Assembly (NCBI GenBank): GCA_017459985.1
Contig: JAFUBX010000037.1
Coordinates: forward strand, 51,310-115,309
From: Parasporobacterium sp.
GTDB taxonomy: Bacteria; Bacillota; Clostridia; Lachnospirales; Lachnospiraceae
Length of the DNA stretch: 64,000 bases
Direction: 5' to 3'
In this document: positions 1 through 64,000 of the stretch, in pieces
Layout of the letters: each line of letters begins with the position of its first letter
Position numbering within the stretch: position 1 is the first letter of the stretch
Made by a program: the position numbers and the translations under genes
The notes under the pieces: generated by a model
What the model was told of the DNA's origin: nothing
Database searches by the model: none
Seen by the model: the letters and a program-made list of their open reading frames with translations, nothing else

Positions 1-1
1 G

Positions 2-115
2 GAGCAGGATCTGACAAAGGCGGTCTGCGGCGATCTGGAAAAGCATGCCTATTCCGTCAATGATTCCATTGCGGATCCCGGGATACGCAATCTGCATATC
101 CTGGCCGCGGTATAA
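2..115 (+). CDS. C-terminal end of an unidentified gene (cut by window edge)
   Basis: The first 37 codons in this frame are open and end at TAA 113-115, 15 bases before nrdG. The visible tail ends in RNLHILAAV. I do not recognise the family. The short gap to nrdG suggests cotranscription with it. The frame is read from the stop and from the lack of other stops only, so coding status is likely but the product is unknown. Confidence 0.5.
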   Translation, partial: EQDLTKAVCGDLEKHAYSVNDSIADPGIRNLHILAAV

Positions 116-130
116 CCAAAGGAGAGAATT

Positions 131-820
131 ATGAACATACACGGACTGCAGAAAATGACTCTGCTGGATTTTCCGGAGCATGTGGCGTGTACGGTGTTTC
201 TGGGGGGATGCGATTTCCGGTGCCCGTTCTGCCATAATTTTGAACTGGTGGACGGAAGCGCGAAGCCGGTGATGGAGGAAGAGGAGCTTCTGGCATTTCT
301 TTCCCGGAGGCAGGGGCTTCTGGACGGAGTTGCCGTCACAGGAGGCGAGCCCTGTCTGCATCCGGATCTGCCGGAGCTTCTGGCCAGGATCCGGGAACTG
401 GGCTTTCCGGTGAAGCTGGATTCCAACGGGTATCATCCGGACATGCTGAGGACTCTGCTCGATCAGCATCTGGTGGATTATATCGCCATGGATATCAAGA
501 ACAGCCCGGTAAACTATGCCCGGACCGCCGGCCTTCCGGAGGTGGATATGGGGCGGATCAGAGAGAGTATTTCTCTTCTGATGGAACAGGCGCCGGAGTA
601 TGAATTCCGGACCACCGTGATCCGGGAACTTCATGAGGAAGCGGATTTCCATGGGATCGGGGAGCTGATCCGGGGGGCGGAGCATTATTATCTCCAGCCG
701 TTTACCGACCGGGATTCCGTACCCTTTGGAGGATTTCATGCTCCGGAGGAGGAGCAGCTTAATGCTTATGCGGACATTATGAGGTCCTTTGTTGAGACCG
801 TCCGGGTCCGGGGCGTATGA
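131..820 (+). CDS. nrdG: Anaerobic ribonucleoside-triphosphate reductase activating protein (radical SAM)
   Basis: This radical SAM enzyme uses S-adenosylmethionine and a 4Fe-4S cluster to place the glycyl radical on NrdD. The cluster motif CxxxCxxC is at Cys27, Cys31 and Cys34, followed by the SAM-binding VTGGEP motif near residue 77. At 229 residues it belongs to the longer, clostridial form with a partial TIM barrel, close to generic pyruvate formate-lyase activating enzymes. The ATG has AGGAGAG upstream. It lies directly before nrdD, its natural partner, but the nrdD promoter starts downstream of its stop, so the two genes can be controlled separately. Confidence 0.9.
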   Translation: MNIHGLQKMTLLDFPEHVACTVFLGGCDFRCPFCHNFELVDGSAKPVMEEEELLAFLSRRQGLLDGVAVTGGEPCLHPDLPELLARIRELGFPVKLDSNGYHPDMLRTLLDQHLVDYIAMDIKNSPVNYARTAGLPEVDMGRIRESISLLMEQAPEYEFRTTVIRELHEEADFHGIGELIRGAEHYYLQPFTDRDSVPFGGFHAPEEEQLNAYADIMRSFVETVRVRGV

Positions 821-886
821 GCGGCGGAACCGGCCCTGCGAGGGGCGTTTCCGGGCAGGCTTTTATCCGGCGTACAAAGTGCACAA

Positions 887-957
887 CCACAAGATATAGT
901 TTTTTATAAAGTATTTGACCACAATATATTGACATCACGTCCTTCCCATGGTAATGT
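887..957 (+). promoter_or_regulatory. nrdD promoter with two NrdR boxes
   Basis: Two near-palindromes with cores CAAGATATAG (890-899) and CAATATATTG (922-931) match the NrdR-box core CwAtATaTwG. Their starts are 32 bp apart, about three helical turns, which is the spacing typical of NrdR operators. A promoter TTGACA (929-934), 17 bp, TAATGT (952-957) overlaps the second box, so NrdR binding would block the -35 element. This predicts dATP/ATP-responsive repression of nrdD. The nrdR gene is not in the window. Confidence 0.85.
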
Positions 958-1031
958 TTAGGTCGCAGCGCCAATCAGCGTGTTATTGGCTGCGCCAAAA
1001 GGAATTATTATTATCCGGGGAGGATTTTTTT

Positions 1032-3440
1032 ATGTATCAGGTTATTAAGAGAGACGGAAAAGTTGTAGACTTCAATATCAGCAAGATCAGCGGCGCCATC
1101 ACCAAGGCGTTCCAGGCACTGGAGAAGCAGTATCATCCCAGTGTGATTGAACTGATCTCGCTGCATGTAACCTCTGATTTTGAGAGCAAGATCGTAGACG
1201 GCAAGGTGACCGTGGAGCAGATCCAGGACAGCGTGGAGAAGGTCCTGTCGGAATCCGGCTATGCAGACGTGGCGAAGGCTTATATCCTCTACCGCCGTCA
1301 GAGAGAGAAGGTCCGTAATATCAATTCTGCCCTTCTTAATTATAAAGATCTGGTAGACAACTATCTGAAGATCAATGACTGGAGAGTCAAGGAGAACTCC
1401 ACCGTGACCTATTCCGTCGGCGGCCTGATCCTGTCCAACTCCGGTGCGATCACGGCAAATTACTGGCTGAGCGAGGTCTATGATGATGAGATCGCAGAGG
1501 CCCACAGAAGTGCAGCCATCCATCTCCATGACCTTTCCATGCTGACCGGATACTGCGCCGGATGGAGCCTGAAGCAGCTGATCCAGGAGGGTCTGGGCGG
1601 CGTTCCGGGCAAGATCACCTCTTCTCCGGCCAACCATCTGTCCACCCTGTGCAACCAGATGGTCAATTTCCTGGGAATTATGCAGAATGAATGGGCAGGC
1701 GCGCAGGCATTTTCCTCCTTTGACACCTATCTGGCTCCCTTTGTCAAGGTTGACAATCTGTCCCAGAAGGAAGTCAAGCAGTGTGTGCAGTCCTTCGTGT
1801 ACGGCGTGAATACTCCGAGCCGCTGGGGTACCCAGGCTCCGTTCTCCAACGTGACACTGGACTGGGTGGTTCCGAATGACCTGAAGAATCTGAACGCCAT
1901 CATCGGCGGAAAGGAAATGGACTTTACCTACGGCGACTGCCAGAAGGAAATGGACATGGTCAACAAGGCCTTCATCGAGGTCATGATCGAGGGAGACGCC
2001 AACGGACGCGGGTTCCAGTATCCGATCCCGACCTATTCCATTACCCGGGATTTTGACTGGAGCGAGACCGAGAACAACAAGCTTCTGTTCGAGATGACCG
2101 CCAAATACGGCACCCCGTATTTCTCCAATTATATTAATTCCGACATGGAGCCCTCCGATGTCCGGTCCATGTGCTGCAGACTGCGTCTGGACCTCAGAGA
2201 GCTGCGCAAGAAATCCGGCGGATTCTTCGGTTCCGGCGAATCCACAGGCTCCATCGGCGTCGTGACCATCAATATGCCGCGAATCGCTTATCTGGCAAAG
2301 GATGAGGAGGATTTCTACAAACGTCTGGACAACCTGATGGATATTTCCGCAAGGAGCCTTAAGACCAAACGTACAGTTATCACCAAGCTGCTGGATCAGG
2401 GACTGTATCCCTACACCAAGAGATATCTGGGAACCTTCAGCAACCATTTCTCTACCATCGGCCTGATCGGTATGAATGAAGTGGGACTGAATGCAAAATG
2501 GCTCCGGGCCGATCTTACGGACGAGAAGGTACAGCGCTTCACCCGCGACGTGCTGAATCACATGAGAGAGCGTCTGTCCGATTATCAGGAGATGTACGGC
2601 GACCTGTACAACCTGGAGGCAACTCCGGCAGAGTCCACGACCTACCGGTTCGCAAAGCACGACAAGGAGCAGTACCCGGATATCATCACCGCCAATATGA
2701 ACGGAACGCCCTATTATACGAACTCCTCCCATCTGCCGGTCGGCTACACGGAGGATGTGTTCTCCGCACTGGATATTCAGGATGATCTGCAGACTCTCTA
2801 TACCTCGGGAACCGTATTCCATGCATTCCTGGGCGAGAAGCTTCCGGACTGGAAGGCTGCAGCCAACCTGGTGCGCAAGATCGCCGAGAACTACAAGCTT
2901 CCGTATTACACCATGTCTCCGACCTACTCGGTCTGCAAGGATCATGGATATCTGACCGGAGAACAGTTCACCTGCCCGATCTGCGGAGCCAAGACGGAGG
3001 TTTACAGCCGGATAACGGGATACTATCGTCCGGTACAGAACTGGAACGACGGAAAGGCCCAGGAGTACAAGGACCGCAAGGTATACAACATTGGCCATTC
3101 TGTCCTGTCCCATACAGGCCCCAATCCGGCTCCGGTGGATGAGAAGGTCCCGGCTGTCCGCGATACCGCCGCTGCCGAAAAGGCACAGAAGAGCGCAGCT
3201 CCGGCCGATGAATTTGAAGCAATCCTGTTCAAGACACCGACCTGTCCGAACTGCCGGGCAGCAGGCGCGATCCTGGACAAGGCCGGCGTGAAATACGCCG
3301 CCTTAAATGCCAACGAAGAGAAGGAACTGGTGGAGAAATACGGCGTGAAGCAGGCACCGACCCTGGTCCTTCTGAACGGAGATTCCTTTGAGAAATACCG
3401 CGGGGTATCGGATATCAAGGGCTGGCTGATGAAACGGTAG
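1032..3440 (+). CDS. nrdD: Class III anaerobic ribonucleotide reductase with C-terminal redoxin domain
   Basis: The enzyme reduces ribonucleoside triphosphates without oxygen, using a glycyl radical. The start is set at ATG 1032 behind GGGGAGGA; an earlier in-frame ATG at 948 lies upstream of the predicted transcription start. Residues 1-90 form an ATP-cone. The barrel includes MCCRLRLD and the finger-loop region GSGESTGSIG. The C-terminal zinc-site cysteines are Cys635, Cys648 and Cys651, and the radical glycine is Gly663 in RITGYYRPV. Residues about 728-802 add a thioredoxin/glutaredoxin-like fold with CPNC at Cys738 and Cys741. The usual family length is 700-730, and the extra length is this domain, which suggests a dithiol reductant rather than formate. 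Confidence 0.93.
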   Translation: MYQVIKRDGKVVDFNISKISGAITKAFQALEKQYHPSVIELISLHVTSDFESKIVDGKVTVEQIQDSVEKVLSESGYADVAKAYILYRRQREKVRNINSALLNYKDLVDNYLKINDWRVKENSTVTYSVGGLILSNSGAITANYWLSEVYDDEIAEAHRSAAIHLHDLSMLTGYCAGWSLKQLIQEGLGGVPGKITSSPANHLSTLCNQMVNFLGIMQNEWAGAQAFSSFDTYLAPFVKVDNLSQKEVKQCVQSFVYGVNTPSRWGTQAPFSNVTLDWVVPNDLKNLNAIIGGKEMDFTYGDCQKEMDMVNKAFIEVMIEGDANGRGFQYPIPTYSITRDFDWSETENNKLLFEMTAKYGTPYFSNYINSDMEPSDVRSMCCRLRLDLRELRKKSGGFFGSGESTGSIGVVTINMPRIAYLAKDEEDFYKRLDNLMDISARSLKTKRTVITKLLDQGLYPYTKRYLGTFSNHFSTIGLIGMNEVGLNAKWLRADLTDEKVQRFTRDVLNHMRERLSDYQEMYGDLYNLEATPAESTTYRFAKHDKEQYPDIITANMNGTPYYTNSSHLPVGYTEDVFSALDIQDDLQTLYTSGTVFHAFLGEKLPDWKAAANLVRKIAENYKLPYYTMSPTYSVCKDHGYLTGEQFTCPICGAKTEVYSRITGYYRPVQNWNDGKAQEYKDRKVYNIGHSVLSHTGPNPAPVDEKVPAVRDTAAAEKAQKSAAPADEFEAILFKTPTCPNCRAAGAILDKAGVKYAALNANEEKELVEKYGVKQAPTLVLLNGDSFEKYRGVSDIKGWLMKR

Positions 3441-3463
3441 AGCACGGAAACAACGCTGCAGGC

Positions 3464-3494
3464 GGGCAGGAGTGACGCTCCTGCCCGATCTTTT
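3464..3494 (+). terminator. Rho-independent terminator after nrdD
   Basis: A perfect 9-bp stem GGGCAGGAG/CTCCTGCCC with a 5-base loop is followed by GATCTTTTG. It lies 23 bases past the nrdD stop. The T-tract is short, so some readthrough into the downstream flavoprotein gene is possible. Confidence 0.75.
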
Positions 3495-3517
3495 GTAATA
3501 AAAGGGAGAGACAGAAT

Positions 3518-4432
3518 ATGACAGACGTAATCATTGTGGGCGGAGGACCGGCGGGAATGACGGCCGCTCTTTATGCCCTTCGGAACGGCAAAAGCGCGCT
3601 GGTGATCGAGAAAAACGGATTCGGCGGGCAGATCACGCATTCCCCGAAGGTGGAAAATTATCCGGGTACCCTGTCCATGAGCGGCAATGAATTTGCCGAG
3701 CATACACTGGATCAGATCCTGGCCCAGGGGGCAGAGATCGAGTTCGAAACGGTGGTCTCCGTGGAAAATACTCCGGAGGGAAAGATTGTCCGGACGGAAG
3801 AGGGCGGAGAATACGAAGGCCGCACGGTGATCCTGGCCACCGGAGTCAAGCACCGGATGCTGGGGCTGGAAGGGGAAGAGGACCTTGTGGGCGAGGGCAT
3901 CTCCTTCTGCGCAGTGTGCGACGGGGATTTCTATGCAGACCGGACCGTCTGTGTCGCCGGCGGAGGCAACAGCGCGCTTCAGGAGGCGATCCTGCTTTCC
4001 GAAAAGAGCAAAGAGGTGATCATGCTGCAGGATCTGGACTTTTTTACCGGAGAGGCAAGGCTGCAGGATGTGCTGTTTGCCAGAGAGAATGTACGGGCGC
4101 TGACCGGCGTGAAGTTTCGCCGACTGATCACCCGGGACGGCGTCTTAACGGGGGTCGAAGTAGAATCCCGGGAAGACGGGACAGTACAGACCATCGACTG
4201 CGACGGGCTGTTTGTCGCCATCGGACTGATTCCGGAAAATGATCCCTTTGCGGACCTGGCGGATCTGAACAGCTATGGCTATTTCGATTCGGATGAACAG
4301 TGCCTGACCCGGACCCCCGGGATCTTCGTGGCCGGAGACTGCCGCAGCAAATACGTGCGGCAACTTACCACCGCTGTTGCCGACGGGGCCACCGCAGCGC
4401 TGGCCGCCTGCCGCTATATCAACGAACTGTAA
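3518..4432 (+). CDS. Thioredoxin-reductase-like FAD/disulfide oxidoreductase
   Basis: The protein (304 aa) has the thioredoxin reductase layout: an FAD-binding GGGPAG at residues 8-13, a redox pair CAVC at Cys131 and Cys134, and a C-terminal FAD motif near FVAGDCR. In the nucleotide-binding domain the GGGNSA loop is present, but the NADPH 2'-phosphate motif HRRxxxR is replaced by LQDLDFFTGEAR. That loss is known in ferredoxin-dependent or NADH-using relatives. Its position after an NrdD with a fused redoxin suggests that it re-reduces that domain; this is inference. TrxB is the family name, but the electron donor is uncertain. Confidence 0.85.
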   Translation: MTDVIIVGGGPAGMTAALYALRNGKSALVIEKNGFGGQITHSPKVENYPGTLSMSGNEFAEHTLDQILAQGAEIEFETVVSVENTPEGKIVRTEEGGEYEGRTVILATGVKHRMLGLEGEEDLVGEGISFCAVCDGDFYADRTVCVAGGGNSALQEAILLSEKSKEVIMLQDLDFFTGEARLQDVLFARENVRALTGVKFRRLITRDGVLTGVEVESREDGTVQTIDCDGLFVAIGLIPENDPFADLADLNSYGYFDSDEQCLTRTPGIFVAGDCRSKYVRQLTTAVADGATAALAACRYINEL

Positions 4433-4514
4433 GACAGGTTTTATTTGTCAGATCCGGAGAAATAGCAGACTCCAATCAGCATAACCGCGTATATACCAGC
4501 GGATGACGGGACTG

Positions 4515-4537
4515 TATAATCATTGAAAATAATGATT
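4515..4537 (+). promoter_or_regulatory. -10 element and overlapping palindrome before the SPFH gene
   Basis: TATAAT at 4515-4520 is followed at once by the perfect inverted repeat AATCATT (4518-4524) / AATGATT (4531-4537) with a 6-base spacer. The -35 is poor, which fits an activator- or repressor-controlled promoter. No cognate regulator is evident nearby. Confidence 0.45.
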
Positions 4538-4576
4538 CACACAGTACACGACATGATGTGTTGAGAGGAGAGTACA

Positions 4577-5362
4577 ATGAAAAAAATCGGAAAGAAAGCA
4601 GTCATTATCGCAGCAGCAGTGATCATCGTTCTAATCCTTGTGTTCAACGCCTTCTCCGTAGTCGAGGCCGGACATACCGGAGTTATCGTTACGCTGGGCA
4701 AGGTCACCGAAAGCACCCTGCAGGAGGGCCTGCACCTGAAGATCCCGTTCATCCAGGATATCGTGATGATCGACAACCGGATCGTAAAACTGGAGGTGCA
4801 GACGGAGGCGTTTTCCAAAGACCTTCAGACGGTCACCACCACACTGGCGATCAACTACAGGGTCGATACCGCCAAATCTTACAGCATCTACAAAAACATC
4901 GGTGCAAGCTATGAGGATGTGCTGATCACCCCCGCTGTCAACGAGGTTCTGAAGGCCACCACAGCCATGTATACCGCAGAGGAGAGCGTGACCAACAGAA
5001 ACATGATCTCCGAGGGTCTGGTAGCCGGACTGAATGAGAAGCTGAACGCCGACGGCCTGTATGTGACGGATGTCAACATTATCAACTTTGATTTCTCTGA
5101 AGCGTTTATTACCGCCATTGAGGAGAAGCAGGTCGCCCAGCAGCAGCTTTTAAAGGCCGAGACGGACAAACAGAAAGCCATTACCAACGCCCAGGCCGAA
5201 GCTGAATCGGTGAGGATCAAAGCCCAGGCGGAGGCCGACGCCAACAAGACGATCGCCCAGTCCCTGTCGGATGAGATCATTGAGTATCAGAAAATCCAGA
5301 AATGGGATGGAATTCTGCCTCAGGTCACAGGTGCCGGCGGATCCTTCGTCACCATCGACTGA
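4577..5362 (+). CDS. SPFH/band 7 (prohibitin-like) membrane protein
   Basis: The protein has one N-terminal membrane segment (residues about 8-28) followed by an SPFH domain (about 30-200) and a heptad-rich, Ala/Gln/Glu-rich coiled coil (about 190-250). This is the prohibitin/HflC layout, in which oligomers form membrane rings that organise proteases or lipid domains. At 261 aa it is close to archaeal and clostridial prohibitins. The ATG follows GAGAGGAGAG. It stands alone between two terminators, so the context gives no specific role. Confidence 0.85.
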   Translation: MKKIGKKAVIIAAAVIIVLILVFNAFSVVEAGHTGVIVTLGKVTESTLQEGLHLKIPFIQDIVMIDNRIVKLEVQTEAFSKDLQTVTTTLAINYRVDTAKSYSIYKNIGASYEDVLITPAVNEVLKATTAMYTAEESVTNRNMISEGLVAGLNEKLNADGLYVTDVNIINFDFSEAFITAIEEKQVAQQQLLKAETDKQKAITNAQAEAESVRIKAQAEADANKTIAQSLSDEIIEYQKIQKWDGILPQVTGAGGSFVTID

Positions 5363-5442
5363 CGCGGGGCGCCGAAAACATCGGGGATTGCGGACATCGG
5401 TTCAGTCACCGGTTCAGCAGGACCCGGAAAGAAACAGAAAAA

Positions 5443-5476
5443 CTGCCGTACTTCAAAAGAGTGCGGCAGCTTTTTT
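5443..5476 (+). terminator. Terminator after the SPFH gene
   Basis: The stem CTGCCGTAC/GTGCGGCAG has one G-T pair and a 9-base loop, and is followed by CTTTTTTGC. It closes the SPFH transcript about 80 bases past its stop. Confidence 0.85.
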
Positions 5477-5595
5477 GCACGCACGGGAGACCGGAAAGGA
5501 CCGGCGTTTCCCGGCATGGGCAGAACCTCACTACCCATTGGAGTAGTTTTGGCGCCGGGTATAAAATTTAGGCCAATTTTCTCCGGAACTATGAC

Positions 5596-5624
5596 TTGAA
5601 AAAAGTCGGGGTGATGAGTATCAT
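5596..5624 (+). promoter_or_regulatory. Predicted promoter of the rnf operon
   Basis: TTGAAA (5596-5601) and TATCAT (5619-5624) are 17 bp apart, 46 bases before the rnfC start. The rest of the 5477-5669 gap shows no gene. Confidence 0.6.
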
Positions 5625-5669
5625 GGATAAGGTTTATGTATTTTAATTATTCAGAAGAGGAGAATCAAA

Positions 5670-7046
5670 TTGAAAAAACTGCACGGTGTGAAAGCACCAC
5701 ATTGGAAAAATACGGCTGAGCTTGCAGCTGTCCGGATTCCGGTTCCGCCAGAGGTGGTCGTTCCGATGTCCATGCATATCGGAGCTCCTGCCAAACCGGT
5801 GGTAAAGGCCGGAGATCCTGTCAAAGTAGGACAGTTGATCGCGGAAGCAGGCGGATTTGTGTCTGCGCCGATCCATTCCGGAGTGTCCGGAAAGGTCAAG
5901 AAGATCGACGATGTGCTGCTGTCAAACGGACAGAGAGGAACGGCAGTGATCATCGAAACAGACGGGGAACAGTCTGTCTATGAAGGGGTTGCCCCGGTTC
6001 CGGTCTCTTCCAAAGAAGAGCTGATCGAAGCAGTGAAAGCCAGCGGGCTGGTGGGCCTGGGCGGCGCCGGATTCCCGGCCTCCGTAAAACTGATGGTCAA
6101 AGACGGCGTTAAGATCGATTATCTGCTGGTGAACGGAGCTGAGTGCGAGCCCTATATCACTTCCGATACCCGGACCATGCTGGACGATGCGGAAGCGGTG
6201 ATTGGCGGCGCGGAGCTGGTTCAGAAATACCTGAACATCCCGCAGACGGTCTTCGGGATCGAAGACAACAAAAAGGAATGTATCCGCAAACTGGAGGAGC
6301 TTAGCAGGGACAAGTCCGGGATGAGTGTACAGGCCCTTCCGGCCATGTACCCGCAGGGCGGTGAGAAGGTTCTGATCTACAATGTGACCGGCAGAGAAGT
6401 CCCGGAGGGAAAGCTTCCCGCCGACGCCGGATGCATTGTCATGAACTGTACCTCCCTGGCAGCGCTTTATAAATACATCCGCACAGGAATGCCCCTGGTG
6501 GAGAAGTGCATTACCGTGGACGGATCCGCTGTGGTCAATCCGCAGAATGTCATTGCTCCGATCGGAACGCCGATCAAGTATCTGTTCGAATTCTGCGGCG
6601 GATTTCAGAAGGATCCGGAGAAGATCCTGTACGGCGGCCCCATGATGGGCATCGCGGTCCCGGATACCGAAGTGCCGGTCCTGAAGGGAACCAATGCGGT
6701 TCTGGCTTTTGATCATGCCGATGCGATCCTTCCGGAACCGACGGCCTGTATCCGCTGCGGCAACTGTGTCAGCCACTGTCCAATGCGGCTGGCTCCGCTG
6801 GAGATCGAACGGGCCTACACACTGAAGAAACCGGAGTTTCTGGAACGGGAGAAGGTGGGCCTTTGCATGGAATGCGGATGCTGCGCATTCGGATGTCCGG
6901 CCAAGAGACCGCTGGTGCATGTCATGAAGCTGTCCAAGCTGATGCTGAGAGATTATCAGAACGCGAAGAAACTGGAAGAAGAGAAGAAGGCTGCCAAGGC
7001 ACAGAAAGCAGCTGCTGAGAATGGGAAGGAGGAGAAAAAAGAATGA
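5670..7046 (+). CDS. rnfC: Rnf complex subunit RnfC
   Basis: RnfC is the peripheral NADH-side subunit of the Rnf complex, which couples ferredoxin oxidation and NAD reduction to Na+ or H+ export. An N-terminal lipoyl-like domain is followed by a flavin/NADH-binding GLGGAGFP motif, a SLBB-like segment and two 4Fe-4S sites (Cys360/363/366/370 and Cys399/402/405/409). A Lys/Glu/Ala-rich tail follows. The start is TTG with AGAGGAGA upstream; no ATG fits. It is the first gene of a six-gene operon with overlapping or near-overlapping junctions. Confidence 0.95.
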   Translation: MKKLHGVKAPHWKNTAELAAVRIPVPPEVVVPMSMHIGAPAKPVVKAGDPVKVGQLIAEAGGFVSAPIHSGVSGKVKKIDDVLLSNGQRGTAVIIETDGEQSVYEGVAPVPVSSKEELIEAVKASGLVGLGGAGFPASVKLMVKDGVKIDYLLVNGAECEPYITSDTRTMLDDAEAVIGGAELVQKYLNIPQTVFGIEDNKKECIRKLEELSRDKSGMSVQALPAMYPQGGEKVLIYNVTGREVPEGKLPADAGCIVMNCTSLAALYKYIRTGMPLVEKCITVDGSAVVNPQNVIAPIGTPIKYLFEFCGGFQKDPEKILYGGPMMGIAVPDTEVPVLKGTNAVLAFDHADAILPEPTACIRCGNCVSHCPMRLAPLEIERAYTLKKPEFLEREKVGLCMECGCCAFGCPAKRPLVHVMKLSKLMLRDYQNAKKLEEEKKAAKAQKAAAENGKEEKKE

Positions 7047-7960
7047 GTCAGTTAACCGTTTCCTCTTCACCGCATATACGCCAGAATACCACAACCCAGC
7101 GCGTCATGCTGGACGTGATCATTGCACTGATGCCGGCCCTGATCGCATCGGTGATCATTTTCGGATTCCGGGCTCTGCTGATCGTTGCGATCTGTGTGGC
7201 CTGTTGTGTTCTGGCAGAGTTTATCTGGCAGAAGCTGATGCATCAGAAGGTCACCGTCTCGGATCTGACCGCAGTCGTTACCGGTATTCTGCTGGCTTAT
7301 AATCTGCCGGTGGGAATCCCGATCTGGCAGGCAATCATCGGCTGTATTGTTGCCATTATCGGCGTGAAGCAGTTGTTCGGCGGCGTCGGAAAGAACTTCG
7401 TCAATCCGGCTATCACCGCCCGTATCGTGATGTTCCTGGCATTTTCCGTGAGTATGACCACCTGGGTATTCCCGGATGCGGTATCCTCCGCGACCCCGCT
7501 GGGCCTGATTTCTTCCGGTTCCATTGACCAGCTGCCCAGCCTGATGAATATGTTCCTGGGCGTAAGGGGCGGCTGTCTGGGTGAGACCAGTGTTCTGGCC
7601 CTGCTGCTCGGCGGGATCTACCTGGTGATCCGCAAGGTCATCACCTGGCATACCCCGGTTATTTATATCGCAACCGTATTCTTATTTACCCTGGCTCTGG
7701 GACAGCAGCCGGTCTATCAGATCATGTCCGGCGGCCTGATGCTGGGGGCCATCTTCATGGCAACGGATTATGTGACCACTCCGTATTCCGCAATCGGTAA
7801 GATTATTTTCGGACTCGGCGCAGGGATCCTTACGGTGATCATCCGTGTTTACGGCAGTTATCCGGAAGGCGTTTCCTACTCCATCCTGTTAATGAACATT
7901 CTGACACCGTATATCAACAGGATCAGGGTGACCAGACCGGTGGGAGGTGCAAAGGCATGA
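7043..7960 (+). CDS. rnfD: Rnf complex subunit RnfD
   Basis: This integral membrane subunit has many hydrophobic helices and a covalent FMN site. The attachment threonine is predicted as Thr151 in SSATPLG. It overlaps the rnfC stop by 4 bases, and its ribosome binding site AAGGAGGAG lies within the rnfC 3' end, so translation is coupled. Its 305 aa are normal for the clostridial family. RnfD passes electrons across the membrane together with RnfG, A and E. Confidence 0.95.
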   Translation: MSQLTVSSSPHIRQNTTTQRVMLDVIIALMPALIASVIIFGFRALLIVAICVACCVLAEFIWQKLMHQKVTVSDLTAVVTGILLAYNLPVGIPIWQAIIGCIVAIIGVKQLFGGVGKNFVNPAITARIVMFLAFSVSMTTWVFPDAVSSATPLGLISSGSIDQLPSLMNMFLGVRGGCLGETSVLALLLGGIYLVIRKVITWHTPVIYIATVFLFTLALGQQPVYQIMSGGLMLGAIFMATDYVTTPYSAIGKIIFGLGAGILTVIIRVYGSYPEGVSYSILLMNILTPYINRIRVTRPVGGAKA

Positions 7961-8490
7961 AAAGTTCCGCAAAAAATGATTTTGTAATGCCCATCGCAGT
8001 TCTTACGATTATTTGTCTGGTCATCACCGCACTGCTGGCTCTGACCAACAGTGCCACGGAACCGGTGATTACCAAAGCGGCTGCTGAAAGAGCAGAGGCT
8101 GCAAGGACGGAGATCATCCCCGAGGCAGAGGGATTTGAACTGATGGAAGTGGATGGTCTGCCATCCACGGTAAAAGAAGCATACAGCACCACCAATGACT
8201 GCGGCTATATCTTTATGCTGGAGACCATGGGATACGGCGGTGAGATGGATCTGATCCTGGGAATGGATAATGACGGAGAGATCATCGCCGTGAAAACACT
8301 GGCACACAGCGAGACCAAGGGTATGGGATCCAAGACTGCAGAAGAGCCCTTCCGCAGCCAGTTTACCGGAAAAGACGAGAGTCTGGAGGGCGTCAGCGCC
8401 ATTTCCGGAGCCACGATCTCTTCCAAAGCCTATCTGGGAGCTGTGGCAGATGCATTTGCTGCATTCAATTTAGTGACGGGGGTGGAATAA
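7957..8490 (+). CDS. rnfG: Rnf complex subunit RnfG
   Basis: RnfG is a single-pass membrane protein (hydrophobic residues about 10-30) with an extracytoplasmic FMN-binding domain. The flavin is esterified to a threonine, here Thr153 in SGATISS. At 177 aa it is a little short but complete. The ATG overlaps the rnfD stop as ATGA. Confidence 0.95.
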   Translation: MKSSAKNDFVMPIAVLTIICLVITALLALTNSATEPVITKAAAERAEAARTEIIPEAEGFELMEVDGLPSTVKEAYSTTNDCGYIFMLETMGYGGEMDLILGMDNDGEIIAVKTLAHSETKGMGSKTAEEPFRSQFTGKDESLEGVSAISGATISSKAYLGAVADAFAAFNLVTGVE

Positions 8491-8493
8491 ACA

Positions 8494-9207
8494 GTGAAAG
8501 AATCAAAGTTATCAATACTCACAAAGGGTATCATTAAAGAAAATCCGGTATTGGTGCTTGTACTGGGAACCTGTCCGACCCTTGCGGTAACGACCCAGGC
8601 ATCCAATGCCATCGGAATGGGAATCGCTTTTACATTTGTACTGATCTGTTCGAATATCGTGATCTCCCTGCTGCGGAATATTATTCCCGACAAGGTCCGG
8701 ATTCCCTGCTATATCACGATCATTGCCGGATTTGTCACGATCATTGAGCTGGTGATGGAAGCTTATGCCTACAGCCTGTATGAGGCCCTGGGCATATACC
8801 TCTCCCTGATCGTCGTCAACTGTATCATCCTGGGAAGAGCGGAAATGTTTGCCAATAAGAACAAGCCCTTCGCTTCCTTCCTGGACGCCATCGGAATGGG
8901 AATCGGATTTACACTGACCCTGTTCGTCATGGCTTCGATCCGTGAGATCCTGGGAAGCGGCAGCTGGTTCGGCATGGAGATTCCGGTACTGGCAGAAAAC
9001 AACATTTCTCTGATGACCATGGCTCCGGGCGGATTCTTCGTATTTGCCTGCCTGATGGCGCTGGTCAATAAGATCACAAAGGGCCGGAACAAACGGATCA
9101 CGGAATATGGCTGCGAGACCTGTCCGTCCGCGGCTTCCTGCGGGAAGACCGGCTGCGAAGGATGCGTGGCAGGCGCAAATACACAGGAAGGAGGAGACGT
9201 TAAATGA
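8494..9207 (+). CDS. rnfE: Rnf complex subunit RnfE with Cys-rich tail
   Basis: This six-helix membrane subunit pairs with RnfA around a membrane-embedded iron-sulfur site; a Cys lies in the first-helix region (GTCPTLAV). The start codon is GTG 8494, 3 bases after the rnfG stop. The last 35 or so residues add a hydrophilic tail with five cysteines (CETC, SCGK, GCEGC) that the E. coli-type subunit lacks. The tail could bind metal or be a redox appendage, but its role is unknown. Confidence 0.93.
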   Translation: MKESKLSILTKGIIKENPVLVLVLGTCPTLAVTTQASNAIGMGIAFTFVLICSNIVISLLRNIIPDKVRIPCYITIIAGFVTIIELVMEAYAYSLYEALGIYLSLIVVNCIILGRAEMFANKNKPFASFLDAIGMGIGFTLTLFVMASIREILGSGSWFGMEIPVLAENNISLMTMAPGGFFVFACLMALVNKITKGRNKRITEYGCETCPSAASCGKTGCEGCVAGANTQEGGDVK

Positions 9208-9800
9208 GTTTCAAAGCATTGATCGTTATCTTATTAAGCGGTGTCCTTGTCAATAACTATGTGCTCCGTCAGTTCCTGGGTATCTGTCCGTTCCTGGGTG
9301 TGTCCAAGGAGCTGAAAAATGCTACCGGCATGAGTATTGCCGTCATCTTTGTCATGCTGCTGGCAACGGCGGTCACCTGGCCGATCCAGACCTTCCTTCT
9401 GACTCCGAACGGCCTGGATTATCTGCAGACGGTGGTCTTTATCCTGGTAATTGCCGCCCTGGTTCAGCTGGTTGAGATCGTTCTGAAGAAATATATTCCA
9501 GCGCTCTATCGGGCTCTGGGTGTGTATCTTCCGCTGATCACCACAAACTGCGCTGTCCTGGGCGTTACCATTGCCAACATTGACAAGTCCTATACCTTTG
9601 TGGAAGCCCTGTTCAATGCCCTGGGATCCGGTCTCGGATTTTTCCTGGCCATGGTGCTGTTCGCCGGAGTCCGCGGCCAGATTGAATCCAGTGATCCGCC
9701 CGAATCCTTCAAAGGACTTCCGATCACTTTGGTGGCGGCAGCAATCCTTTCCCTGTCATTTTTCGGTTTCAACGGTGTGGTTGAAAATCTGTTCGGTTAA
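9204..9800 (+). CDS. rnfA: Rnf complex subunit RnfA
   Basis: This 198-aa polytopic subunit is paralogous to RnfE in inverted topology. Conserved features include NNYVLRQFLGICPFLG near the N-terminus and TTNCAVLG mid-protein, whose cysteines fit the shared RnfA/E cluster. It overlaps rnfE by 4 bases (ATGA). Confidence 0.95.
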   Translation: MSFKALIVILLSGVLVNNYVLRQFLGICPFLGVSKELKNATGMSIAVIFVMLLATAVTWPIQTFLLTPNGLDYLQTVVFILVIAALVQLVEIVLKKYIPALYRALGVYLPLITTNCAVLGVTIANIDKSYTFVEALFNALGSGLGFFLAMVLFAGVRGQIESSDPPESFKGLPITLVAAAILSLSFFGFNGVVENLFG

Positions 9801-9811
9801 GGAGGTATCGT

Positions 9812-10633
9812 ATGAATGGTATTGTATTAGCAATCGTTTCCGTTACGGTCATCGGCCTTATCTGCGCAGTGGTTCTGGCAATCGCATCCAAGGTAATGGC
9901 AGTTCCGGTCAATGAGAAGGAAAGCCAGATCAGAGAGTGTCTCCCCGGCGCCAACTGCGGCGCCTGCGGCTATGCAGGATGTGACGGCTATGCAGCAGCC
10001 CTGGCATCCGGCGAAGAGACCAAAACAACAAAATGTATTCCCGGCAGCGACAGCACGGCAGCGCAGATCGCGGCAGTGCTGGGGGTCGAGGCGGAAGATG
10101 TCGTGGAGCAGGTGGCGGTGATCCACTGCAAAGGGGACTGCGATGTGACCCGTGACAAGATGAACTATCAGGGCATCGACAGCTGTAAGGCAGCCAATCT
10201 GTTTTACGGCGGAACCGGATCCTGCGCATACGGATGCCTCGGGATCGGGGACTGCGTGAAGGTTTGTCCCCAGGATGCCATCTGCATTGAAAAGGGCATT
10301 GCCCATATTGATGTCCGTAAATGCATCGGCTGCGGTCTGTGCGCAAAGGCCTGCCCGAAGCACCTGATCACGGTGGAGGATGACACCATCACCTGCCAGG
10401 TCACCTGCAGCAATCATGACAAGGGCGCTCTGACCCGCAAGGTCTGCACCCACGGCTGCATTGGCTGTCAGAAGTGCGTGAAGAACTGCCCGGTGGAAGC
10501 CATCAGCATGGACAATAACCTGGCGAAGATCGATTACAGCAAGTGTATCCACTGCGGAACCTGTGATGACCTTTGCCCGACCGGCTGTATTATGGAAGCC
10601 GATTTCCGGGGAGCCTGGAACAAGGCGGAGTAG
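9812..10633 (+). CDS. rnfB: Rnf complex subunit RnfB, multi-cluster ferredoxin-like
   Basis: RnfB is the ferredoxin-accepting subunit. Residues 1-30 are a membrane anchor. A 4Fe-4S site follows at Cys43/49/52/57 with a downstream Cys, and then several ferredoxin-type clusters (CIGCGLCAKACP, CIGCQKCVKNCP, CIHCGTCDDLCP and an extra Cys set around residues 110-145). The 273-aa length suits clostridial RnfB. The ATG has GGAGGT ahead of it. It is the last gene of the operon. Confidence 0.95.
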   Translation: MNGIVLAIVSVTVIGLICAVVLAIASKVMAVPVNEKESQIRECLPGANCGACGYAGCDGYAAALASGEETKTTKCIPGSDSTAAQIAAVLGVEAEDVVEQVAVIHCKGDCDVTRDKMNYQGIDSCKAANLFYGGTGSCAYGCLGIGDCVKVCPQDAICIEKGIAHIDVRKCIGCGLCAKACPKHLITVEDDTITCQVTCSNHDKGALTRKVCTHGCIGCQKCVKNCPVEAISMDNNLAKIDYSKCIHCGTCDDLCPTGCIMEADFRGAWNKAE

Positions 10634-10667
10634 ATCCCCCGCAAGAGTTTGAAGTATATAGCAGGGC

Positions 10668-10708
10668 CGCCGCACACTGGCATATCGCGCAGGTGCGGCG
10701 ACTTTTTT
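10668..10708 (+). terminator. Terminator of the rnf operon
   Basis: A GC-rich stem CGCCGCAC/GTGCGGCG with a 17-base loop is followed by ACTTTTTTG. It starts about 35 bases after the rnfB stop. Confidence 0.85.
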
Positions 10709-10716
10709 GTGTCGGG

Positions 10717-10800
10717 CATCGCAGGTGATGAGTCATTCTGTGTTGGACCCGGCCTCGCAGGTGATGGAATTACCTTGCGTTGGGCCTCGCGGAAGGTCAG
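10717..10800 (+). repeat. Short direct repeats after the rnf terminator
   Basis: TCGCAGGTGATG occurs at about 10719 and again 36 bp later at about 10755; each copy is followed after a few bases by TG(T/C)GTTGG. A partial third copy (CTCGCGGAAGG) follows 32 bp on. No reading frame with a ribosome binding site spans them. Their meaning is unknown. Confidence 0.5.
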
Positions 10801-10938
10801 TCACGTAGATTTAAGGTTTTTTTCTGCGGACCTTCCGTTATATGTCTTCATCGGCTTTTACAGGCGGTCTGAGTCATGCGATTTTCGGAGTTTTTAATTT
10901 CCGCATGTCCTTTTTTCATATTGATATCGAGGCCTGCG

Positions 10939-11208
10939 TCATGTAAATAACGCCCTCTTGAATTTTTACATGATCAAATTCATATTATCATCATGTAAAA
11001 TCAGACAACTTCAAAATATACATGGTGAAAACGGCAATTTCATCATGTAAAAATGAAGCTTGTGAGAATATACATGATGAAAACGGTAATTTCATCATGT
11101 AAAAATAGAAATCCTGGAATTTACATGATAAACAGGGTTAAATCGTCATGTGAAAAAGAAAAGTACAAAAATATACATGATTTTCCTCGCTGAAATGTCA
11201 TGTGTTTT
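10939..11208 (+). repeat. Array A: six units of an inverted repeat with 52-bp period
   Basis: TCATGTAAAAAT-type arms start at 10939, 10991, 11043, 11095, 11146 and 11198, so the steps are 52, 52, 52, 51 and 52 bp. In each full unit the arm is answered 12-16 bases later by ATATACATGA or ATTTACATGA, and most units share a linker like TGAAAACGGTAATT. Loops differ between units. There is no cas gene, no transposase and no open frame. The 801-bp gap 10634-11434 holds only this array, the rnf terminator, the short direct repeats and a hairpin. Confidence 0.85.
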
Positions 11209-11283
11209 TTGAGGTTTTCAATTTTTGCATATGTTCTATATCCTCTCAAAGGTCGCAGAATATGCGGCGCAAATGAAATCATG

Positions 11284-11333
11284 AACAGCAGACAGGCCGT
11301 CACAGAGTTTGTGACGGCCCGTTTGCTGCTGTT
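11284..11333. terminator. Large hairpin between array A and the 5'-nucleotidase gene
   Basis: A perfect 10-bp stem GGCCGTCACA (11295-11304) / TGTGACGGCC (11310-11319) extends outward through AACAGCAG/CTGCTGTT with small mismatches. It lies about 100 bases past the end of the leftward 5'-nucleotidase gene and could terminate it, but a T-tract is lacking on both strands, so terminator status is uncertain. Confidence 0.4.
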
Positions 11334-11434
11334 GAAGAAGCCTGGTTCTTCTGTATTAAGGGATGGAAAAATTCCGTTTATGAGAACGCCTGAGGCTTTT
11401 GAAGAATCAGTTTCGCGTGGAGCTGGAGGCGCTG

Positions 11435-13633
11435 TCAGCCTTCTACTTCCACGATCCGACCGCCGGGGGCGATGGTATTCGGATATACGGTGTAATTCTC
11501 CGCGGTATGATTCTGGAACCAGCTACCCACCAGCTGCTGGACATCTTCTTTGCAGGAGCAGATCCAGTTGGCCATATCGCCGGTGTAGTTATCGATCTCG
11601 CCGCCGGTCATGGTGAGAATACCTTCGCAGGTCCAGTCTTCATCCACCTGCAGTCCGCCGTTTGCGGCATCATAGACCAGGGTATCGCCGACCTTGATGG
11701 TGACCGGAGTTCCAGACCCGGCCTGATAAGTGTAGGTGACTTCAATGCCGGAGTAATGGGTAAAGGTCGTGTCTTCCTTTTCAGGGTAGACGCTGCCGAG
11801 GCCTTTGGCGACCATATCCACCACCTGCTGTCCGGTCAGGGTGTCATAGTAAAGAACCGTGGGGTTGGCGAAAATGCCCTGCAGATTTTCCAGAGTGATA
11901 TCGCCGGGTTCCACGGAGGCTCTGAGCCAGAATCCCGGATAGGCCACGAAATCATAATCCGTGCCCATTTTCTCAGAAGCAGCTGCCAGGATCACATCGG
12001 TCATCAGATCACCCAGGTTGGTCTCATTACCGCGAACGGTTCCGCCTTCATTTCCGGCGGATAGACGTTCGCCGTTCAGGAAATATTCGGTATAAGCGAT
12101 CGGCTTGCCGAAATCTTCTTTGACCCGGGCCATGGCAAGGTCTACCAGCTCCTGTACCTGCGCGTCAGGCTGGATATCTTCCATGTCGCGGATAATATTT
12201 CCGTCCACAGCCAGGACCTTCCCATCCTTTACATACAGGAAGATCTCGCCGATGCAGTTGCCGAAGCTTTCTGCCTGGTTGACATAGGTCGGATCGGATC
12301 CGACCAGCACGCCCTGACCGTCATTGATGATGGAGTGGGTGTGTCCGTCGATAAAGACATCCAGATCTTCCACCTGGTCTGCCAGCTGCCAGGAATTGGT
12401 GTCATTGGAGGAAGCTCCGGTGGATTCTTCACCCATCCAACCGGTATGTCCGACACCGATGACGATATCAGCGCCGTCTTCCCGGAGCTGCTGCACACAG
12501 GCTTCGGAACTTGGAATGGAACCTGTGGAATCCAGTTCGACCGAGAGGGCTCCGCCGTTGGTGGTGAGGCCAAATAATCCGACCACGGTTCCCTGATCTG
12601 TGGTGAAGACGGCTGTATGGGGATAGGCTTCGCTGTCCCCCGGCAGATCTTCCATTTCCAGGGCAGAGAGATCCAGACCGCCGTTTTCATCAGTGGTGAC
12701 CTTTTCGTAAAGCTCGTCGAACAGATCATCCCCGATGATGCTTTCGTATGCCTGCGCGTACTCGGAAAGAGCCAGGCCGTCTTCCATTGTTTCTACATTC
12801 GCACAGATCGTCCGGGTGTTCTCATAGAGGCGGGACAGCAGGATATTCTGGCGTACCACACCGGAAGAGCCGTAATCATTGTTGCCGGGGGCAATCACAT
12901 CGTAAATCGGATCCATGATCGCCGGGATAAATTCTCCGTTGTATGAGCCCGCGACAGCCTCGCCGCCGCCATAGACATCGCCGGCGGAAACGGTCAGCAC
13001 CAGAGAATAGTCTCCGGAGGCTTTCAGTTCATCTGCCAGTCCTTTGACATAGGGCTCCACATCGAGGTGCCCATGGACATCATTGGTGTGGACAATGGCG
13101 ATTACCTCATCGTAATCCGAAACAAACTGGACGTTGCCGATGATCGTTCCGTTCTCCACGGAGTCGGATTCTTCAAAGAAGACGATGATCGGATACTGGG
13201 ATGTGATCTGCGCTTCCGGCGCGATCTCCAGCTTCTTTGTGTAAACGTCCGTTGTGAAGTCGTAACCTTCGGCACCGATGATCAGTTCCTCCATTTCTTC
13301 CGGAACCAGAACAACGGTCTGTGTACCTGTGGAAGTATCATTTGCGCCGCCGCTGCCGGGGCCGCCGGGACCACCGGGACCACCGGGTACCTGAGCGCTG
13401 TCGCCGCCGGGACCGCCCGGTGCCTGAGCACTGTCACCGCCGCCTGGACCGCCCGGTGCCTGAGCGCTGTCGCCACTGCCGGGAGCCTGTGAGCTGTCTC
13501 CTCCGGGACCACCGGGGTCGCCCGGACCTCCGGGAACGCCGGGGGCTGCATCCGGCGCGCCTGCAAATGCGCTGACGGCGGACAGGCCGAACACCAGACA
13601 GAGCACAAGGAACATGCTGATGATTTTTTTCAT
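11435..13633 (-). CDS. Secreted 5'-nucleotidase / 2',3'-cyclic phosphodiesterase family protein
   Basis: A signal peptide (residues 1-24, ending ASAFA-like) is followed by a low-complexity Gly/Pro/Ser linker of PGGPGGDSAQ-type repeats to about residue 95. The metallophosphatase domain follows, with HTNDVHGH, SAGDVYGGG, VGHTGW and DGHTHS as metal-site motifs, and then a UshA-type C-terminal domain to residue 732. The family removes phosphate from extracellular nucleotides. The usual GNH(D/E) catalytic motif reads GNND here, so the catalytic His is Asn; activity should not be assumed. No LPXTG or membrane anchor is seen at the C-terminus. It is divergent from gpsA. Confidence 0.85.
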   Translation of the reverse strand: MKKIISMFLVLCLVFGLSAVSAFAGAPDAAPGVPGGPGDPGGPGGDSSQAPGSGDSAQAPGGPGGGDSAQAPGGPGGDSAQVPGGPGGPGGPGSGGANDTSTGTQTVVLVPEEMEELIIGAEGYDFTTDVYTKKLEIAPEAQITSQYPIIVFFEESDSVENGTIIGNVQFVSDYDEVIAIVHTNDVHGHLDVEPYVKGLADELKASGDYSLVLTVSAGDVYGGGEAVAGSYNGEFIPAIMDPIYDVIAPGNNDYGSSGVVRQNILLSRLYENTRTICANVETMEDGLALSEYAQAYESIIGDDLFDELYEKVTTDENGGLDLSALEMEDLPGDSEAYPHTAVFTTDQGTVVGLFGLTTNGGALSVELDSTGSIPSSEACVQQLREDGADIVIGVGHTGWMGEESTGASSNDTNSWQLADQVEDLDVFIDGHTHSIINDGQGVLVGSDPTYVNQAESFGNCIGEIFLYVKDGKVLAVDGNIIRDMEDIQPDAQVQELVDLAMARVKEDFGKPIAYTEYFLNGERLSAGNEGGTVRGNETNLGDLMTDVILAAASEKMGTDYDFVAYPGFWLRASVEPGDITLENLQGIFANPTVLYYDTLTGQQVVDMVAKGLGSVYPEKEDTTFTHYSGIEVTYTYQAGSGTPVTIKVGDTLVYDAANGGLQVDEDWTCEGILTMTGGEIDNYTGDMANWICSCKEDVQQLVGSWFQNHTAENYTVYPNTIAPGGRIVEVEG

Positions 13634-13772
13634 AATTACCCTCCTGTAAATGTGAAATAAAATAAATGTGATAAAATCATTTTAGCAGATTACTGCAGAA
13701 AATGCAGTTTATTTCAAGGGGAAAGTTTGTTACATTATAAGAAAAGAATGCATTGGTCTGAGGAAAGTGATT

Positions 13773-14792
13773 ATGAGTGAACCGAAACGAATCGGAATTC
13801 TGGGCACAGGAACCTGGGGAACGGCACTGGCAAGAATGCTTGCAAATGACGGGCACGAGGTAACCTGCTGGTCCGCAATCCCGGAAGAAATCGAGCTGCT
13901 TTCAGGAAAACGAATCCATCCAAACCTGCCTGGGATCATGGTACCGGAATCCATCCGCTTTACCGGGGAGATCGGCAGCGCCTGCACGGAAAAGGACCTG
14001 GTGGTCTTTGCTGTACCGTCTGTTTATGTCCGTCGAACAGCACAGGCAGCAGTCCCGTATCTTGCGGACGGACAGATGATCGTGGATGTGGCGAAGGGGA
14101 TTGAACCGGATACGCTGAAGACAATGACAGAGATCATTTCCGATGTTCTGCAGAAGGAAAATCCCCGGATCCGGGTGCATCTGTGCGCGCTTTCCGGGCC
14201 GACCCATGCGGAGGAGGTCGCCGCTGATATGCCGACCACGATTGTGGCCGCCAGCAGAGAAAAGGAGGTCGCGGCATTTGTGCAGCAGGTGTTTTCCAAC
14301 CATGTCATGCGGGTGTACACGAATGAAGACATCAAGGGAGTCGAGATCTGCGGAGCTCTGAAAAATGTCATGGCTCTGGCTGCCGGAATCGCATCCGGCA
14401 TGGGGTACGGCGATAATCTCCGGGCTGCGATCATAACCCGGGGAAGTGCCGAAATGTCCCGGCTGGGACGCGCCATGGGCTGCAGAGAGCAGACCTTCGC
14501 CGGTCTGGCGGGGATCGGGGACCTGATCGTGACCGCCACCAGCAGGCACAGCAGGAACAACCGGGCCGGATATCTGATCGGGCAGGGAAAAACTGCGCAG
14601 GAAGCCATCCGGGAAGTCGGAATGGTCGTGGAGGGAATCAACGCGCTGCCGGCGGCGCGGAAACTGGCCGAAAAATATCATGTGGAGATGCCCATCACGG
14701 AAGCGGTGCACCAGGTAGTTGCAGAGGGAATGAAACCGGAGGAAATGCTGCATCATCTGATGGAGCGGGCATTTACGGAAGAACATTATTAA
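13773..14792 (+). CDS. gpsA: Glycerol-3-phosphate dehydrogenase [NAD(P)+]
   Basis: GpsA makes sn-glycerol 3-phosphate for phospholipid synthesis from dihydroxyacetone phosphate. The N-terminal Rossmann motif GTGTWGTALA is clear, and the catalytic segment EICGALKNVMALAAG with its lysine is present mid-protein. At 339 aa it matches the family. ATG 13773 is chosen over GTG 13767 because AGGA ends 8 bases before the ATG. The carbonic-anhydrase-like gene follows 23 bases on and is probably cotranscribed. Confidence 0.95.
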   Translation: MSEPKRIGILGTGTWGTALARMLANDGHEVTCWSAIPEEIELLSGKRIHPNLPGIMVPESIRFTGEIGSACTEKDLVVFAVPSVYVRRTAQAAVPYLADGQMIVDVAKGIEPDTLKTMTEIISDVLQKENPRIRVHLCALSGPTHAEEVAADMPTTIVAASREKEVAAFVQQVFSNHVMRVYTNEDIKGVEICGALKNVMALAAGIASGMGYGDNLRAAIITRGSAEMSRLGRAMGCREQTFAGLAGIGDLIVTATSRHSRNNRAGYLIGQGKTAQEAIREVGMVVEGINALPAARKLAEKYHVEMPITEAVHQVVAEGMKPEEMLHHLMERAFTEEHY

Positions 14793-14815
14793 AGGCACTG
14801 TTATTGGAGAAATGG

Positions 14816-15334
14816 ATGATCATAGAATTTAACGGCATAAAGCCGGATGTGGAAAAGGCTGCTTTTATTGCGGAGAACGCAGTAGTTATCGGGGATGTGG
14901 TTCTGGAGGAAGGATCCAGTATCTGGTTCGGCGCGGTTCTGAGAGGGGACTCCGGCCGGATCCATATCGGGAAGAACAGCAACGTACAGGACAACTGCGT
15001 GATCCATTGTGATGCAGGCGGCTGTGTGGAAGTCGGTGAAAATGTTGTGATCGGGCACAGCGCGGTGATCCACGGATGCCGCATTGGAGATGGCTGCATG
15101 ATCGGGATGGGTTCCATTCTTATGAATGACTCCGAAATTGGTGATCATTGCCTGGTCGGTGCCGGCACTCTGATCACCGAACGAAAAACATTTTCCGACC
15201 ACTCCCTGATCCTGGGCCGCCCCGCAAAGAAGCTCATGCAAGTAACCGGTGAACATCTGCGCATGATGGAAGCCGGCGCAGAGGAGTACCTGAAATTTGC
15301 CGCCCTTTACCAAAATAGGGATCCTCAATTATGA
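14816..15334 (+). CDS. Gamma carbonic anhydrase-like hexapeptide-repeat protein
   Basis: The 172-aa left-handed beta-helix protein has successive hexapeptide repeats (for example VVIGDV, SIWFGAVLRGD, NVVIGHSAVIHGC). The histidines in GHSAVIHG and in the earlier CVIHCDAGG fit the trimer zinc site of gamma-class carbonic anhydrases and YrdA-type proteins. The substrate of such stand-alone proteins is often unproven. ATG 14816 is taken as the start because GGAG lies 6-7 bases ahead; the upstream TTG 14804 overlaps that site. Confidence 0.88.
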   Translation: MIIEFNGIKPDVEKAAFIAENAVVIGDVVLEEGSSIWFGAVLRGDSGRIHIGKNSNVQDNCVIHCDAGGCVEVGENVVIGHSAVIHGCRIGDGCMIGMGSILMNDSEIGDHCLVGAGTLITERKTFSDHSLILGRPAKKLMQVTGEHLRMMEAGAEEYLKFAALYQNRDPQL

Positions 15335-15401
15335 TTGTAATCGGAGTTATTTCATGATATCATTTCAAAGAACAGCACATCAATGAATCTGAATCCGGGT
15401 G

Positions 15402-15432
15402 AAACAGCGGGTTTCCGCTGTTTTGTCTTTTA
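15402..15432 (+). terminator. Terminator after the carbonic-anhydrase-like gene
   Basis: The stem AAACAGCGG/CCGCTGTTT with a GTTT loop is followed by TGTCTTTT. It closes the gpsA transcript about 70 bases past the stop. Confidence 0.75.
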
Positions 15433-15529
15433 ATGCAGGAATTGCTTTTCCTGGATGGTCATCTGTATCCTTATTATAAAATAGATGGAAAATCGCGAGT
15501 ACATTTTTTCCAGCTGTATTCGCAGATAT

Positions 15530-15940
15530 GGGCGCTTCTGCAACCTGGGCGGTTAATCATCTTCCGCAATCTACGCCGGAAATCTCTTCTAATTGCCGCC
15601 GGATATCTCATATATTCCAAATGCCTCTTTTGAGGATAGTGAATATCCTTTATATGAAAATTCAAAAAGTTGAGATAACGCTAGATATCCTCAGAATGTT
15701 AGCTTGCCCCGATTGAGGATAAAAAACATCCTCAGATATCTAAGGCCCAAGATCTAGGGGTATTGCCGGCTGTCTCATTTTACGAAGAACCTCCGTATGA
15801 GGATATCTGACATCCTCAAAACAACCGATTTTTGTAATAGCGGAGATTCGGATTGAGCTGTTTGCAACTGCAGCTGCCTTGTGAAGCAGGAAAAATATTT
15901 TGGAAGGTAAATTCTGAAAAAGCCTGTAAACTCCACACCC
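15530..15940 (+). repeat. Split copy of intergenic module M, interrupted by array B
   Basis: The left half (15530-15583: GCGCTTCTGCA, CATCTTCCGCAATC, ACGCCGGAAAT) and right half (15891-15940: AAAAATATTTTGGAAGG, AAGCCTGTAAACTCCA) match, in order, one continuous 98-bp stretch at 34046-34143 read on the minus strand. Here the halves are separated by 307 bp containing array B. The two sites therefore look like occupied and empty versions of the same module. Confidence 0.7.
15631..15815 (+). repeat. Array B: TGAGGAT inverted repeats with roughly 42-bp period
   Basis: TGAGGAT-type arms begin at 15631, 15671 (variant TGAGATA), 15714 and 15798, so the steps are 40, 43 and 84 bp (twice 42). Each is answered within a few bases by ATCCT(CA), for example TGAGGATATC with CATCCTCA at 15798. 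The sequence is unrelated to array A. No gene or ribosome binding site is present. Confidence 0.7.
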
Positions 15941-15968
15941 GACCTTCCGCACATCTGTGGAAGGCCCT

Positions 15969-16273
15969 GGATTGCTGCGTGACCAAGATGTTTTCTCATA
16001 AAAAAGTCGAAAAATCAGGAATTATTTTAGAAAACTCCGGCAAATGCATCTTCCACAGCAAATTCCGGATTTGAGATGCAACGTGCAGGGAAAAACTTGG
16101 ATTTACGAACAAAGAAAAATGTTCTCATATCCCGGTTTTTCTGTAGAAGATGCAGGAGGGAGTCTGTCATGGAATTGACTGCAGTACAAGTGTATATGCA
16201 TCCCAAATTCCATTCATAGACGCGGTTTGCTGCATCGCCCGGAGTAGGAAAGCATCCATCCAGGGTGCAGAAG
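15969..16273 (+). repeat. Element E, copy 1 (dispersed structured repeat)
   Basis: The copy shares long blocks with 46948-47346: GATTGCTGCGTG, AATCAGGAATTATTTTAGAA, TGCATCTTCCACAG, TTCCGGATTT, ACGTGCAGGGAAAAA, TTTTTCTGTAGAAGATGCAG and a CGCGGTTTGCTGCATCGCCC block. It folds a hairpin at 16096-16135 (TTGGATTTACGAACA against TGTTCTCATATCC). Compared with copy 2 it lacks an internal block of about 95 bp. No open frame is conserved between copies, so the element looks non-coding. Confidence 0.75.
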
Positions 16274-16289
16274 ACCTAAAAATATTTAA

Positions 16290-16463
16290 AAGCTCTCCCA
16301 TTTCAGGTATGAAGACTATTACAACCATTATCGGTGGAAGCTGTCAGAACTTCGAAAGAAAGGGATCATTCCCGGAGTCAACCTGCTGCAGACTTTTGAG
16401 GCAAAGGGGCATCCGCCGGAACCGGGAGTCGTAAGAGGACTAATAGAGATTTACCTGAAGTAG
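16290..16463 (+). pseudogene. Gene remnant: C-terminal stub of an unknown protein
   Basis: An open frame of about 57 codons with good codon usage (including HYRWKLSELRKKGI and FEAKGHPPEPG) ends at TAG 16461-16463. It has no start codon or ribosome binding site and opens right where element E copy 1 ends. It reads like the surviving tail of a deleted gene. The family is not recognised. Confidence 0.55.
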
Positions 16464-16474
16464 TCAGTAAATAT

Positions 16475-17158
16475 TCAGGATTCGGACAGATGAAGGCGGT
16501 CGAGCAGGAATCCGGCCAGTCCCCGGATGTCGTTCAGGTCAAAGACGGGGATTCCGGCGGGTAGGCCCTGTACGGGGGTATCGGACATGAGGGCAGTGCA
16601 GTCGGAGGGGACTGTCCGGAAGTCTTTGCCGGCGGCGTTGCGCCGGAGACCGATCCGCAGGAATTGCCGCTGGGATTCCGGGAAATCGCCGGGTTCAGAA
16701 ACGGCAGCGACAGAGTCCGCAGTGCCGGGGTCCTGGGAAAAACCGGTCAGAAGGCCGTTATATCCTTCCACCAGGATCAGGTCCACATCATGGACCATAG
16801 AAAGAACCTGGGACAGCGAAAGGCTGCGCTGTTCGATCAGCGCAGTCTTTTGTTGTGAACTGAGGATTGTCATATCGGCGCCGGCTTTGGAAAACCGCCA
16901 GGAGTCTTTGCCTTCCCGGTCGATCTCAAACTCATGGGCGTCGTGCTTGATGACAGCAACACGAAGGCCCTTCTGCTTGAAGAGAAGGACCAGTTGTTCA
17001 ATTACGGTGGTCTTGCCCGTCCCGGACCAGGCCGAGAAGGTGATCACAGGCGCGGGTGCAGCGGGTGTGCATTCCGCGGGTTCCGGCTCCGCGGACCCTG
17101 CGGGTTCAGACGCCGCGGGTGCGGGTTTTTCAGTTGCTGCCTCGGGGATCCATGTCAT
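16475..17158 (-). CDS. mobB: Molybdopterin-guanine dinucleotide biosynthesis protein MobB
   Basis: MobB is a P-loop GTPase that helps MobA attach GMP to molybdopterin. After a Pro/Ala/Glu-rich N-terminal stretch (residues 1-37), the core has FSAWSGTGKTT (P-loop), VIKHDAHEFEID and the Walker B-like LILVEGYN. The 227-aa length exceeds the usual 160-175 because of that N-terminal stretch and a C-terminal extension. It follows icd by only 4 bases although its role belongs with the mod/moa operon at 23-30 kb. The start could lie further in, just before the P-loop. Confidence 0.85.
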   Translation of the reverse strand: MTWIPEAATEKPAPAASEPAGSAEPEPAECTPAAPAPVITFSAWSGTGKTTVIEQLVLLFKQKGLRVAVIKHDAHEFEIDREGKDSWRFSKAGADMTILSSQQKTALIEQRSLSLSQVLSMVHDVDLILVEGYNGLLTGFSQDPGTADSVAAVSEPGDFPESQRQFLRIGLRRNAAGKDFRTVPSDCTALMSDTPVQGLPAGIPVFDLNDIRGLAGFLLDRLHLSES

Positions 17159-17162
17159 CGGC

Positions 17163-18386
17163 TTATCCCCGCATCAGAGGATCCAGCCTTTGGGCAATGG
17201 CATCCAGAAATTCCTCGCTGGTCGCCTTTTTCCGGCAGACTCCCGGATCCGCGAGAAACGCCAGATCGCCGGTCATGATCCCGTCCTTCAGAGTATCGAA
17301 ACAGGCCTGCTCCAGTTTGTCCCCGAAATCCGCCAGTTCAGGGATCTGATCCAGCTCGCCGCGCTTTCGCAGGGCGCCGCTCCAGGCGAAGATGGTTGCC
17401 ATGGGATTGGTGCTGGTGGTTTCCCCTTTCAGATACTTATAATAATGTTTTGTGACGGTGCCGTGGGCGGCTTCGTATTCGTATTTGCCGTCGGGGGTGA
17501 CCAGCACAGAGGTCATCATGGCGAGGGAACCGAATGCAGTGGAGATCATATCACTCATAACATCCCCGTCATAATTTTTGCAGGCCCAGATAAAACCGCC
17601 TTCCGAACGGATGACCCGGGCTACCGCATCGTCGATCAGGGTATAGAAATATGTGATCCCCAGCTGCTCAAACTGTTCTTTATAGTTTTCAAATTCTTCC
17701 TCGAAAATGGCCCGGAATTCACTGTCATAGATCTTGGCGATGGTATCTTTGGTGGAGAACCACAGATCCTGCTTCTGATCGATGGCATACTGGAAACATG
17801 CCCGGGCGAAGGAACGGATGGAAGCGGATTTGTTGTGCTGTCCCTGGAATACCGCCGGTCCGTCCACCTTCTGCACCACAAGGGTCGTTTCCTTTCCGCT
17901 CACTCCTTTGAATGTCATGGTGCATTCTCCGGGTTCCTCCGTTTTCATGTCCACCGCTTTATAGACATCGCCATAGGCATGACGGGCGACGGTAATGGGC
18001 TTTTTCCAGTTCTTGACGACCGGCTGAATGGAGTCGATGACAATGGGGGTGCGAAAGACCGTTCCGTCCATGATGGAGCGGATCGTTCCATTGGGACTCT
18101 TCCACTGCTGCGTCAGCTCCGGGTATTCCACCATACGCTGACGGTTGGGCGTGATCGTGGCGCATTTGACCGCGACCCCGTATTTGACGGCGGCATTGGC
18201 CGCCTCCACGGTGACCTGGTCCTGGGTCTCGTTGCGGTGAAGCAGTCCGAGATCATAATATTCCGTTTTCAGATCCACATAGGGCAGGATCAGCTTGTCC
18301 TTAATCATCTGCCAGAGAATCCGGGTCATTTCATCTCCGTCCATTTCAACGAGCGGTGTTGTCATCTGTATTTTTTCCATAATCAT
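17163..18386 (-). CDS. icd: NADP-dependent isocitrate dehydrogenase, homodimeric type
   Basis: The enzyme oxidises isocitrate to 2-oxoglutarate with NADP. The 407-aa sequence is of the eukaryote-like homodimeric type (VEMDGDEMTRI at the start, NGTIRSIMDGTVFR substrate loop, AHGTVTKHY, NKSASIRSFARACF). It lies 43 bases after aconitase on the same strand. With citrate synthase and aconitase it forms an oxidative branch to 2-oxoglutarate, most likely for glutamate synthesis. The start at MIMEKIQMT could instead be the third codon. Confidence 0.95.
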   Translation of the reverse strand: MIMEKIQMTTPLVEMDGDEMTRILWQMIKDKLILPYVDLKTEYYDLGLLHRNETQDQVTVEAANAAVKYGVAVKCATITPNRQRMVEYPELTQQWKSPNGTIRSIMDGTVFRTPIVIDSIQPVVKNWKKPITVARHAYGDVYKAVDMKTEEPGECTMTFKGVSGKETTLVVQKVDGPAVFQGQHNKSASIRSFARACFQYAIDQKQDLWFSTKDTIAKIYDSEFRAIFEEEFENYKEQFEQLGITYFYTLIDDAVARVIRSEGGFIWACKNYDGDVMSDMISTAFGSLAMMTSVLVTPDGKYEYEAAHGTVTKHYYKYLKGETTSTNPMATIFAWSGALRKRGELDQIPELADFGDKLEQACFDTLKDGIMTGDLAFLADPGVCRKKATSEEFLDAIAQRLDPLMRG

Positions 18387-18429
18387 TCTCCAAATTCTGT
18401 TTGCCGGTGTCTGCTGGGTGCATGCGGCA

Positions 18430-20676
18430 TCAGTCTGCCCCGTATCCGGCTGCGTAATAATTCATCAGGCATCCTTCGGTAACGATCCGTTTTTCCTCTT
18501 CGGAGAGGCCGGTTACATAGAGCTTCAGATCAGAAACGGTTCCGTCCGCGGAAAGGATTTTCGCGTCAAAGGTCTCCTGCCCCTGCAGGATCCCGGAGAT
18601 CACGCCGGGAATATAGACCCAGTCGCCCGGCTGCTGCTCAAACGGAACGTCCTTATCCATGGTAAAGGGGACAATTCCCCAGTTCAGACAGTTGGAACGG
18701 TATCTCTTGGTGGCGTATTCATAGCAGATATTGGCAAATCCCCCCAGGACCTTCTGGCAGGAAGCAGCCTGCTCCCGGGCCGATCCGTCTCCCGGTTTAT
18801 GGGAGAATACACAGGATCCCACGGTGGTATCCGACGCGGAGGCCTGAAGGGCATCCAGTACAGCGGCCACATCCGCCGGCGTTTCACCGGCTTCCAAAGC
18901 TTCTTCATAGCTCCGGGCCTTTTTGGACCGTTCCACATAATCGGGAACCCGGCGGCTCAGGGCAAATTCGGAGAGGGCGATCGGATTGGAACGGTAGCTG
19001 GAGGTCTCTCCGGAGGGGATCAGTTCGTCCGTGGTGGTGACTTCATCATGGATCACGGCGCACAGCTGTACCAGCAGATTGTCCTTGGGCTTCGGCATCT
19101 TCGGCCAGTCACGGATGTTGGGGCCGAGACGCAGCGGCTCCTCCGGAAGGGGATGTCCGAATCCGAAATAGCAGCGCTTCTGATAGACACTGTCATCATA
19201 ATGATAGGTCCGGGCAGTGACTTCGTAATCCATGTCGGTAGCCGCGGTCAGAACGCCTTTGTTTGCCGCGGTGGCGGCGATGGAACGGGCATCCATCAGG
19301 GCGACGGCTGCGATCTGTCCGTTGCCGGGCTTTGAGCCCTCCCGGTTCGCGAAATTCCGGGTCGTGTGGCGGATGGACAGGGTGTTGTTGGCCGGGGTGT
19401 CGCCGGCTCCGAAGCAGGGCCCGCAGAAGCAGGGTTTCATGACCGCTCCCGCCAGGGTCAGATCCGCGGAGATGCCCTGTTCCATGACAGCCAGGTTAAT
19501 GGGCGTGCTGGAGGGATAAACGGAGAGGTCGAAATATCCGTTTCCGATGCTCTGATTCTTCAGGATATCCGCGGCTTCGGAAATATTTTCAAACATGCCG
19601 CCGGCGCATCCGGCAATGACGCCCTGATCACAATGGACTTTGCCGTCTGCTCCGATGCAGCTGAGAAGGTCCATGGTGACTTTGCCGTTCAGAGAGGCAT
19701 TGCACTCCTCCTGGATCCTGCGGAGGATCGTCTCCGGATCTGCCTGGAGCTCGTGAATCGTATAGGCTTTGGATGGGTGGAAGGGCAGAGCGATCATGGA
19801 CTCCATCTCATCCAGATGAATGGTTACGCAGCTGTCGTAATATGCGCCTTCTTCCGGTGCCAGGACACGGAAATCCTCCGGCCGGCCGACATTCTCAAAG
19901 TAGCGTTTCACCTCATCATCGGTGATCCAGATCGAACTCAGACAGCTGGTTTCCGTAGTCATGACATCAACGCCGATTCGAAAATCCATGCTCAGATCCC
20001 GGATGCCGGGACCGGCAAATTCCAGGACCTTATTTTTCACAGATCCGTCCGGGAAGGTGGCTCCCACCAGAGCGATCGCGACATCGTGGGGACCGATCCC
20101 GTGGGGCACGTTGCCGTCCACATAAACAAGCACGACTTCCGGCTCCTCAATATCCCAGGTATTGTTCAGCAGCTGTTTTGCCAGCTCGCCGCCGCCTTCT
20201 CCCACCGCCATGGTGCCATAGCAGCCATAGCGGGTATGGGAATCGGAACCCAGCACCATTTTGCCGCAGCCGGCCAGCTTTTCCCGGGCAAACTGATGGA
20301 TCACAGCCTGGTTTGCGGGCACATAGATGCCGCCGTATTTACGGGCGGCGGAAAGGCCGAAGGCGTGATCATCCTCATTGATCGTTCCGCCCACGGCGCA
20401 TAAGCTGTTATGGCAATTAGTCAGAGCGTAGGGGATCGGAAATTCCGTCATCCCGCTGGCCCGGGCCGTCTGAATGATTCCGACATAGGTGATGTCATGG
20501 GAAATCATGGCGTCGTACTTGATCCGCATCATGCCGTCATCTTTGTGGTTTTTCTCATGGGCACGCAGAATTTTGTACGCCATGGTTTTTTCTCTGCTTT
20601 TCAGGTCTTTGGGGGAGGAAACCGGTGCACCTTTTACCAGCTTCACCCCGGATGAACATTTTTCAATCATTGCCAT
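18430..20676 (-). CDS. acn: Aconitate hydratase
   Basis: Aconitase interconverts citrate and isocitrate. The 748-aa protein has the family layout: GSDSHTRYG early, the cluster cysteine in IAGCAGG, and the CFCGPC pair for the 4Fe-4S cluster, followed by a swivel domain with RYRSNCLNWGIVPF. It is a member of the mitochondrial-like or hydratase branch common in Clostridia. Start: MAMIEK, with AGGATATAAC upstream on the minus strand. It sits between the GntR gene and icd in one leftward cluster. Confidence 0.93.
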   Translation of the reverse strand: MAMIEKCSSGVKLVKGAPVSSPKDLKSREKTMAYKILRAHEKNHKDDGMMRIKYDAMISHDITYVGIIQTARASGMTEFPIPYALTNCHNSLCAVGGTINEDDHAFGLSAARKYGGIYVPANQAVIHQFAREKLAGCGKMVLGSDSHTRYGCYGTMAVGEGGGELAKQLLNNTWDIEEPEVVLVYVDGNVPHGIGPHDVAIALVGATFPDGSVKNKVLEFAGPGIRDLSMDFRIGVDVMTTETSCLSSIWITDDEVKRYFENVGRPEDFRVLAPEEGAYYDSCVTIHLDEMESMIALPFHPSKAYTIHELQADPETILRRIQEECNASLNGKVTMDLLSCIGADGKVHCDQGVIAGCAGGMFENISEAADILKNQSIGNGYFDLSVYPSSTPINLAVMEQGISADLTLAGAVMKPCFCGPCFGAGDTPANNTLSIRHTTRNFANREGSKPGNGQIAAVALMDARSIAATAANKGVLTAATDMDYEVTARTYHYDDSVYQKRCYFGFGHPLPEEPLRLGPNIRDWPKMPKPKDNLLVQLCAVIHDEVTTTDELIPSGETSSYRSNPIALSEFALSRRVPDYVERSKKARSYEEALEAGETPADVAAVLDALQASASDTTVGSCVFSHKPGDGSAREQAASCQKVLGGFANICYEYATKRYRSNCLNWGIVPFTMDKDVPFEQQPGDWVYIPGVISGILQGQETFDAKILSADGTVSDLKLYVTGLSEEEKRIVTEGCLMNYYAAGYGAD

Positions 20677-20731
20677 TGTTATATCCTCTTCATTTCTTCC
20701 TGCTGATTGTCTGCAGCCCTCAGGTCAGATC

Positions 20732-21379
20732 TCAGGTGAGATCCGTCAGCTCCGCGAGACGGGCCCTGGCCTGTTCCACGTGATATTTCATTGTCTGTTC
20801 CGCTTTTTCCGGATCCCGGGAAGCGATGGCTCTGTAGATCTCGTAGTGCTCGTTATAACTGACCTCCGCCTTGCCGGATTTGGATACGGAAGCCTTGCGG
20901 AATTTCTGGGTCTTGTTGTGCAGAGGCGCCAGCGTATCATAGTAAACCGGACTTCCGGCAAACTGATAGATCATCCGGTGGAACTGGCTGTCCGCATTCT
21001 TGACCTTTTCAGAATCTCCTTTCTTAATGTAAAATTCCTGCAGGTCCAGAAGTTCCTTCAGCTCCGCCAGCTGTTCGTCAGTGATATTTTCCGCACAGGC
21101 CCTTGCGGCCAGTCCTTCCACATGGATCCGGATATCATAGATGACCATGGCGTCATTCGGCGTGATGGACAGGACGATCATACCTTTGGAAGAGGATTCC
21201 ACCAGATGCTCCTGCTCCAGACGGCGGATGGCCTCCCGGATGGGAGTGCGGCTGACCCCGAGATCTTCACTGAGGGACAGCTCCGTCAGGAGTGAACCGA
21301 TGGGGTAGACCCCGGTGAGGATATCGCTTTCCAGCCTTTCAAATATCTGATCCGCAAGGGATATCGTTTTATGTATCAT
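20732..21379 (-). CDS. GntR-family (FadR/FCD type) transcriptional regulator
   Basis: An N-terminal winged helix-turn-helix (GSLLTELSLSEDLGVSRTPIREAIRRL, residues about 27-55, described here in part) is joined to a C-terminal FCD ligand domain (about 75-210) with the metal-binding pattern D..FH...... H....H typical of citrate- or other carboxylate-sensing members. It lies inside the citrate synthase-aconitase-icd cluster, so it probably controls that cluster and itself. The likely operator is the GTAT-N6-ATAC palindrome over the cluster's promoter. Confidence 0.9.
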   Translation of the reverse strand: MIHKTISLADQIFERLESDILTGVYPIGSLLTELSLSEDLGVSRTPIREAIRRLEQEHLVESSSKGMIVLSITPNDAMVIYDIRIHVEGLAARACAENITDEQLAELKELLDLQEFYIKKGDSEKVKNADSQFHRMIYQFAGSPVYYDTLAPLHNKTQKFRKASVSKSGKAEVSYNEHYEIYRAIASRDPEKAEQTMKYHVEQARARLAELTDLT

Positions 21380-21412
21380 AATTTCCTCCAGTCAAGCATT
21401 TCTGTCTGTGTG

Positions 21413-22795
21413 TTATGCTTCTTGTTTATGAAATGTTCCGCCGGAGAACTCGGCGATTTTGGCCTCGATCTCCTTGACGGACAGGGTGGACTGCCTTCCG
21501 CCGGCGTATTCATTGTCGATCCATTCCTTGATCGCAAGTACCAGCGGGTCATGTTTTTCCACCTGATCCTTTCCGGACAGGTTGTAGGTATTGTTGATCC
21601 AGTAAGCGATCCCGGCGAGACCGGAGTTCTGGCCCAGCATGACGGAAGGCGCCCGGTTCAGAAGCTTGCGGGTATTGAAGACATTGTAGATCTCCTCGTC
21701 CTTCAGGATTCCGTCCGCATGGATGCCGGCCCGGGTGATATTGAAATCCCTGCCGACGAAGGGGGTCATCGGCGGGATCTTATAGCCAATGACATTCCTG
21801 TAATAATCCGCGATCTCGGTGATCACGGTGGAGTCCATTCCGTCGAAGGAACCCCGGAGGGCGGCGTATTCCATGACCATGGCCTCCAGAGGAACATTGC
21901 CGGTCCGCTCTCCGATTCCCAGCAGCGTACAGTTGACGGAAGATGCGCCGTACAGCCATGCCACCACCGCATTGGGAACCGCTTTGTAGAAATCGTTGTG
22001 TCCGTGCCATTCCAGCATCTCACTGGGAACGCCGGAGTAGAACTGCAGGCCGTACATGATACCGGCGACGCTCCGGGGCAGATCCACCTCGGTATAGGGG
22101 ACCCCGTATCCCATGGTATCGCAGGCACGGATCCGGACCGGGATTCCGGCCTGCTCACTGCGTTTCATGAGCTCATTGACAAAGGGCACGACAAACCCGT
22201 AGAAGTCAGCCCGTGTGATATCCTCCAGATGGCATCTGGGCATAACGCCGGCCTCAAAGGCCATATCCACGGTGGCAAGATACTGATCCATAGCCTGCTT
22301 CCGGGTCATCTTCAGTTTGTTGAAAATATGGTAATCGCTGCAGGATACCAGGATTCCGGTTTCCCGGATGCCCAGGTCCTTCACCAGCTTGAAATCCTCC
22401 CGGTTCGCCCGGATCCAGGTGGTGATCTCCGGGAATTTCAGATCCAGCTCCTGGCATCTGCGGATCGCTTCCCGGTCCTTCTCGCTGTATGCGAAAAACT
22501 CCGTTTGGCGGATGATTCCGAAGGGGCCGCCGAGACGGTTCATCAGTTTATACAGATCCACGATCTGTTCCACCGTATAGGGCTCGATGGACTGCTGTCC
22601 GTCACGGAAGGTGGTATCGGTGATCCAGATCTCCTCCGGCATCGCCATGGGGACCCGCCGGTGGTTAAATCCGACCCGGGGAACTTCTTCATAATTATAG
22701 ATATCCCTGTATAGATTGGGGGATTTGACATCCTGCAGAGAGTATTTGTACCCGCTTTGCTCCAGTAAGTTCGTTTTGTTGGAAAGTTCCAGCAT
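21413..22795 (-). CDS. Predicted Re-citrate synthase (HMGL/isopropylmalate synthase family)
   Basis: The 460-aa protein belongs to the DRE-TIM metallolyase family: DTTFRDGQQS at residues 60-69 and the metal motif HGHNDF. No Si-type citrate synthase is present, while aconitase and isocitrate dehydrogenase follow in the same cluster. The family member that fits is the Re-citrate synthase described from Clostridium kluyveri, which condenses acetyl-CoA and oxaloacetate. Homocitrate or isopropylmalate synthase are alternatives; the neighbours argue against them. The start is MLELSNK because AAAGGAG lies 12 bases upstream; the ATG at 22816 has no such site. Confidence 0.8.
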   Translation of the reverse strand: MLELSNKTNLLEQSGYKYSLQDVKSPNLYRDIYNYEEVPRVGFNHRRVPMAMPEEIWITDTTFRDGQQSIEPYTVEQIVDLYKLMNRLGGPFGIIRQTEFFAYSEKDREAIRRCQELDLKFPEITTWIRANREDFKLVKDLGIRETGILVSCSDYHIFNKLKMTRKQAMDQYLATVDMAFEAGVMPRCHLEDITRADFYGFVVPFVNELMKRSEQAGIPVRIRACDTMGYGVPYTEVDLPRSVAGIMYGLQFYSGVPSEMLEWHGHNDFYKAVPNAVVAWLYGASSVNCTLLGIGERTGNVPLEAMVMEYAALRGSFDGMDSTVITEIADYYRNVIGYKIPPMTPFVGRDFNITRAGIHADGILKDEEIYNVFNTRKLLNRAPSVMLGQNSGLAGIAYWINNTYNLSGKDQVEKHDPLVLAIKEWIDNEYAGGRQSTLSVKEIEAKIAEFSGGTFHKQEA

Positions 22796-22824
22796 AAATG
22801 AGTACACTCCTTTCATGAGTAATT

Positions 22825-22859
22825 GTATGCAATTATACCTGTATTGAGAAAAATGTCAA
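22825..22859 (-). promoter_or_regulatory. Promoter and GntR-type operator of the citrate cluster
   Basis: On the minus strand TTGACA (22859-22854) and TATAAT (22837-22832) are 16 bp apart. The palindrome GTAT-N6-ATAC at 22825-22838 covers the -10. FCD-type GntR regulators bind such short AT-rich palindromes, so the GntR protein encoded two genes downstream is the likely binder, giving repression by occlusion. Confidence 0.7.
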
Positions 22860-22882
22860 TCGCTTTAACGCACTAAAATATC

Positions 22883-22911
22883 TTGCGATATGGTCTGTAA
22901 TCCGGTAAAAT
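22883..22911 (+). promoter_or_regulatory. Predicted promoter of the mod/moa operon
   Basis: TTGCGA (22883-22888) and TAAAAT (22906-22911) are separated by 17 bp, which puts the transcript start near 22918, about 215 bases before modA. The long leader that follows has terminator-like structure. Confidence 0.5.
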
Positions 22912-22917
22912 ATAACA

Positions 22918-23105
22918 GTCTTCGAGGTCCCGGAACCTAAGGTGCGATTGCTAAGGACCGGGATCCAGCATCGGAAAATATCTGATGCTCAGGGCCGGAA
23001 AGGAAACTGACCGACCTTCCGAATTGAAAAGGGGACGGATCCATCATGCAGGCAGCAGTTCTGCCTTTTCTGATTTCCGTCTTAAGAAGACGGTTTTTTA
23101 TTGTT
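22918..23105 (+). promoter_or_regulatory. Structured leader with terminator/antiterminator before modA (Moco/Tuco riboswitch candidate)
   Basis: The leader pairs GGTCCCGG with CCGGGATC, then AGCATC with GATGCT, then has a GGAAAGGAAAC-containing internal region. It ends in a 7-bp terminator stem CCGTCTT (23077-23083) / AAGACGG (23087-23093) followed by TTTTTTATT. GACGGA at 23034-23039 can pair with TCCGTC at 23076-23081, which would disrupt that terminator. A mutually exclusive pair ahead of a molybdate uptake and cofactor operon suggests ligand-controlled attenuation. A molybdenum or tungsten cofactor riboswitch is the obvious candidate, but I cannot verify its consensus by eye. Confidence 0.6.
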
Positions 23106-23132
23106 GCAGAATCAGAAAAGGAGGAACAGAAC

Positions 23133-23981
23133 ATGAAAAAACGGAGTTTGAAACTGACAGGGCTGCTGATGGCGGGCTGCCTGCTGTTTGCGGCGGTTCC
23201 CGCAATGGCGCAGGAGGCCCCGAAGGAGGGGAAGGAGGAGCTGATCGTATTTGCCGCAGCCTCCATGACGGAAACTCTGGAACAGATCAAAGAACAATAC
23301 CGGGAAGTGGCTCCGGACATTGAGCTGGTTTTTAATTTCGATTCGTCCGGAACCTTAAAGACCCAGATCGAGGCAGGAGCGGACTGCGATCTCTTTATCT
23401 CCGCCGCTTCGAAGCAGATGAATCAGCTGGATGCCGCAAAGGACAAAGATTCCGGCAATGAAGACGGACTGGATTTTGTGCTTTCGGACACCCGGATCGA
23501 TCTGCTGGAAAATAAAGTCGCGCTGGCCGTTCCGGAGGGCAATCCGGCCAATATCCAGTCCTATGACGATCTGGTAAAAGGTCTGACCGAAGGAACCATC
23601 CTGCTGGCCATGGGCAATTCCGATGTTCCGGTGGGACAGTATACCCAGAAGATCTTCGCTTACTATGAACTGAACGAAGAAGACCTGGCAGCCTCCGGAG
23701 TCCTGACCTACGGAAGCGATGTCAAGGTAGTCACGACACAGGTGTCGGAAGGCGCCGTGGACTGCGGCGTCATTTATGCAACGGATGCGTTTTCCGCTGG
23801 CCTGACCGTTGTGGATACAGCCACAAAAGAAATGTGCGGACAGGTGATTTATCCCGCCGCAGTACTGAATATCACAAAGAATGAGGATGCTGCCAAAGCA
23901 TTCCTGGCATATCTGCAGGGACCGGATGCCTCCGGAGTATTTGCATCCGTAGGATTCACTCCGATCGCGCAGGCACAGTAA
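23133..23981 (+). CDS. modA: Molybdate/tungstate ABC transporter substrate-binding protein
   Basis: The 282-aa exported protein has a signal peptide (residues 1-26) ending near AMAQE. The mature part opens with LIVFAAASMTETLEQI and FNFDSSGTLKTQIEAGADCDLFIS (quoted in parts), typical of ModA, whose Ser residues bind the oxyanion. Tungstate specificity cannot be excluded. The start at 23133 follows AAAGGAGGA; the in-frame ORF upstream runs through the leader. First gene of an eight-gene operon. Confidence 0.93.
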   Translation: MKKRSLKLTGLLMAGCLLFAAVPAMAQEAPKEGKEELIVFAAASMTETLEQIKEQYREVAPDIELVFNFDSSGTLKTQIEAGADCDLFISAASKQMNQLDAAKDKDSGNEDGLDFVLSDTRIDLLENKVALAVPEGNPANIQSYDDLVKGLTEGTILLAMGNSDVPVGQYTQKIFAYYELNEEDLAASGVLTYGSDVKVVTTQVSEGAVDCGVIYATDAFSAGLTVVDTATKEMCGQVIYPAAVLNITKNEDAAKAFLAYLQGPDASGVFASVGFTPIAQAQ

Positions 23982-24002
23982 CGACTTACAGGGAGAACCC
24001 GC

Positions 24003-24677
24003 ATGGATCTGTTTCCCTTATGGAATTCATTACGGATCGCCGGGATCAGCACTGGGATCATCTTTTTCCTGGGGATTCTGGCAGCCTATTATATTGCCAG
24101 AATCCCAAGAGTGATCAAAGGGATTCTGGACGTGATCCTGACACTGCCTCTGGTATTGCCGCCGACGGTGGTGGGATATCTTCTGCTGCGGTTTCTGGGG
24201 CCCAAACGTCCCATCGGCGCCTGGTTCCTGTCGGTCTTCGGCATCAAGCTGACCATGACCTGGTGGTCCGCCATTTTCGCAACGGCGGTGGTGATCTTCC
24301 CTCTGATGTACCGGACTGCCCGGGGAGCCTTTGAATCCTTCGATGAGACCCTGGCCTATTCTGGTAAAACCCTGGGCCTTTCCGGAACGTATATTTTCTG
24401 GAGGATCCGGCTTCCCTACTGCAAACAGGGGATCCTTGCGGGAACCGTATTATCCTTTGCCAGGGCTTTGGGGGAATACGGCGCAACCAGCATGATCGCG
24501 GGATATACGCCCGGAAGAACCGCAACGATCTCCACCACGGTTTATCAGCTGTGGCGGACCGATAACGACGGTCTGGCCTTTCGCTGGGTTCTTGTCAATA
24601 TGGCCATTTCCTTCGTGGTGCTTCTGGCGGTCAATATGCTGGAGAAAAAGGAACGCCGGAACCGGAAAGGCGGGTGA
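24003..24677 (+). CDS. modB: Molybdate ABC transporter permease
   Basis: This 224-aa membrane protein has about five transmembrane helices and the permease EAA-loop region ALGEYGATSMIAG that docks on ModC. LPPTVVGYLLL near residue 55 is a family hallmark. It starts 21 bases after modA with AGGGAGAA before the ATG, and it ends 4 bases before modC. Confidence 0.95.
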   Translation: MDLFPLWNSLRIAGISTGIIFFLGILAAYYIARIPRVIKGILDVILTLPLVLPPTVVGYLLLRFLGPKRPIGAWFLSVFGIKLTMTWWSAIFATAVVIFPLMYRTARGAFESFDETLAYSGKTLGLSGTYIFWRIRLPYCKQGILAGTVLSFARALGEYGATSMIAGYTPGRTATISTTVYQLWRTDNDGLAFRWVLVNMAISFVVLLAVNMLEKKERRNRKGG

Positions 24678-24681
24678 GAAG

Positions 24682-25737
24682 ATGTCGGTTTCGATACAGA
24701 TCGAAAAGCAATTGGGGACCTTTCATCTCCGGGTCAGTCTGGAGGCGGGAAATGAAATCCTCTCCCTTCTCGGAGCCTCCGGCTGCGGAAAGAGCATGAC
24801 GTTAAAATGCATCGCCGGCATCGAAAAGCCGGACCGGGGCAGGATCGTGGTGGATGATGTGGTCTTCTTTGATTCGGAGAAGCATATCAATCTGCCGGTA
24901 CAGAAACGCCGGGCGGGACTGATGTTCCAGAATTATGCCCTGTTTCCGAATATGAATGTGCGGCAGAATATCTATGCCGGGACGGCCCGTTACAGAGAAA
25001 AAGAGGTCCGGGCGCAGAAGACCCGGCAGATCATGGAACAGCTCGGGCTGGACAGCCTGAAGGATCAGCTTCCTTCCCAGCTGTCCGGAGGACAGCAGCA
25101 GCGGTGCGCGCTGGCCAGGATCCTGGTATCGGATCCTCAGATCCTGATGCTGGATGAACCCTTTTCCGCCCTGGACAGCCATCTGCGCTTCCGGATGGAA
25201 CAGGAGGTCCGGGAGATCCTGAAGGACTTCGGAAAGACAGTGATCATGGTGTCCCATGACCGGGATGAGGTGTTCCGTCTGTCTGATCAGATCGCGGTCA
25301 TGGACCGGGGCGGAATCGATGTCTTTGGGACAAAGAAGCAGGTTTTCGCGGATCCGAAAACCCGCAATGCCTGTATCCTGACCGGCTGCAAGAATATTTC
25401 CCCGATTCGCAGACTGGCAGATTACAGGGTCTATGCGGTCAGCTGGGGCATGGAACTGGAAACGGAGAAATCCGTGGGAGATGCATCTTATATCGGGATC
25501 CGGCATCATGACACCAATGGAGAAGGCCCGGAAAATCAGTTTCTGTGCCGGGTGATCTCGGAGACCGAAAATCCGTTCTCCTATACGGTCATGCTGCGCC
25601 TTGCGGATCGGCCGGATGCGCAGCCCTTCGGATGGGAACTGGATAAGCAGACCTGGGAGAAGACCCGTTCGGAGCTTGTGACAATCCGGATCCCGGGCCG
25701 GTCGATTATGCTGCTGGAAGAGGAAAGGAAGGATTGA
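24682..25737 (+). CDS. modC: Molybdate ABC transporter ATP-binding protein
   Basis: The ATPase has Walker A GASGCGKS, the Q-loop in MFQNYALF, the signature LSGGQQQR and Walker B ILMLDEP with an H-loop in MVSHD. Residues about 235-351 form a C-terminal regulatory region in the place of the MOP domain seen in E. coli ModC, but clear mop repeats are not obvious. The start is ATG 24682, 4 bases after modB; an upstream in-frame ORF extension overlaps modB and is not used. Confidence 0.93.
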   Translation: MSVSIQIEKQLGTFHLRVSLEAGNEILSLLGASGCGKSMTLKCIAGIEKPDRGRIVVDDVVFFDSEKHINLPVQKRRAGLMFQNYALFPNMNVRQNIYAGTARYREKEVRAQKTRQIMEQLGLDSLKDQLPSQLSGGQQQRCALARILVSDPQILMLDEPFSALDSHLRFRMEQEVREILKDFGKTVIMVSHDRDEVFRLSDQIAVMDRGGIDVFGTKKQVFADPKTRNACILTGCKNISPIRRLADYRVYAVSWGMELETEKSVGDASYIGIRHHDTNGEGPENQFLCRVISETENPFSYTVMLRLADRPDAQPFGWELDKQTWEKTRSELVTIRIPGRSIMLLEEERKD

Positions 25738-25741
25738 AATC

Positions 25742-26965
25742 ATGATACTGGAAAATGCGCAGTGGCAGGAAGCCTCCCGGATTCTTTGCGGAAAGGTCCG
25801 TGTATGCGGCACGGAGCGGATTCTCCTGCAGGAAAGCTGTGGCCGGATTCTGGCGGAAGACCTGACGGCGGCGGAGGATGTTCCCGCATTTGACCGATCT
25901 CCCTACGACGGATATGCATTCCGGGCACAGGACAGCTTCGGCGCGTCAGGGGACATACCGGTCACTCTTTCGGTGATCGAAGAGATTCCGGCCGGATCGG
26001 TGCCGGAAAAGAAGATCACAAAGGGAACCGCGGCAAAGATTCTGACCGGAGCGCCGATCCCGAAGGGCGCAGATACTGTGATCATGTTTGAGAAGACCCG
26101 GTTTACGGCGTCCTCGGTGACGTTGTTTTCAGAAGTCCGCCCCGGGGACAATCTCGTTCTCGCCGGTGAAGATGTAAAGAAGGGGCAGATCCTGGCAAAG
26201 GCCGGAAGCTGCATCGATCCCGGGCTGGCGGGAACACTGGCGGGGCAGGGAAAGGCAGAGCCTCTGGTTTACAGGATTCCGAAGGTGGGGATCATTTCCA
26301 CGGGCAGCGAACTGATCGATGAAATCAGCGAAGCGCCATTGCCCCAGGGAAAAATCCGCAATACGAACCGGTATACTCTGGCTGCGGCCCTCCGGAAAGA
26401 CGGATGCGAACCGGTCTGGCTGGGAACGGCCGGAGATGACGCAGGGAAGATTGCGGCGCTGATCACCGAGGGCGTGGAACATCTGGATCTGGTGATTCTG
26501 ACCGGCGGGGTCTCCGTGGGAGATTATGATCTGACGCCGGAAGCGATGGACCTGGCCGGTTGCAGTCTCCTGGTAAAGGGGGTTTCCATCAAACCGGGAA
26601 TGGCCTGCTGCTACGGGGAATGCAGAGGCAGACTGGTCATCGGGCTCTCCGGCAATCCGTCCTCGTCCCTGATTAATTATTATGCCGCAGTCAGGCCTGC
26701 AGTCCGGAAACTGACGGGAAGGGCGGATTATCAGCCTGCGATGATCAGAGTGATCCTGAAGGATGGATTCCGGAAGAAAAGCAAATCGGTCCGTCTGCTG
26801 AAGGGGACCCTCGCGATCGAGGACGGAAGGGCTGTGATGCATCTTCCGGCCGGGCAGGGCAATGTGATGATCGGAAGTTCCATCGGCTGTGATCTGATTG
26901 CAGTGGTGCCGGCGGGGAGCGGCCCTCTGGAAGAAGGATGCGAACTGGAAGGGTTTATGGTATAA
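25742..26965 (+). CDS. moeA: Molybdopterin molybdenumtransferase MoeA
   Basis: MoeA inserts the metal into adenylylated molybdopterin. The 407-aa protein has the MoeA layout: domain with PAFDRSPYDGYAFR, domain with ILTGAPIPKGAD, the MogA-like fold with STGSEL and LTGGVSVGDYD, and a C-terminal beta domain. It starts 4 bases past modC. In organisms with several MoeA paralogues one may handle tungsten; that cannot be told here. Confidence 0.93.
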   Translation: MILENAQWQEASRILCGKVRVCGTERILLQESCGRILAEDLTAAEDVPAFDRSPYDGYAFRAQDSFGASGDIPVTLSVIEEIPAGSVPEKKITKGTAAKILTGAPIPKGADTVIMFEKTRFTASSVTLFSEVRPGDNLVLAGEDVKKGQILAKAGSCIDPGLAGTLAGQGKAEPLVYRIPKVGIISTGSELIDEISEAPLPQGKIRNTNRYTLAAALRKDGCEPVWLGTAGDDAGKIAALITEGVEHLDLVILTGGVSVGDYDLTPEAMDLAGCSLLVKGVSIKPGMACCYGECRGRLVIGLSGNPSSSLINYYAAVRPAVRKLTGRADYQPAMIRVILKDGFRKKSKSVRLLKGTLAIEDGRAVMHLPAGQGNVMIGSSIGCDLIAVVPAGSGPLEEGCELEGFMV

Positions 26966-26970
26966 ATACG

Positions 26971-27987
26971 ATGAAAAAAGTAAACGTGGAAGATGCGGTG
27001 GGTCTGGCCCTGTGCCATGACATTACGGCAATGAGAGACGGGTTTAAAGGCGCCGCGTTCCGGCGGGGGCATGTGATTACCCCGGAAGATATTCCGGCGC
27101 TTCTGGATATCGGAAAGAAAACGGTTTTTATCTGGGAAGAATCCGCAGGGGAAATTCATGAAGAAGATGCGGCCCTCCGGATGTCCCGGATGGCAGGGCT
27201 GTCCGGAGCCCATTATGAAGGACCCTCAGAAGGCAAAATGCAGCTGATGGCGGACCAAAGCGGCATGTTCCGGGTGGATACCGCGCTTTTGAAGGAACTG
27301 AACTCTATCGGGGATCTGACCATTACCTGCCTTCCGGATCATTATCCGGTCCGGCAGGGAGCCCGGATCGCCTCCATGCGGATCGTGCCTCTGGTTACGA
27401 AGGAACAGCAGATCCTGCAGGCGGAGCAGATGTGTGAAGGCCGGAAACTGTTCGAACTTCTGCCTTACCGGTTTCTCCGGGTCGGTGTGGTGATTACCGG
27501 TTCGGAGATCTATTCCGGGCGGATCCGGGATAAATTTGAACCGGTGGTCCGGGAGAAGATGAAGCGGTATCCGTCGGAAATCCTTGGAGTGAAGATCTGC
27601 GACGACGATCTGGAGATGATCGTGCAGTCCGCAAAGGAACTGCTTTCCCAGGGGGCAGATCTTCTGATCTTTACCGGAGGGATGTCGGTGGATCCGGATG
27701 ATCTGACTCCGACAGCCATCCGGCAGTTAGGTGCCGGAATCATCACTCACGGAGTCCCGTCTCAGCCGGGGAATATGACGCTGGTGGCCTATCTGGAGGA
27801 TAAGGCGATCCTGGGAATTCCGGGAGCGGCCATCAGTCTGCCGACCACGATTTTTGACGTGCTGCTGCCCCAGGTGTTCACGGGGGTGAAGTTCACAAAG
27901 GAGGACCTGATCCGGCTGGGCGAAGGGGGACTTTGCCAGCAGTGCGCAGCGTGTCATTTCCCGAACTGCACCTTCGGAAGATATTAA
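26971..27987 (+). CDS. MogA/MoeA-fold molybdopterin-binding protein with Cys-rich tail
   Basis: The 338-aa protein has an N-terminal region unlike MoeA and a C-terminal molybdopterin-binding fold (VVITGSEIYSGRIRD, IFTGGMSVDPDD, GIPGAAIS). Such proteins are usual next to moeA in Clostridia and are thought to act late in cofactor synthesis. The last 20 residues carry four cysteines (CQQCAACHFPNC), as if to bind a metal or an iron-sulfur cluster. ATG 26971 is chosen as it follows the moeA stop; the upstream in-frame ORF overlaps moeA. Confidence 0.82.
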   Translation: MKKVNVEDAVGLALCHDITAMRDGFKGAAFRRGHVITPEDIPALLDIGKKTVFIWEESAGEIHEEDAALRMSRMAGLSGAHYEGPSEGKMQLMADQSGMFRVDTALLKELNSIGDLTITCLPDHYPVRQGARIASMRIVPLVTKEQQILQAEQMCEGRKLFELLPYRFLRVGVVITGSEIYSGRIRDKFEPVVREKMKRYPSEILGVKICDDDLEMIVQSAKELLSQGADLLIFTGGMSVDPDDLTPTAIRQLGAGIITHGVPSQPGNMTLVAYLEDKAILGIPGAAISLPTTIFDVLLPQVFTGVKFTKEDLIRLGEGGLCQQCAACHFPNCTFGRY

Positions 27988-28028
27988 CCCGGCAGCAGGA
28001 ATCAGGCCAGGGAAACAGGAGCCGGCAA

Positions 28029-28982
28029 ATGATTGATTCATACGGAAGAACAATTACATATCTGCGGCTGTCCGTGACGGAACTGTGCAATCTGCGATGC
28101 CGGTACTGCATGCCGGAGGACGGGATCTGCAAGAAATCCCATGAACAGATGCTGACGGAGGAGGAGATGATCTGCGCGGTCCGGGCAGCAGCCGGACTCG
28201 GGATCCGCAAGCTCCGGATCACCGGCGGAGAACCTCTGGTCAAGAAAAACATTCTGTCCCTCTGCCGGAAGGCTGTGCAGGTGCCGGGGATTACGGAGGT
28301 CTGTCTTACGACCAACGCCACATTGCTGCCGGAACTGGCGGCGCCGCTTAAGGAGGCCGGGGTGAAGCGGATCAACATCAGCCTGGATACCCTGAATGAA
28401 GAAAAATACCGTTACATCACCAGAAGGGGGGATCTTTCCCAGGCACTGTCGGGCATCGAAGCCGCGGTATCCGCCGGGTTTGATAAGATCAAGATCAATG
28501 CGGTCCTCATCGGAGGATTTAACGAAGAGGAGATTCCGGCCCTTGCAGAGTTGACCCGGAAGTATTCTGCGGATGTCCGGTTTATTGAACTGATGCCCAT
28601 GTACGACGGGGGAGAGTTCGGGCCGGACGCCTACATCCCCTGCGAACGGGTAAAGGAGGTTCTTCCGGATCTTCAGGAGCTGGATCCGGACGGCGGGGTG
28701 GCAAAACTGTATACGCTCCCCGGAGCCATGGGAAATATCGGGCTGATCAGTCCGTTAAGCAGGCATTTCTGCGGAAGCTGCAACCGGATCCGGATCACTG
28801 CGGACGGCAGGATCAAACCCTGTCTTCACCGGGAAGCGGAATATTCCATAAAAGGGCTGAAGGAAGAGCAGATGGCGGAGCAGATCCGTCTGGCCATTGA
28901 AAGGAAGCCGCAGTGGCACGGGGAATTGTCCGCAAAGCAGCGCAGCTGCGCAGGAAGAACGATGAATCAGATCGGAGGCTGA
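28029..28982 (+). CDS. moaA: GTP 3',8-cyclase (radical SAM)
   Basis: MoaA carries out the first step of molybdopterin synthesis, cyclising GTP. It has the radical SAM cluster at Cys20/24/27 (CNLRCRYC) and the second cluster at Cys248/251/265 (CGSC...KPC). ITGGEPL binds SAM. The C-terminus ends in the conserved GG. At 317 aa it matches the family. The ATG at 28029 follows AGGAGCC. Confidence 0.96.
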   Translation: MIDSYGRTITYLRLSVTELCNLRCRYCMPEDGICKKSHEQMLTEEEMICAVRAAAGLGIRKLRITGGEPLVKKNILSLCRKAVQVPGITEVCLTTNATLLPELAAPLKEAGVKRINISLDTLNEEKYRYITRRGDLSQALSGIEAAVSAGFDKIKINAVLIGGFNEEEIPALAELTRKYSADVRFIELMPMYDGGEFGPDAYIPCERVKEVLPDLQELDPDGGVAKLYTLPGAMGNIGLISPLSRHFCGSCNRIRITADGRIKPCLHREAEYSIKGLKEEQMAEQIRLAIERKPQWHGELSAKQRSCAGRTMNQIGG

Positions 28983-28983
28983 T

Positions 28984-29472
28984 ATGGCAGGAAAGGATTT
29001 TACACATTTCAACGAGGAAGGACGGGCCCGCATGGTCAATGTGGGCGAAAAGGATGTGACCCGGAGGGTGGCTGTCGCTTCCGGAAAGGTGCTGGTAAAC
29101 CGGGAGACCTTTGACCTGATCCGAAGCGGAGGCATGAAAAAGGGAGATGTACTGACGGTGGCTCAGGTGGCCGGGATCATGGGGGCCAAGAAGACGCCGG
29201 AGCTGATTGCCATGTGCCATCCCGTGGCGGTGGACGGGATCGATCTGTCCCTGACCCTGGAGGAGGAGGCCTGCGCGGTCCTGATCCGGGCCACGGTTTC
29301 CTGCAGCGGGAAGACCGGCGTAGAGATGGAGGCCCTGACGGCGGTTTCGGCGGCTGCGCTGAATGTCTATGATATGTGTAAGGCAGTGCAGCGGGATATC
29401 ACGATCACCGATATCCGTCTGGAGGAGAAAAGCGGCGGTGTGCACGGCGAATTCCGCAGACGGGTCATGTGA
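28984..29472 (+). CDS. moaC: Cyclic pyranopterin monophosphate synthase
   Basis: MoaC converts the MoaA product to cyclic pyranopterin monophosphate. The 162-aa protein carries MVNVGEKDVTRRVA near the N-terminus and the active-site MCHPVAVDGIDL and GVEMEALTAVSAAALNVYDM (given in part). It begins 1 base after the moaA stop codon. Confidence 0.96.
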   Translation: MAGKDFTHFNEEGRARMVNVGEKDVTRRVAVASGKVLVNRETFDLIRSGGMKKGDVLTVAQVAGIMGAKKTPELIAMCHPVAVDGIDLSLTLEEEACAVLIRATVSCSGKTGVEMEALTAVSAAALNVYDMCKAVQRDITITDIRLEEKSGGVHGEFRRRVM

Positions 29473-29506
29473 CGTCCGGATGCGGGGAGAGAGGAAGGAC
29501 AGTGTT

Positions 29507-30025
29507 ATGAAAGAAACGAACAGAATTTATCCGGCGGCGGTGATCACGGTCAGTGACAAGGGATCCCGGAACGAACGGGTCGATACCAGCGGCCCTATGC
29601 TGTGCCGTATTCTGGAGGAACGGGGGTATCGGATCCTGTATACCTCAGTGGTCCCCGATGAAGCTGAAAAGATCCGCTCTGAACTTCTGAAATGCTGTGA
29701 CGATCTGCATGCCGCCCTGATCCTGACGACCGGCGGAACCGGATTCTCTCCCAGAGACATTACCCCGGAAGCGACCCTCGAAGTCATCGAACGGCAGACG
29801 CCGGGGATTCCGGAGCTGATGCGGGCGGAGAGTATGAAGATCACCCCGAGAGGCTGCCTCTCCAGGGGCGTTGCAGGGATCCGCAGGAGATCGCTGATCA
29901 TCAATCTTCCGGGAAGCGAGAAGGCCGCCCGGGAGAACCTGCTGGCCGTTCTGAATCCTCTGGAGCACGGGCTGGAAATGCTGTATTCGGAAGGGTCTGC
30001 GGACTGCGGACAGCCGGCAGAATAA
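29507..30025 (+). CDS. Molybdopterin adenylyltransferase-type protein (MogA/MoaB family)
   Basis: The 172-aa protein has the MogA/MoaB fold: VITVSDKGSRNERVDTSGP, LTTGGTGFSPRD and TPEATLEVIER are the ATP and molybdopterin-binding motifs. It adenylylates molybdopterin before MoeA inserts the metal. ATG 29507 is preceded by GAGGAAGG; the longer open frame overlaps moaC and has no ribosome binding site. MogA and MoaB cannot be told apart by eye. Last gene of the mod/moa operon. Confidence 0.9.
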   Translation: MKETNRIYPAAVITVSDKGSRNERVDTSGPMLCRILEERGYRILYTSVVPDEAEKIRSELLKCCDDLHAALILTTGGTGFSPRDITPEATLEVIERQTPGIPELMRAESMKITPRGCLSRGVAGIRRRSLIINLPGSEKAARENLLAVLNPLEHGLEMLYSEGSADCGQPAE

Positions 30026-30071
30026 TGTATTTATTTTTGTACAATTGTATTTTTAAAGTGCACAAAAACTA

Positions 30072-30100
30072 TTGACATATGAAAGGAACATTTGTATAAT
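30072..30100 (+). promoter_or_regulatory. Perfect-consensus promoter upstream of a small transcript
   Basis: TTGACA (30072-30077) and TATAAT (30095-30100) are exactly 17 bp apart, the best sigma-70 promoter in the window. No sizeable gene follows before the terminator at 30321-30366. Confidence 0.85.
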
Positions 30101-30106
30101 TTGACC

Positions 30107-30366
30107 ATAAAGAACGGAACAAGAAGAATAATCCAAGCTGATTAAGCTATTTGAAAAAAATCAATTCTAATCTTGAACCGGACAGAAAGAGGTACAGTCC
30201 AATGAAAATGTAATCTCAGGAGATAGTGAACTTTATCGGATCAGATAAACACATTATTTCCAAAAGGACGATTTCATAGAAAGAGAGGTTATATAGTGAA
30301 ACTTCAGGAAATTGTAAAATAGCCCGTCTGTAAGTGTAAAGAAACTTCGGACGGGCTGTTTTTTTG
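30107..30366 (+). ncRNA. Candidate small RNA, about 260 nt
   Basis: A consensus promoter and a strong terminator delimit roughly 30107-30366, with no reading frame over 60 codons. It lies convergent to tyrA. Inside, a GTG at 30297 with GAGAGG ahead opens an 8-codon frame (MKLQEIVK) whose stop abuts the terminator stem. The transcript may be a regulatory RNA, a tiny-peptide mRNA, or the leader of a gene whose body was deleted; that octapeptide resembles the start of DRTGG-domain proteins. No known RNA family was recognised. Confidence 0.55.
30321..30366. terminator. Strong, probably bidirectional terminator
   Basis: The stem AGCCCGTC/GACGGGCT, extended inside by AAGT/ACTT, is followed on the plus strand by GTTTTTTTG. 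On the minus strand it is followed by ATTTTAC, so it can also close the leftward tyrA transcript. Confidence 0.9.
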
Positions 30367-30413
30367 CTGTAAAGAACCGGGCGATGGCTGTTCCGGGAAT
30401 CCTGAAACTCAGA

Positions 30414-31253
30414 TCAGCTCTGCTTTCCGTCCACTTCTTCCTTGCGTCTTCTTCCTTCTTCCAAAAGCCTTACCAGTTCTTCCTGGTCCTCCTCTTCAAT
30501 GGCTTTCCGGTACTGTTCCAGACTGGCGGTCAGGATATTCAGCTCCGCCAGAATATTGTCTTTGTTTTCCAGAAACAGTTCTGCCCACAGATTGGGATTG
30601 AGCCATGCGACCCGGGTCATGTCCTTATAGCTGCCGGCGGAGAATCCTTTATGACTGGAGGCGGTGGGGCTTTTGATAAAGGCGTTGGAGATCACATGGG
30701 CCATCTGGGAGGTAAAAGCAATCAGCCGGTCGTGTTCCTGGGCAGTCGTCACGGAGATACTGCCAAATCCCGCAGGCGCCAGAAGCGATTTTACTTTGTC
30801 CAGCAGGAAAATATCATTGTGATCCTTCGGAACCAGAACCATGGGCTCCCCGAGATACATATCCGCATAGGCATATTTGAAGCCGGAGTATTTGGTACCA
30901 GCCATCGGATGGGCGCCGACAAAGGTGAATCCATACTGTTCCGCGATCGGAAAACACAGATCGCAGACTTTTCTTTTGGTGCCGCAGGCGTCGATCACAA
31001 TGGTGTCTTTTCGGATGTACGGGGCAATGGATTCCAGATACCGGGCCGCTGCCTCCGGAAAGATGCAGATAATGATCAGATCGCACTGCGGAACAGTGTC
31101 CGGCGTGAGGGCTCCATCCACATCCCCATTCAGCATGGCAAATTCCAGAACGTCTTTGCTCCGGTTGTCTGCCAGCACCCGTTCCCCGGCTTTGTGATAG
31201 GCTTTGGCAAAGGACCCTCCGATCAGTCCCAGCCCGACGATTCCCGCTGTCAT
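30414..31253 (-). CDS. tyrA: Prephenate dehydrogenase
   Basis: TyrA oxidatively decarboxylates prephenate to 4-hydroxyphenylpyruvate for tyrosine synthesis. The N-terminal Rossmann motif GLGLIGGSFAKA and the catalytic-region motif GAHPMAGTKYSG are present. It is 279 aa, without a fused chorismate mutase or ACT domain. Its start overlaps the aroF stop by 4 bases, so the two form one translationally coupled unit behind the Tyr-rich leader. Confidence 0.94.
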   Translation of the reverse strand: MTAGIVGLGLIGGSFAKAYHKAGERVLADNRSKDVLEFAMLNGDVDGALTPDTVPQCDLIIICIFPEAAARYLESIAPYIRKDTIVIDACGTKRKVCDLCFPIAEQYGFTFVGAHPMAGTKYSGFKYAYADMYLGEPMVLVPKDHNDIFLLDKVKSLLAPAGFGSISVTTAQEHDRLIAFTSQMAHVISNAFIKSPTASSHKGFSAGSYKDMTRVAWLNPNLWAELFLENKDNILAELNILTASLEQYRKAIEEEDQEELVRLLEEGRRRKEEVDGKQS

Positions 31254-32266
31254 TCTGCCACCTCCGGATTCATGATACTTCTGACTGCAAAGACTTTTTT
31301 TGCAACTTCTGCATAGTCTTCGGGCTTCAGGGACTGGGCTCCGTCGCAGAGGGCGTGCATCGGATCGTTATGCACTTCGATGATCAGTCCGTCCGCGCCG
31401 CAGGCAGCCGCTGCCACAGCCATCGGGCTGACCAGATCCGCGATCCCGGTGGAGTGGCTGGGATCCACGATGACCGGAAGATGGGTCAGCTTGTGAAGCA
31501 TGGGAACCGCTGCCAGGTCCAGGGTATTGCGGGTGTAATCACTGAAGGTGCGGATTCCCCGTTCACAGAGGACGACCTGTTCGTTGCCGCCGGACATGAT
31601 ATATTCGGCGCTCATCAAAAGTTCCTTCAGGGTATTGGAAAGCCCCCGTTTCAGGAGGACCGGCTTCCGGGTCCGTCCGACTTCCCGCAGGAGATTGAAG
31701 TTCTGCATATTGCGGGCGCCGATCTGGATCATATCAATGTCTTCGAACAGCGGAAGTTCCTCAATCCCCATGACTTCGGAGACGATGGGGAGTCCGGTTT
31801 CCGCCCGGGCGATTTTGAGAAGTTCCAGTCCATCCGCCTTCAGTCCCTGAAAATCATAGGGAGAAGTCCGGGGCTTGAAGGCTCCGCCCCGCAGCATCGT
31901 CGCTCCCGAAGCCTTTACGGAACGGGCGACCTGAACGATCTGTTCTTCGGATTCGACAGAGCAGGGGCCTGCGATCATCACGAAATTTCCGCCGCCGATC
32001 TTCACATCGCCGACATTGATCACGGAAGGGGCCGGGTGAAATTTGCGGTTGCAGAGCTTAAAAGGATCCGTTACAGTCTTGACCGAATCCACAATGTCCA
32101 GGCATGCGATCAGGTCTTTGTCGATACTGCGGGTGTCTCCCACCATACCGAGGATGGTCTGGTTCTTTCCGACGGACATATGGACATCCAGTCCCTGCTT
32201 CCGGATCCACTCAATCAGCTGGTCTCTCTTATCATCCGGGGTTCCGTGTTTTAATACAACAATCAT
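31250..32266 (-). CDS. aroF: 3-deoxy-7-phosphoheptulonate synthase (DAHP synthase)
   Basis: This is the first enzyme of the shikimate pathway, joining phosphoenolpyruvate and erythrose 4-phosphate. The 338-aa protein has an N-terminal ferredoxin-like regulatory domain (residues 1-70), as in Thermotoga-type type I-beta enzymes where it mediates Tyr/Phe feedback inhibition, then the barrel with IAGPCSVES, GGAFKPRTSPYDFQG and the DPSHSTG metal-site motif. The ATG follows AGGAGAAAAG on the minus strand. Confidence 0.95.
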   Translation of the reverse strand: MIVVLKHGTPDDKRDQLIEWIRKQGLDVHMSVGKNQTILGMVGDTRSIDKDLIACLDIVDSVKTVTDPFKLCNRKFHPAPSVINVGDVKIGGGNFVMIAGPCSVESEEQIVQVARSVKASGATMLRGGAFKPRTSPYDFQGLKADGLELLKIARAETGLPIVSEVMGIEELPLFEDIDMIQIGARNMQNFNLLREVGRTRKPVLLKRGLSNTLKELLMSAEYIMSGGNEQVVLCERGIRTFSDYTRNTLDLAAVPMLHKLTHLPVIVDPSHSTGIADLVSPMAVAAAACGADGLIIEVHNDPMHALCDGAQSLKPEDYAEVAKKVFAVRSIMNPEVAE

Positions 32267-32352
32267 AATCTTTTCTCCTTTGGTATCATTCTGCGGGGCA
32301 GAGCAGCTGCCTGCGGGTCGGATCTCTCTATGTATACAGATTTCTGCCCGAT

Positions 32353-32382
32353 AAAAACGGCACAGGCTGTCTGCCTGTGCCG
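32353..32382 (-). terminator. Attenuator terminator between leader peptide and aroF
   Basis: On the minus strand, CGGCACAGGC (32382-32373) pairs perfectly with GCCTGTGCCG (32367-32358) around a 5-base loop and is followed by TTTTTAT. It lies between the Tyr-rich leader peptide and aroF, the position of a classic attenuator. Confidence 0.88.
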
Positions 32383-32416
32383 CGGTGTTCGAAATCTCTG
32401 AAATGGTCCCTGCGCA

Positions 32417-32497
32417 CTATAAAACAGCCCTGCCGAATATGCCGGTAAAGCGGTAATAATAGTAATATGCGTAGTGGAGATTCTGCGTCCGATTCAT
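32417..32497 (-). CDS. Tyr-rich leader peptide of the aroF-tyrA operon
   Basis: This 26-codon frame starts at ATG 32497 with GAGG 9-12 bases ahead and ends at TAG 32417. It reads MNRTQNLHYAYYYYYRF... and contains six Tyr codons in seven positions around residues 9-15, plus Phe17 and Phe21. A terminator follows 35 bases on, ahead of the tyrosine-pathway genes. This is the arrangement of ribosome-mediated attenuation: stalling at Tyr codons when charged tRNA-Tyr is scarce would prevent the terminator. It is too short for ordinary gene finders. Confidence 0.88.
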   Translation of the reverse strand: MNRTQNLHYAYYYYYRFTGIFGRAVL

Positions 32498-32527
32498 AAA
32501 ACCATTCCTCAGTTCAATGTACCCAGT

Positions 32528-32556
32528 AATCTATCAGTTTAAAGAGACAAAGTCAA
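32528..32556 (-). promoter_or_regulatory. Predicted promoter of the aroF-tyrA operon
   Basis: On the minus strand TTGACT (32556-32551) and TAGATT (32533-32528) are 17 bp apart, 31 bases before the leader-peptide ATG. Confidence 0.65.
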
Positions 32557-32643
32557 GGTATTATTTGCGGCAGTCATCTGCCGGTGATCCGGCGGCTGTT
32601 CTGACTGCTCATCTAATGGGATCCAACAGGCGGCTGTCCGGTA

Positions 32644-33171
32644 CTAGAATTCGATCCCTTCTCTGGCCGTGATCCCTGCGTCGAAGGGATGACGGATTTT
32701 CCGGATCTCCGAAATATAATCCGCCAGTTCCGCAATTTCCGGCGCCGGGTTCCGCCCTGTCAGAACGACCTCCAGATGTTCCGGTTTCTGCTTCAGAAAC
32801 TGTACGACCCGGGTTACATCCAGAATCTCCAGGGAAATGGCGGCATTGATCTCATCCAGGACCAGCAGATCCCAGTCATCCTCCAGGACAAGCCGGACCG
32901 CTTCCTCAAAATATGCCTGGTAATAGTCCGCTGCCTGCTGCCAGACAGGGTTTTCCTTATTCCGGATAAATCCGAATTCCTTTTCTATAGGAAGAATCCG
33001 GATCCCGCCGATCTTTCTCAGCGCATTCAATTCTCCCGAATGTTCATTTTTCAGGAACCGGGCGATCAGAACGTTTCTTCCGGTGCCGGCTGCCCTGACA
33101 GCCAGGCCGGTCGCCGCCGTGGTCTTTCCTTTTCCATCGCCGCAGTAGATATGGATCAGTCCCTTTGCCAT
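32644..33171 (-). CDS. Cob(I)alamin / cob(I)yrinate adenosyltransferase (CobA/BtuR type)
   Basis: The 175-aa P-loop protein has IYCGDGKGKTTAATG at residues 8-22, the BtuR/CobO signature, and DLLVLDEINAA as Walker B. It transfers the adenosyl group of ATP to the reduced cobalt of corrinoids, making adenosylcobalamin or its precursor. It is a single gene with no other cobalamin genes nearby, which fits salvage. Confidence 0.92.
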   Translation of the reverse strand: MAKGLIHIYCGDGKGKTTAATGLAVRAAGTGRNVLIARFLKNEHSGELNALRKIGGIRILPIEKEFGFIRNKENPVWQQAADYYQAYFEEAVRLVLEDDWDLLVLDEINAAISLEILDVTRVVQFLKQKPEHLEVVLTGRNPAPEIAELADYISEIRKIRHPFDAGITAREGIEF

Positions 33172-33299
33172 GAAATGCTCCTTCTCATTGTTTTATGCCA
33201 TTGTATCTTCCGGTCGGCACAAATTCAAGGTCCATTTGACTGCTGCCTGGATTGTTGAGGCCGGAGCCTGCTGAGCGGGAGGAGATCTTGATCGAAATT

Positions 33300-33398
33300 A
33301 CCGCAATGCTCACAGTTTTTGACAATGGCTGCCGAAAAATTGGGATCTTCTGCACCTTGGATGGATGCCTTCCTGCTGTCGAATGTGCCGTAAAGTCC
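33300..33398 (-). repeat. Element E end fragment in the 33-34 kb repeat region
   Basis: On the minus strand the sequence around 33398-33340 reads GCAGGAAGGCATCCATCC and AGGTGCAGAAG, matching the 3' end of element E copy 1 (16244-16272). Nearby ACCGCAATGCTCACAG-TTTTTG (about 33299-33320) resembles the array D motif. This is a fragment only, with no gene. Confidence 0.5.
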
Positions 33399-33442
33399 AT
33401 GCCGCCGTTGACTTCATCCATACTTGTTTCCATCCTGCCATT

Positions 33443-33760
33443 TGGACCATCCTGAAAATAATCATCATTTACTATCCCTGTCATTTTTTCGAAAACAGGG
33501 ATAAGACTTTCCAATAATTTCATATATAGTCCAGTTCAGGCTCTCACAGGACCTTCCTTTTGGACCATATATTGAAAAATCGTCACTTTCTATCCCTGTT
33601 TTCAATTTCAAAACAGGGATATGATTTATCAACAATTTCATATATGGTCCAATCCGGGCCCTCTTTTACCACGCAATTCGGACTGTATATAAAAAAACTG
33701 CCAATTACTATCCCTGTTTTCCGGATCAGCGCAGGGATAGTATTTGGCAATTATTGCGCT
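33443..33760 (+). repeat. Array C: three tandem nested hairpins with 118-bp period
   Basis: Each unit has an inner stem CTATCCCTGTTTT / AAAACAGGGATAG; the CTATCCCTG arms begin at 33472, 33590 and 33708, exactly 118 bp apart. In units 1 and 2 an outer stem GGACCATATAT / ATATATGGTCC encloses it; unit 2 (33562-33650) is the most perfect. Unit 3 has GGACTGTATAT and lost its outer right arm but keeps an extended inner stem. The loops vary. No frame with a ribosome binding site covers the array. Confidence 0.85.
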
Positions 33761-33805
33761 GATCACCCAAAGACCTTCTGACTGCACAGATTCCTGTACG
33801 TGTAT

Positions 33806-33870
33806 TTCTGAAAAAAGCATCCGCATGCTCCTAAATCCGGAATTCACTGTGGCAGATGCTTCCGCCTGTA
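33806..33870 (-). repeat. Element E hairpin fragment
   Basis: Read on the minus strand this stretch gives GCATCTGCCACAGTGAATT, CCGGATTTAGGAGCATGC, closely matching element E copies 1 and 2 (TGCATCTTCCACAGTGA, TCCGGATTTAAGATGCA). The GCATC/GATGC ends keep the stem. It is a short piece rather than a full copy. Confidence 0.6.
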
Positions 33871-33872
33871 AT

Positions 33873-34024
33873 GTATCCGTAATCAGGAATTATTTTCGAT
33901 AAGCGGATACATTTAAAGACAGCTGTCTCCGCAATTTACCATTTCCGGAAAATAACGGATACAAAGCCGCCAGCGTCTGGCGCGAGTTACGCGCTCAAGA
34001 TGCACTTCAGCGGATGGCGGATAC
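33873..34024 (+). repeat. Spaced CGGATAC motifs
   Basis: CGGATAC occurs at 33904, 33956 and 34018 (steps 52 and 62 bp), with an inverted copy GTATCCG at 33873. The sequence AATCAGGAATTATTTT between the first two also occurs in both element E copies. The spacings are near whole helical turns. No gene is present. Confidence 0.5.
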
Positions 34025-34045
34025 AGAGTAAGAGCGGAAGGCCTG

Positions 34046-34143
34046 GTATGGAGTTTACAGGCTTTTACAGAATTTACCTTCCGAAATATATTTCTCCGCG
34101 TGGATTGCGGAAGATGATCACCCACCCAGGGTGCAGAAGCGCC
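34046..34143 (-). repeat. Uninterrupted copy of intergenic module M
   Basis: Read on the minus strand, this holds GCGCTTCTGCA, CATCTTCCGCAATCCACGC, AAATATATTTCGGAAGG and AAAGCCTGTAAACTCCA in one continuous run. The same blocks are split by array B at 15530-15940. It directly adjoins array D motifs at 34143. Confidence 0.7.
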
Positions 34144-34192
34144 GAAAATTGCAGCATTGCGGAAGACTTGCCGAAAAATTGCAGCAATGCGG
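34143..34192 (-). repeat. Array D motif, two copies
   Basis: CGAAAATTGCAGCATTGCGG (34143) and CGAAAAATTGCAGCAATGCG (34172) lie 29 bp apart. The same motif, in the opposite orientation, makes up the array at 62111-62330 almost 28 kb away. Confidence 0.75.
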
Positions 34193-34346
34193 TTGGTGTC
34201 AGCCGGTCAGAATGATGCCTGGCTTCCTGTCCGGAACATTTTCCGCTCGGTATGAATTGACGAAGGGGTTCCAATGCCCTAGAATATCCGGGAAACCGGA
34301 AACTAAGTCCCGGAATACCGATTCCGGGTTACTCACAGGAGGCTGT

Positions 34347-34760
34347 ATGTTAAGGGATGTTATTGGGTTATATTATTTTGACGGAAATTATAACTGTGCG
34401 GAAGCGCTTTTGCATGCCGCGAATGAATATTATCAGCTGGGGCTTGGAGAGCGGGAAATGAAGCTGGTTTCCGGTTACGGGGCCGGCATCCAGACCGAAA
34501 GTGTCTGCGGAGCGCTCCTTGCTGCTGTCAGTGTGCTGTCTCTGAAATATGTAGAAACAAAGGCGCATGAAAGTGAAGAAATCAAACCACTGACGCAGGA
34601 GCTGATCCGCCGTTTTGAGGAAGAGCTTGCTCACAGCATTCTCTGTGAGCGGATCCGGCCGGTATATTTTCAGCCGGAGAAACGTTGTTTCCGCACGGTG
34701 GAAGCCGCCTGTGATGTGCTGGAGGCGGTAATCCGGGACCGCGAATCCGGCGATTGCTGA
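34347..34760 (+). CDS. C_GCAxxG_C_C family redox-type protein
   Basis: The 137-aa protein shows the cysteine pattern of this family: NCAEALL near residue 17, VCGALLAAV near 55, then C and C in the C-terminal third (SILCERIRP, KRCFRTVEAACD). Members are small proteins of anaerobes thought to bind metal or take part in redox reactions; function is unproven. The start at 34347 follows CAGGAGGC. It follows the repeat region and precedes the rpsF promoter. Confidence 0.85.
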   Translation: MLRDVIGLYYFDGNYNCAEALLHAANEYYQLGLGEREMKLVSGYGAGIQTESVCGALLAAVSVLSLKYVETKAHESEEIKPLTQELIRRFEEELAHSILCERIRPVYFQPEKRCFRTVEAACDVLEAVIRDRESGDC

Positions 34761-34820
34761 TCCGGATACATTACCAGCCGGAAGAATCAAAAAACCGACC
34801 GGCAGATTCGAAAAATTGGT

Positions 34821-34849
34821 TTGCAATTCCGGGATTCCTGTGTTATCAT
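34821..34849 (+). promoter_or_regulatory. Predicted promoter of rpsF-ssb-rpsR
   Basis: TTGCAA (34821-34826) and TATCAT (34844-34849) are 17 bp apart, leaving a leader of about 75 nt before rpsF. In Firmicutes this leader often binds S6:S18 for autogenous control; I did not confirm that motif. Confidence 0.65.
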
Positions 34850-34928
34850 AACTACTCGTGATAATATTCCTTGCTCCATAGGCATTGATGTCAGAATGGG
34901 GCCAGAGACCAAAAGGAGGTGCGAGAAC

Positions 34929-35222
34929 ATGAGCAAATATGAAATAGCAGTTGTTGTAAGTGCTAGGCTCGAAGATGAAGAACGCGCTGCAGTCATCGAC
35001 AAAGTCAAAGATCTGATCCAGAGATTTGGCGGCAATTTCACAGATGTGGATGACTGGGGCAAGAGAAAACTTGCCTATGAGATCCAGAAGATGGATGAAG
35101 CGTTCTATTATTTTGTTCACTTCGAGAGTGATAATGCAGATTGTCCGAATGAGATGGAACAGCAGTTACGGATCATGGACGGCGTTATCAGATATTTAGT
35201 TGTTCGTCTTGACGAAGAGTAA
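34929..35222 (+). CDS. rpsF: 30S ribosomal protein S6
   Basis: S6 binds 16S rRNA with S18 in the small subunit platform. The 97-aa sequence (MSKYEIAVVVSA..., WGKRKLAYEIQK, EAFYYFVHFE) is typical. The start follows AAAAGGAGGTG. It is the first gene of the conserved rpsF-ssb-rpsR operon. Confidence 0.97.
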   Translation: MSKYEIAVVVSARLEDEERAAVIDKVKDLIQRFGGNFTDVDDWGKRKLAYEIQKMDEAFYYFVHFESDNADCPNEMEQQLRIMDGVIRYLVVRLDEE

Positions 35223-35266
35223 GCAGCTAAAGATGGCACTTAACACTCGTACAAGAAGGAGCTAGT

Positions 35267-35929
35267 ATGAACAAAGTAATACTTATGGGACGCCTGACCA
35301 GGGATCCGGAGATCCGGTATTCCCAGGGCAATGATCAGATGGCGATTGCCAAGTTCACGTTGGCAGTAGACAGAAGATTTAAGAGAGATAATGAACAGTC
35401 AGCGGATTTTATCAGCTGTACGGCATTCGGAAGAACCGCTGATTTCTTTGCCCGTTATCTCCATCAGGGCAGCAAGATCTGTCTTGAAGGCAGGATCCAG
35501 ACCGGAAGTTATACCAAACAGGACGGGACGAAGGTCTATACGACCGATGTCATTGTAGAGAATGTTGAGTTTGCCGAGAGCAAGGCAGCCGCTTCAGGCG
35601 GTCAGCAAGGGTATCAGCCCCAGCAGCAGATGCAGTCAGGCTATGCAGGGCAGTCTTATCAGCAGCCGCAGCAAGGCTACGCAGGCCAGCCGTATCAGCA
35701 GGCCCCGCAGCAGCAAGGTTACGCAGGACAGTCCTATCAGCAGCCGCAGCAAGGCTACGCAGGTCAGCCGTATCAGCAGGCTTCGCAGCCGATGCAGCAG
35801 GATGTACCCCAGATGCCTTATCCGGAACAGCCGGCAGAGGGTCAGCAGGCACCAATGCAGGAAGCAGCCGACGAAGGCTTTATGCAGATTCCTGATGAGC
35901 TTGAAAACGAGGGTTTGCCATTTAACTAA
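35267..35929 (+). CDS. ssb: Single-stranded DNA-binding protein
   Basis: The N-terminal OB fold (residues 1-105: MNKVILMGRLTRDPE, FTLAVDRRF) binds single-stranded DNA as a tetramer. The disordered linker (about 108-200) is unusually long and built of Gln/Tyr/Gly-rich repeats such as QQGYAGQPYQQ. The acidic tail ends DELENEGLPFN, close to the partner-binding DDDIPF tip. The 220-aa length is above the usual 140-180 because of the linker repeats. Confidence 0.97.
   Translation: MNKVILMGRLTRDPEIRYSQGNDQMAIAKFTLAVDRRFKRDNEQSADFISCTAFGRTADFFARYLHQGSKICLEGRIQTGSYTKQDGTKVYTTDVIVENVEFAESKAAASGGQQGYQPQQQMQSGYAGQSYQQPQQGYAGQPYQQAPQQQGYAGQSYQQPQQGYAGQPYQQASQPMQQDVPQMPYPEQPAEGQQAPMQEAADEGFMQIPDELENEGLPFN
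35640..35800 (+). repeat. Tandem coding repeats in ssb linker
   Basis: DNA repeats encode alternating YAGQSYQQPQQG and YAGQPYQQA-type units about four times. The copies are near identical at DNA level (CAGCAAGGCTACGCAGG recurs), so copy number may vary among strains. Confidence 0.8.
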
Positions 35930-35979
35930 ACAGTTCCGGTACGGGCCCGGCCCGTACATGCATTTAAGGAGGTCATGAA

Positions 35980-36246
35980 ATGGCATATAACAGAACAGAT
36001 AAAGAAGGCGCTCCGATGCGGAGACGTCCGAATATCCGCAGAAGAAAAAAAGTCTGCATTTTCTGTGGAGAAAAGGCACAGGAGATCAGCTACAAGGATG
36101 TGGCAACTCTGAAGAAATACGTTTCTGAAAGAGGCAAGATCCTTCCGAGAAGAATCACAGGTACCTGTGCAAAGCATCAGAGAAGCATCACCACAGCAAT
36201 CAAGAGAGCACGTCATATCGCTCTGATGCCCTATACAGTTGATTGA
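35980..36246 (+). CDS. rpsR: 30S ribosomal protein S18
   Basis: S18 pairs with S6. The 88-aa protein has a basic N-terminal stretch and [18 protein letters not shown], with the CxxC pair of zinc-type S18, then [18 protein letters not shown]. The start has TAAGGAGGT ahead of it. Confidence 0.97.
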
Positions 36247-36275
36247 TCCTTACGAGGAGAAACTGGTTATCTCAG

Positions 36276-36314
36276 GCGGCTGCACCACCAAAGGATGCGG
36301 CCGCTTTTGTTGTT
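36276..36314 (+). terminator. Terminator of the rpsF operon
   Basis: A 9-bp stem GCGGCTGCA/TGCGGCCGC (one T-G pair) with an 11-base loop is followed by TTTTGTTGTT. Confidence 0.8.
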
Positions 36315-36342
36315 GTATATCCGGGGGGGAATCCATTATAAT
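36313..36342 (+). promoter_or_regulatory. Predicted promoter of xseA-xseB
   Basis: TTGTAT (36313-36318) and TATAAT (36337-36342) are 18 bp apart, 32 bases before the xseA start. Confidence 0.5.
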
Positions 36343-36374
36343 ACCGGTATCGTATCAATGAGGTTCAAATCAGT

Positions 36375-37934
36375 ATGATCAGATTGAATGTTCCATACAG
36401 AGAAAAAGATGAGGCCAAGGCGTTTGGCGCCAGATGGAATCCGGAAGGGAAATTCTGGTACTGGAACGGCGACGAGCTCCCGGAGGGGCTGGTCAGATGG
36501 AGCCTTCCGGAGGAGGAGCCTTCCATAGGAGCGGCAGAAGACGTTTTTGGAGCGGCAGCAAAGCGGCGGGCAGCACGCCCGGCTGAGGCGGCAGCTCCGG
36601 GAGAGCAGCGGGCAGCACGCCCGGCTGAGGCGGCAGCTCCGGGAGAGCAGCGGGCAGCGCATCCAGGCACAGGAAAGGCAGCACCGACACTGGCAGCGGA
36701 GCCGGAGAAGGGACCCGCCGGATACAGCAGTGTCTCCGAAGTCAATGACATGATCCGGTTCCATTACCAGAATACCGCCGAATTCCGGAGGATCCTGGTA
36801 TGGGGAGAGGTGACGAATTTCCGGGGGGCCAATAACGGAAACTATTATTTTGCCATCAAAGACAAACAGGCGCTGCTGAATTGTATGCTGTGGCGGGACA
36901 CCGCTTCGCTGATCCTGAATTTTGAACTGCAGTCGGGACAGAAGGTGGCGATCGCCGGATCCCTGGATCTGTATAAAGGAGACGGAAAGACCCAGCTGGT
37001 GGTGCGGCAGATCATGAATATCGGGGAAGGCGCCGCCAGTCTCGCGTTTCTTCAGCTGAAGGAAAAACTGGGGGCGGAGGGCCTGTTTGATCCGGCATTC
37101 AAAAAACCAATTCCCAAACACCCCCGGGCCGTCGGGATCGTGACCTCCAAAGACGGACAGGCGATAAAGGACATCTGCAAGGTGGCGGGAGGCCGGAACC
37201 CTTATGTACAGCTGTATTTATTCCATGTCAAGGTGCAGGGAAGCCAGTCGGTCCGGACCATTGTGGAGGGCATCCGTTATCTGGACGGGATGGGTCTGGA
37301 CACCATCATCGTCGGCCGGGGCGGCGGTTCGGATGAGGACCTGATGGCCTACAATGATGAGATGGTGGCAAGGACCGTATTTCAGGCCCGGACGCCCATT
37401 GTTTCCGCTGTGGGGCATGAAGGAAACTGGACCCTGACGGATGAGACGGCGGATCTCAGGGTGGCCACCCCTACGGAGGCTGCGCAGGTGACGGTGCCGG
37501 ATGTGATGACAGAGATCCGGGCGATCGAACAGCTCCGTCTCAATATGCAGGTCCATATGCGGAATAACCTGCAGAAACGAAAGCTTTTGCTGGAGGCCGG
37601 GACCGTCAGGCTGGAGAGCCTGAATCCCGGACGGATCCTGAAGGAACGGATGGAGCGGCTGCTTTATCTGGAGGAAGAGCTGACAAGAAGGATCCGGGAC
37701 GCCTGGGAACAGCGAAACCACTGGTGCGAGGTTCTTACCGCACAGCTGCATGGACTGAGCCCCACGGCCAAACTGGTGAAGGGATTCGGATATATTTCCT
37801 TCGAAGACCGGCCGGTGGTAAGTGTTAAGAATGTCCGGGCGGGAGACCGGATCGAGATCCGGATCCATGACGGCCGGATCTGTTCGCAGGTTACAGAGAC
37901 AATCGAAGACAGACAGGAGAACCGGGAGGAATAA
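36375..37934 (+). CDS. xseA: Exodeoxyribonuclease VII large subunit with N-terminal DUF5710-like domain
   Basis: Residues about 120-519 are XseA: an OB-type domain (WGEVTNFRGANNGNYYFAIKD in part), the GIVTSKDGQAIKDI catalytic region and GRGGGSDEDLMAYNDE, then coiled coil. Exonuclease VII degrades single-stranded DNA. Residues 1-47 (LNVPYREKDEAKAFGARWNPEGKFWYW in part) match the small DUF5710 domain, not a normal part of XseA. A linker (about 62-105) has two copies of a 14-residue AARPAEAAAPGEQR repeat. The start codon follows GAGGTTCAAATCAGT, a weak site. Confidence 0.92.
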   Translation: MIRLNVPYREKDEAKAFGARWNPEGKFWYWNGDELPEGLVRWSLPEEEPSIGAAEDVFGAAAKRRAARPAEAAAPGEQRAARPAEAAAPGEQRAAHPGTGKAAPTLAAEPEKGPAGYSSVSEVNDMIRFHYQNTAEFRRILVWGEVTNFRGANNGNYYFAIKDKQALLNCMLWRDTASLILNFELQSGQKVAIAGSLDLYKGDGKTQLVVRQIMNIGEGAASLAFLQLKEKLGAEGLFDPAFKKPIPKHPRAVGIVTSKDGQAIKDICKVAGGRNPYVQLYLFHVKVQGSQSVRTIVEGIRYLDGMGLDTIIVGRGGGSDEDLMAYNDEMVARTVFQARTPIVSAVGHEGNWTLTDETADLRVATPTEAAQVTVPDVMTEIRAIEQLRLNMQVHMRNNLQKRKLLLEAGTVRLESLNPGRILKERMERLLYLEEELTRRIRDAWEQRNHWCEVLTAQLHGLSPTAKLVKGFGYISFEDRPVVSVKNVRAGDRIEIRIHDGRICSQVTETIEDRQENREE

Positions 37935-37935
37935 A

Positions 37936-38133
37936 ATGGAAGAGAAGGAAAGATTTGATATTGATAAGGAGCTGAACCGTCTGGAAGAGATCAACCGCCA
38001 GCTGGCGCAGGAGGGGATCTCCCTGGATGAATCGATCCGGTTATATAATGAGGGAACCATCCTGGCAGCCAAATGCAAAGAGCATCTGACCGGAGTGGAG
38101 AAAGAACTCCAGATCATTAATTCTGAACAATAA
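37936..38133 (+). CDS. xseB: Exodeoxyribonuclease VII small subunit
   Basis: The 65-aa helical protein (FDIDKELNRLEEI, ISLDESIRLYNEG) is the XseB partner of XseA. It begins 1 base after the xseA stop codon, with GGGAGGA in the xseA 3' end. The longer in-frame ORF upstream is xseA in another frame. Confidence 0.95.
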   Translation: MEEKERFDIDKELNRLEEINRQLAQEGISLDESIRLYNEGTILAAKCKEHLTGVEKELQIINSEQ

Positions 38134-38219
38134 GCCGGCGAAATTTTCTGTATTTTTATGCCGGCGGATATAGTATAATATCAGAACAACTGTGAAAACG
38201 CATACAAAACCGGAGCGTT

Positions 38220-40280
38220 ATGAAGAAAAAAGAAAAAAGAGAACTGATGCTGAATATGGGCGCCGTGATGAAGGGCTATCTGATCTTCCCCGCGATCTTT
38301 GGGGTGATCCTGCTGGCTCTGACCGTGGTGCTGTTCTTTATCTATATCCCGACCGGTCTGGTGGCGGCGGCCGCCTTTGTGCTGTATGTTCTGGCCCTGA
38401 TCGTGTTCTTCGCCATCAACAACCGGAATCTGGAGCGGGGACTGGTGCGGTTCGCCAGACAGTACGGAGGCCTGGAAGGGGAGATGATCAGCGATTTCCC
38501 GATGCCCTATGTACTGACAGACCCGGACGGCCGGATCCTGGCCTATAATAAGATCTTCGGAAGGATCTACGATGAAAAGGCCGGAATCGATCATATCACC
38601 CAGATCTTCCATGAGGTCACGGAGGAGGACCTGCATTTTGACGCAGAGTCCAATAATGTTTCGGTCTTTTATGATAACCGGGATTACAGGCTGTGCATCC
38701 GGCATATCAAGGTGACAAAGGATCTGATCGAAGACAAGATCGTGCTGATGCCCCGTCATGATATGACGCTGTGCGTGATCTATATGTTTGACGAGACAGA
38801 GATCGTGAACATGATGCGCAAGACCCTGGCGGAGCAGATGGTCATCGGATCCATCTATGTGGATAATTATGACGAGGTGCTGAGCCGGGATCTGGATATC
38901 CAGAAGAATATCCAGGCGGCCATGATCGACAAGACCATCGGCGCTTATTTCAGCAATGTGGGCGGAGTCGTCCGCAAGCTGGAGAGGGACCGGTATTTCG
39001 TCATTTTCAAACGGAAATACCTGACGGGCCTGCAGCGGAATAAATTCGAGCTGCTGGATCAGATCAAGGAACTGGATACCGATAACGAGCACGTAATCAC
39101 CATCAGTGTGGGTATCGGCGTCGGAGAAGACTACACCCAGGCGGAAGCCGCGTCCAACAGCGCCCTGGAACTGGCGCTGGGCCGGGGCGGCGACCAGGTC
39201 GTTGTCAAAGAAGGGGAGAGAGTCTATTTCTACGGCGGCAAGACCAAACAGGTGGAGAAGAATACCCGTGTCAAGGCCAGGGTCAAAGCCATTGCCCTCC
39301 GGGATGTCCTGATCTCAAAGGAACGGGTTGTGATCATGGGACATAAGAATGCGGATATCGATTCCTTTGCTTCAGCGATCGGGATTTACAGAGCCGCCAG
39401 AAGCCTGGGAAAGAACGCCTTTATCATTGTGAATAAGGGAACCAATACGATCCAGCCGGTGATCGAGCAGTTCCTCGCGGATGAAGAATACGCCATGGGC
39501 GTATTTATCAGTCCGGAACAGGCGGAAGAGTTTGTCAATCAGAATACCGCTCTGGTGATCGTGGACGTGAACCGGCCGGAGATCTTCGAATGCCCGGATC
39601 TGGTGCAGGAGACCCCGACGGTGGTGCTGATCGACCATCATCTGCAGAGCGGCGACAAGATCGACAACCTGGTCCTTTCCTATGTGGAACCCACCGCCAG
39701 CTCCGCCAGTGAGATGGTGACAGAGCTGCTGCAGTATATCACGGACAGCATCGGGCTCAGGAAGCTGGAAGCGGAGGCCCTGTACGGAGGAATCATTATT
39801 GATACCGATTCCTTCACTCGGAATACTGGCGTTAGGACCTTTGAAGCCGCCGCGTATCTGCGGAAGATCGGCATCGATATCCAGGCCGTTCATAATACCT
39901 TCCGGGATACGCTGGATACGATCCGGGTCAAGGCAGCCGCGCTGGAAACGGCGGAGGAGATCATCCCCGGATTTGTTGCGGCGGTCTCGCCGTCGGGAGG
40001 GGTCTTCAATCCCACGGTGGTTGCGGCCCAGGTGGCCAACGACCTGCTGGATATCAAGGGCGTCAAGGCAAGCTTTGTCATGACCACGATCAGCGGAAGA
40101 ACATACATCAGCGCCCGTTCCATCGGGGATACCAATGTGCAGCTCGTGATGGAGCGAATGGGCGGCGGCGGTCATCTGAATGTGGCGGGATGCCAGCTGG
40201 AAAATACCTCTTCGGATGAGGCAAAGAAGATTCTTGCCGCAACGCTCCGGAAGATGCTGGAGGAAAACTCCCTGGTATAG
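38220..40280 (+). CDS. gdpP: Cyclic-di-AMP phosphodiesterase GdpP
   Basis: The 686-aa protein has two N-terminal membrane helices (residues about 18-65), a PAS-like domain, a degenerate GGDEF domain (about 170-310) and a DHH/DHHA1 phosphodiesterase (about 340-660). Catalytic motifs are [22 protein letters not shown] and the DHHA1 GGGGH. It hydrolyses c-di-AMP and so affects cell wall and potassium homeostasis. It precedes rplI and dnaB, the common Firmicutes order. Confidence 0.95.
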
Positions 40281-40312
40281 GTCCGGGATCAATACAGAAG
40301 GAAGTGAGTGCA

Positions 40313-40759
40313 ATGAAAGTTATTTTACTGGAAGATGTGAAGTCATTAGGAAAGAAGGGGGAGATCTGCGATGTCTCCGACGGCTATGCAAGGAATTTTA
40401 TTATTCCGAAGAAAAAGGGCGTCGAGGCAACGGCAGCGAACCTGAATAATCTGAAACTGAAACAGGCCAACGATGCCAAGGTGGCCCAGGAAAATCTGGA
40501 AAATGCCCAGGCCCTTGCGGCCCAGCTGGAGAACAGCACCATCGTGATCCGGGTCCGGGTCGGCGAAGGCGGGAAATTGTTCGGAGCCATCGCCTCCAAG
40601 GAGATCGCCGCAGCAGTGAAGGAACAGACCGGGCTGGATCTGGACAAGAAGAAGATCGTTCTTCAGGATCCGATCAAGACTCTGGGAGAACAGACGATCA
40701 AGGTGAAGCTGCATAAGGATGTGACAGCCGGCCTGAAGGTTCAGGTGGTAGAAGAATAA
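40313..40759 (+). CDS. rplI: 50S ribosomal protein L9
   Basis: The 148-aa L9 has the N-terminal domain [17 protein letters not shown] with [13 protein letters not shown], a connecting helix and a C-terminal domain. ATG 40313 is chosen over GTG 40304, because GAAGGAAG ends 8 bases before the ATG. Confidence 0.97.
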
Positions 40760-42114
40760 TGGCGGAAGAAGAACTTCTCAAACGTAAGATGCCGCAGGAT
40801 CTCCGGGCGGAGCAGTCCGTCCTGGGATCCATGCTGCTGGATAACGAGGTGATCGGACCGATCACGGAAATGCTGACGGGGGAAGATTTTTATGACCGGC
40901 AGTATGGCCTTATTTTTGATGCCATGGCAGGTCTGTTCCGGGAGAACAAAGCCGTTGATCCCGTGACAGTCCTGAGCCGTCTGAAGGAAAACGGGGTTCC
41001 CGAGGAAGCCGGCAGCGAAGAAGTGATCAAGAATCTGCTGGAGGCGGTGTTTTCATCCGCCAACGCCAGACAGTATGCCGGTATCGTCTATGAGAAATCC
41101 ACCCTGCGCCGACTGATCCGGACCGCAGAGGAAATCTCTTCCGATTGCTATACAGGCAAGGAAAAGCTGGATGAGATCCTGGAAAGCACAGAGAAGAAGA
41201 TCTTCAATCTCGTGCAGTCCCGGAATACCCGGGAGTTTCAGCCAATTGCCGATATCGTGACCGATGTGCTCCGGAAGATCGAGGAAGCATCGAAGGCCAA
41301 AGGACATATCACGGGCCTGCCCTCCGGATTTGCGGATCTGGATTACAAGACAGCCGGACTGCAGCCCTCGGATTTTATCCTGGTGGCTGCCCGTCCGTCT
41401 ATGGGCAAGACCGCCTTCGTGCTCACGATCGCAGACTATGTTGCCGTGAAGAAGAAAGAGGCGGTTGCCATTTTCTCTCTGGAAATGTCGGCCGGTCAGC
41501 TGATCAACCGTATGCTGGCCATGGAGTCCCAGATCGACGCCCAGAATCTGCGGTCCGGCGACCTGTCAGACCGGGACTGGGAGGCCCTGATGGAGAGCTC
41601 GGAGGCCATCGGAACCTCCAATCTGATCATCGACGATACCCCGGGAATCAAGGTGTCGGAGCTTCGGAGCAAATGCCGCAAATACAAGCTGGAGCAGGAT
41701 ATCAAGCTGATCATCATCGACTATATTCAGCTCATGAGCGGCAGCGGATCGAGGGGCGACAACCGGCAGCAGGAAGTTTCGGATATTTCCAGAGGACTCA
41801 AATCCCTTGCCCGGGAACTGAATGTTCCGATCATCGTGCTTTCCCAGCTGAACCGAGCGGTGGAGACCCGGGCGGATCACCGGCCGATGCTGGCGGATAT
41901 CCGGGAGTCGGGAGCCATCGAGCAGGATGCGGACGTCATCATGTTCTTATACCGGGATGATTATTACAATGAAGATTCACCGGACAAAAATATTGCCGAA
42001 GTGATCATTGCCAAGCAGCGTAACGGCCCCACGGGGACAGTGAAGCTGGGATGGCAGCCGCGGTATACCCGGTTCGTCAATCTGGAACGGGGGGACGCAG
42101 GCAGCGGATTCTGA
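40759..42114 (+). CDS. dnaB: Replicative DNA helicase DnaB
   Basis: The hexameric helicase unwinds DNA at replication forks. The 451-aa protein has the N-terminal all-helical domain (LRAEQSVLGSML) and the RecA-like core with ARPSMGKT (Walker A), IIIDYIQLM (Walker B) and SQLNRAVE. Its ATG shares one base with the rplI stop (TAATG). In Bacillus the same protein is named DnaC. Confidence 0.96.
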   Translation: MAEEELLKRKMPQDLRAEQSVLGSMLLDNEVIGPITEMLTGEDFYDRQYGLIFDAMAGLFRENKAVDPVTVLSRLKENGVPEEAGSEEVIKNLLEAVFSSANARQYAGIVYEKSTLRRLIRTAEEISSDCYTGKEKLDEILESTEKKIFNLVQSRNTREFQPIADIVTDVLRKIEEASKAKGHITGLPSGFADLDYKTAGLQPSDFILVAARPSMGKTAFVLTIADYVAVKKKEAVAIFSLEMSAGQLINRMLAMESQIDAQNLRSGDLSDRDWEALMESSEAIGTSNLIIDDTPGIKVSELRSKCRKYKLEQDIKLIIIDYIQLMSGSGSRGDNRQQEVSDISRGLKSLARELNVPIIVLSQLNRAVETRADHRPMLADIRESGAIEQDADVIMFLYRDDYYNEDSPDKNIAEVIIAKQRNGPTGTVKLGWQPRYTRFVNLERGDAGSGF

Positions 42115-42158
42115 CAGAAGCAGGTTAATCATTTATTTTGGGAAATGGTGGTGTAGCG

Positions 42159-44453
42159 ATGTTTACAGAATTTGACAGTTATCTTTTTCATCAGGGGACC
42201 TTATATGACGCTTATAAGAAGCTGGGAGCACACCCCTGTGTGGAAGACGGGAAAGCGGGCGTCCGCTTTGCGGTCTGGGCGGAACATGCGATCAAGGTCT
42301 CTGTGGCTATTTTTGACGCGTACAGTGATGGAAAGATCGTCCGCATGGACAAGACGGAGCATGGAATCTGGGAAGTGTTTGTCCCGGATGTGCAGCAGGG
42401 AACCTGTTATAAATATCTGATCGACGGAGCCGACGGGATCACCCGGTTCAAAGCGGATCCCTATGCATTTTACTCGGAACTGCGTCCTGCAAACGGATCT
42501 CTGGTCTGGGGCCTGAATGAGTATGCCTGGACAGACAGCGCCTATATGACAGAGCTGCGCCCGGGGATCCACGATGAGAATCTCCAGGTGTCCGCACCGG
42601 AGGAAATGCCCCGCCGCCTGGCGGATAAGATCCGGGATATCCAGGAACGGGAAGCCGCCTATATCTACAAAAAGGCCATGGATGACGCCCAGTGGTACAC
42701 CACCGAGAAACTCATGGCAGAGCGGAAGGAACAGGAGAAAAAGAACGAAGAAGCAGCCGCTGCGAAAACTCCTGCAAAAGCCAAGACCCTGACAGAGGAA
42801 GAGCAGAAAAAGCAGGAAAAGAAGCTGCAGGAGAATAAAGAGAAAGAAGAAAAGCTCTGGCAGGACAAGATCAGCAAAGCAGTGAAAAAGGCCCAGGAGG
42901 GGATCACCTATGTTCCTCCGAAGGCCTATCATGATCTTTCCTCCGAAGAAAAGATTGTTCTGATCAACCGGGCAGCTGCGGAGCTGACCCGGGAAAAGCC
43001 CATGTCCATCTACGAGGTCCATTTAGGATCCTGGAAGAAGAACTATGATCTGAATCAGGATGGATTCCTGAATTACAGACAGTTGGCGGATGAACTGGCA
43101 GATTATGTGGAATATATGGGATTTACCCATGTGGAGATCATGGGAATCTGTGAATATCCCTTCGACGGATCCTGGGGCTATCAAGTGACGGGGTATTTCT
43201 CCCCCTCCAGCCGGCATGGCAATCCGGAGGATCTGAAGTACTTCATTGATAAAATGCACAGCCGCGGCATCGGCGTGATCATTGACTGGGTGCCGGCGCA
43301 TTTTCCGAAGGATGCCTTCGGACTGGACAATTTCGACGGCTCTCCGGCCTATGAATCCGAGGATCCCTTACTGGCGGAATATCCGGAATGGGGAACCAAG
43401 GCATTTGACCACAGCCGCCCGGAGGTCCGGAGTTTCCTGATCTCCAGCGCATTCTACTGGATCCGGGAATTCCATGCGGATGCCCTCCGTGTGGACGCGG
43501 TGGCCGCCATGATCTATACCAACTTCAGCCGCAGCCAGTGGCGCCCGAACAAATTCGGGGGAACGCTGAACCTTGACAGCATCGCGTTCATGAAACAGCT
43601 GAATAAAGAAGTGATCGAGCGGACCGGGGCCTTCCTGATCGCCGAGGATTCCTCCGCCGAGCAGGGGATCACGAAGCAGGTCTATGAAGGCGGCATGGGA
43701 TTCATGTATAAATGGAACATGGGCTGGATGAACGATACCCTGTATTATTACGGAAAAGATCCGGTTTACCGGCGGTATCATTTCGACCAGCTGACCCATA
43801 CCACGGATTATGTGTATACCGAGTATTTTATCAATGTACTTTCCCACGATGAGGTGGTTCATCTGAAGAAGCCAATGCTGTACAAGATGCCCGGCGCGAT
43901 CCCGGATAAGCTCAGCGGCCTGAAGAACCTTTATACTTATCAGTTTACTCATCCGGGGAAGAAGCTTCTGTTCATGGGCCAGGAGTTTGCCGAGGACCGG
44001 GAATGGGACGAGAACCGGATCATCAACTGGGCCTATACCAGCGATACCTGGCACCGGGACGTGCTGCTGTGCGTGAAGAATCTTTTGGCGATCTATAAGG
44101 AATATCCGGTTCTTTACAAGGATTCGGACGACAGCCGGACGTTGGAATGGGTCAACCGCAAGGACGGCGAGCGGGGGATCATGACCTACATCCGCAGAAA
44201 TCCCGACAATTACGACGGGGCACTGCTGGTGATCCTCAACACCACTCCAGTCCAGTACAACGCCTACAGCTGCGGTGTTCCGAAGGAGGGCTACTGCAAG
44301 CGGATCTTCAGCACCTACGATACCACGCCGGGCACCGGCGAGACCAGCGAGGAGATTCCGCCGCTGACCGCAGTGAAGGATACCTGCGACGGCTATGACT
44401 ATCGCCTGACCTATGACCTGCGGCCGAATGAAGCCGTGATCGTGGCGCTGTAA
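42159..44453 (+). CDS. glgB: 1,4-alpha-glucan branching enzyme with a long coiled-coil insert
   Basis: GlgB makes alpha-1,6 branches in glycogen. A CBM48-like domain (residues about 20-135) is followed by a highly charged Lys/Glu/Ala insert (about 150-275, for example EEEQKKQEKKLQENKEKEE), then the GH13 barrel starting PMSIYEVHLGSW at residue 281. GH13 sites are ALRVDAV (nucleophile Asp), LIAEDSS (acid Glu) and LSHDEV. The 764-aa length is above the usual 630-730, and the insert explains it. The start at ATG 42159 has GGTGGTG upstream. Confidence 0.93.
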   Translation: MFTEFDSYLFHQGTLYDAYKKLGAHPCVEDGKAGVRFAVWAEHAIKVSVAIFDAYSDGKIVRMDKTEHGIWEVFVPDVQQGTCYKYLIDGADGITRFKADPYAFYSELRPANGSLVWGLNEYAWTDSAYMTELRPGIHDENLQVSAPEEMPRRLADKIRDIQEREAAYIYKKAMDDAQWYTTEKLMAERKEQEKKNEEAAAAKTPAKAKTLTEEEQKKQEKKLQENKEKEEKLWQDKISKAVKKAQEGITYVPPKAYHDLSSEEKIVLINRAAAELTREKPMSIYEVHLGSWKKNYDLNQDGFLNYRQLADELADYVEYMGFTHVEIMGICEYPFDGSWGYQVTGYFSPSSRHGNPEDLKYFIDKMHSRGIGVIIDWVPAHFPKDAFGLDNFDGSPAYESEDPLLAEYPEWGTKAFDHSRPEVRSFLISSAFYWIREFHADALRVDAVAAMIYTNFSRSQWRPNKFGGTLNLDSIAFMKQLNKEVIERTGAFLIAEDSSAEQGITKQVYEGGMGFMYKWNMGWMNDTLYYYGKDPVYRRYHFDQLTHTTDYVYTEYFINVLSHDEVVHLKKPMLYKMPGAIPDKLSGLKNLYTYQFTHPGKKLLFMGQEFAEDREWDENRIINWAYTSDTWHRDVLLCVKNLLAIYKEYPVLYKDSDDSRTLEWVNRKDGERGIMTYIRRNPDNYDGALLVILNTTPVQYNAYSCGVPKEGYCKRIFSTYDTTPGTGETSEEIPPLTAVKDTCDGYDYRLTYDLRPNEAVIVAL

Positions 44454-44544
44454 GGGGTGGCTTGTGATGAGTCGCAATCCTTCATAAAGGCTCAGAGAGG
44501 GAGGAAAGAAGAGAGTCCAGTTAATCATCAGGAGGTGAGGACAT

Positions 44545-44757
44545 ATGTCTGATAAAAGACTAAATAACACCATATTCCTCATGTTTCTTGCAACAGAGAA
44601 TTATAAACGAGCGCATGCGTTATCAAATAAGGATTTCCTCAAGCTAGACAGCAGATTCGCAATCCTCAATTATATTTCGGAATGTCCGGATATCTTTGAC
44701 AACATGACCGGGCCGGAAATGGCAAAGGAGATTGATCAATATGTCTCAGCTGTATAG
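44545..44757 (+). CDS. DUF3791 family small protein
   Basis: The 70-aa protein (NNTIFLMFLATENYKRAHA, LDSRFAILNYISE in part) fits DUF3791, small proteins regularly encoded just before DUF3990 genes. A toxin-antitoxin-like pairing has the right size and layout but is not proven. The ATG has AGGAGGTGAGG upstream. Its end overlaps the next start by 17 bases, so the two are translationally coupled. Codon use is AT-richer than in glgB next door. Confidence 0.75.
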   Translation: MSDKRLNNTIFLMFLATENYKRAHALSNKDFLKLDSRFAILNYISECPDIFDNMTGPEMAKEIDQYVSAV

Positions 44758-45291
44758 AGAAATGCTGTATCATGGAACAGTCTCAGAAATCAGTAAGGTA
44801 GATGTGTCAAAAGGCCGCGGCAATAAGGATTTCGGCAAGGGTTCTTACATGGCTGTTACGAAAAAGCAAGCCATTGGAATGATGCATAAGAAATACCGGG
44901 AAGCCGTAAGAAGAAGCCTAAATAAAAAAATGCAGATTTCAAAGAGTATCTCTATCAGATAACGATTGATATGGCCTACCTGGAGACGCTGCATGTGAAG
45001 GCATTTTCTGAGGCAGATGAATCCTGGCTCGACTTTGTGCTGATGTGCAGGGAACAGGGAGGCGTTCCGCATAATTATGATGTAGTCATCGGTCCGACTG
45101 CTGACGATGATACCATGTTGTGCTTAAAGGCGTACTGGGATGGGCTATATGGAAGAGTCGGCAGTGCTGATGCAAAACGGATCCTTTTGAATAACCTGGA
45201 GCCTGAGAATCTGGGGGTTCAGTATTACGTTGGCAAGCAGGAAGTTGCTGACAGGCTGATCAAAGAGATTCGCCCCATTGATTGGAGGTGA
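44741..45291 (+). pseudogene. DUF3990 (ADP-ribosyltransferase-like) gene with a frameshift
   Basis: The first frame (44741-44962) encodes LYREMLYHGTVSEI, KDFGKGSYMAVTKKQA, the DUF3990 N-terminus with the YHGT motif of ADP-ribosyltransferase-like folds. The second frame resumes as ADFKEYLYQITIDMAYLETL and continues to YDVVIGPTADDDTML, the family hallmark, ending at 45291. One extra A in the run of seven A at 44924-44930 would join the frames. Either the gene is dead, the ribosome or polymerase slips on A7, or the base is a sequencing error. Confidence 0.8.
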
Positions 45292-45297
45292 TAGGTT

Positions 45298-45546
45298 TTG
45301 TCTGATGGAAAGATCGAAACCACACAGGGGTTATGTGTTGTGGCACTGACAAAACATCTGATGGAAAAACTTGCTGTCGCAGAGGATGTGGCATATGCAA
45401 AACTGATTGATACAGAATTATATCCGCTTCTTATGGATCCGGAGACAGGGCTGTTCCTTGAGACAAATCAGTATCTGTGCGAGGCTTGTGATATGGAACT
45501 GGATCATGGCACAGAAGCTCTGTATGACTATATAAACCAGGAGTAA
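45298..45546 (+). CDS. Small acidic protein of the DUF3791/DUF3990 module
   Basis: The 82-aa acidic protein starts at TTG 45298 with GGAGGTGATAGG ahead, 6 bases after the DUF3990 frame. It contains AYAKLIDTELYPLLMDPETG and a YLCEACDMELDHGTEAL stretch. Proteins of this kind commonly follow DUF3990 genes. It may be a second immunity or partner protein, but function is unknown. Confidence 0.65.
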   Translation: MSDGKIETTQGLCVVALTKHLMEKLAVAEDVAYAKLIDTELYPLLMDPETGLFLETNQYLCEACDMELDHGTEALYDYINQE

Positions 45547-45612
45547 AAGAAAACACATTATCATTGCTTGTTGACGTAAAAGATAAAAAAGGATAAAAAC
45601 CCATATAGCCTT

Positions 45613-46517
45613 ATGTTCGGAAAACAGCCAAACCAGGCGATATCCAGAAGTGCACAGAAAAATGAAATCATTGACATGTTTTCTTTGGAACCAATGACAG
45701 AGCAGATTGCTGTCATTACCGGCGTTCGAGGATCTGGAAAGACAGTGCTGATGACCAGTATCATGAAAGAACTGGAAACAGATCCGAACTGGAGCCATTT
45801 GGAATTGAATTAGGCGTCAAGGGTGTCACACCAATTCCAGACATCGGAATTGCAATCGAGAAAATGCTCATCTCTTTGCTAAAGCACGGGAAGAAGGTGC
45901 TTATAACCATTGATGAAGTGGTTAACAATTCTGCAATTAAGGTTTTTGCTCATTCCTTCCAGATGCTTGTGAGAAAGGATCTGCCGATTTTTCTCCTTAT
46001 GACCGGTCTATATGAAAATATCTACAATCTGCAAAATGAAAAGAGTCTGACCTTTTTATATCGGGCCCCGAAAATAAAAATGAACCCCTTAAATACTATG
46101 CGAATATCTGAGAATTATCAGGCAACACTCAATGTTGCTCCGGAAACAGCCTTAAAAATGGCAAAGATTACAAAGGGATATTCATACGCTTTCCAGGTAT
46201 TGGGTTTTCTCGTATGGAAAAAACAAGGGTATCACGATTCTATTATGCCGGAATATCTGCAGTACTTGGAAGAATACGTCTACGAAAAGCTCTGGTCGGA
46301 ATTATCAATGAAAGACAAAGAATTGTTATTTGCCCTGGCTAGGTCGGAAACAGGAAAGGTTCAGGATATTCAGAATATACTTGGTATCCAGCACAATCAG
46401 TTTACTCCCTATCAAAAGCGCTTACTGCAGAAGGGAATTATTGAAAGTAAAACTCATGGCTATATCGATTTTGCCCTTCCCATGTTCCGGGAATATGTGG
46501 AGGAGAACAGTATATAA
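45613..46517 (+). pseudogene. Broken AAA-type ATPase gene
   Basis: The first part (from about 45595; NPYSLMFGKQPNQ, then TGVRGSGKTVLM Walker A) stops at 45813. The rest resumes in another frame as GVKGVTPIPDIGIAIEKM and LITIDEV (Walker B), then a winged-helix-like C-terminus to 46517. The segment between Walker A and Walker B is about 80-100 residues too short, so there is an internal deletion as well as the frameshift. No ATG precedes NPYSL; an ATA sits where a start is expected. Related ATPases accompany toxin or mobile genes. Confidence 0.8.
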
Positions 46518-46546
46518 AGCCGACGGCGGCACCTTTGCAACCATAA

Positions 46547-46594
46547 AACTCCCATCAGACCGTCTCTTGCCGTTTTGGTGGGAGCTTTCTTTTC
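46547..46594 (+). terminator. Terminator after the broken ATPase gene
   Basis: CTCCCATCA pairs with TGGTGGGAG across a 17-base loop, followed by CTTTCTTTTC. Confidence 0.6.
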
Positions 46595-46618
46595 AATACC
46601 ACTGGCAATCATTCCTCT

Positions 46619-46948
46619 TTATTTCGACTGTTCAAACAGCCAGTCTCTGATCGCATCAATTTTGTAAGCATAAATGAAGGACAACGTATGGGGCAGTGTC
46701 TGCTCGCTGCCGGAATCATCGGTAAACCGTGCTTCAAACAGTATCATGTTGGCTGGAACGCCTTCGGCGATAAGCTTTGCTGCCTTCTTACTCTGCTCCT
46801 CATCTTTGCAGTTCCATGTCCCAAAGGTATAAGTGACGCCATCTTCATCGAGCTTCGCATGATCTCTGCCTGTCCGTCGGATGCTTTGCTGTTTACTGCC
46901 GAGGTGACATAAAAGAATGTTGTATCCTCCAGACCTTCGAGGTTCGGG
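46619..46948 (-). pseudogene. Truncated gene remnant, minus strand
   Basis: On the minus strand two frames give coherent protein. EGLEDTTFFYVTSAVNSKAS runs into a frameshift near 46855, then KLDEDGVTYTFGTWNCKDEEQ through FIYAYKIDAIRDWLFEQSK ends at TAA 46619. The upstream part is missing: the readable frame stops exactly where element E copy 2 begins. The family is not recognised. The spurious plus-strand ORF here is its shadow. Confidence 0.6.
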
Positions 46949-47346
46949 ATTGCTGCGTGGCCGAGATATATTTTCCTACGAAAGGGTCAAAAATCAGGAA
47001 TTATTTTAGAAAACTCCGACAGATGCATCTTCCACAGTGAGTTCCGGATTTAAGATGCATTTTAAATGGTCTTAAAATGGCACTTCCGCTGTATGCGTAG
47101 CAGATTTTGTTCTCATTTTTTATTTTTCTCCTGTGCGTAGCAAAAATGCAACGTGCAGGGAAAAATCTGGATTTGAGAACAAAGTGAAGTGTTCTCAAAT
47201 TCCAGGTTTTTCTGTAGAAGATGCAGGATGGAGTCTGCAGCTAAATCGACCGTGGTACAAGCGTATATGCATTCCTGATGCCGTTCACAGCCGCGGTTTT
47301 GCTGCATCGCCCGCAGCAGGAAGACACCCACCCAAGGGGCAAAAGA
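46948..47346 (+). repeat. Element E, copy 2 (longest copy)
   Basis: It shares the blocks listed for copy 1 and adds about 95 bp after AAGATGCA that contain two TGCGTAGCA motifs. Its main hairpin is perfect: CTGGATTTGAGAACA (47167-47181) against TGTTCTCAAATTCCAG (47190-47205). The right end carries ACACCCACCCAAGGGGCA, like module M. It lies between a truncated gene and the small zinc-ribbon gene. Confidence 0.8.
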
Positions 47347-47486
47347 TCCAAAGAATGCTGTCGGCGGGATAATATTTGCTGCCATTTTCAATGGTTCCAT
47401 TACCCGGAATAAACTGTTATAATCTATAAAAGAATTATGAAGGGCATAGTGAATATGTCCCGTGCAGAAACAGAGAAGCAGGACAG

Positions 47487-47633
47487 ATGATGAATAAAAG
47501 AAACCTGCCGGACTTTCTGGAATGTGACGAATGCGGTGAACTCTTTGTCATCGATGAGCCATTCTGCCCATATTGCGGAAAACCAACTGAAGAAATCATT
47601 AAGGCACTGGAAAAGAAGCAGAAGAACAAATAG
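47487..47633 (+). CDS. Small zinc-ribbon protein
   Basis: The 48-aa protein has two knuckles, LECDECGELF and PFCPYCGKP, and a Lys-rich tail. Such zinc ribbons are common as small regulators or domain fragments. The ATG (47487, or 47490 next to it) has AGCAGGACAG ahead, a modest site. The acetyltransferase gene follows 6 bases later, so they are likely cotranscribed. Confidence 0.65.
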   Translation: MMNKRNLPDFLECDECGELFVIDEPFCPYCGKPTEEIIKALEKKQKNK

Positions 47634-47639
47634 AGTGTT

Positions 47640-48470
47640 ATGAACAGACCAATTACAACCTTGCATAACTGGCACAACACCTTATATCAGCAGTTGGCAA
47701 TTGATTTTTGCTGTAAGCCTGAAAATGTGGCAGACCGCCGGAATCATTTTACAGTTCATCAGTTCTTGGATGGCAGACGGACATACCACGAGAAGGATGG
47801 GTGCTATCTGAAGGTTGCTGTGATAAATGGGAAAGTGCTGTTTTCAGGAAGACGGGATATTCTTGCCTGGTGTGAAGAACAGTATCATGATACCGGCGGG
47901 GAATGGTTCTTTGAGGCGAAGAATATGCACAGACTGAATGAAAGGTTTTCTCAGGACGGATACCGGATAGCATTTGCCCATCCATTTTTCATTCCTGAAA
48001 ATGATGATGAGATCAATGGCGGTGATTATGAAATCCGCTGGTATGATGCAAATACAATTGAACAGTTCCGTGGTGACAGCCGCTATAAGAATGCCTATGG
48101 GTTTTGTGAAAAAGCACCTGATGTCATCGGTGTTGCAGCAATCAGGAATGGAACTATCTTAGGCATGGCAGGCGCCAGTTGTGACAGCCCTGCGATGTGG
48201 CAGATCGGAATTGATGTTGATCCGGCTGCAAGGCACCGCGGAATCGGGAAAATGCTGGTCTCAATACTTAAGAATGAAATCCTGAGAAGGGGGATACTGC
48301 CGTTTTACGGAACAGGAATGTCTCACTTCGCTTCACAAAACACAGCTCTTGGTGCAGGGTTCAGGCCTGAATGGGCAGAACTCGTGACTTCAAAAGTGTC
48401 AGAACAGGACGCTTTTACGGTAAAAGACGAAACTTTGCTGAATGAATCTCTGATGATTGGAAAACTGTGA
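47640..48470 (+). CDS. GNAT-family N-acetyltransferase
   Basis: The C-terminal half (residues about 165-250) is a GNAT fold with the acetyl-CoA loop RHRGIGKMLVS. The N-terminal 120 residues (LHNWHNTLYQQLAIDF, DGRRTYHEKDGCYLKVAVINGKV in parts) are an accessory domain seen in related clostridial GNATs. The substrate is unknown. The last 15 codons are nearly identical in DNA to the end of the GNAT gene at 49239, suggesting a recombined 3' end. Confidence 0.82.
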   Translation: MNRPITTLHNWHNTLYQQLAIDFCCKPENVADRRNHFTVHQFLDGRRTYHEKDGCYLKVAVINGKVLFSGRRDILAWCEEQYHDTGGEWFFEAKNMHRLNERFSQDGYRIAFAHPFFIPENDDEINGGDYEIRWYDANTIEQFRGDSRYKNAYGFCEKAPDVIGVAAIRNGTILGMAGASCDSPAMWQIGIDVDPAARHRGIGKMLVSILKNEILRRGILPFYGTGMSHFASQNTALGAGFRPEWAELVTSKVSEQDAFTVKDETLLNESLMIGKL

Positions 48471-49210
48471 TGAAAAAGATACTGAATGCCAATCAGCTGA
48501 AGCTGATTGCAATTATTGCAATGACGATTGACCATCTGACATGGGCCTTCTTTCCGGGAACACAGGCGGTTTGGTACGTATTCTGCCTGCATATTATCGG
48601 ACGGCTGACAGCGCCTATTATGTGGTTCTTCATTGCGGAAGGATGCCATTATACGCATGACAGGAAGAAGTATCTGTTAAGGCTGTTTCTGTTTGCGGTC
48701 ATCTCCCACTTTGCCTATGATTTTGCCTTCGGAATTCCGTTCCTGCCATTGTCGACAGGGGCCTTTAATCAGACCAGTGTCATGTGGTCACTGGCCCTGG
48801 CAGCCGTGTTAATATTTCTTTGCCGGAATGAAAACATCCCCAAATGGGGAAAAATCGTGGCCATTATCGTTGCCTGTCTGGTTTCATTCCCATCCGACTG
48901 GTCCAGTATTGCCGTTATGTGTCCATTCTTTTTATATGCCCATCGGGGGCAGTTTAAGAAGCAGGGCATCGATATTGTTCTGTGGACCTTTATTTATGCA
49001 TTGGTGTATTTCCTGTTTCTGGATAAACTGTATGGTGCGCTTCAGATGTTTACATTCCTGACAATCCCGCTTCTGTCCATGTATAACGGAGAACGGGGCC
49101 GGTGGAAAGGAATGAAGTGGTTCTTCTATATCTATTATCCGGCACATCTGGTAATCATCGGCTTAATAAGAATTTTACTGCATGGAAATATACCATTGAT
49201 TTTTGGATGA
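48470..49210 (+). CDS. TraX-family membrane protein
   Basis: The 246-aa protein has about seven hydrophobic helices and the TraX family start LNANQLKLIAIIAMTIDH, plus GRLTAPIMWFFIAEGCHYT. TraX of F plasmids acetylates pilin, but chromosomal TraX-like proteins in Firmicutes are widespread and not tied to conjugation. Its ATG overlaps the stop of the preceding GNAT gene (TGATG). Confidence 0.88.
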   Translation: MKKILNANQLKLIAIIAMTIDHLTWAFFPGTQAVWYVFCLHIIGRLTAPIMWFFIAEGCHYTHDRKKYLLRLFLFAVISHFAYDFAFGIPFLPLSTGAFNQTSVMWSLALAAVLIFLCRNENIPKWGKIVAIIVACLVSFPSDWSSIAVMCPFFLYAHRGQFKKQGIDIVLWTFIYALVYFLFLDKLYGALQMFTFLTIPLLSMYNGERGRWKGMKWFFYIYYPAHLVIIGLIRILLHGNIPLIFG

Positions 49211-49238
49211 TCAATTCCTCTGGAGAAGGCGGCAGACT

Positions 49239-49790
49239 ATGATTATTAAAGAAATCGAATTTACAGTCAAAGACGGACGCCCGGCAGTGCTGCGGAATCC
49301 GAGGGAAGAAGATATCCCGGAAATATTGGAATATCTGAAAGTGTCTTCCGATGAAACAAAGTTTCTGATTCGGTATCCGGAAGAAATCAGGTATACCTAT
49401 GAAGATGAAAAGGAATTACTGAACCGGGTGAATCGTTCTGAAAACCAGGTGATGCTTGTCTGTCTGGTAGATAATAAAATTGCCGGCATGTGTCAGATTT
49501 CCTTCGAAACTTCGATAAAGACGCGGCACAGGGCATCTGTGGCGATTGCCCTGCTGAAAGAATTCTGGGGACAGGGAATCGGTACAAGGATTTTCGAAGA
49601 ACTGATATCCATCGCAGAATCCAACCCGGAAGTGTTACAGATGGAACTGGATTTTATTGAAGGCAATGACAGGGCTATGCGGCTTTATGAAAAGATGGGA
49701 TTCCGTATTGCCGGAGTTCATCCGGATGCAATCAGACTAAAAGACGGAACTTTGCTGAATGAATATCTGATGATAAAGAAACTACGCTAA
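49239..49790 (+). CDS. GNAT-family N-acetyltransferase
   Basis: The 183-aa protein is a single GNAT domain with LLKEFWGQGIGTRIFEELIS (in part) as the acetyl-CoA site and ERLYEKMGF-type end (AMRLYEKMGFRIAG). The start at 49239 has GGAGAAGG upstream; the longer frame overlaps TraX. The substrate is unknown. It is probably cotranscribed with the TraX and first GNAT genes. Confidence 0.88.
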   Translation: MIIKEIEFTVKDGRPAVLRNPREEDIPEILEYLKVSSDETKFLIRYPEEIRYTYEDEKELLNRVNRSENQVMLVCLVDNKIAGMCQISFETSIKTRHRASVAIALLKEFWGQGIGTRIFEELISIAESNPEVLQMELDFIEGNDRAMRLYEKMGFRIAGVHPDAIRLKDGTLLNEYLMIKKLR

Positions 49791-49884
49791 CCATCTTCAG
49801 ACTTTTTGCTTTCAGGTTTTCTTCCGCTTTCACCTCCAACGGAATGACATTATCATCTTTTTGAAACAGAAAGTCTACTTCAAA
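49790..49884 (-). pseudogene. Remnant of a DUF4143-type ATPase C-terminus
   Basis: On the minus strand the frame reads EVDFLFQKDDNVIPLEVKAEE and NLKAKSLK, the characteristic C-terminal motif of AAA ATPases with DUF4143 and a nuclease-like tail. Everything upstream is lost, and element E copy 3 begins about 90 bp away. The frame also runs into the GNAT 3' end, so it is truncated on both sides. Confidence 0.7.
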
Positions 49885-49975
49885 AACCGTTTTTCCGGGC
49901 TGCTGTTTCGTCGACGGCGATCTTCATGGTGCTCGTTCTGTTTTTCAAAAGTTCCGCAGCCAGCGGAGCCTTCCT

Positions 49976-50182
49976 GGGCATCTTGTACAGGAAAACGCGG
50001 ATTTGAGAACATTTCACTTTGTTCTTAGATCCGTGTTTTTCTGTGTGCGTAGCATTTTTGTTACGTGTATGGAAAAATGGGAATACAAGAACAATAAATG
50101 CTACGCACAGAATAAAAGTGCTTTTTTGAGAACATCGCGGATGCATCTTATTTCTGGAAAATGCCGTACAAGATGCAAACTC
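49976..50182 (-). repeat. Element E, copy 3 (reverse orientation, core only)
   Basis: Read on the minus strand it matches the middle of copy 2: AAGATGCATC, GCACTTTTATTCTGTGCGTAGCA-type block, a second arm TGCTACGCACA, then GGATCTAAGAACAAAGTGAA, TGTTCTCAAATCC and GATGC at the end. The arms CTGTGCGTAGCAT and ATGCTACGCACA form a second hairpin, clearer here than in copy 2. The flanks of copies 1 and 2 are absent. Confidence 0.75.
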
Positions 50183-50209
50183 GTAATTTTTTCAAATCAT
50201 CCGAGGCGA

Positions 50210-51007
50210 TCACAGCAGATAGTACTCGATCAAATGATCAACCCACTGGATATCCAGAGGATGCTCTTTTGTTTCAGTGGTGGTGATCAGGTTGATCCAT
50301 GGAATGATGCCATTTCGCAGGTAATAAGAGTCACAATACAGCGTTTTTTGTATATAGGATTCTGTGTCCAGCATTCCGCGATGATCCCAGTACCATATTT
50401 TCATGGAACGGACATTCAGCAAGGTGAAATCCATGGCAAATTCCATTCCATTGAACACTAGAATCTCTTCGTAGTGATAGGGGACGTGATAGTGCTCAAA
50501 CCGGGAAAGCAGATCTGCTTCAGCTTTGCTGCGTACGAAAAGCCCGGGCGCGACCGTTGGATAAATCAATCCTTCCGGATATTTCTGGTTTCTTTGATAT
50601 GGCTTTTCTTTCCACTGACGAACAAGATCCAAGTCCCCTGAATCAGGCGGAGAGATTAATTGACTGATTCCCGGATGATTCTCCAGAAACTGGTCAGCGA
50701 CAGAGTGGTGTTCCTCCAGTTTGATCAGTTTTTGAAGAAGGATTTTTTGTTGAAGCAGGTCTTCCAATTGTTTTTCCAGATACATCCGTCTGGCGATGGC
50801 AGATGCTGCAGGGAGTTCCTCTTTCCTGAAATAGTGTTCTTTAAAACCGCCTTTTGGAAGAGGGACTTTCTGCGTATAGTAATAAGAACCATTTCGATTT
50901 CTGGCAATTATCTTGCCGGGCGGCAATTGCTGGATTGTCTGTTGTTGCTCGCGGATTAACCGTTCGATGTTTTGCAGCTGTGCTTTGTGATTGATAATAC
51001 TTGTCAT
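50210..51007 (-). CDS. Predicted PD-(D/E)XK-like nuclease-fold protein
   Basis: The 265-aa protein has an N-terminal coiled-coil half (residues 1-115, QLQNIERLIREQQQTIQQL in part, PKGGFKEHYFRKEE). Its C-terminal half, RSKAEADLLSRFEHYHVPYHYE, AMDFTLLNVRSMKIWYWDHRGMLD (in parts), resembles clostridial PD-(D/E)XK-type proteins whose usual pattern is RSKxE...Y.YE...PDF...WEH.G. The Glu, Asp and acidic WDH positions are kept in modified form. It could act on DNA, perhaps in defence or in an element, but that is inference. Confidence 0.6.
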   Translation of the reverse strand: MTSIINHKAQLQNIERLIREQQQTIQQLPPGKIIARNRNGSYYYTQKVPLPKGGFKEHYFRKEELPAASAIARRMYLEKQLEDLLQQKILLQKLIKLEEHHSVADQFLENHPGISQLISPPDSGDLDLVRQWKEKPYQRNQKYPEGLIYPTVAPGLFVRSKAEADLLSRFEHYHVPYHYEEILVFNGMEFAMDFTLLNVRSMKIWYWDHRGMLDTESYIQKTLYCDSYYLRNGIIPWINLITTTETKEHPLDIQWVDHLIEYYLL

Positions 51008-51043
51008 AGAGCCTCCTTTCCGGCGTGTATTTTGAAATACACG

Positions 51044-51149
51044 AAAAAAAAGGACCTGCAGAGAGTCACTCTGCAGGCCATAATAGAAAATATAGATTCA
51101 AATATAGTTTCATGAAAAAATTGTAGTGTAATACAAGGCGGCTTGTCAA
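51044..51149 (-). promoter_or_regulatory. Promoter and early terminator ahead of the nuclease-like gene
   Basis: On the minus strand TTGACA (51149-51144) and TACAAT (51125-51120) are 18 bp apart. Only about 35 bases into the transcript, CCTGCAGAG pairs with CTCTGCAGG (51054-51076) and a run of eight T follows (51051-51044). A second hairpin, GTGTATTT/AAATACAC, lies between it and the gene. Transcription from this promoter must pass a strong terminator to reach the gene, which suggests attenuation or a short independent RNA. Confidence 0.65.
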
Positions 51150-51213
51150 CTATATTATTTTGATGTTAGACTCATCACATGTATTTACGAAAAAGAGCAG
51201 AAAGGAAAAGAAC

Positions 51214-52179
51214 ATGGAATATGCGGCGCTTACCGGGATAAATAATGTGAAATTCTCCCGGCTGATCTATGGAACGGGAAACAGATATCTGATGGAAGAT
51301 GGAGAACAGGAGGCTTTTCGAACGCTGGATGATGCCTGGGAGGCGGGGTTTCGCGTATTTGACACCGCGCATTCCTATGGAAATGCAGAAAAAAACTTTG
51401 GGAACTGGATGGAGTCACGGGGCCTTCGTCAGCAATTGGTAATTATAGATAAAGGCTGCAACCCGGGACAGCAGGGATCAACGGACATTTTCTGCGGAGA
51501 GACCATCCGCTGCCAGTTAGAGGAGTCTCTTGCGCGGTTGAAAACTGAGCAGGTTGATTATTATATTCTGCATCGGGACGATCCGTCGAAACCGGTGGAT
51601 GAGATCATGGAGACTTTAAACGACTGCAAAGCGCAGGGGAAAATGGATCGATTCGGTGCCTCCAACTGGTCTTTTGCAAGGATCCGGGAAGCCAATGATT
51701 ATGCTGCGGGGCACGGACTGGAGGGCTTCTCAGCTGTCAGTCCTAATTATTGTCTGGCAGATTATGTGCATGATCCCTGGGGCGGCAGCGTGTCGCTTTC
51801 CGGAGCGGAAGCGGCGGGATACCGGGCATGGCTGGAGGAGACTGAACTGCCGGTGTTTAATTATTCTTCTCTGGGAAGGGGATATCTGTCAGGCAAGTTC
51901 CGTACCGATGCAGACAAGCCCATCGAGGAGTGCCTGTGGTCTGCGCCGATCCAGGAATACGACAGCCCTAAAAACCGGGAACGGCTTTCACGGGCTGAGC
52001 AGCTGGCGGATCAAAAAGGCGCCAGTGTTTCACAGATTTGCTTAAAGTGGCTGCTGATGCAGAAGATGAACCTGTTCCCGATCGTTAGTCCCACTTCCAA
52101 AGAGCATATCCGGGAGATCGCGGATGTGTTCCGGGTAGAGCTCTCCGATGAAGAAGCAAGGTGGCTGCAGCCAGGCTGA
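51214..52179 (+). CDS. Aldo/keto reductase
   Basis: The 321-aa (beta/alpha)8 barrel has FDTAHSYGNAEKNFG with the catalytic Asp and Tyr, DYYILHRDD with His, and an NADPH-binding end (FPIVSPTSKEHIREIADVF in part). The substrate is unknown. The ATG at 51214 has AAAGGAAAAG upstream; the in-frame extension lacks a site. Confidence 0.9.
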   Translation: MEYAALTGINNVKFSRLIYGTGNRYLMEDGEQEAFRTLDDAWEAGFRVFDTAHSYGNAEKNFGNWMESRGLRQQLVIIDKGCNPGQQGSTDIFCGETIRCQLEESLARLKTEQVDYYILHRDDPSKPVDEIMETLNDCKAQGKMDRFGASNWSFARIREANDYAAGHGLEGFSAVSPNYCLADYVHDPWGGSVSLSGAEAAGYRAWLEETELPVFNYSSLGRGYLSGKFRTDADKPIEECLWSAPIQEYDSPKNRERLSRAEQLADQKGASVSQICLKWLLMQKMNLFPIVSPTSKEHIREIADVFRVELSDEEARWLQPG

Positions 52180-52290
52180 AGGAGCATGCAAACAAATCCT
52201 CACTCTTTTCCGTAATTACGATTATCTGAAAATCTGTATTTGAAGAATTGAATGAGGCGCTGGACAGGATGGAGGGAATAAAAGAATAAC

Positions 52291-52707
52291 ATGATTTATA
52301 TTGCAGGACCATTTTTTAACGAAGAAGAATTAAATACTATGACGGAGGTCGAAAGAATCCTGGAAGGCCGCGGACTGGAGATGTACTGCCCGAGGCTGCA
52401 TGATGACCTGGAGCATGAATACATGTCCTCGGAATGGAGCCGGGCAACATTTGAACTGGACCGGGATGCCATTGACCGGAGCAGTATCGTGCTCGCGGTC
52501 TATCATGGCAATTACAGTGATACGGGAACCGCGTGGGAGTGCGGATATGCGTATGCGAAGGGGCTGCCGCTGATTGTTGTCCATGCGGGAGATTCCTCCA
52601 ACCTGATGATTCATGAATCTGCGATTGCAAATATCAGCATGGAAGAGCTGAAAACCTACGATTTCCAGAAACTGGAAGAGGTCCGATACAGTGGGAAGAT
52701 ATTCTGA
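52291..52707 (+). CDS. Nucleoside 2-deoxyribosyltransferase family protein
   Basis: The 138-aa protein starts IYIAGPFFNEEE and has DRDAIDRSSIVLAVYHG and TAWECGYAYAKGLPL, the substrate and catalytic Glu motifs of this family. Members exchange bases between deoxynucleosides in purine and pyrimidine salvage; some act on other nucleoside-like compounds. The following GNAT gene begins 15 bases later. Confidence 0.9.
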   Translation: MIYIAGPFFNEEELNTMTEVERILEGRGLEMYCPRLHDDLEHEYMSSEWSRATFELDRDAIDRSSIVLAVYHGNYSDTGTAWECGYAYAKGLPLIVVHAGDSSNLMIHESAIANISMEELKTYDFQKLEEVRYSGKIF

Positions 52708-52722
52708 TTATACAGGAGAATA

Positions 52723-53322
52723 ATGACGATGACACTTGAAACAGAACGATTGATCCTCCGCCGCTGGGAAGACAGAGATGCGGAAAGTTTATATGAATAT
52801 GCCCGGGACCCCGATGTGGGACCGATTGCAGGCTGGCCGGCTCATCGAAGCATACAAGAAAGCAGAGATGTAATCAGGAATGTTTTCAATGGCAAAGAGG
52901 CGTATGCCATCTGCATGAAATCGGACAACAAGGCCATCGGCGCCATTGAGTTGAAGCTGAATGGTCATACCGATTTGGCACGGGGAGATGATGAATGCGA
53001 ACTTGGCTACTGGCTCGGAAAGCCTTTCTGGGGGCGGAATATCATGCCGGAGGCTGCCGGGGAGATGCTTCGTCACGCCTTCGAGGACATTGGAATGACG
53101 AAGGTCTGGGTCGGCTACTATGAAGGCAATACGAAATCGAAACGGGTCCAGGAGAAGCTAGGGTTCCGTTATCAGTGGCGATCGGAAGGGATCGATGTTC
53201 CGCTGATGCACGAAAAGCGGACCGGTCACGTTAGTTCTATGACCAGGGACCAGTGGCAGAGGGACCGGCTGTACGAAGCGGCATCAGCGGCGCGCCGTGT
53301 GGGGCCTGGCCGGTGGTCATGA
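52723..53322 (+). CDS. GNAT-family N-acetyltransferase (RimJ/RimL type)
   Basis: The 199-aa protein begins LETERLILRRWEDRDAESLYEYA, typical of the RimJ/RimL branch, with LGYWLGKPFWGRN and KRVQEKLGFRY at the acetyl-CoA site. It may acetylate protein N-termini or small amines. The start at 52723 follows CAGGAGAATA. Confidence 0.9.
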   Translation: MTMTLETERLILRRWEDRDAESLYEYARDPDVGPIAGWPAHRSIQESRDVIRNVFNGKEAYAICMKSDNKAIGAIELKLNGHTDLARGDDECELGYWLGKPFWGRNIMPEAAGEMLRHAFEDIGMTKVWVGYYEGNTKSKRVQEKLGFRYQWRSEGIDVPLMHEKRTGHVSSMTRDQWQRDRLYEAASAARRVGPGRWS

Positions 53323-53460
53323 TTTTCTATTTCTCCCATAATGCGAAATAGACAGCATCCTTTCTCATTAGTGATGGTTTATTCTCACATCTGCTGCCCA
53401 TATACTATGTAATAACAGGGAAAACAAAGAGAAGAACCCCTGGAAAGGTGAGTTAATCGT

Positions 53461-53886
53461 ATGAGTTACAATTATCAAAAAGAATGCAGAGAAGCAATCG
53501 ATGCAGGAAACAGGGCGCTTGACAGCCTGAAGGATGCAAAAGCCTGTCTGGACAGTGCCCGGAACTGGGGTATTTTTGATATGCTGGGCGGCGGATTGTT
53601 ATCCGGACTAATAAAACGGTCAAAGATAAATGATGCACAGAATCTGATGAGGCAGGCAAGGCAGGACCTGCAGTCCTTCAGCAGGGAACTGGGGGATGTC
53701 CACATGTCCGGTGAGATGGATGTGGAAATCAATGACTTCATCGGATTTGCAGATCTTCTATGGGACAATTTCCTGGTGGACTGGATGATGCAGGACCGCA
53801 TCAACAATGCCAGATCACAGGTGGACGAAGTGATTGGAAGAGTCGAACAGATCGTAAGCCGTCTGCAGTATGAAAGTGTACGGTAA
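53461..53886 (+). CDS. Hypothetical helical protein
   Basis: The 141-aa protein is predicted mostly alpha-helical (YQKECREAIDAGNRALDSL in part, QNLMRQARQDLQSFSREL). A Gly-rich GIFDMLGGGLLSGLIKRSK stretch near residues 38-56 could be a membrane-interacting or glycine-zipper segment. It starts with AAAGGTGAG upstream and is followed 19 bases later by a small membrane protein, likely its partner. I do not recognise a function. Confidence 0.7.
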   Translation: MSYNYQKECREAIDAGNRALDSLKDAKACLDSARNWGIFDMLGGGLLSGLIKRSKINDAQNLMRQARQDLQSFSRELGDVHMSGEMDVEINDFIGFADLLWDNFLVDWMMQDRINNARSQVDEVIGRVEQIVSRLQYESVR

Positions 53887-53905
53887 AACAAAGGAGGTGG
53901 ATCTG

Positions 53906-54130
53906 ATGTTTACAGCATTATTGATTATAGGTATCATTGCGATCGCGGGAGCAGTCTTCGGACTGGCATTCAGAATCACCGGAGCCGCATTGATGGCAGT
54001 CCTCTGGATACTGAAACTGCCGCTGGCAATTGTCCTTTGGGCGCTCGGTGCAGTCTGCTGCTGCACGATCCTCCTTATTCCGGTCGGACTGATATTGTTT
54101 AAAACAGGCAGCGCCCTGCTGATTTGCTGA
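53906..54130 (+). CDS. Small membrane protein
   Basis: The 74-aa protein is almost entirely hydrophobic, with two or three membrane helices (FTALLIIGIIAIAGAVFG, LWALGAVCCCTILLIPVG). ATG 53906 directly follows AAAGGAGGTGG; the earlier in-frame ATG overlaps the preceding gene. It is probably coupled to the helical protein upstream. Function unknown. Confidence 0.65.
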   Translation: MFTALLIIGIIAIAGAVFGLAFRITGAALMAVLWILKLPLAIVLWALGAVCCCTILLIPVGLILFKTGSALLIC

Positions 54131-54268
54131 CAGCCGGCGACTATAATGGTTTTATTTCAGTTAGCAAAGACTAATACAATATTGATTTCATACCTGCTCG
54201 AGTGCTTACAAACACAGCGAATTTATTGACAAAATTCGGATTTCAGAATAAAGTTAACCATGACTAAC

Positions 54269-54291
54269 CACAGTGCCTTCGCGGCACTGTG
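54269..54291 (+). promoter_or_regulatory. Stable leader hairpin before the Tp47-like gene
   Basis: CACAGTGCC/GGCACTGTG forms a perfect 9-bp stem with a TTCGC loop, 32 bases before the start codon. No T-tract follows, so it is more likely an mRNA leader structure or the end of upstream transcription than a strong terminator. Confidence 0.5.
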
Positions 54292-54322
54292 TCATTTAAT
54301 ATCAGGAAAGGAATGGTTAACG

Positions 54323-55633
54323 ATGAAGAAAGTATTGTGTTCAATGATGGCGGGAACTCTGGCCGTTTCCATGCTCAGCGCTCCGGCTTTTGCAGCAGAG
54401 AACGCGCAGGTGCTTTATGGTACCATGCAGATCCCCTATGAAGCATTTTATGCCAATGAAAGGGTGTCCTATGACGTGGATGCCGTCAGCTCCGCAACGG
54501 ATGCCAAATGGAAAAATGAAGGTCTGGTTGCGGGTACTTACAATGAGCCGCATACAGAAGATGAGGGTGGAGATATTCTGGGTGTGATTTATCCGGTCGC
54601 GATCTCTGCGGAAGACCTTGAGACTCTGGGAGAAAACAATTATGGCTTTCAGCCGCTGGATGCAGCGCCGGTTGCTTATAAGACGGTGGCTGTGGAAAAT
54701 GGAGAAGCCGTATTCTCAGCCGTGGAAGGGGAGACTGCTGATCTGGATGCGGAATATGAATTCCTCACAGAAACGGGCTATGGTGATTACGAGATCGATG
54801 TAAAATCCATTAACAACAGTGAAGGCACTTCCGATATCGGCGTAATCGCAGGCGTGCTGCTGAAAACCACAGACGGCAGCATCTACGCGCTTCGTCATCT
54901 GGAAAATATCTGGAGAGACAATATGGCCTGGTCCTCCGGTATCACCAAAAACGAAAAGCACGGCAATGAACTGAAGAGCGCCCAGTATGAAGACCTGATG
55001 GGCAAAACCATTGAATCTGTGACCTATATCACGGACTCCGGTTATCATGTACTGGCAGCGGATATTTATGTTCCGGTGAAATTCGAAGGCGGTGTCGAGG
55101 CTGCTGATGCGGAAGCCGCAGCCGGCCAGACACAGATCGCATTTACGGGACTTCCCGGGGACTATGCTCCCCAGTATGGCGTAAAAGGATTGGACATTAC
55201 CGCGGAAGACGGAACGCTCAGCTGGGCAGACGCTTATGCAGGAGCTTATACGCTGGAGGTGCTTGATGAAAGCGGAATTTATGCTCCCCTCTATGCGGAT
55301 TTCGTTCTGACAACGGATGACCTGCCGGTTGTATATGATGCGGATACCCAGACCCTGACAGCTGCAGAGGGATATGACAGCGCTGCTGCCGAAGCATTTA
55401 TCCGGAATATCGCGACAGTTGCCGTCAATGGAGAAGAGTACAAGGCCCAGGGCAAGGGCGCTGCCATGATCGTTGACCAGGATGGCTGGGTTGATTCTGG
55501 CGCTGTACTTACCAAAGGAAAAGGACCGGATGCAGAGCAGCAGCCGATCTTCCCAGAGAGCGGAGACTATGAACTGGTCGTGACCGCAACAGGTTATAAC
55601 AATCCTGTCAGCTTCTCTTTTACCGTAGAGTAA
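54323..55633 (+). CDS. Secreted Tp47-like (penicillin-binding protein Tp47 domain) protein
   Basis: A 24-residue signal peptide (MKKVLCSMMAGTLAVSML in part, ending AFAAE) precedes a 410-aa extracellular protein. YGTMQIPYEAFYANE and the following beta-rich repeats resemble the Treponema Tp47 lipoprotein domains found in some gut Firmicutes. Binding or beta-lactamase activity is unproven. Only 1 base separates its stop codon from the next gene, a flavocytochrome-like membrane protein, so they probably act together at the cell surface. Confidence 0.75.
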   Translation: MKKVLCSMMAGTLAVSMLSAPAFAAENAQVLYGTMQIPYEAFYANERVSYDVDAVSSATDAKWKNEGLVAGTYNEPHTEDEGGDILGVIYPVAISAEDLETLGENNYGFQPLDAAPVAYKTVAVENGEAVFSAVEGETADLDAEYEFLTETGYGDYEIDVKSINNSEGTSDIGVIAGVLLKTTDGSIYALRHLENIWRDNMAWSSGITKNEKHGNELKSAQYEDLMGKTIESVTYITDSGYHVLAADIYVPVKFEGGVEAADAEAAAGQTQIAFTGLPGDYAPQYGVKGLDITAEDGTLSWADAYAGAYTLEVLDESGIYAPLYADFVLTTDDLPVVYDADTQTLTAAEGYDSAAAEAFIRNIATVAVNGEEYKAQGKGAAMIVDQDGWVDSGAVLTKGKGPDAEQQPIFPESGDYELVVTATGYNNPVSFSFTVE

Positions 55634-55634
55634 T

Positions 55635-56798
55635 ATGGTCTTATCAGTTTCTTTGCTGCTGGCCTCTGTTCTGGTTTTCTCAGGCCAGCAGCAGATTCGC
55701 AAACATCCCGGACTCTGGTATGGCGTCACTGCAGGCATTTCCGCTGCGGTGATCCTCGCTGTGTGGTCAGGTCTGATCGCCGGGCTTCAGGGACCGGCCC
55801 TGACATTGGCACAGATCTTCACTCAGGGCGGCCTGGCAGGCGCGCTCTTTCTCTATATTATGTTCGCCTCCGCAGTTCCTGCCAGGGCCCCGCTGAAAAA
55901 GCAGATCATGCCCATTCGCGGGACTTTGTCAATCATGGCGTCTATCCTGACTCTGGGACATAACATTGCTTACGGAAAAACGTATTTTGTTCTGCTGTTT
56001 ACACAGGCGCTGTATATGAAATGGAATATCCTTCTGGCGGCGCTGTGCTCTCTATGCATGATCCTGATCATGCTTCCTTTGTTTATCACATCATTTCCAA
56101 AGATCCGAAGAAGGATGAAGGCTTCTTCCTGGAAGCGCCTGCAGAGGCTGGCTTATTTATTTTACGGACTTCTTTATACTCATCTCATGCTGCTGTATCT
56201 GCCATCTGCCCTGGGGGGGAAGCTTTCTGCGGCCATCAATGTCATTCTGTACAGCATCCTGTATCTTTCCTACGCCAGTATGCGGATTTCCAGGGTTCTG
56301 GAAAAGAAAGATGCACGGTACGGGATCACCGCAGTCAGGATCTTCTTCGGGCTGCTGTTTATCGGGTTGCTGGGGCTTGTCAGTACCGCTTCCGCAGATC
56401 CCGCGCAGAATAACTCCCAATCGCAGGAAACCACAGAAACAGCTGCAATATCAACGCCCGAAACAGCTGCCGGACAGACAACGATGGAACCGGTATCGAT
56501 AGAGCAGGAGTCCGGCAGCGGGATCCGCTATGAGGACGGAACCTATACCGGTGCAGGCATAGGATATAATGGAAGGCTGACGGTATCGGTCACCATCGAA
56601 GAAGGGAAAATCTCCGATGCACATCTGAAAGGATCCATAGATGACGAACCCTATCTGACCGATGCGGTGGAAGGCGTGTTTCCGGCGATTCTGGACGCCG
56701 GTACCACGGAAGTGGATGTTGTCTCCGGCGCCACCACCACATCCCATGCACTGATCGAAGCAGTGGAAGAAGCGCTGTCGAAGGCGCAGCCAGAGTAG
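55635..56798 (+). CDS. Ferric-reductase-like membrane protein with C-terminal FMN-binding domain
   Basis: Residues 1-245 contain about seven hydrophobic helices with histidines suited to heme (LGHNIAYG, YTHLMLLY), like the ferric reductase/MsrQ family. A low-complexity Ser/Thr/Gln linker follows (about 250-290). Residues about 295-387 are an FMN-binding domain with VSGATTTSHAL, where the threonine would hold flavin covalently, as in RnfG. This predicts transfer of electrons to the outside of the membrane. The ATG overlaps the region of the Tp47-like stop with little ribosome binding site, implying coupling. Confidence 0.82.
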   Translation: MVLSVSLLLASVLVFSGQQQIRKHPGLWYGVTAGISAAVILAVWSGLIAGLQGPALTLAQIFTQGGLAGALFLYIMFASAVPARAPLKKQIMPIRGTLSIMASILTLGHNIAYGKTYFVLLFTQALYMKWNILLAALCSLCMILIMLPLFITSFPKIRRRMKASSWKRLQRLAYLFYGLLYTHLMLLYLPSALGGKLSAAINVILYSILYLSYASMRISRVLEKKDARYGITAVRIFFGLLFIGLLGLVSTASADPAQNNSQSQETTETAAISTPETAAGQTTMEPVSIEQESGSGIRYEDGTYTGAGIGYNGRLTVSVTIEEGKISDAHLKGSIDDEPYLTDAVEGVFPAILDAGTTEVDVVSGATTTSHALIEAVEEALSKAQPE

Positions 56799-56941
56799 AA
56801 GCGGCTGCGGGGAGGTACTCCCGGCGGATCTGTCAGGATTTCCGGTAAACGCAAATGAGCTTTATATAGGAATTTGGCGGCGGCAGTGATAGAATAATAC
56901 CCGGAAGGATAGTGGAAGACGTTCAGTGAGGATGGGAGCAT

Positions 56942-57787
56942 ATGATAAATCTGGATCAACAACATGAACTGATCGTTCCGAATGAGGATATCTCATTCAA
57001 GATGTTTCTTTTCGAGGGCAAGGACGGAGGCTACTTCCGGGAGAAGCACTGGCACAGATCCATAGAGATCTTTGCGGTACTGGAAGGGGAACTGGAGTTT
57101 TTCTTTAATGAGGAGCACCTTCATCTGGAAAAGGATGAATTTGTTCTGGTCAATTCCAATGAACTGCATTCCATTCATGCACGGTATCCCAACCAGTCTG
57201 TGGTGCTGCAGATCCCGGTCAGCAGTTTTCAGAGATACTATCTGAACAGCTCCTTTATTTATTTCTCCCGGAGCAGGATGGATACGGACAGCCAGGTGAT
57301 ACAGCTCATCAGAGAGATGTATGAAATATACCGGGAGAAAGCATTCGGATATGATCTTGCCGTACAGAGCCGGTTCTATCAGCTGCTGTATCTGCTGGTT
57401 CTCAAATACAGGGAGAGCAGCACGGACCGCAATGTTCTGCAGCATTACCGGAAAATGGATAAACTGTCGGAGATCACGGACTATATCAAGGAAAACTATA
57501 ACAAGGACATCACCCTGGACTCCTTAAGTTCTGTGTTCGGATATGCACCAACCTATATTTCCAAAATGTTTCAGAAATATGCGGGATGCAGTTTCAAAAA
57601 CTATCTGACAAAGATCCGTCTGGAGCATGTGGTGCAGGATCTTGGTTCCTCCGGGGATGCTTTGGACAGAATCGCTGCAAGGCAGGGGTTTCCGGATCGG
57701 AAAGCGCTGTCCAAAGCGTTCCGGAACCAGTATGGCATGACGCCGGGACAATACAGAAAACAGGAAATCATGAAAAGCACCTCGTGA
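56942..57787 (+). CDS. AraC-family transcriptional regulator
   Basis: The 281-aa protein has an N-terminal cupin sensing domain (HRSIEIFAVLEGELEFFFN in part, residues about 35-100) and a C-terminal double helix-turn-helix (NYNKDITLDSLSSVFGYAP in part; GFPDRKALSKAFRNQYG). It lies 175 bases before the DUF4867/isomerase/xylulokinase operon, and direct repeats in that gap look like its binding sites. It is thus predicted to activate the operon on a pentose or deoxyhexose-related sugar. Confidence 0.92.
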   Translation: MINLDQQHELIVPNEDISFKMFLFEGKDGGYFREKHWHRSIEIFAVLEGELEFFFNEEHLHLEKDEFVLVNSNELHSIHARYPNQSVVLQIPVSSFQRYYLNSSFIYFSRSRMDTDSQVIQLIREMYEIYREKAFGYDLAVQSRFYQLLYLLVLKYRESSTDRNVLQHYRKMDKLSEITDYIKENYNKDITLDSLSSVFGYAPTYISKMFQKYAGCSFKNYLTKIRLEHVVQDLGSSGDALDRIAARQGFPDRKALSKAFRNQYGMTPGQYRKQEIMKSTS

Positions 57788-57841
57788 GAATGCCTCCCCG
57801 GAAAATGGAACATCGGAAATGGGGCATTTCCGGACAAACAG

Positions 57842-57905
57842 GACAAGAAATTCCTCAATATTTGACAAAAATAGGGGCAGAAGTTGCCCTTATTTTTGTT
57901 ATAAT
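57842..57905 (+). promoter_or_regulatory. AraC-type direct-repeat operator and promoter of the sugar operon
   Basis: GACAAGAAA (57842) and GACAAAAATAGGGG (57864) are direct repeats 22 bp apart, as AraC-family proteins bind. An inverted repeat AAAAATAGGGGCA/TGCCCTTATTTTT (57867-57897) follows, then TATAAT (57900-57905) without a good -35, typical of an activator-dependent promoter. The same arrangement recurs in reverse at 61883-61948. Confidence 0.75.
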
Positions 57906-57962
57906 CATAAACAGGAAAAATATGACCGGAGCATACGATGCCCGGAGAAGGAAGGTGTTGCT

Positions 57963-58592
57963 ATGAAGATTCAAAATTTATCGGATCCGTCTTTCCGGCA
58001 GTACGGCAGAGTTGTGACCGGATATGATTTTTCGGATCTTTTGGAGGCGGTGAGTCAGACTCCCCGCCCGTTGGATGAGGTGATCTATGTGGCATCGGCG
58101 CAGGAACTGGAAGAAAGGCCTGCAGCCGGATTCCTGAAGAAAAATGTTTATGGAGGATTGCCGGTCCAGATCGGATACTGCAACGGAAACAACCGCAGAC
58201 TGAATGCGCTGGAATACCACAGAAGCTCGGAGGTGGATATCGCAGCGGATGACCTGATCCTTCTGCTGGGAAGGCAGCAGGATATCAGGGAGGATTTCAG
58301 TTATGATACGGCGCTGGTGGAAGCATTTTTTGTTCCGGCGGGAACGGCTGTGGAAGTATATGCAACAACCCTGCATTATGCGCCATGTTCCGCCGGCACG
58401 GAAGGATTCCGCTGCATCATCGTGCTTCCCTATGAGACCAACTGGGATCTGACCGAGGAGCCGGTCCGGGAAGGAGAAGGCATCCTGATGACGGCCCGGA
58501 ATAAATGGCTGATCGCCCACGAAGACGCAGCGATCGAAGGAGCCTTCAACGGCCTGAAGGGAAAGAACATCAATCTGGATGAAGACGCGTGA
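57963..58592 (+). CDS. DUF4867 family protein
   Basis: The 209-aa protein is a cupin-like DUF4867 member (YVASAQELEE, PVQIGYCNGNN, EAFFVPAGTAVEVYATTLHYAPC in part). It is widely found next to L-fucose/arabinose isomerase-type genes and sugar kinases in Clostridia, so a role as sugar epimerase or isomerase in the same pathway is plausible. The start at 57963 has GAAGGTG upstream; the longer frame covers the promoter. Confidence 0.85.
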   Translation: MKIQNLSDPSFRQYGRVVTGYDFSDLLEAVSQTPRPLDEVIYVASAQELEERPAAGFLKKNVYGGLPVQIGYCNGNNRRLNALEYHRSSEVDIAADDLILLLGRQQDIREDFSYDTALVEAFFVPAGTAVEVYATTLHYAPCSAGTEGFRCIIVLPYETNWDLTEEPVREGEGILMTARNKWLIAHEDAAIEGAFNGLKGKNINLDEDA

Positions 58593-58623
58593 AAACCAGG
58601 AAAAACAAAGAGGAGGAAATGAC

Positions 58624-60102
58624 ATGTTCAATATACCGGAAGTAAAAATCGGAGTTGTAGCTGTAAGCAGGGACTGTTTCCCGGAAAGCCTTTCCGTGAA
58701 CCGCAGAGCCAATCTGATGAAGGCATATACGGAAAAGTATGGCAGCGAAGGGATCTATGAATGTCCGATCTGTATCGTGGAAAGCGAGATCCATATGCAG
58801 CAGGCGCTGGCGGATATCAAGGCAGCCGGCTGCAATGCCCTGTGCGTCTATCTGGGCAATTTCGGTCCGGAGATCGCAGAGACCATGCTGGCCAAATACT
58901 TTGACGGGCCGGCCATGTTCATCGCCGCAGCGGAGGAGGAGGACCTGATCCAGGGCAGAGGCGATGCCTACTGCGGCATGCTGAATGCCAGCTATAACCT
59001 GGCCCTGCGCAACCTGAAAGCCTATATCCCGGAAGAGCCGGTGGGAAGCGCTTCCCAGTGCGCCGATATGATCCATGAATTTATCGGAATCGCCCGGGCG
59101 GTGATCGGACTGTCCGATCTGAAGATCATCAGCTTTGGCCCGCGGCCGTTGAATTTCCTGGCCTGCAACGCGCCGATCAAACAATTCTATAATCTCGGGG
59201 TCGAGGTGGAGGAAAATTCGGAGCTGGATCTGTTCGAATCCTTCAACAATCATGCTGGTGACAAGCGGATCCCGGAAGTGGTTGCCGATATGGAAGCAGA
59301 GCTCGGAAAGGGCAACAAGAAACCGGAGATCCTGGAAAAACTTGCTCAATATGAGCTGACTCTTCTGGACTGGGCAGAGGCCCACAAGGGCTCCCGCAAA
59401 TATGTGACCCTGTCCGGCAAATGCTGGCCCGCATTCCAGACCCAGTTCGGATTTGTTCCCTGTTATGTCAACAGCCGTCTGACCGGACGCGGGATCCCGG
59501 TATCCTGCGAGGTGGATCTGTACGGAACCCTGAGCGAGTATATCGGCCAGTGTGTCAGCGGTGACGCCGTGACACTGCTGGATATCAACAATACAGTCAC
59601 CGATGCGATCTATAACGAAGAGATCAAAGGCAAATTCGATTACCGGCAGGGCGAAACCTTCATGGGATTCCACTGCGGCAATACCTGTTCCTCCAAACTG
59701 TCTTCCTTTGAAATGAAATACCAGATGATCATGGCCAGAGCTCTGCCTGTGGAAGTGACGAACGGAACCCTGGAGGGCGACCTGACTCCGGGCGATATCA
59801 CCTTCTACCGGATCCAGAGCACGGCAGACAATCAGCTCAGGGCCTATATGGCACAGGGAGAGATCCTTCCGGTGGCGACCCGCTCCTTCGGCGGCATCGG
59901 CATTTTCGCGATCCGGGAGATGGAGAGATTCTACCGTCATGTGCTGATCGAGAAGAACTTCCCGCATCACGGCGCCGTGATGTTCGGCCACTATGCAAAG
60001 CAGCTGTATGAAGTATTCAAACTGATTGGCGTGGAACCCTGCGAGATCGGATACAATCAGCCGGCCGGCGTGCGGTATCCGACGGAGAATCCCTGGAGAT
60101 AA
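58624..60102 (+). CDS. L-fucose/L-arabinose isomerase family protein
   Basis: The 492-aa protein has the fucose/arabinose isomerase layout, with a C-terminal domain including HCGNTCSSKL and a metal-binding Glu and His region (CEVDLYGTLSEYIGQ, HHGAVMFGHYAK). Family members convert aldoses to ketoses. The following xylulokinase suggests a ketopentose product, but the real sugar is not determined. The ATG at 58624 has AGAGGAGGAAA ahead. Confidence 0.85.
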   Translation: MFNIPEVKIGVVAVSRDCFPESLSVNRRANLMKAYTEKYGSEGIYECPICIVESEIHMQQALADIKAAGCNALCVYLGNFGPEIAETMLAKYFDGPAMFIAAAEEEDLIQGRGDAYCGMLNASYNLALRNLKAYIPEEPVGSASQCADMIHEFIGIARAVIGLSDLKIISFGPRPLNFLACNAPIKQFYNLGVEVEENSELDLFESFNNHAGDKRIPEVVADMEAELGKGNKKPEILEKLAQYELTLLDWAEAHKGSRKYVTLSGKCWPAFQTQFGFVPCYVNSRLTGRGIPVSCEVDLYGTLSEYIGQCVSGDAVTLLDINNTVTDAIYNEEIKGKFDYRQGETFMGFHCGNTCSSKLSSFEMKYQMIMARALPVEVTNGTLEGDLTPGDITFYRIQSTADNQLRAYMAQGEILPVATRSFGGIGIFAIREMERFYRHVLIEKNFPHHGAVMFGHYAKQLYEVFKLIGVEPCEIGYNQPAGVRYPTENPWR

Positions 60103-60154
60103 TCCGGGGATCTTCGGGTAACCCGCGGATCGGAATCAGAAAAGGGAGGTTTGT

Positions 60155-61612
60155 ATGCTGTATATCGGAATTGACCTGGGAACCTCGGCAGTCAAGCTGC
60201 TGCTGATGGAGGCAGACGGGACGATCCGCCGGATCGTTTCCCGGGAATACCCGCTGTATTTTCCGCATCCCGGATGGTCGGAGCAGGATCCCCGGGACTG
60301 GTATGAACAGACGATTGAAGGGCTGAAGGAGCTGACCTCCGGTTGTGACCGGAGTCAGATCGCCGGGATCAGTTTCGGAGGGCAGATGCACGGCCTGGTA
60401 GTCCTGGATGAACAGGATGAGGTCATCCGTCCTGCCATCCTGTGGAATGACGGAAGAACGGAAGCTCAGACAGAATATCTGAACAATGTGATCGGCAGAG
60501 AGAAATTGTCCGCGTATACCGCCAATGTGGCATTTGCCGGATTCACCGCTCCGAAGATCCTCTGGATGAAGGAGGAGGAACCGGATCTGTATGCCAGGAT
60601 CGCGAAGATCATGCTGCCGAAGGATTATCTGGCTTACCGTCTGTCCGGATCATTCTGTACGGATCTGTCGGATGCTTCCGGCATGCTGCTGCTGGATGTG
60701 AAGAACCGCTGCTGGTCGGAGGAAATGCTGAAGATCTGCGGGGTCCGTAAGGAACAGCTCCCGGCTCTGTATGAAAGCTATAAAGTGGTCGGGACGCTGA
60801 AAAAGGAGATTGCGGAGAAACTGGGGTTTCCGGAGGATGTCCGGGTGATCGCCGGAGCGGGGGACAATGCTGCCGCCGCCGTGGGAACCGGAACCGTCGG
60901 AGACGGTGCCTGCAATATTTCTCTGGGGACCTCCGGTACGATCTTCATTTCCAGCCGGTCCTTCCGGGTGGATGAGAACAATGCCCTGCATTCCTTTGAT
61001 CATGCGGACGGCAGTTATCATCTGATGGGATGCATGTTAAGCGCAGCATCCTGCAACAAATGGTGGAATGAAGAGATCCTCAATACTGTTGATTACGGGG
61101 CAGAACAAAAGGACATCACGGCGCTGGGAGACAATCCGGTATTTTTCCTGCCGTATCTGATGGGGGAGAGGTCTCCCCACAATGACCCCAATGTCCGTTC
61201 CGTCTTTCTCGGCATGTCCATGGACACAACCCGCAGTCAGATGACCCAGGCGGTACTGGAAGGAGTTGCTTTCGGGCTCAGAGATTCCCTGGAGGTCGCC
61301 AGGAGCCTCGGCATCCATCTGACACGCACCAGGATCTGCGGCGGCGGTGCGAAGAGTCCTCTGTGGAGGCGGATCATTGCGGCTGTTCTGAATCTGCAGG
61401 TGGAGATCCTGGAGATCGAAGAGGGCCCTGCCCTGGGAGGCGCCATGCTGGCTGCCGTAGGGTGCGGGGAATATCCGGATGTACAAAGTGCTGCAAAGCA
61501 GATCGTCCGGGTGGCACAGATCATCGACCCGGAAAAGGATCTGGTGGAGAAGTACGAGGCGCAGTATCAGAAATTCCGCAGGATTTATCCGGTGGTGAAG
61601 GAACTGTTCTGA
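60155..61612 (+). CDS. xylB: Xylulokinase
   Basis: This FGGY-family kinase (485 aa) phosphorylates D-xylulose to enter the pentose phosphate pathway. It has YIGIDLGTSAVK at the N-terminus, GGQMHGLVVLDE, LPKDYLAYRLSG, and GTSGTIFISS plus GGGAKSPLWRRI in the ATP domain. The start follows AAAGGGAGG. It ends the DUF4867-isomerase-xylB operon. Confidence 0.93.
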   Translation: MLYIGIDLGTSAVKLLLMEADGTIRRIVSREYPLYFPHPGWSEQDPRDWYEQTIEGLKELTSGCDRSQIAGISFGGQMHGLVVLDEQDEVIRPAILWNDGRTEAQTEYLNNVIGREKLSAYTANVAFAGFTAPKILWMKEEEPDLYARIAKIMLPKDYLAYRLSGSFCTDLSDASGMLLLDVKNRCWSEEMLKICGVRKEQLPALYESYKVVGTLKKEIAEKLGFPEDVRVIAGAGDNAAAAVGTGTVGDGACNISLGTSGTIFISSRSFRVDENNALHSFDHADGSYHLMGCMLSAASCNKWWNEEILNTVDYGAEQKDITALGDNPVFFLPYLMGERSPHNDPNVRSVFLGMSMDTTRSQMTQAVLEGVAFGLRDSLEVARSLGIHLTRTRICGGGAKSPLWRRIIAAVLNLQVEILEIEEGPALGGAMLAAVGCGEYPDVQSAAKQIVRVAQIIDPEKDLVEKYEAQYQKFRRIYPVVKELF

Positions 61613-61650
61613 GACAGTTTGCCGAACACCAACGGTTTCCTGGATTCGTG

Positions 61651-61687
61651 AAAAACAGGCAGTCCGCAATTTGTGCAGACTGCCTGT
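61651..61687 (-). terminator. Terminator on the minus strand downstream of xylB
   Basis: ACAGGCAGTC/GACTGCCTGT form a perfect 10-bp stem with a 13-base loop; on the minus strand it is followed by TTTTTCAC. It would end the leftward GH3 gene remnant, and a minus-strand zinc-ribbon-like ORF here is only a translation of this hairpin. Confidence 0.75.
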
Positions 61688-61806
61688 CCATGATAGATAT
61701 CCCGGTCACCCTCTGCGGAGAGCGCATTGTATTTAGCCCGGGTCTCTGTGGAAATCACCCCGGCTCTCTCCTCAATGGTCATCCGGCTTACCAGTTCTTC
61801 CTGCTC
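61688..61806 (-). pseudogene. Remnant of a GH3 glycoside hydrolase gene
   Basis: On the minus strand the frame reads EQEELVSRMTIEERA then GVISTETRAKYN and AEGDRDIYHG, two conserved N-terminal blocks of GH3 beta-glucosidases/xylosidases. The stretch normally between them (about 60-70 residues) and all of the barrel after them are gone. Frameshifts precede the first block. It starts just inside a promoter of the same type as the xylulokinase operon, so it was probably a co-regulated sugar hydrolase. Confidence 0.75.
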
Positions 61807-61882
61807 TCATGCTTTTCTGCAGTCTCTGCGTCAGTGTATCCTCACGCTTTTTCTGCCGGTCCGGAATCCTTCCTCCGAAATC

Positions 61883-61948
61883 ATTATAGCAATTGAGAAG
61901 GGCAATATCTGCCCCCTATTTTTGTCCATTTAGAGGGTGATTTTTGTC
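61883..61948 (-). promoter_or_regulatory. Second AraC-type operator and promoter, minus strand
   Basis: Read on the minus strand, GACAAAAATCACCC (from 61948) and GACAAAAATAGGGG (from 61926) are 22 bp apart, followed by TATAAT (61888-61883). The order and spacing mirror the promoter at 57842-57905, including GCAGA...TTGCCCTT between repeat and -10. It faces the GH3 remnant. Confidence 0.75.
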
Positions 61949-62110
61949 ATTTTAGGCCGGAATCCACCCAAAAACGGGTTTGCCCGAAAGCCGGCCCGCA
62001 AGCCGATCTGCGGATGCGATCTGCGGCTCTCTGGGATTTATGCCACTTCCGCCATATTTCTGTGATATAATACATTTCATAATATGTTTGACGGCGTTTG
62101 ACCCAGATTT

Positions 62111-62330
62111 TCCGCAATGCTGCAATTTTTCGTCAGTCGCTGTCGAAAATCTCACGCAATGCTGCAATTTTTCGTCAATGCAGCTTTGAGAGGTGTGCTT
62201 CTGCCAGAAATCTCACGCAATGCTGCAATTTTTCGGCAAAAAACGGGTCTGTAGGAGCTGTCTGCCGAAAATCTCACGCATTGCTGCATTTTTTCGGCAG
62301 GTATTGTCGAAAATGTCGAGCATTGCGGAA
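62111..62330 (+). repeat. Array D: GCAATGCTGCAATTTTTCG repeats
   Basis: CGCAATGCTGCAATTTTTCG starts at 62113, 62155, 62216 and 62277, with a degenerate inverted end copy near 62318; the steps are 42, 61, 61 and 41 bp. Units from the second on are preceded by CGAAAATCTCA, so CGAAAAT and ATTTTTCG make an inverted repeat around each GCAATGCTGC core. The same motif occurs reversed at 34143-34192. The 61949-62416 gap holds no gene. Confidence 0.85.
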
Positions 62331-62416
62331 ATCATACAGCCGACATAGCGGGTGGCCGTGACTCAGATAAAGCAAATAAAAAAGGATCGGGCCGGAAGGC
62401 AGAAAGGATAACGGAA

Positions 62417-63403
62417 ATGGAAAAAATCAGGATCGGAACGATCGGATCCGGTGTGATCGTACAGCACGTGCTGGACAATATGGCGAAGGTGGAGGATGTC
62501 TGTCTGGAGGCAGTGTATTCCAGGTCCGAAGAAAAGGGCAGGGCCCTGGCAGAGATGTACGGGACAGAGAAGGTGTACACCCGGATCGATGATCTTCTGG
62601 CGGATCCGGAGGTGAATACCATTTATATCGCATCTCCGAATCTGCTGCATTATGAACAGACAAAACGATCGCTCATGGCCGGGAAACATGTGATCTGTGA
62701 GAAACCTTTCTGCACGAAGGAGAATCAGGCGAGGGAGCTGATCGGGCTTGCCCGGCAGCAAAAACTTATGCTGGCGGAAGCGGCACCCACTTCTTTCCTG
62801 CCCAATTTCGCTGCCCTGAAGGAGGCGCTGCCCCGCATTGGACGCATCCGGCTGGTCATGGCAAACTACAGCCAGTTTTCAAGCCGTTACCGCAATCTCC
62901 TGGCGGGGGAACTTCCGAATATCTTTAATCCGGAATTTGCGGGGGGATGCCTGATGGATATTAATTATTATAATATCTATCTGACGGTTGCACTGTTCGG
63001 CAGGCCGGAAGCGGCGGTATATCATCCGAATCTCTATGCCAACGGAATCGATACTTCCGGAGTTGCCTGCCTTCAGTATCCGGATTTTCAGGCGGTTTGC
63101 ATCGGAGCAAAGGATACCTGGGGAGTCAACGCTTATCAGATCGAAGGCGAGCAGGGGTATCTCTATGTGACGGATGGAAGCAATGGGCTGCGGCAGATCC
63201 GCATCGTGACGGACGGGCAGGAAGAAATCATCAACCATCAGCCGGATCCGGACCGTTATTATTATGAACTGCAGACCCTGCGGGCTCTGATGCTGGCAGA
63301 GGATGCCGGGGCCTTCGCGGAACGGATGGAGATCACGGCCCGGGCTGTAGGTGTAACGGAACAGATGAGGAAAGACTGCGGGCTGCGTTTTCCGGGGGAT
63401 TGA
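62417..63403 (+). CDS. Gfo/Idh/MocA family oxidoreductase
   Basis: The 328-aa protein has a Rossmann domain (IRIGTIGSGVIVQHVLDNM in part), the EKP motif in HVICEKPFCTKEN with the catalytic lysine, and a C-terminal alpha/beta domain. It oxidises or reduces a sugar or sugar alcohol with NAD(P). It lies downstream of a sugar operon but array D separates them, so the link is weak. The ATG follows AAAGGATAACGGAA. Confidence 0.9.
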   Translation: MEKIRIGTIGSGVIVQHVLDNMAKVEDVCLEAVYSRSEEKGRALAEMYGTEKVYTRIDDLLADPEVNTIYIASPNLLHYEQTKRSLMAGKHVICEKPFCTKENQARELIGLARQQKLMLAEAAPTSFLPNFAALKEALPRIGRIRLVMANYSQFSSRYRNLLAGELPNIFNPEFAGGCLMDINYYNIYLTVALFGRPEAAVYHPNLYANGIDTSGVACLQYPDFQAVCIGAKDTWGVNAYQIEGEQGYLYVTDGSNGLRQIRIVTDGQEEIINHQPDPDRYYYELQTLRALMLAEDAGAFAERMEITARAVGVTEQMRKDCGLRFPGD

Positions 63404-63851
63404 AATCAAACCGCATCTGCAGATCAATCCAGCTGGTCTGCTTTGCCGGATGGATCACGTCGTCCGGATGCAGATGTCCCACCAGCAGGGGCGAATCCGG
63501 ATCATGGCGTTTCCTGTTTTCCCGGACAACTCCGGCGTTTGAATTGGCATAACAATATCTGCACAGATGCCCGCAGGTATCATACTGGCCGATATCTCCG
63601 GTCAGGTAGCAGGCACACTCCTTCCGGTTGTTCGGATTTGCCGGAACAGACAGATTTCTGCCGATCGCCCGCTCAAAGGTCCGCACCGTCATGCAGCCGC
63701 TGCAGTCCGCCCCGACGGTGGAAAGCGTCGGATCCTCCCCGCAGGGCTTTACGGTCATGCCGTATTGCGAGGCAATGGGAACGAAGGCTTCCGTCAGCCG
63801 GAACTGATCTTCCCGGGAGACCGCCTTTGCTTCCGGATAATTGGTTTTCAC
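63333..63851 (-). pseudogene. Truncated DUF1848 family gene
   Basis: The 172-residue frame from GTG 63851 contains CSGCMTVRTFERAI, ECACYLTGDIGQYDTCGHLC and KYCYAN-like RYCYANSNAG, the C-terminal Cys-rich motifs of DUF1848 proteins. The normal N-terminal half (a barrel of over 120 residues) is missing. There is no ribosome binding site at the GTG, and the C-terminus runs into the Gfo/Idh gene end. It is most likely a dead fragment. Confidence 0.7.
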
Positions 63852-64000
63852 CTTTCGATAGAGACTAACTATTAAAAGTCAAGCCTAATTTTAAGTAAAT
63901 TCGCAGAAATGCGTTTTACATATAAGCACATTGAAAATCGCATGACAAACAGAGTATCAAGGATACCCTCAAAAACACATATGGGAGAATAAGAGCCTGG
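63852..64000 (+). other. Right-edge sequence without recognisable gene
   Basis: The last 149 bases are AT-rich, with no start codon backed by a ribosome binding site. I see no repeat from the families above. Confidence 0.5.

Follow-up and report, generated by a model that had tools for sequence, protein, structure and literature searches.

Dispersed intergenic arrays of regularly spaced palindromic half-sites in a Parasporobacterium genome

Related kinds of intergenic repeat

The small repeats found between bacterial genes are usually viewed either as RNA hairpins or as the relics of dead transposons. The described systems closest in kind to the repeats presented here are BOX elements, MITEs and the neisserial intergenic mosaic elements (dRS3/NIME), and no description of the repeats themselves was found in the open-licence literature searched. 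NIMEs consist of repeat units strung into long arrays between short inverted repeats, and the present repeats can be likened to them, by description only, as long mosaic intergenic arrays with short inverted-repeat bounds; NIMEs belong to another phylum and are not known to have phased half-sites. The ends of Tn7 and IS21 hold several copies of one transposase-binding site at set spacings, but these ends flank genes, whereas here the sites compose nearly the whole element. Elements of the IS630 type target TA.

BOX elements of Streptococcus pneumoniae are, in the account consulted, dispersed and intergenic, with outer modules enclosing inner ones whose number varies; they are clustered and inserted into one another, terminal inverted repeats and target duplications have been reported, and mobilisation by the enzyme of a transposon is presumed (PMC3049150). 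They are also discussed there as structured RNA and are over-represented between convergent genes (PMC3049150). The elements of this genome are likewise dispersed, intergenic, modular and nested, but the one termed D below differs from BOX as described there in lacking covariation and in a gene context near background, and phase-locked palindromic sites set in near-random filler form no part of that account (PMC3049150). With MITEs of the RUP/IS630 type they share a noncoding nature and inverted ends (PMC3049150), and TA flanks would fit; no IS630-type transposase above cut-off is found here, however, sites in ordered series fill the interior, and the composites reach about 1 kb. REP/BIME repeats and their RAYT enzymes offer a likeness in dispersed extragenic palindromes that sometimes form arrays, REPs being marked by GTAG/CGTC tags (PMC3733652). 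Only two Y1 transposases were found here, and a TnpB-like gene follows each of them.

Four arrays and the elements that carry them

The window is a stretch of 64,000 nucleotides from contig JAFUBX010000037.1, and positions are counted from its first letter. An earlier note had placed four arrays, A to D, in gaps separating called genes, and they sit at those positions, all real and far beyond chance expectation. None is confined to the contig: arrays that were unique to it, or periods that scattered, would have spoken against the note, and instead further copies lie elsewhere in the genome and the periods are sharp. The features are as follows.

10868..11230, no strand: whole dispersed A element, made up of array A with a CATGCG...CGCATG palindrome to its left and part of one to its right
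10939..11204, no strand: array A, 52-bp period, with half-sites TACATGA (10967, 11019, 11071, 11122, 11174) and TCATGTA (10939, 10991, 11043, 11095, 11146, 11198), each with at most one mismatch
15531..16303, + strand: composite copy with array B, lacking the D-type ends found on other copies
15632-15817: array B sites, GAGGATA/TATCCTC, at a step of about 42 bp
15902-15948: GGAAGGT...ACCTTCC palindrome in the same composite copy
33301..34192, + strand: composite copy of 892 bp without a called gene and with D-type inverted ends, CCGCAATGCT at 33301 and, close to the right end, a pair of inverted copies of which the last ends at 34192
33441..33755, no strand: array C inside that composite, 118-bp period, with TATCCCTG at 33473, 33591 and 33709, CAGGGATA at 33496, 33614 and 33732, and flanking GGACC/GGTCC half-sites
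46945..47352, + strand: right-hand modules of the composite in a further copy, resembling 15969-16280
49978..50177, - strand: diverged inverted copy of the module at 47024-47224
62112..62328, + strand: element D, 217 bp, with perfect inverted ends CCGCAATGCT/AGCATTGCGG

The note's view that the four cores are unrelated does not hold for B and C: both arrays lie inside one mosaic element, roughly 1 kb long and devoid of called genes, some copies of which bear D-type ends. A is a family separate from both D and this composite. In the window it is flanked by a convergent RnfB-like gene on one side and a 5'-nucleotidase-like gene on the other; four further sequences of the genome match the whole element at length, with 80-87% identity, and its CATGCG units step by 52 bp as the array itself does. 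A CRISPR was considered and set aside, as this needs spacers unique to the locus and the dispersed A copies share their filler (80-87% identity overall). Neither A nor the AGAAY arrays of related genomes (below) show an inverted end outside the array itself.

The earlier note had played down a mobile origin, which for D is strongly indicated. The element has 46 matches in the genome, and it occupies at least 37 distinct places, that in the window included, over at least 214 bp; this copy number is a lower bound, given that 40 of 92 candidates were scored, and two more long matches are inverted re-matches of places already counted. Both ends are common to 30 aligned copies whose flanks are mostly unrelated, which gives D the sharp terminal inverted repeats of a MITE, and the end motif ACCGCAATGCT occurs 57 + 51 times in the genome against none for the reversed control. 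Between the ends lie three sites with the core CTCACGCAWTGCTGCAWTTTTTCGKCA. Elements with the same ends come in sizes of 53, 95, 156 and 217 bp, with a recurrent size of 207 bp, such that the number of inner modules varies between fixed outer ones (53, 95, 156, 217) as it does in BOX, and one 53-bp element is nested inside another. The size classes searched for yielded 36 elements, at least one pair of which are copies with common flanks; a flanking direct repeat of exactly 2 bp (TA) is present in 18 and one of 3 bp or more in none. This TA may represent a target duplication, and it can also be read as part of the inverted end. Splicing the flanks of 32 elements gave no clean empty site: two elements matched CATGCG arrays at 68-80%, and the other matches were to the elements themselves or to the end motif. 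The genes around D differ little in arrangement from background, and therefore no regulatory role is visible.

What might move such elements was sought with DDE_3 and Y1 profiles in the assembly, which is 95% complete, and no transposase with D-type ends was found. The sole DDE_3 (IS630 type) match fell below the cut-off and is by eye a phage terminase, while the two Y1 genes are by eye IS605-like. Opposed D-type ends about 1-10 kb apart gave one pair, among 100 of the 108 exact end sites, and it belongs to a composite without an open reading frame. Nor did the partner gene that the note had envisaged emerge, as the genes closest to 30 array sites have no family in common; the neighbours that seemed shared were doubly counted genes, genes from duplicated contigs and a single short, partial match spanning 43-58 residues.

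Arrays do not occupy every gap. In a sample picked mostly around hits, the autocorrelation threshold is passed by 75 of the 330 gaps that measure 150 bp or more, against none of 330 Markov-shuffled gaps. Repeat of at least 60 bp is found in 7 of the 36 gaps in the window (24% of gap bases) and in 2 of the 36 gaps in four stretches picked independently of hits (3.4%); a figure of 29% of gap bases is inflated because it comes from stretches picked around hits.

Spacing and constraint

Each family keeps its own period. The steps in the window are 52, 52, 51 and 52 bp for A, 118 and 118 bp for C, and 61, 61 and 42 bp for D with its left end included, while the B sites at 15632, 15715 and 15799 and the inverted ones at 15644, 15686, 15727 and 15811 follow about 42 bp and its multiples. 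Across 1,109,327 sampled bases of the genome, with nearest same-strand spacings tallied up to 200 bp, D favours 61 bp (52 of 108) and 42 bp (30 of 108), A 52 bp (53 of 79), C 118 bp (32 of 50), B 41-43 bp (33 of 68) and the p palindrome 74 bp (18 of 20). A strict rule of whole helical turns is not supported: at 10.5 bp per turn 52, about 42 and 74 bp are near, but 118 bp (11.2 turns) and 61 bp (5.8) are off. For A, unit steps over nine arrays, four of which are copies of one array, are exactly 52 bp in 31 of 36 cases, 51 bp in three and 104 bp in two, the period being kept though most of the filler is near random.

The half-sites and their spacing look to be under constraint. In the stretch of A aligned in all five dispersed copies, variation affects 10 of 89 columns in the half-sites and 60 of 153 in the filler (p=1.9e-6), and the alignment has a single 1-bp indel; in D conservation over 10-column windows is 0.88-1.00 in the sites versus 0.57-0.82 in the spacers. 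The same is seen in two congeneric genomes whose sites are unrelated to these, G006 and G012, where AGAAY-N7/9-RTTCT palindromes recur about every 42 bp (centre steps of 41, 42, 42, 42, 42, 41 and 41 in one stretch): among seven copies, over the stretch they share, 8 of 46 half-site columns vary versus 106 of 139 in the filler (p=1.4e-12), and four copies align without gaps over 267 columns. Both p-values take columns as independent. This constraint in dispersed copies exceeds what dead transposon copies need, though a like trace could come from selection acting in active source lineages, or from copies recombining with one another.

The arrays are probably non-autonomous, transposed elements of phased predicted binding sites, and the fuller reading, in which they are dispersed noncoding elements made mostly of ordered sites for DNA-binding proteins, with D and the composites copied by a transposase, is given better than even chances. 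One or more trans-acting, sequence-specific proteins would bind the array sites, half-site pair and spacing both being peculiar to each family, and the protein, probably a dimer or oligomer, would dock repeatedly along the DNA at that spacing. The outermost sites of D and of the B/C composites would double as element ends, and because of this the candidate binder, or a partner sharing its sites, is most likely a transposase, by which the elements may be copied into gaps at TA-containing targets. The binder would change along with its sites. The defined ends, sites and spacings can now be used to find the mobilising protein, and its identity, together with the change of site between sister species, becomes a question for DNA pull-down and strain comparison.

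Related genomes and competing readings

The note's proposal of one design with differing sequences extends to congeneric genomes, as the arrays of G001, G005 and G006/G012 gave no match in this one; taken together, the elements look like a group of mobile, protein-bound repeats that evolves quickly. Periodic gaps number 1 of 27 in G001, 1 of 26 in G005 and 2 of 36 in G006, the last count excluding six gaps that are masked loci. Among the genomes searched the array sequences are lineage-restricted: D is found in none of 60 others, 13 of them of the same genus; the A pattern in none of 396 other family genomes, of which G005 is the sole genus member, nor in the examined stretches of G006, G001 and G005; and the AGAAY pattern in two genomes of the 14 from the genus. 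Phages gave no match to D and plasmids none to the composite, viral contigs contained neither the A nor the D pattern in exact form, and GTDB contigs gave no exact match to the D core.

The gap that follows the RnfB-like gene contains array A in this genome, and the orthologous gap of a sister genome contains an AGAAY array. This would suit a host nucleoprotein system, in which the arrays are selected docking sites of a protein of chromosomal architecture or segregation and protein and site change together between species, and so would the periods of 52 and about 42 bp close to whole turns and the constraint on half-sites and spacing in two sets of genomes. It is nevertheless unlikely, given that motifs as restricted as D, A and AGAAY are unusual for a housekeeping site, that the sister keeps an array in just one of the two orthologous gaps that could be compared, and that D has transposon-like ends and nesting. 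It is a speculative and rather doubtful idea that a gut Lachnospiraceae genus holds a binder of its own in each lineage with dozens of dispersed site arrays phased at 4 or 5 turns, the architecture being selected while site and protein give way jointly to new ones, in some cases without a change of chromosomal position; if true, this would be a rapid-turnover system resembling, in bacteria, satellite arrays and the proteins that bind them.

Neutral, satellite-like repeats produced by slippage and recombination, and having no binding function, are improbable. The spacing is exact despite near-random filler, half-site columns are far less variable than filler in both tests, and D is dispersed with sharp ends, against which can be set near-homogeneous tandem arrays in three stretches and one of four D copies at apparently the same site with other spacers, which suggests recombination between D copies.

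DNA-level recognition, as the note had proposed, fits the constrained sites and spacing better than hairpins do, and is favoured because the arms do not covary. That the arrays are transcribed as hairpins and serve as terminators, small RNAs or stabilisers of mRNA is very improbable: consensus folding, column shuffles and Rfam lent this no support, compensatory changes are lacking (140 to 300 of 300 column shuffles fold at least as well as the eight D segments by mean energy; D covariation term -0.13 kcal/mol), variable arm positions of A pair in 10, 13 and 20 of 29 cases against 14.8, 17.1 and 20.8 expected, and AGAAY arms are independent over 34 sites (p=0.70). At gathering score Rfam reports in the window a Moco riboswitch alone, with no match at the arrays, and D does fold better than shuffles on both strands (z of -6.1 and -5.7), as is expected of any palindromic DNA.

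Elements with D-type ends

The four periodic inverted-repeat arrays (A to D) described in the earlier note are real at the places reported, and genome-wide searches reveal each one to be part of a dispersed repeat of the source genome (3.53 Mb, 131 contigs, 94.75% complete; the window is C127:51310-115309). Element D, 217 bp with inverted ends at window positions 62112-62328, has 46 genome matches and, counting the window copy, at least 37 distinct places with a span of at least 214 bp, a copy number that is a lower bound because 40 of 92 candidates were scored. All 30 aligned copies begin CCGCAATGCT and finish AGCATTGCGG, within flanks that are unrelated save for some exceptions, which are explained by duplication, by residence in the same composite or by an adjacent CATGCG repeat (a palindrome family that adjoins array A and forms its own arrays elsewhere). 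The end motif ACCGCAATGCT has 57+51 genome occurrences against none for a reversed control. Of 543 sampled gaps 47 contain it, and coding sequence holds two occurrences; coding share is 81-82% in the sampled stretches, using a home-made gene caller. None of the 45 D-type intervals with both neighbour genes called, a count that also takes in short intervals nested within longer ones, falls inside a called gene; their neighbour genes are in tandem for 30, convergent for 9 and divergent for 6, where gaps of 60 bp or more as a whole give 362, 59 and 85, respectively.

Pairs of D-type ends enclose elements of 53, 95, 156, 207 and 217 bp, a size ladder with constant ends that resembles BOX elements, where the inner modules vary. 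The ~207-bp variant recurs in sampled stretches L149, L152, L142, L159 and L225 with additional end motifs internally, and looks as though elements have been nested or fused. Array C sits in the window within an 892-bp element with D-type ends, of which there is a 984-bp copy elsewhere. Motif maps of this composite give an order common to the copies, which runs from one end through the C array (118-bp steps), motif y, the p palindromes (set 74 bp apart), the B array (~42) and motif w to the other end. The B side carries D-type ends in copies L133, L136, L138 and L227; such ends were not seen at the window's B copy, and composite copies are mosaic and frequently truncated. Non-autonomous transposition of both D and the composites is indicated by their dispersal and nesting, by the sharp inverted ends with TA flanks and by the size ladder.

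Stretches L010, L150, L152 and L025 hold D copies at apparently one composite site, L025 without the common right flank. In L010 the D spacers differ while the flanks match those of the other copies, which suggests recombination between D copies. A gene at L129:3173-3703, immediately before a full composite element, has a weak DUF6431 match, below cut-off.

Phase and constraint in array A

Array A is built of TACATGA/TCATGTA half-sites. Gaps hold 153 opposite-strand pairs within 150 bp, of which 135 keep a single 52-bp phase exactly and 149 to within 1 bp. Same-strand pairs no more than 320 bp apart number 178, and 151 of these are spaced at exactly 52, 104, 156, 208 or 260 bp; coding sequence holds no opposite-strand and three same-strand pairs. 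The nine A arrays with at least two units have steps of 52 (31), 51 (3) and 104 bp (2), and the CATGCG arrays share the 52-bp step. The proposal that spacings lie near whole helical turns holds for A, B and the p palindromes and fails for the steps of 61 and 118. Genes adjoining A arrays, named by eye from translations, include RnfB-like, ribosomal protein S9, HflX and glutamate synthase; no common family was found among them.

Between arrays, the filler separating half-sites is 0.22-0.5 identical at most columns (0.30 expected), with some columns beside half-sites more alike, up to 0.84. In this nine-array comparison the search rule itself accounts for part of the half-site conservation, and four arrays of the nine are copies of a single one. 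A test independent of that rule compared columns in the part shared by all of five dispersed copies, the window array among them. Half-sites are variable at 10 of 89 columns and filler at 60 of 153 (p=1.9e-6; 8 of 89 and 51 of 153 without the window copy), with a single 1-bp indel.

Arrays in related genomes

D has no match in 60 other genomes, 13 of them in the genus. The A pattern, with 101 matches in the source genome, has none in 396 other family genomes, G005 being the sole genus member among these, and none in sampled stretches of G006 (402,507 bases including L250), G001 and G005; 1.1 Mb of the source genome has 29. In sampled stretches the relatives carry arrays of their own. For instance, GGGAGTAATTTT palindromes from G001 have 19 matches there, two in G002, one in G004 and none in 11 other genomes, and TGACACGATT-type arrays from G005 have six, in G005 only of 14 genomes.

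Stretches of G006 carry AGAAY-N7/9-RTTCT arrays, whose double-unit pattern is found at 46 loci of G006 and 13 of G012 (control zero), and in none of the other 12 genus genomes. Single AGAAY sites number 34 in 44,659 gap bases against 7 in 355,176 coding bases of the G006 stretches and L250, and two in 201,467 gap bases of the source genome. The eight palindromes of L172 have centre steps of 41, 42, 42, 42, 42, 41 and 41 despite longer inner gaps in two of them, and thus the palindrome centres keep phase. Across seven dispersed G006/G012 copies 8 of 46 half-site columns are variable against 106 of 139 in filler (p=1.4e-12); four G006-type copies align without gaps along 267 columns, with 9 of 70 half-site and 130 of 197 filler columns variable.

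L250, from a Parasporobacterium sp. MAG of sheep jejunum, is the closest named relative by RnfB-like protein (88% protein identity; 81% DNA identity across 4.3 kb). The gap after this gene holds array A in the window and an AGAAY array in L250, the sequence of which is also in G006; a second comparable gap has no array in the relative.

Arm covariation is absent from D segments, A arm positions and AGAAY arms, and conservation therefore looks to be of double-stranded half-sites rather than hairpins. Constraint on both half-sites and spacing points to a putative DNA-binding protein that would read phased sites.

Further arrays and genes

L234:19370-19620, source-genome array of ~42-bp period, half-sites around TTACGTTTGA/TCAAACGTAA, both unit orientations
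L141:8730-8940, source-genome array of 41-bp period, unit TACCACACTACTGTCATTTTTGCG
L203:5500-5730, G005 array of ~75-bp period, half-sites CGAACAAAA/CGTACAAAA
L162 and L163, two genes coding for Y1 transposases; each has a TnpB-like gene after it, an arrangement judged IS605-like by eye
Window 48470-49207, TraX-family gene (Pfam PF05857)
Window 22908-23050, + strand, Moco riboswitch (Rfam RF01055, 65 bits), just ahead of the gene called at 23046
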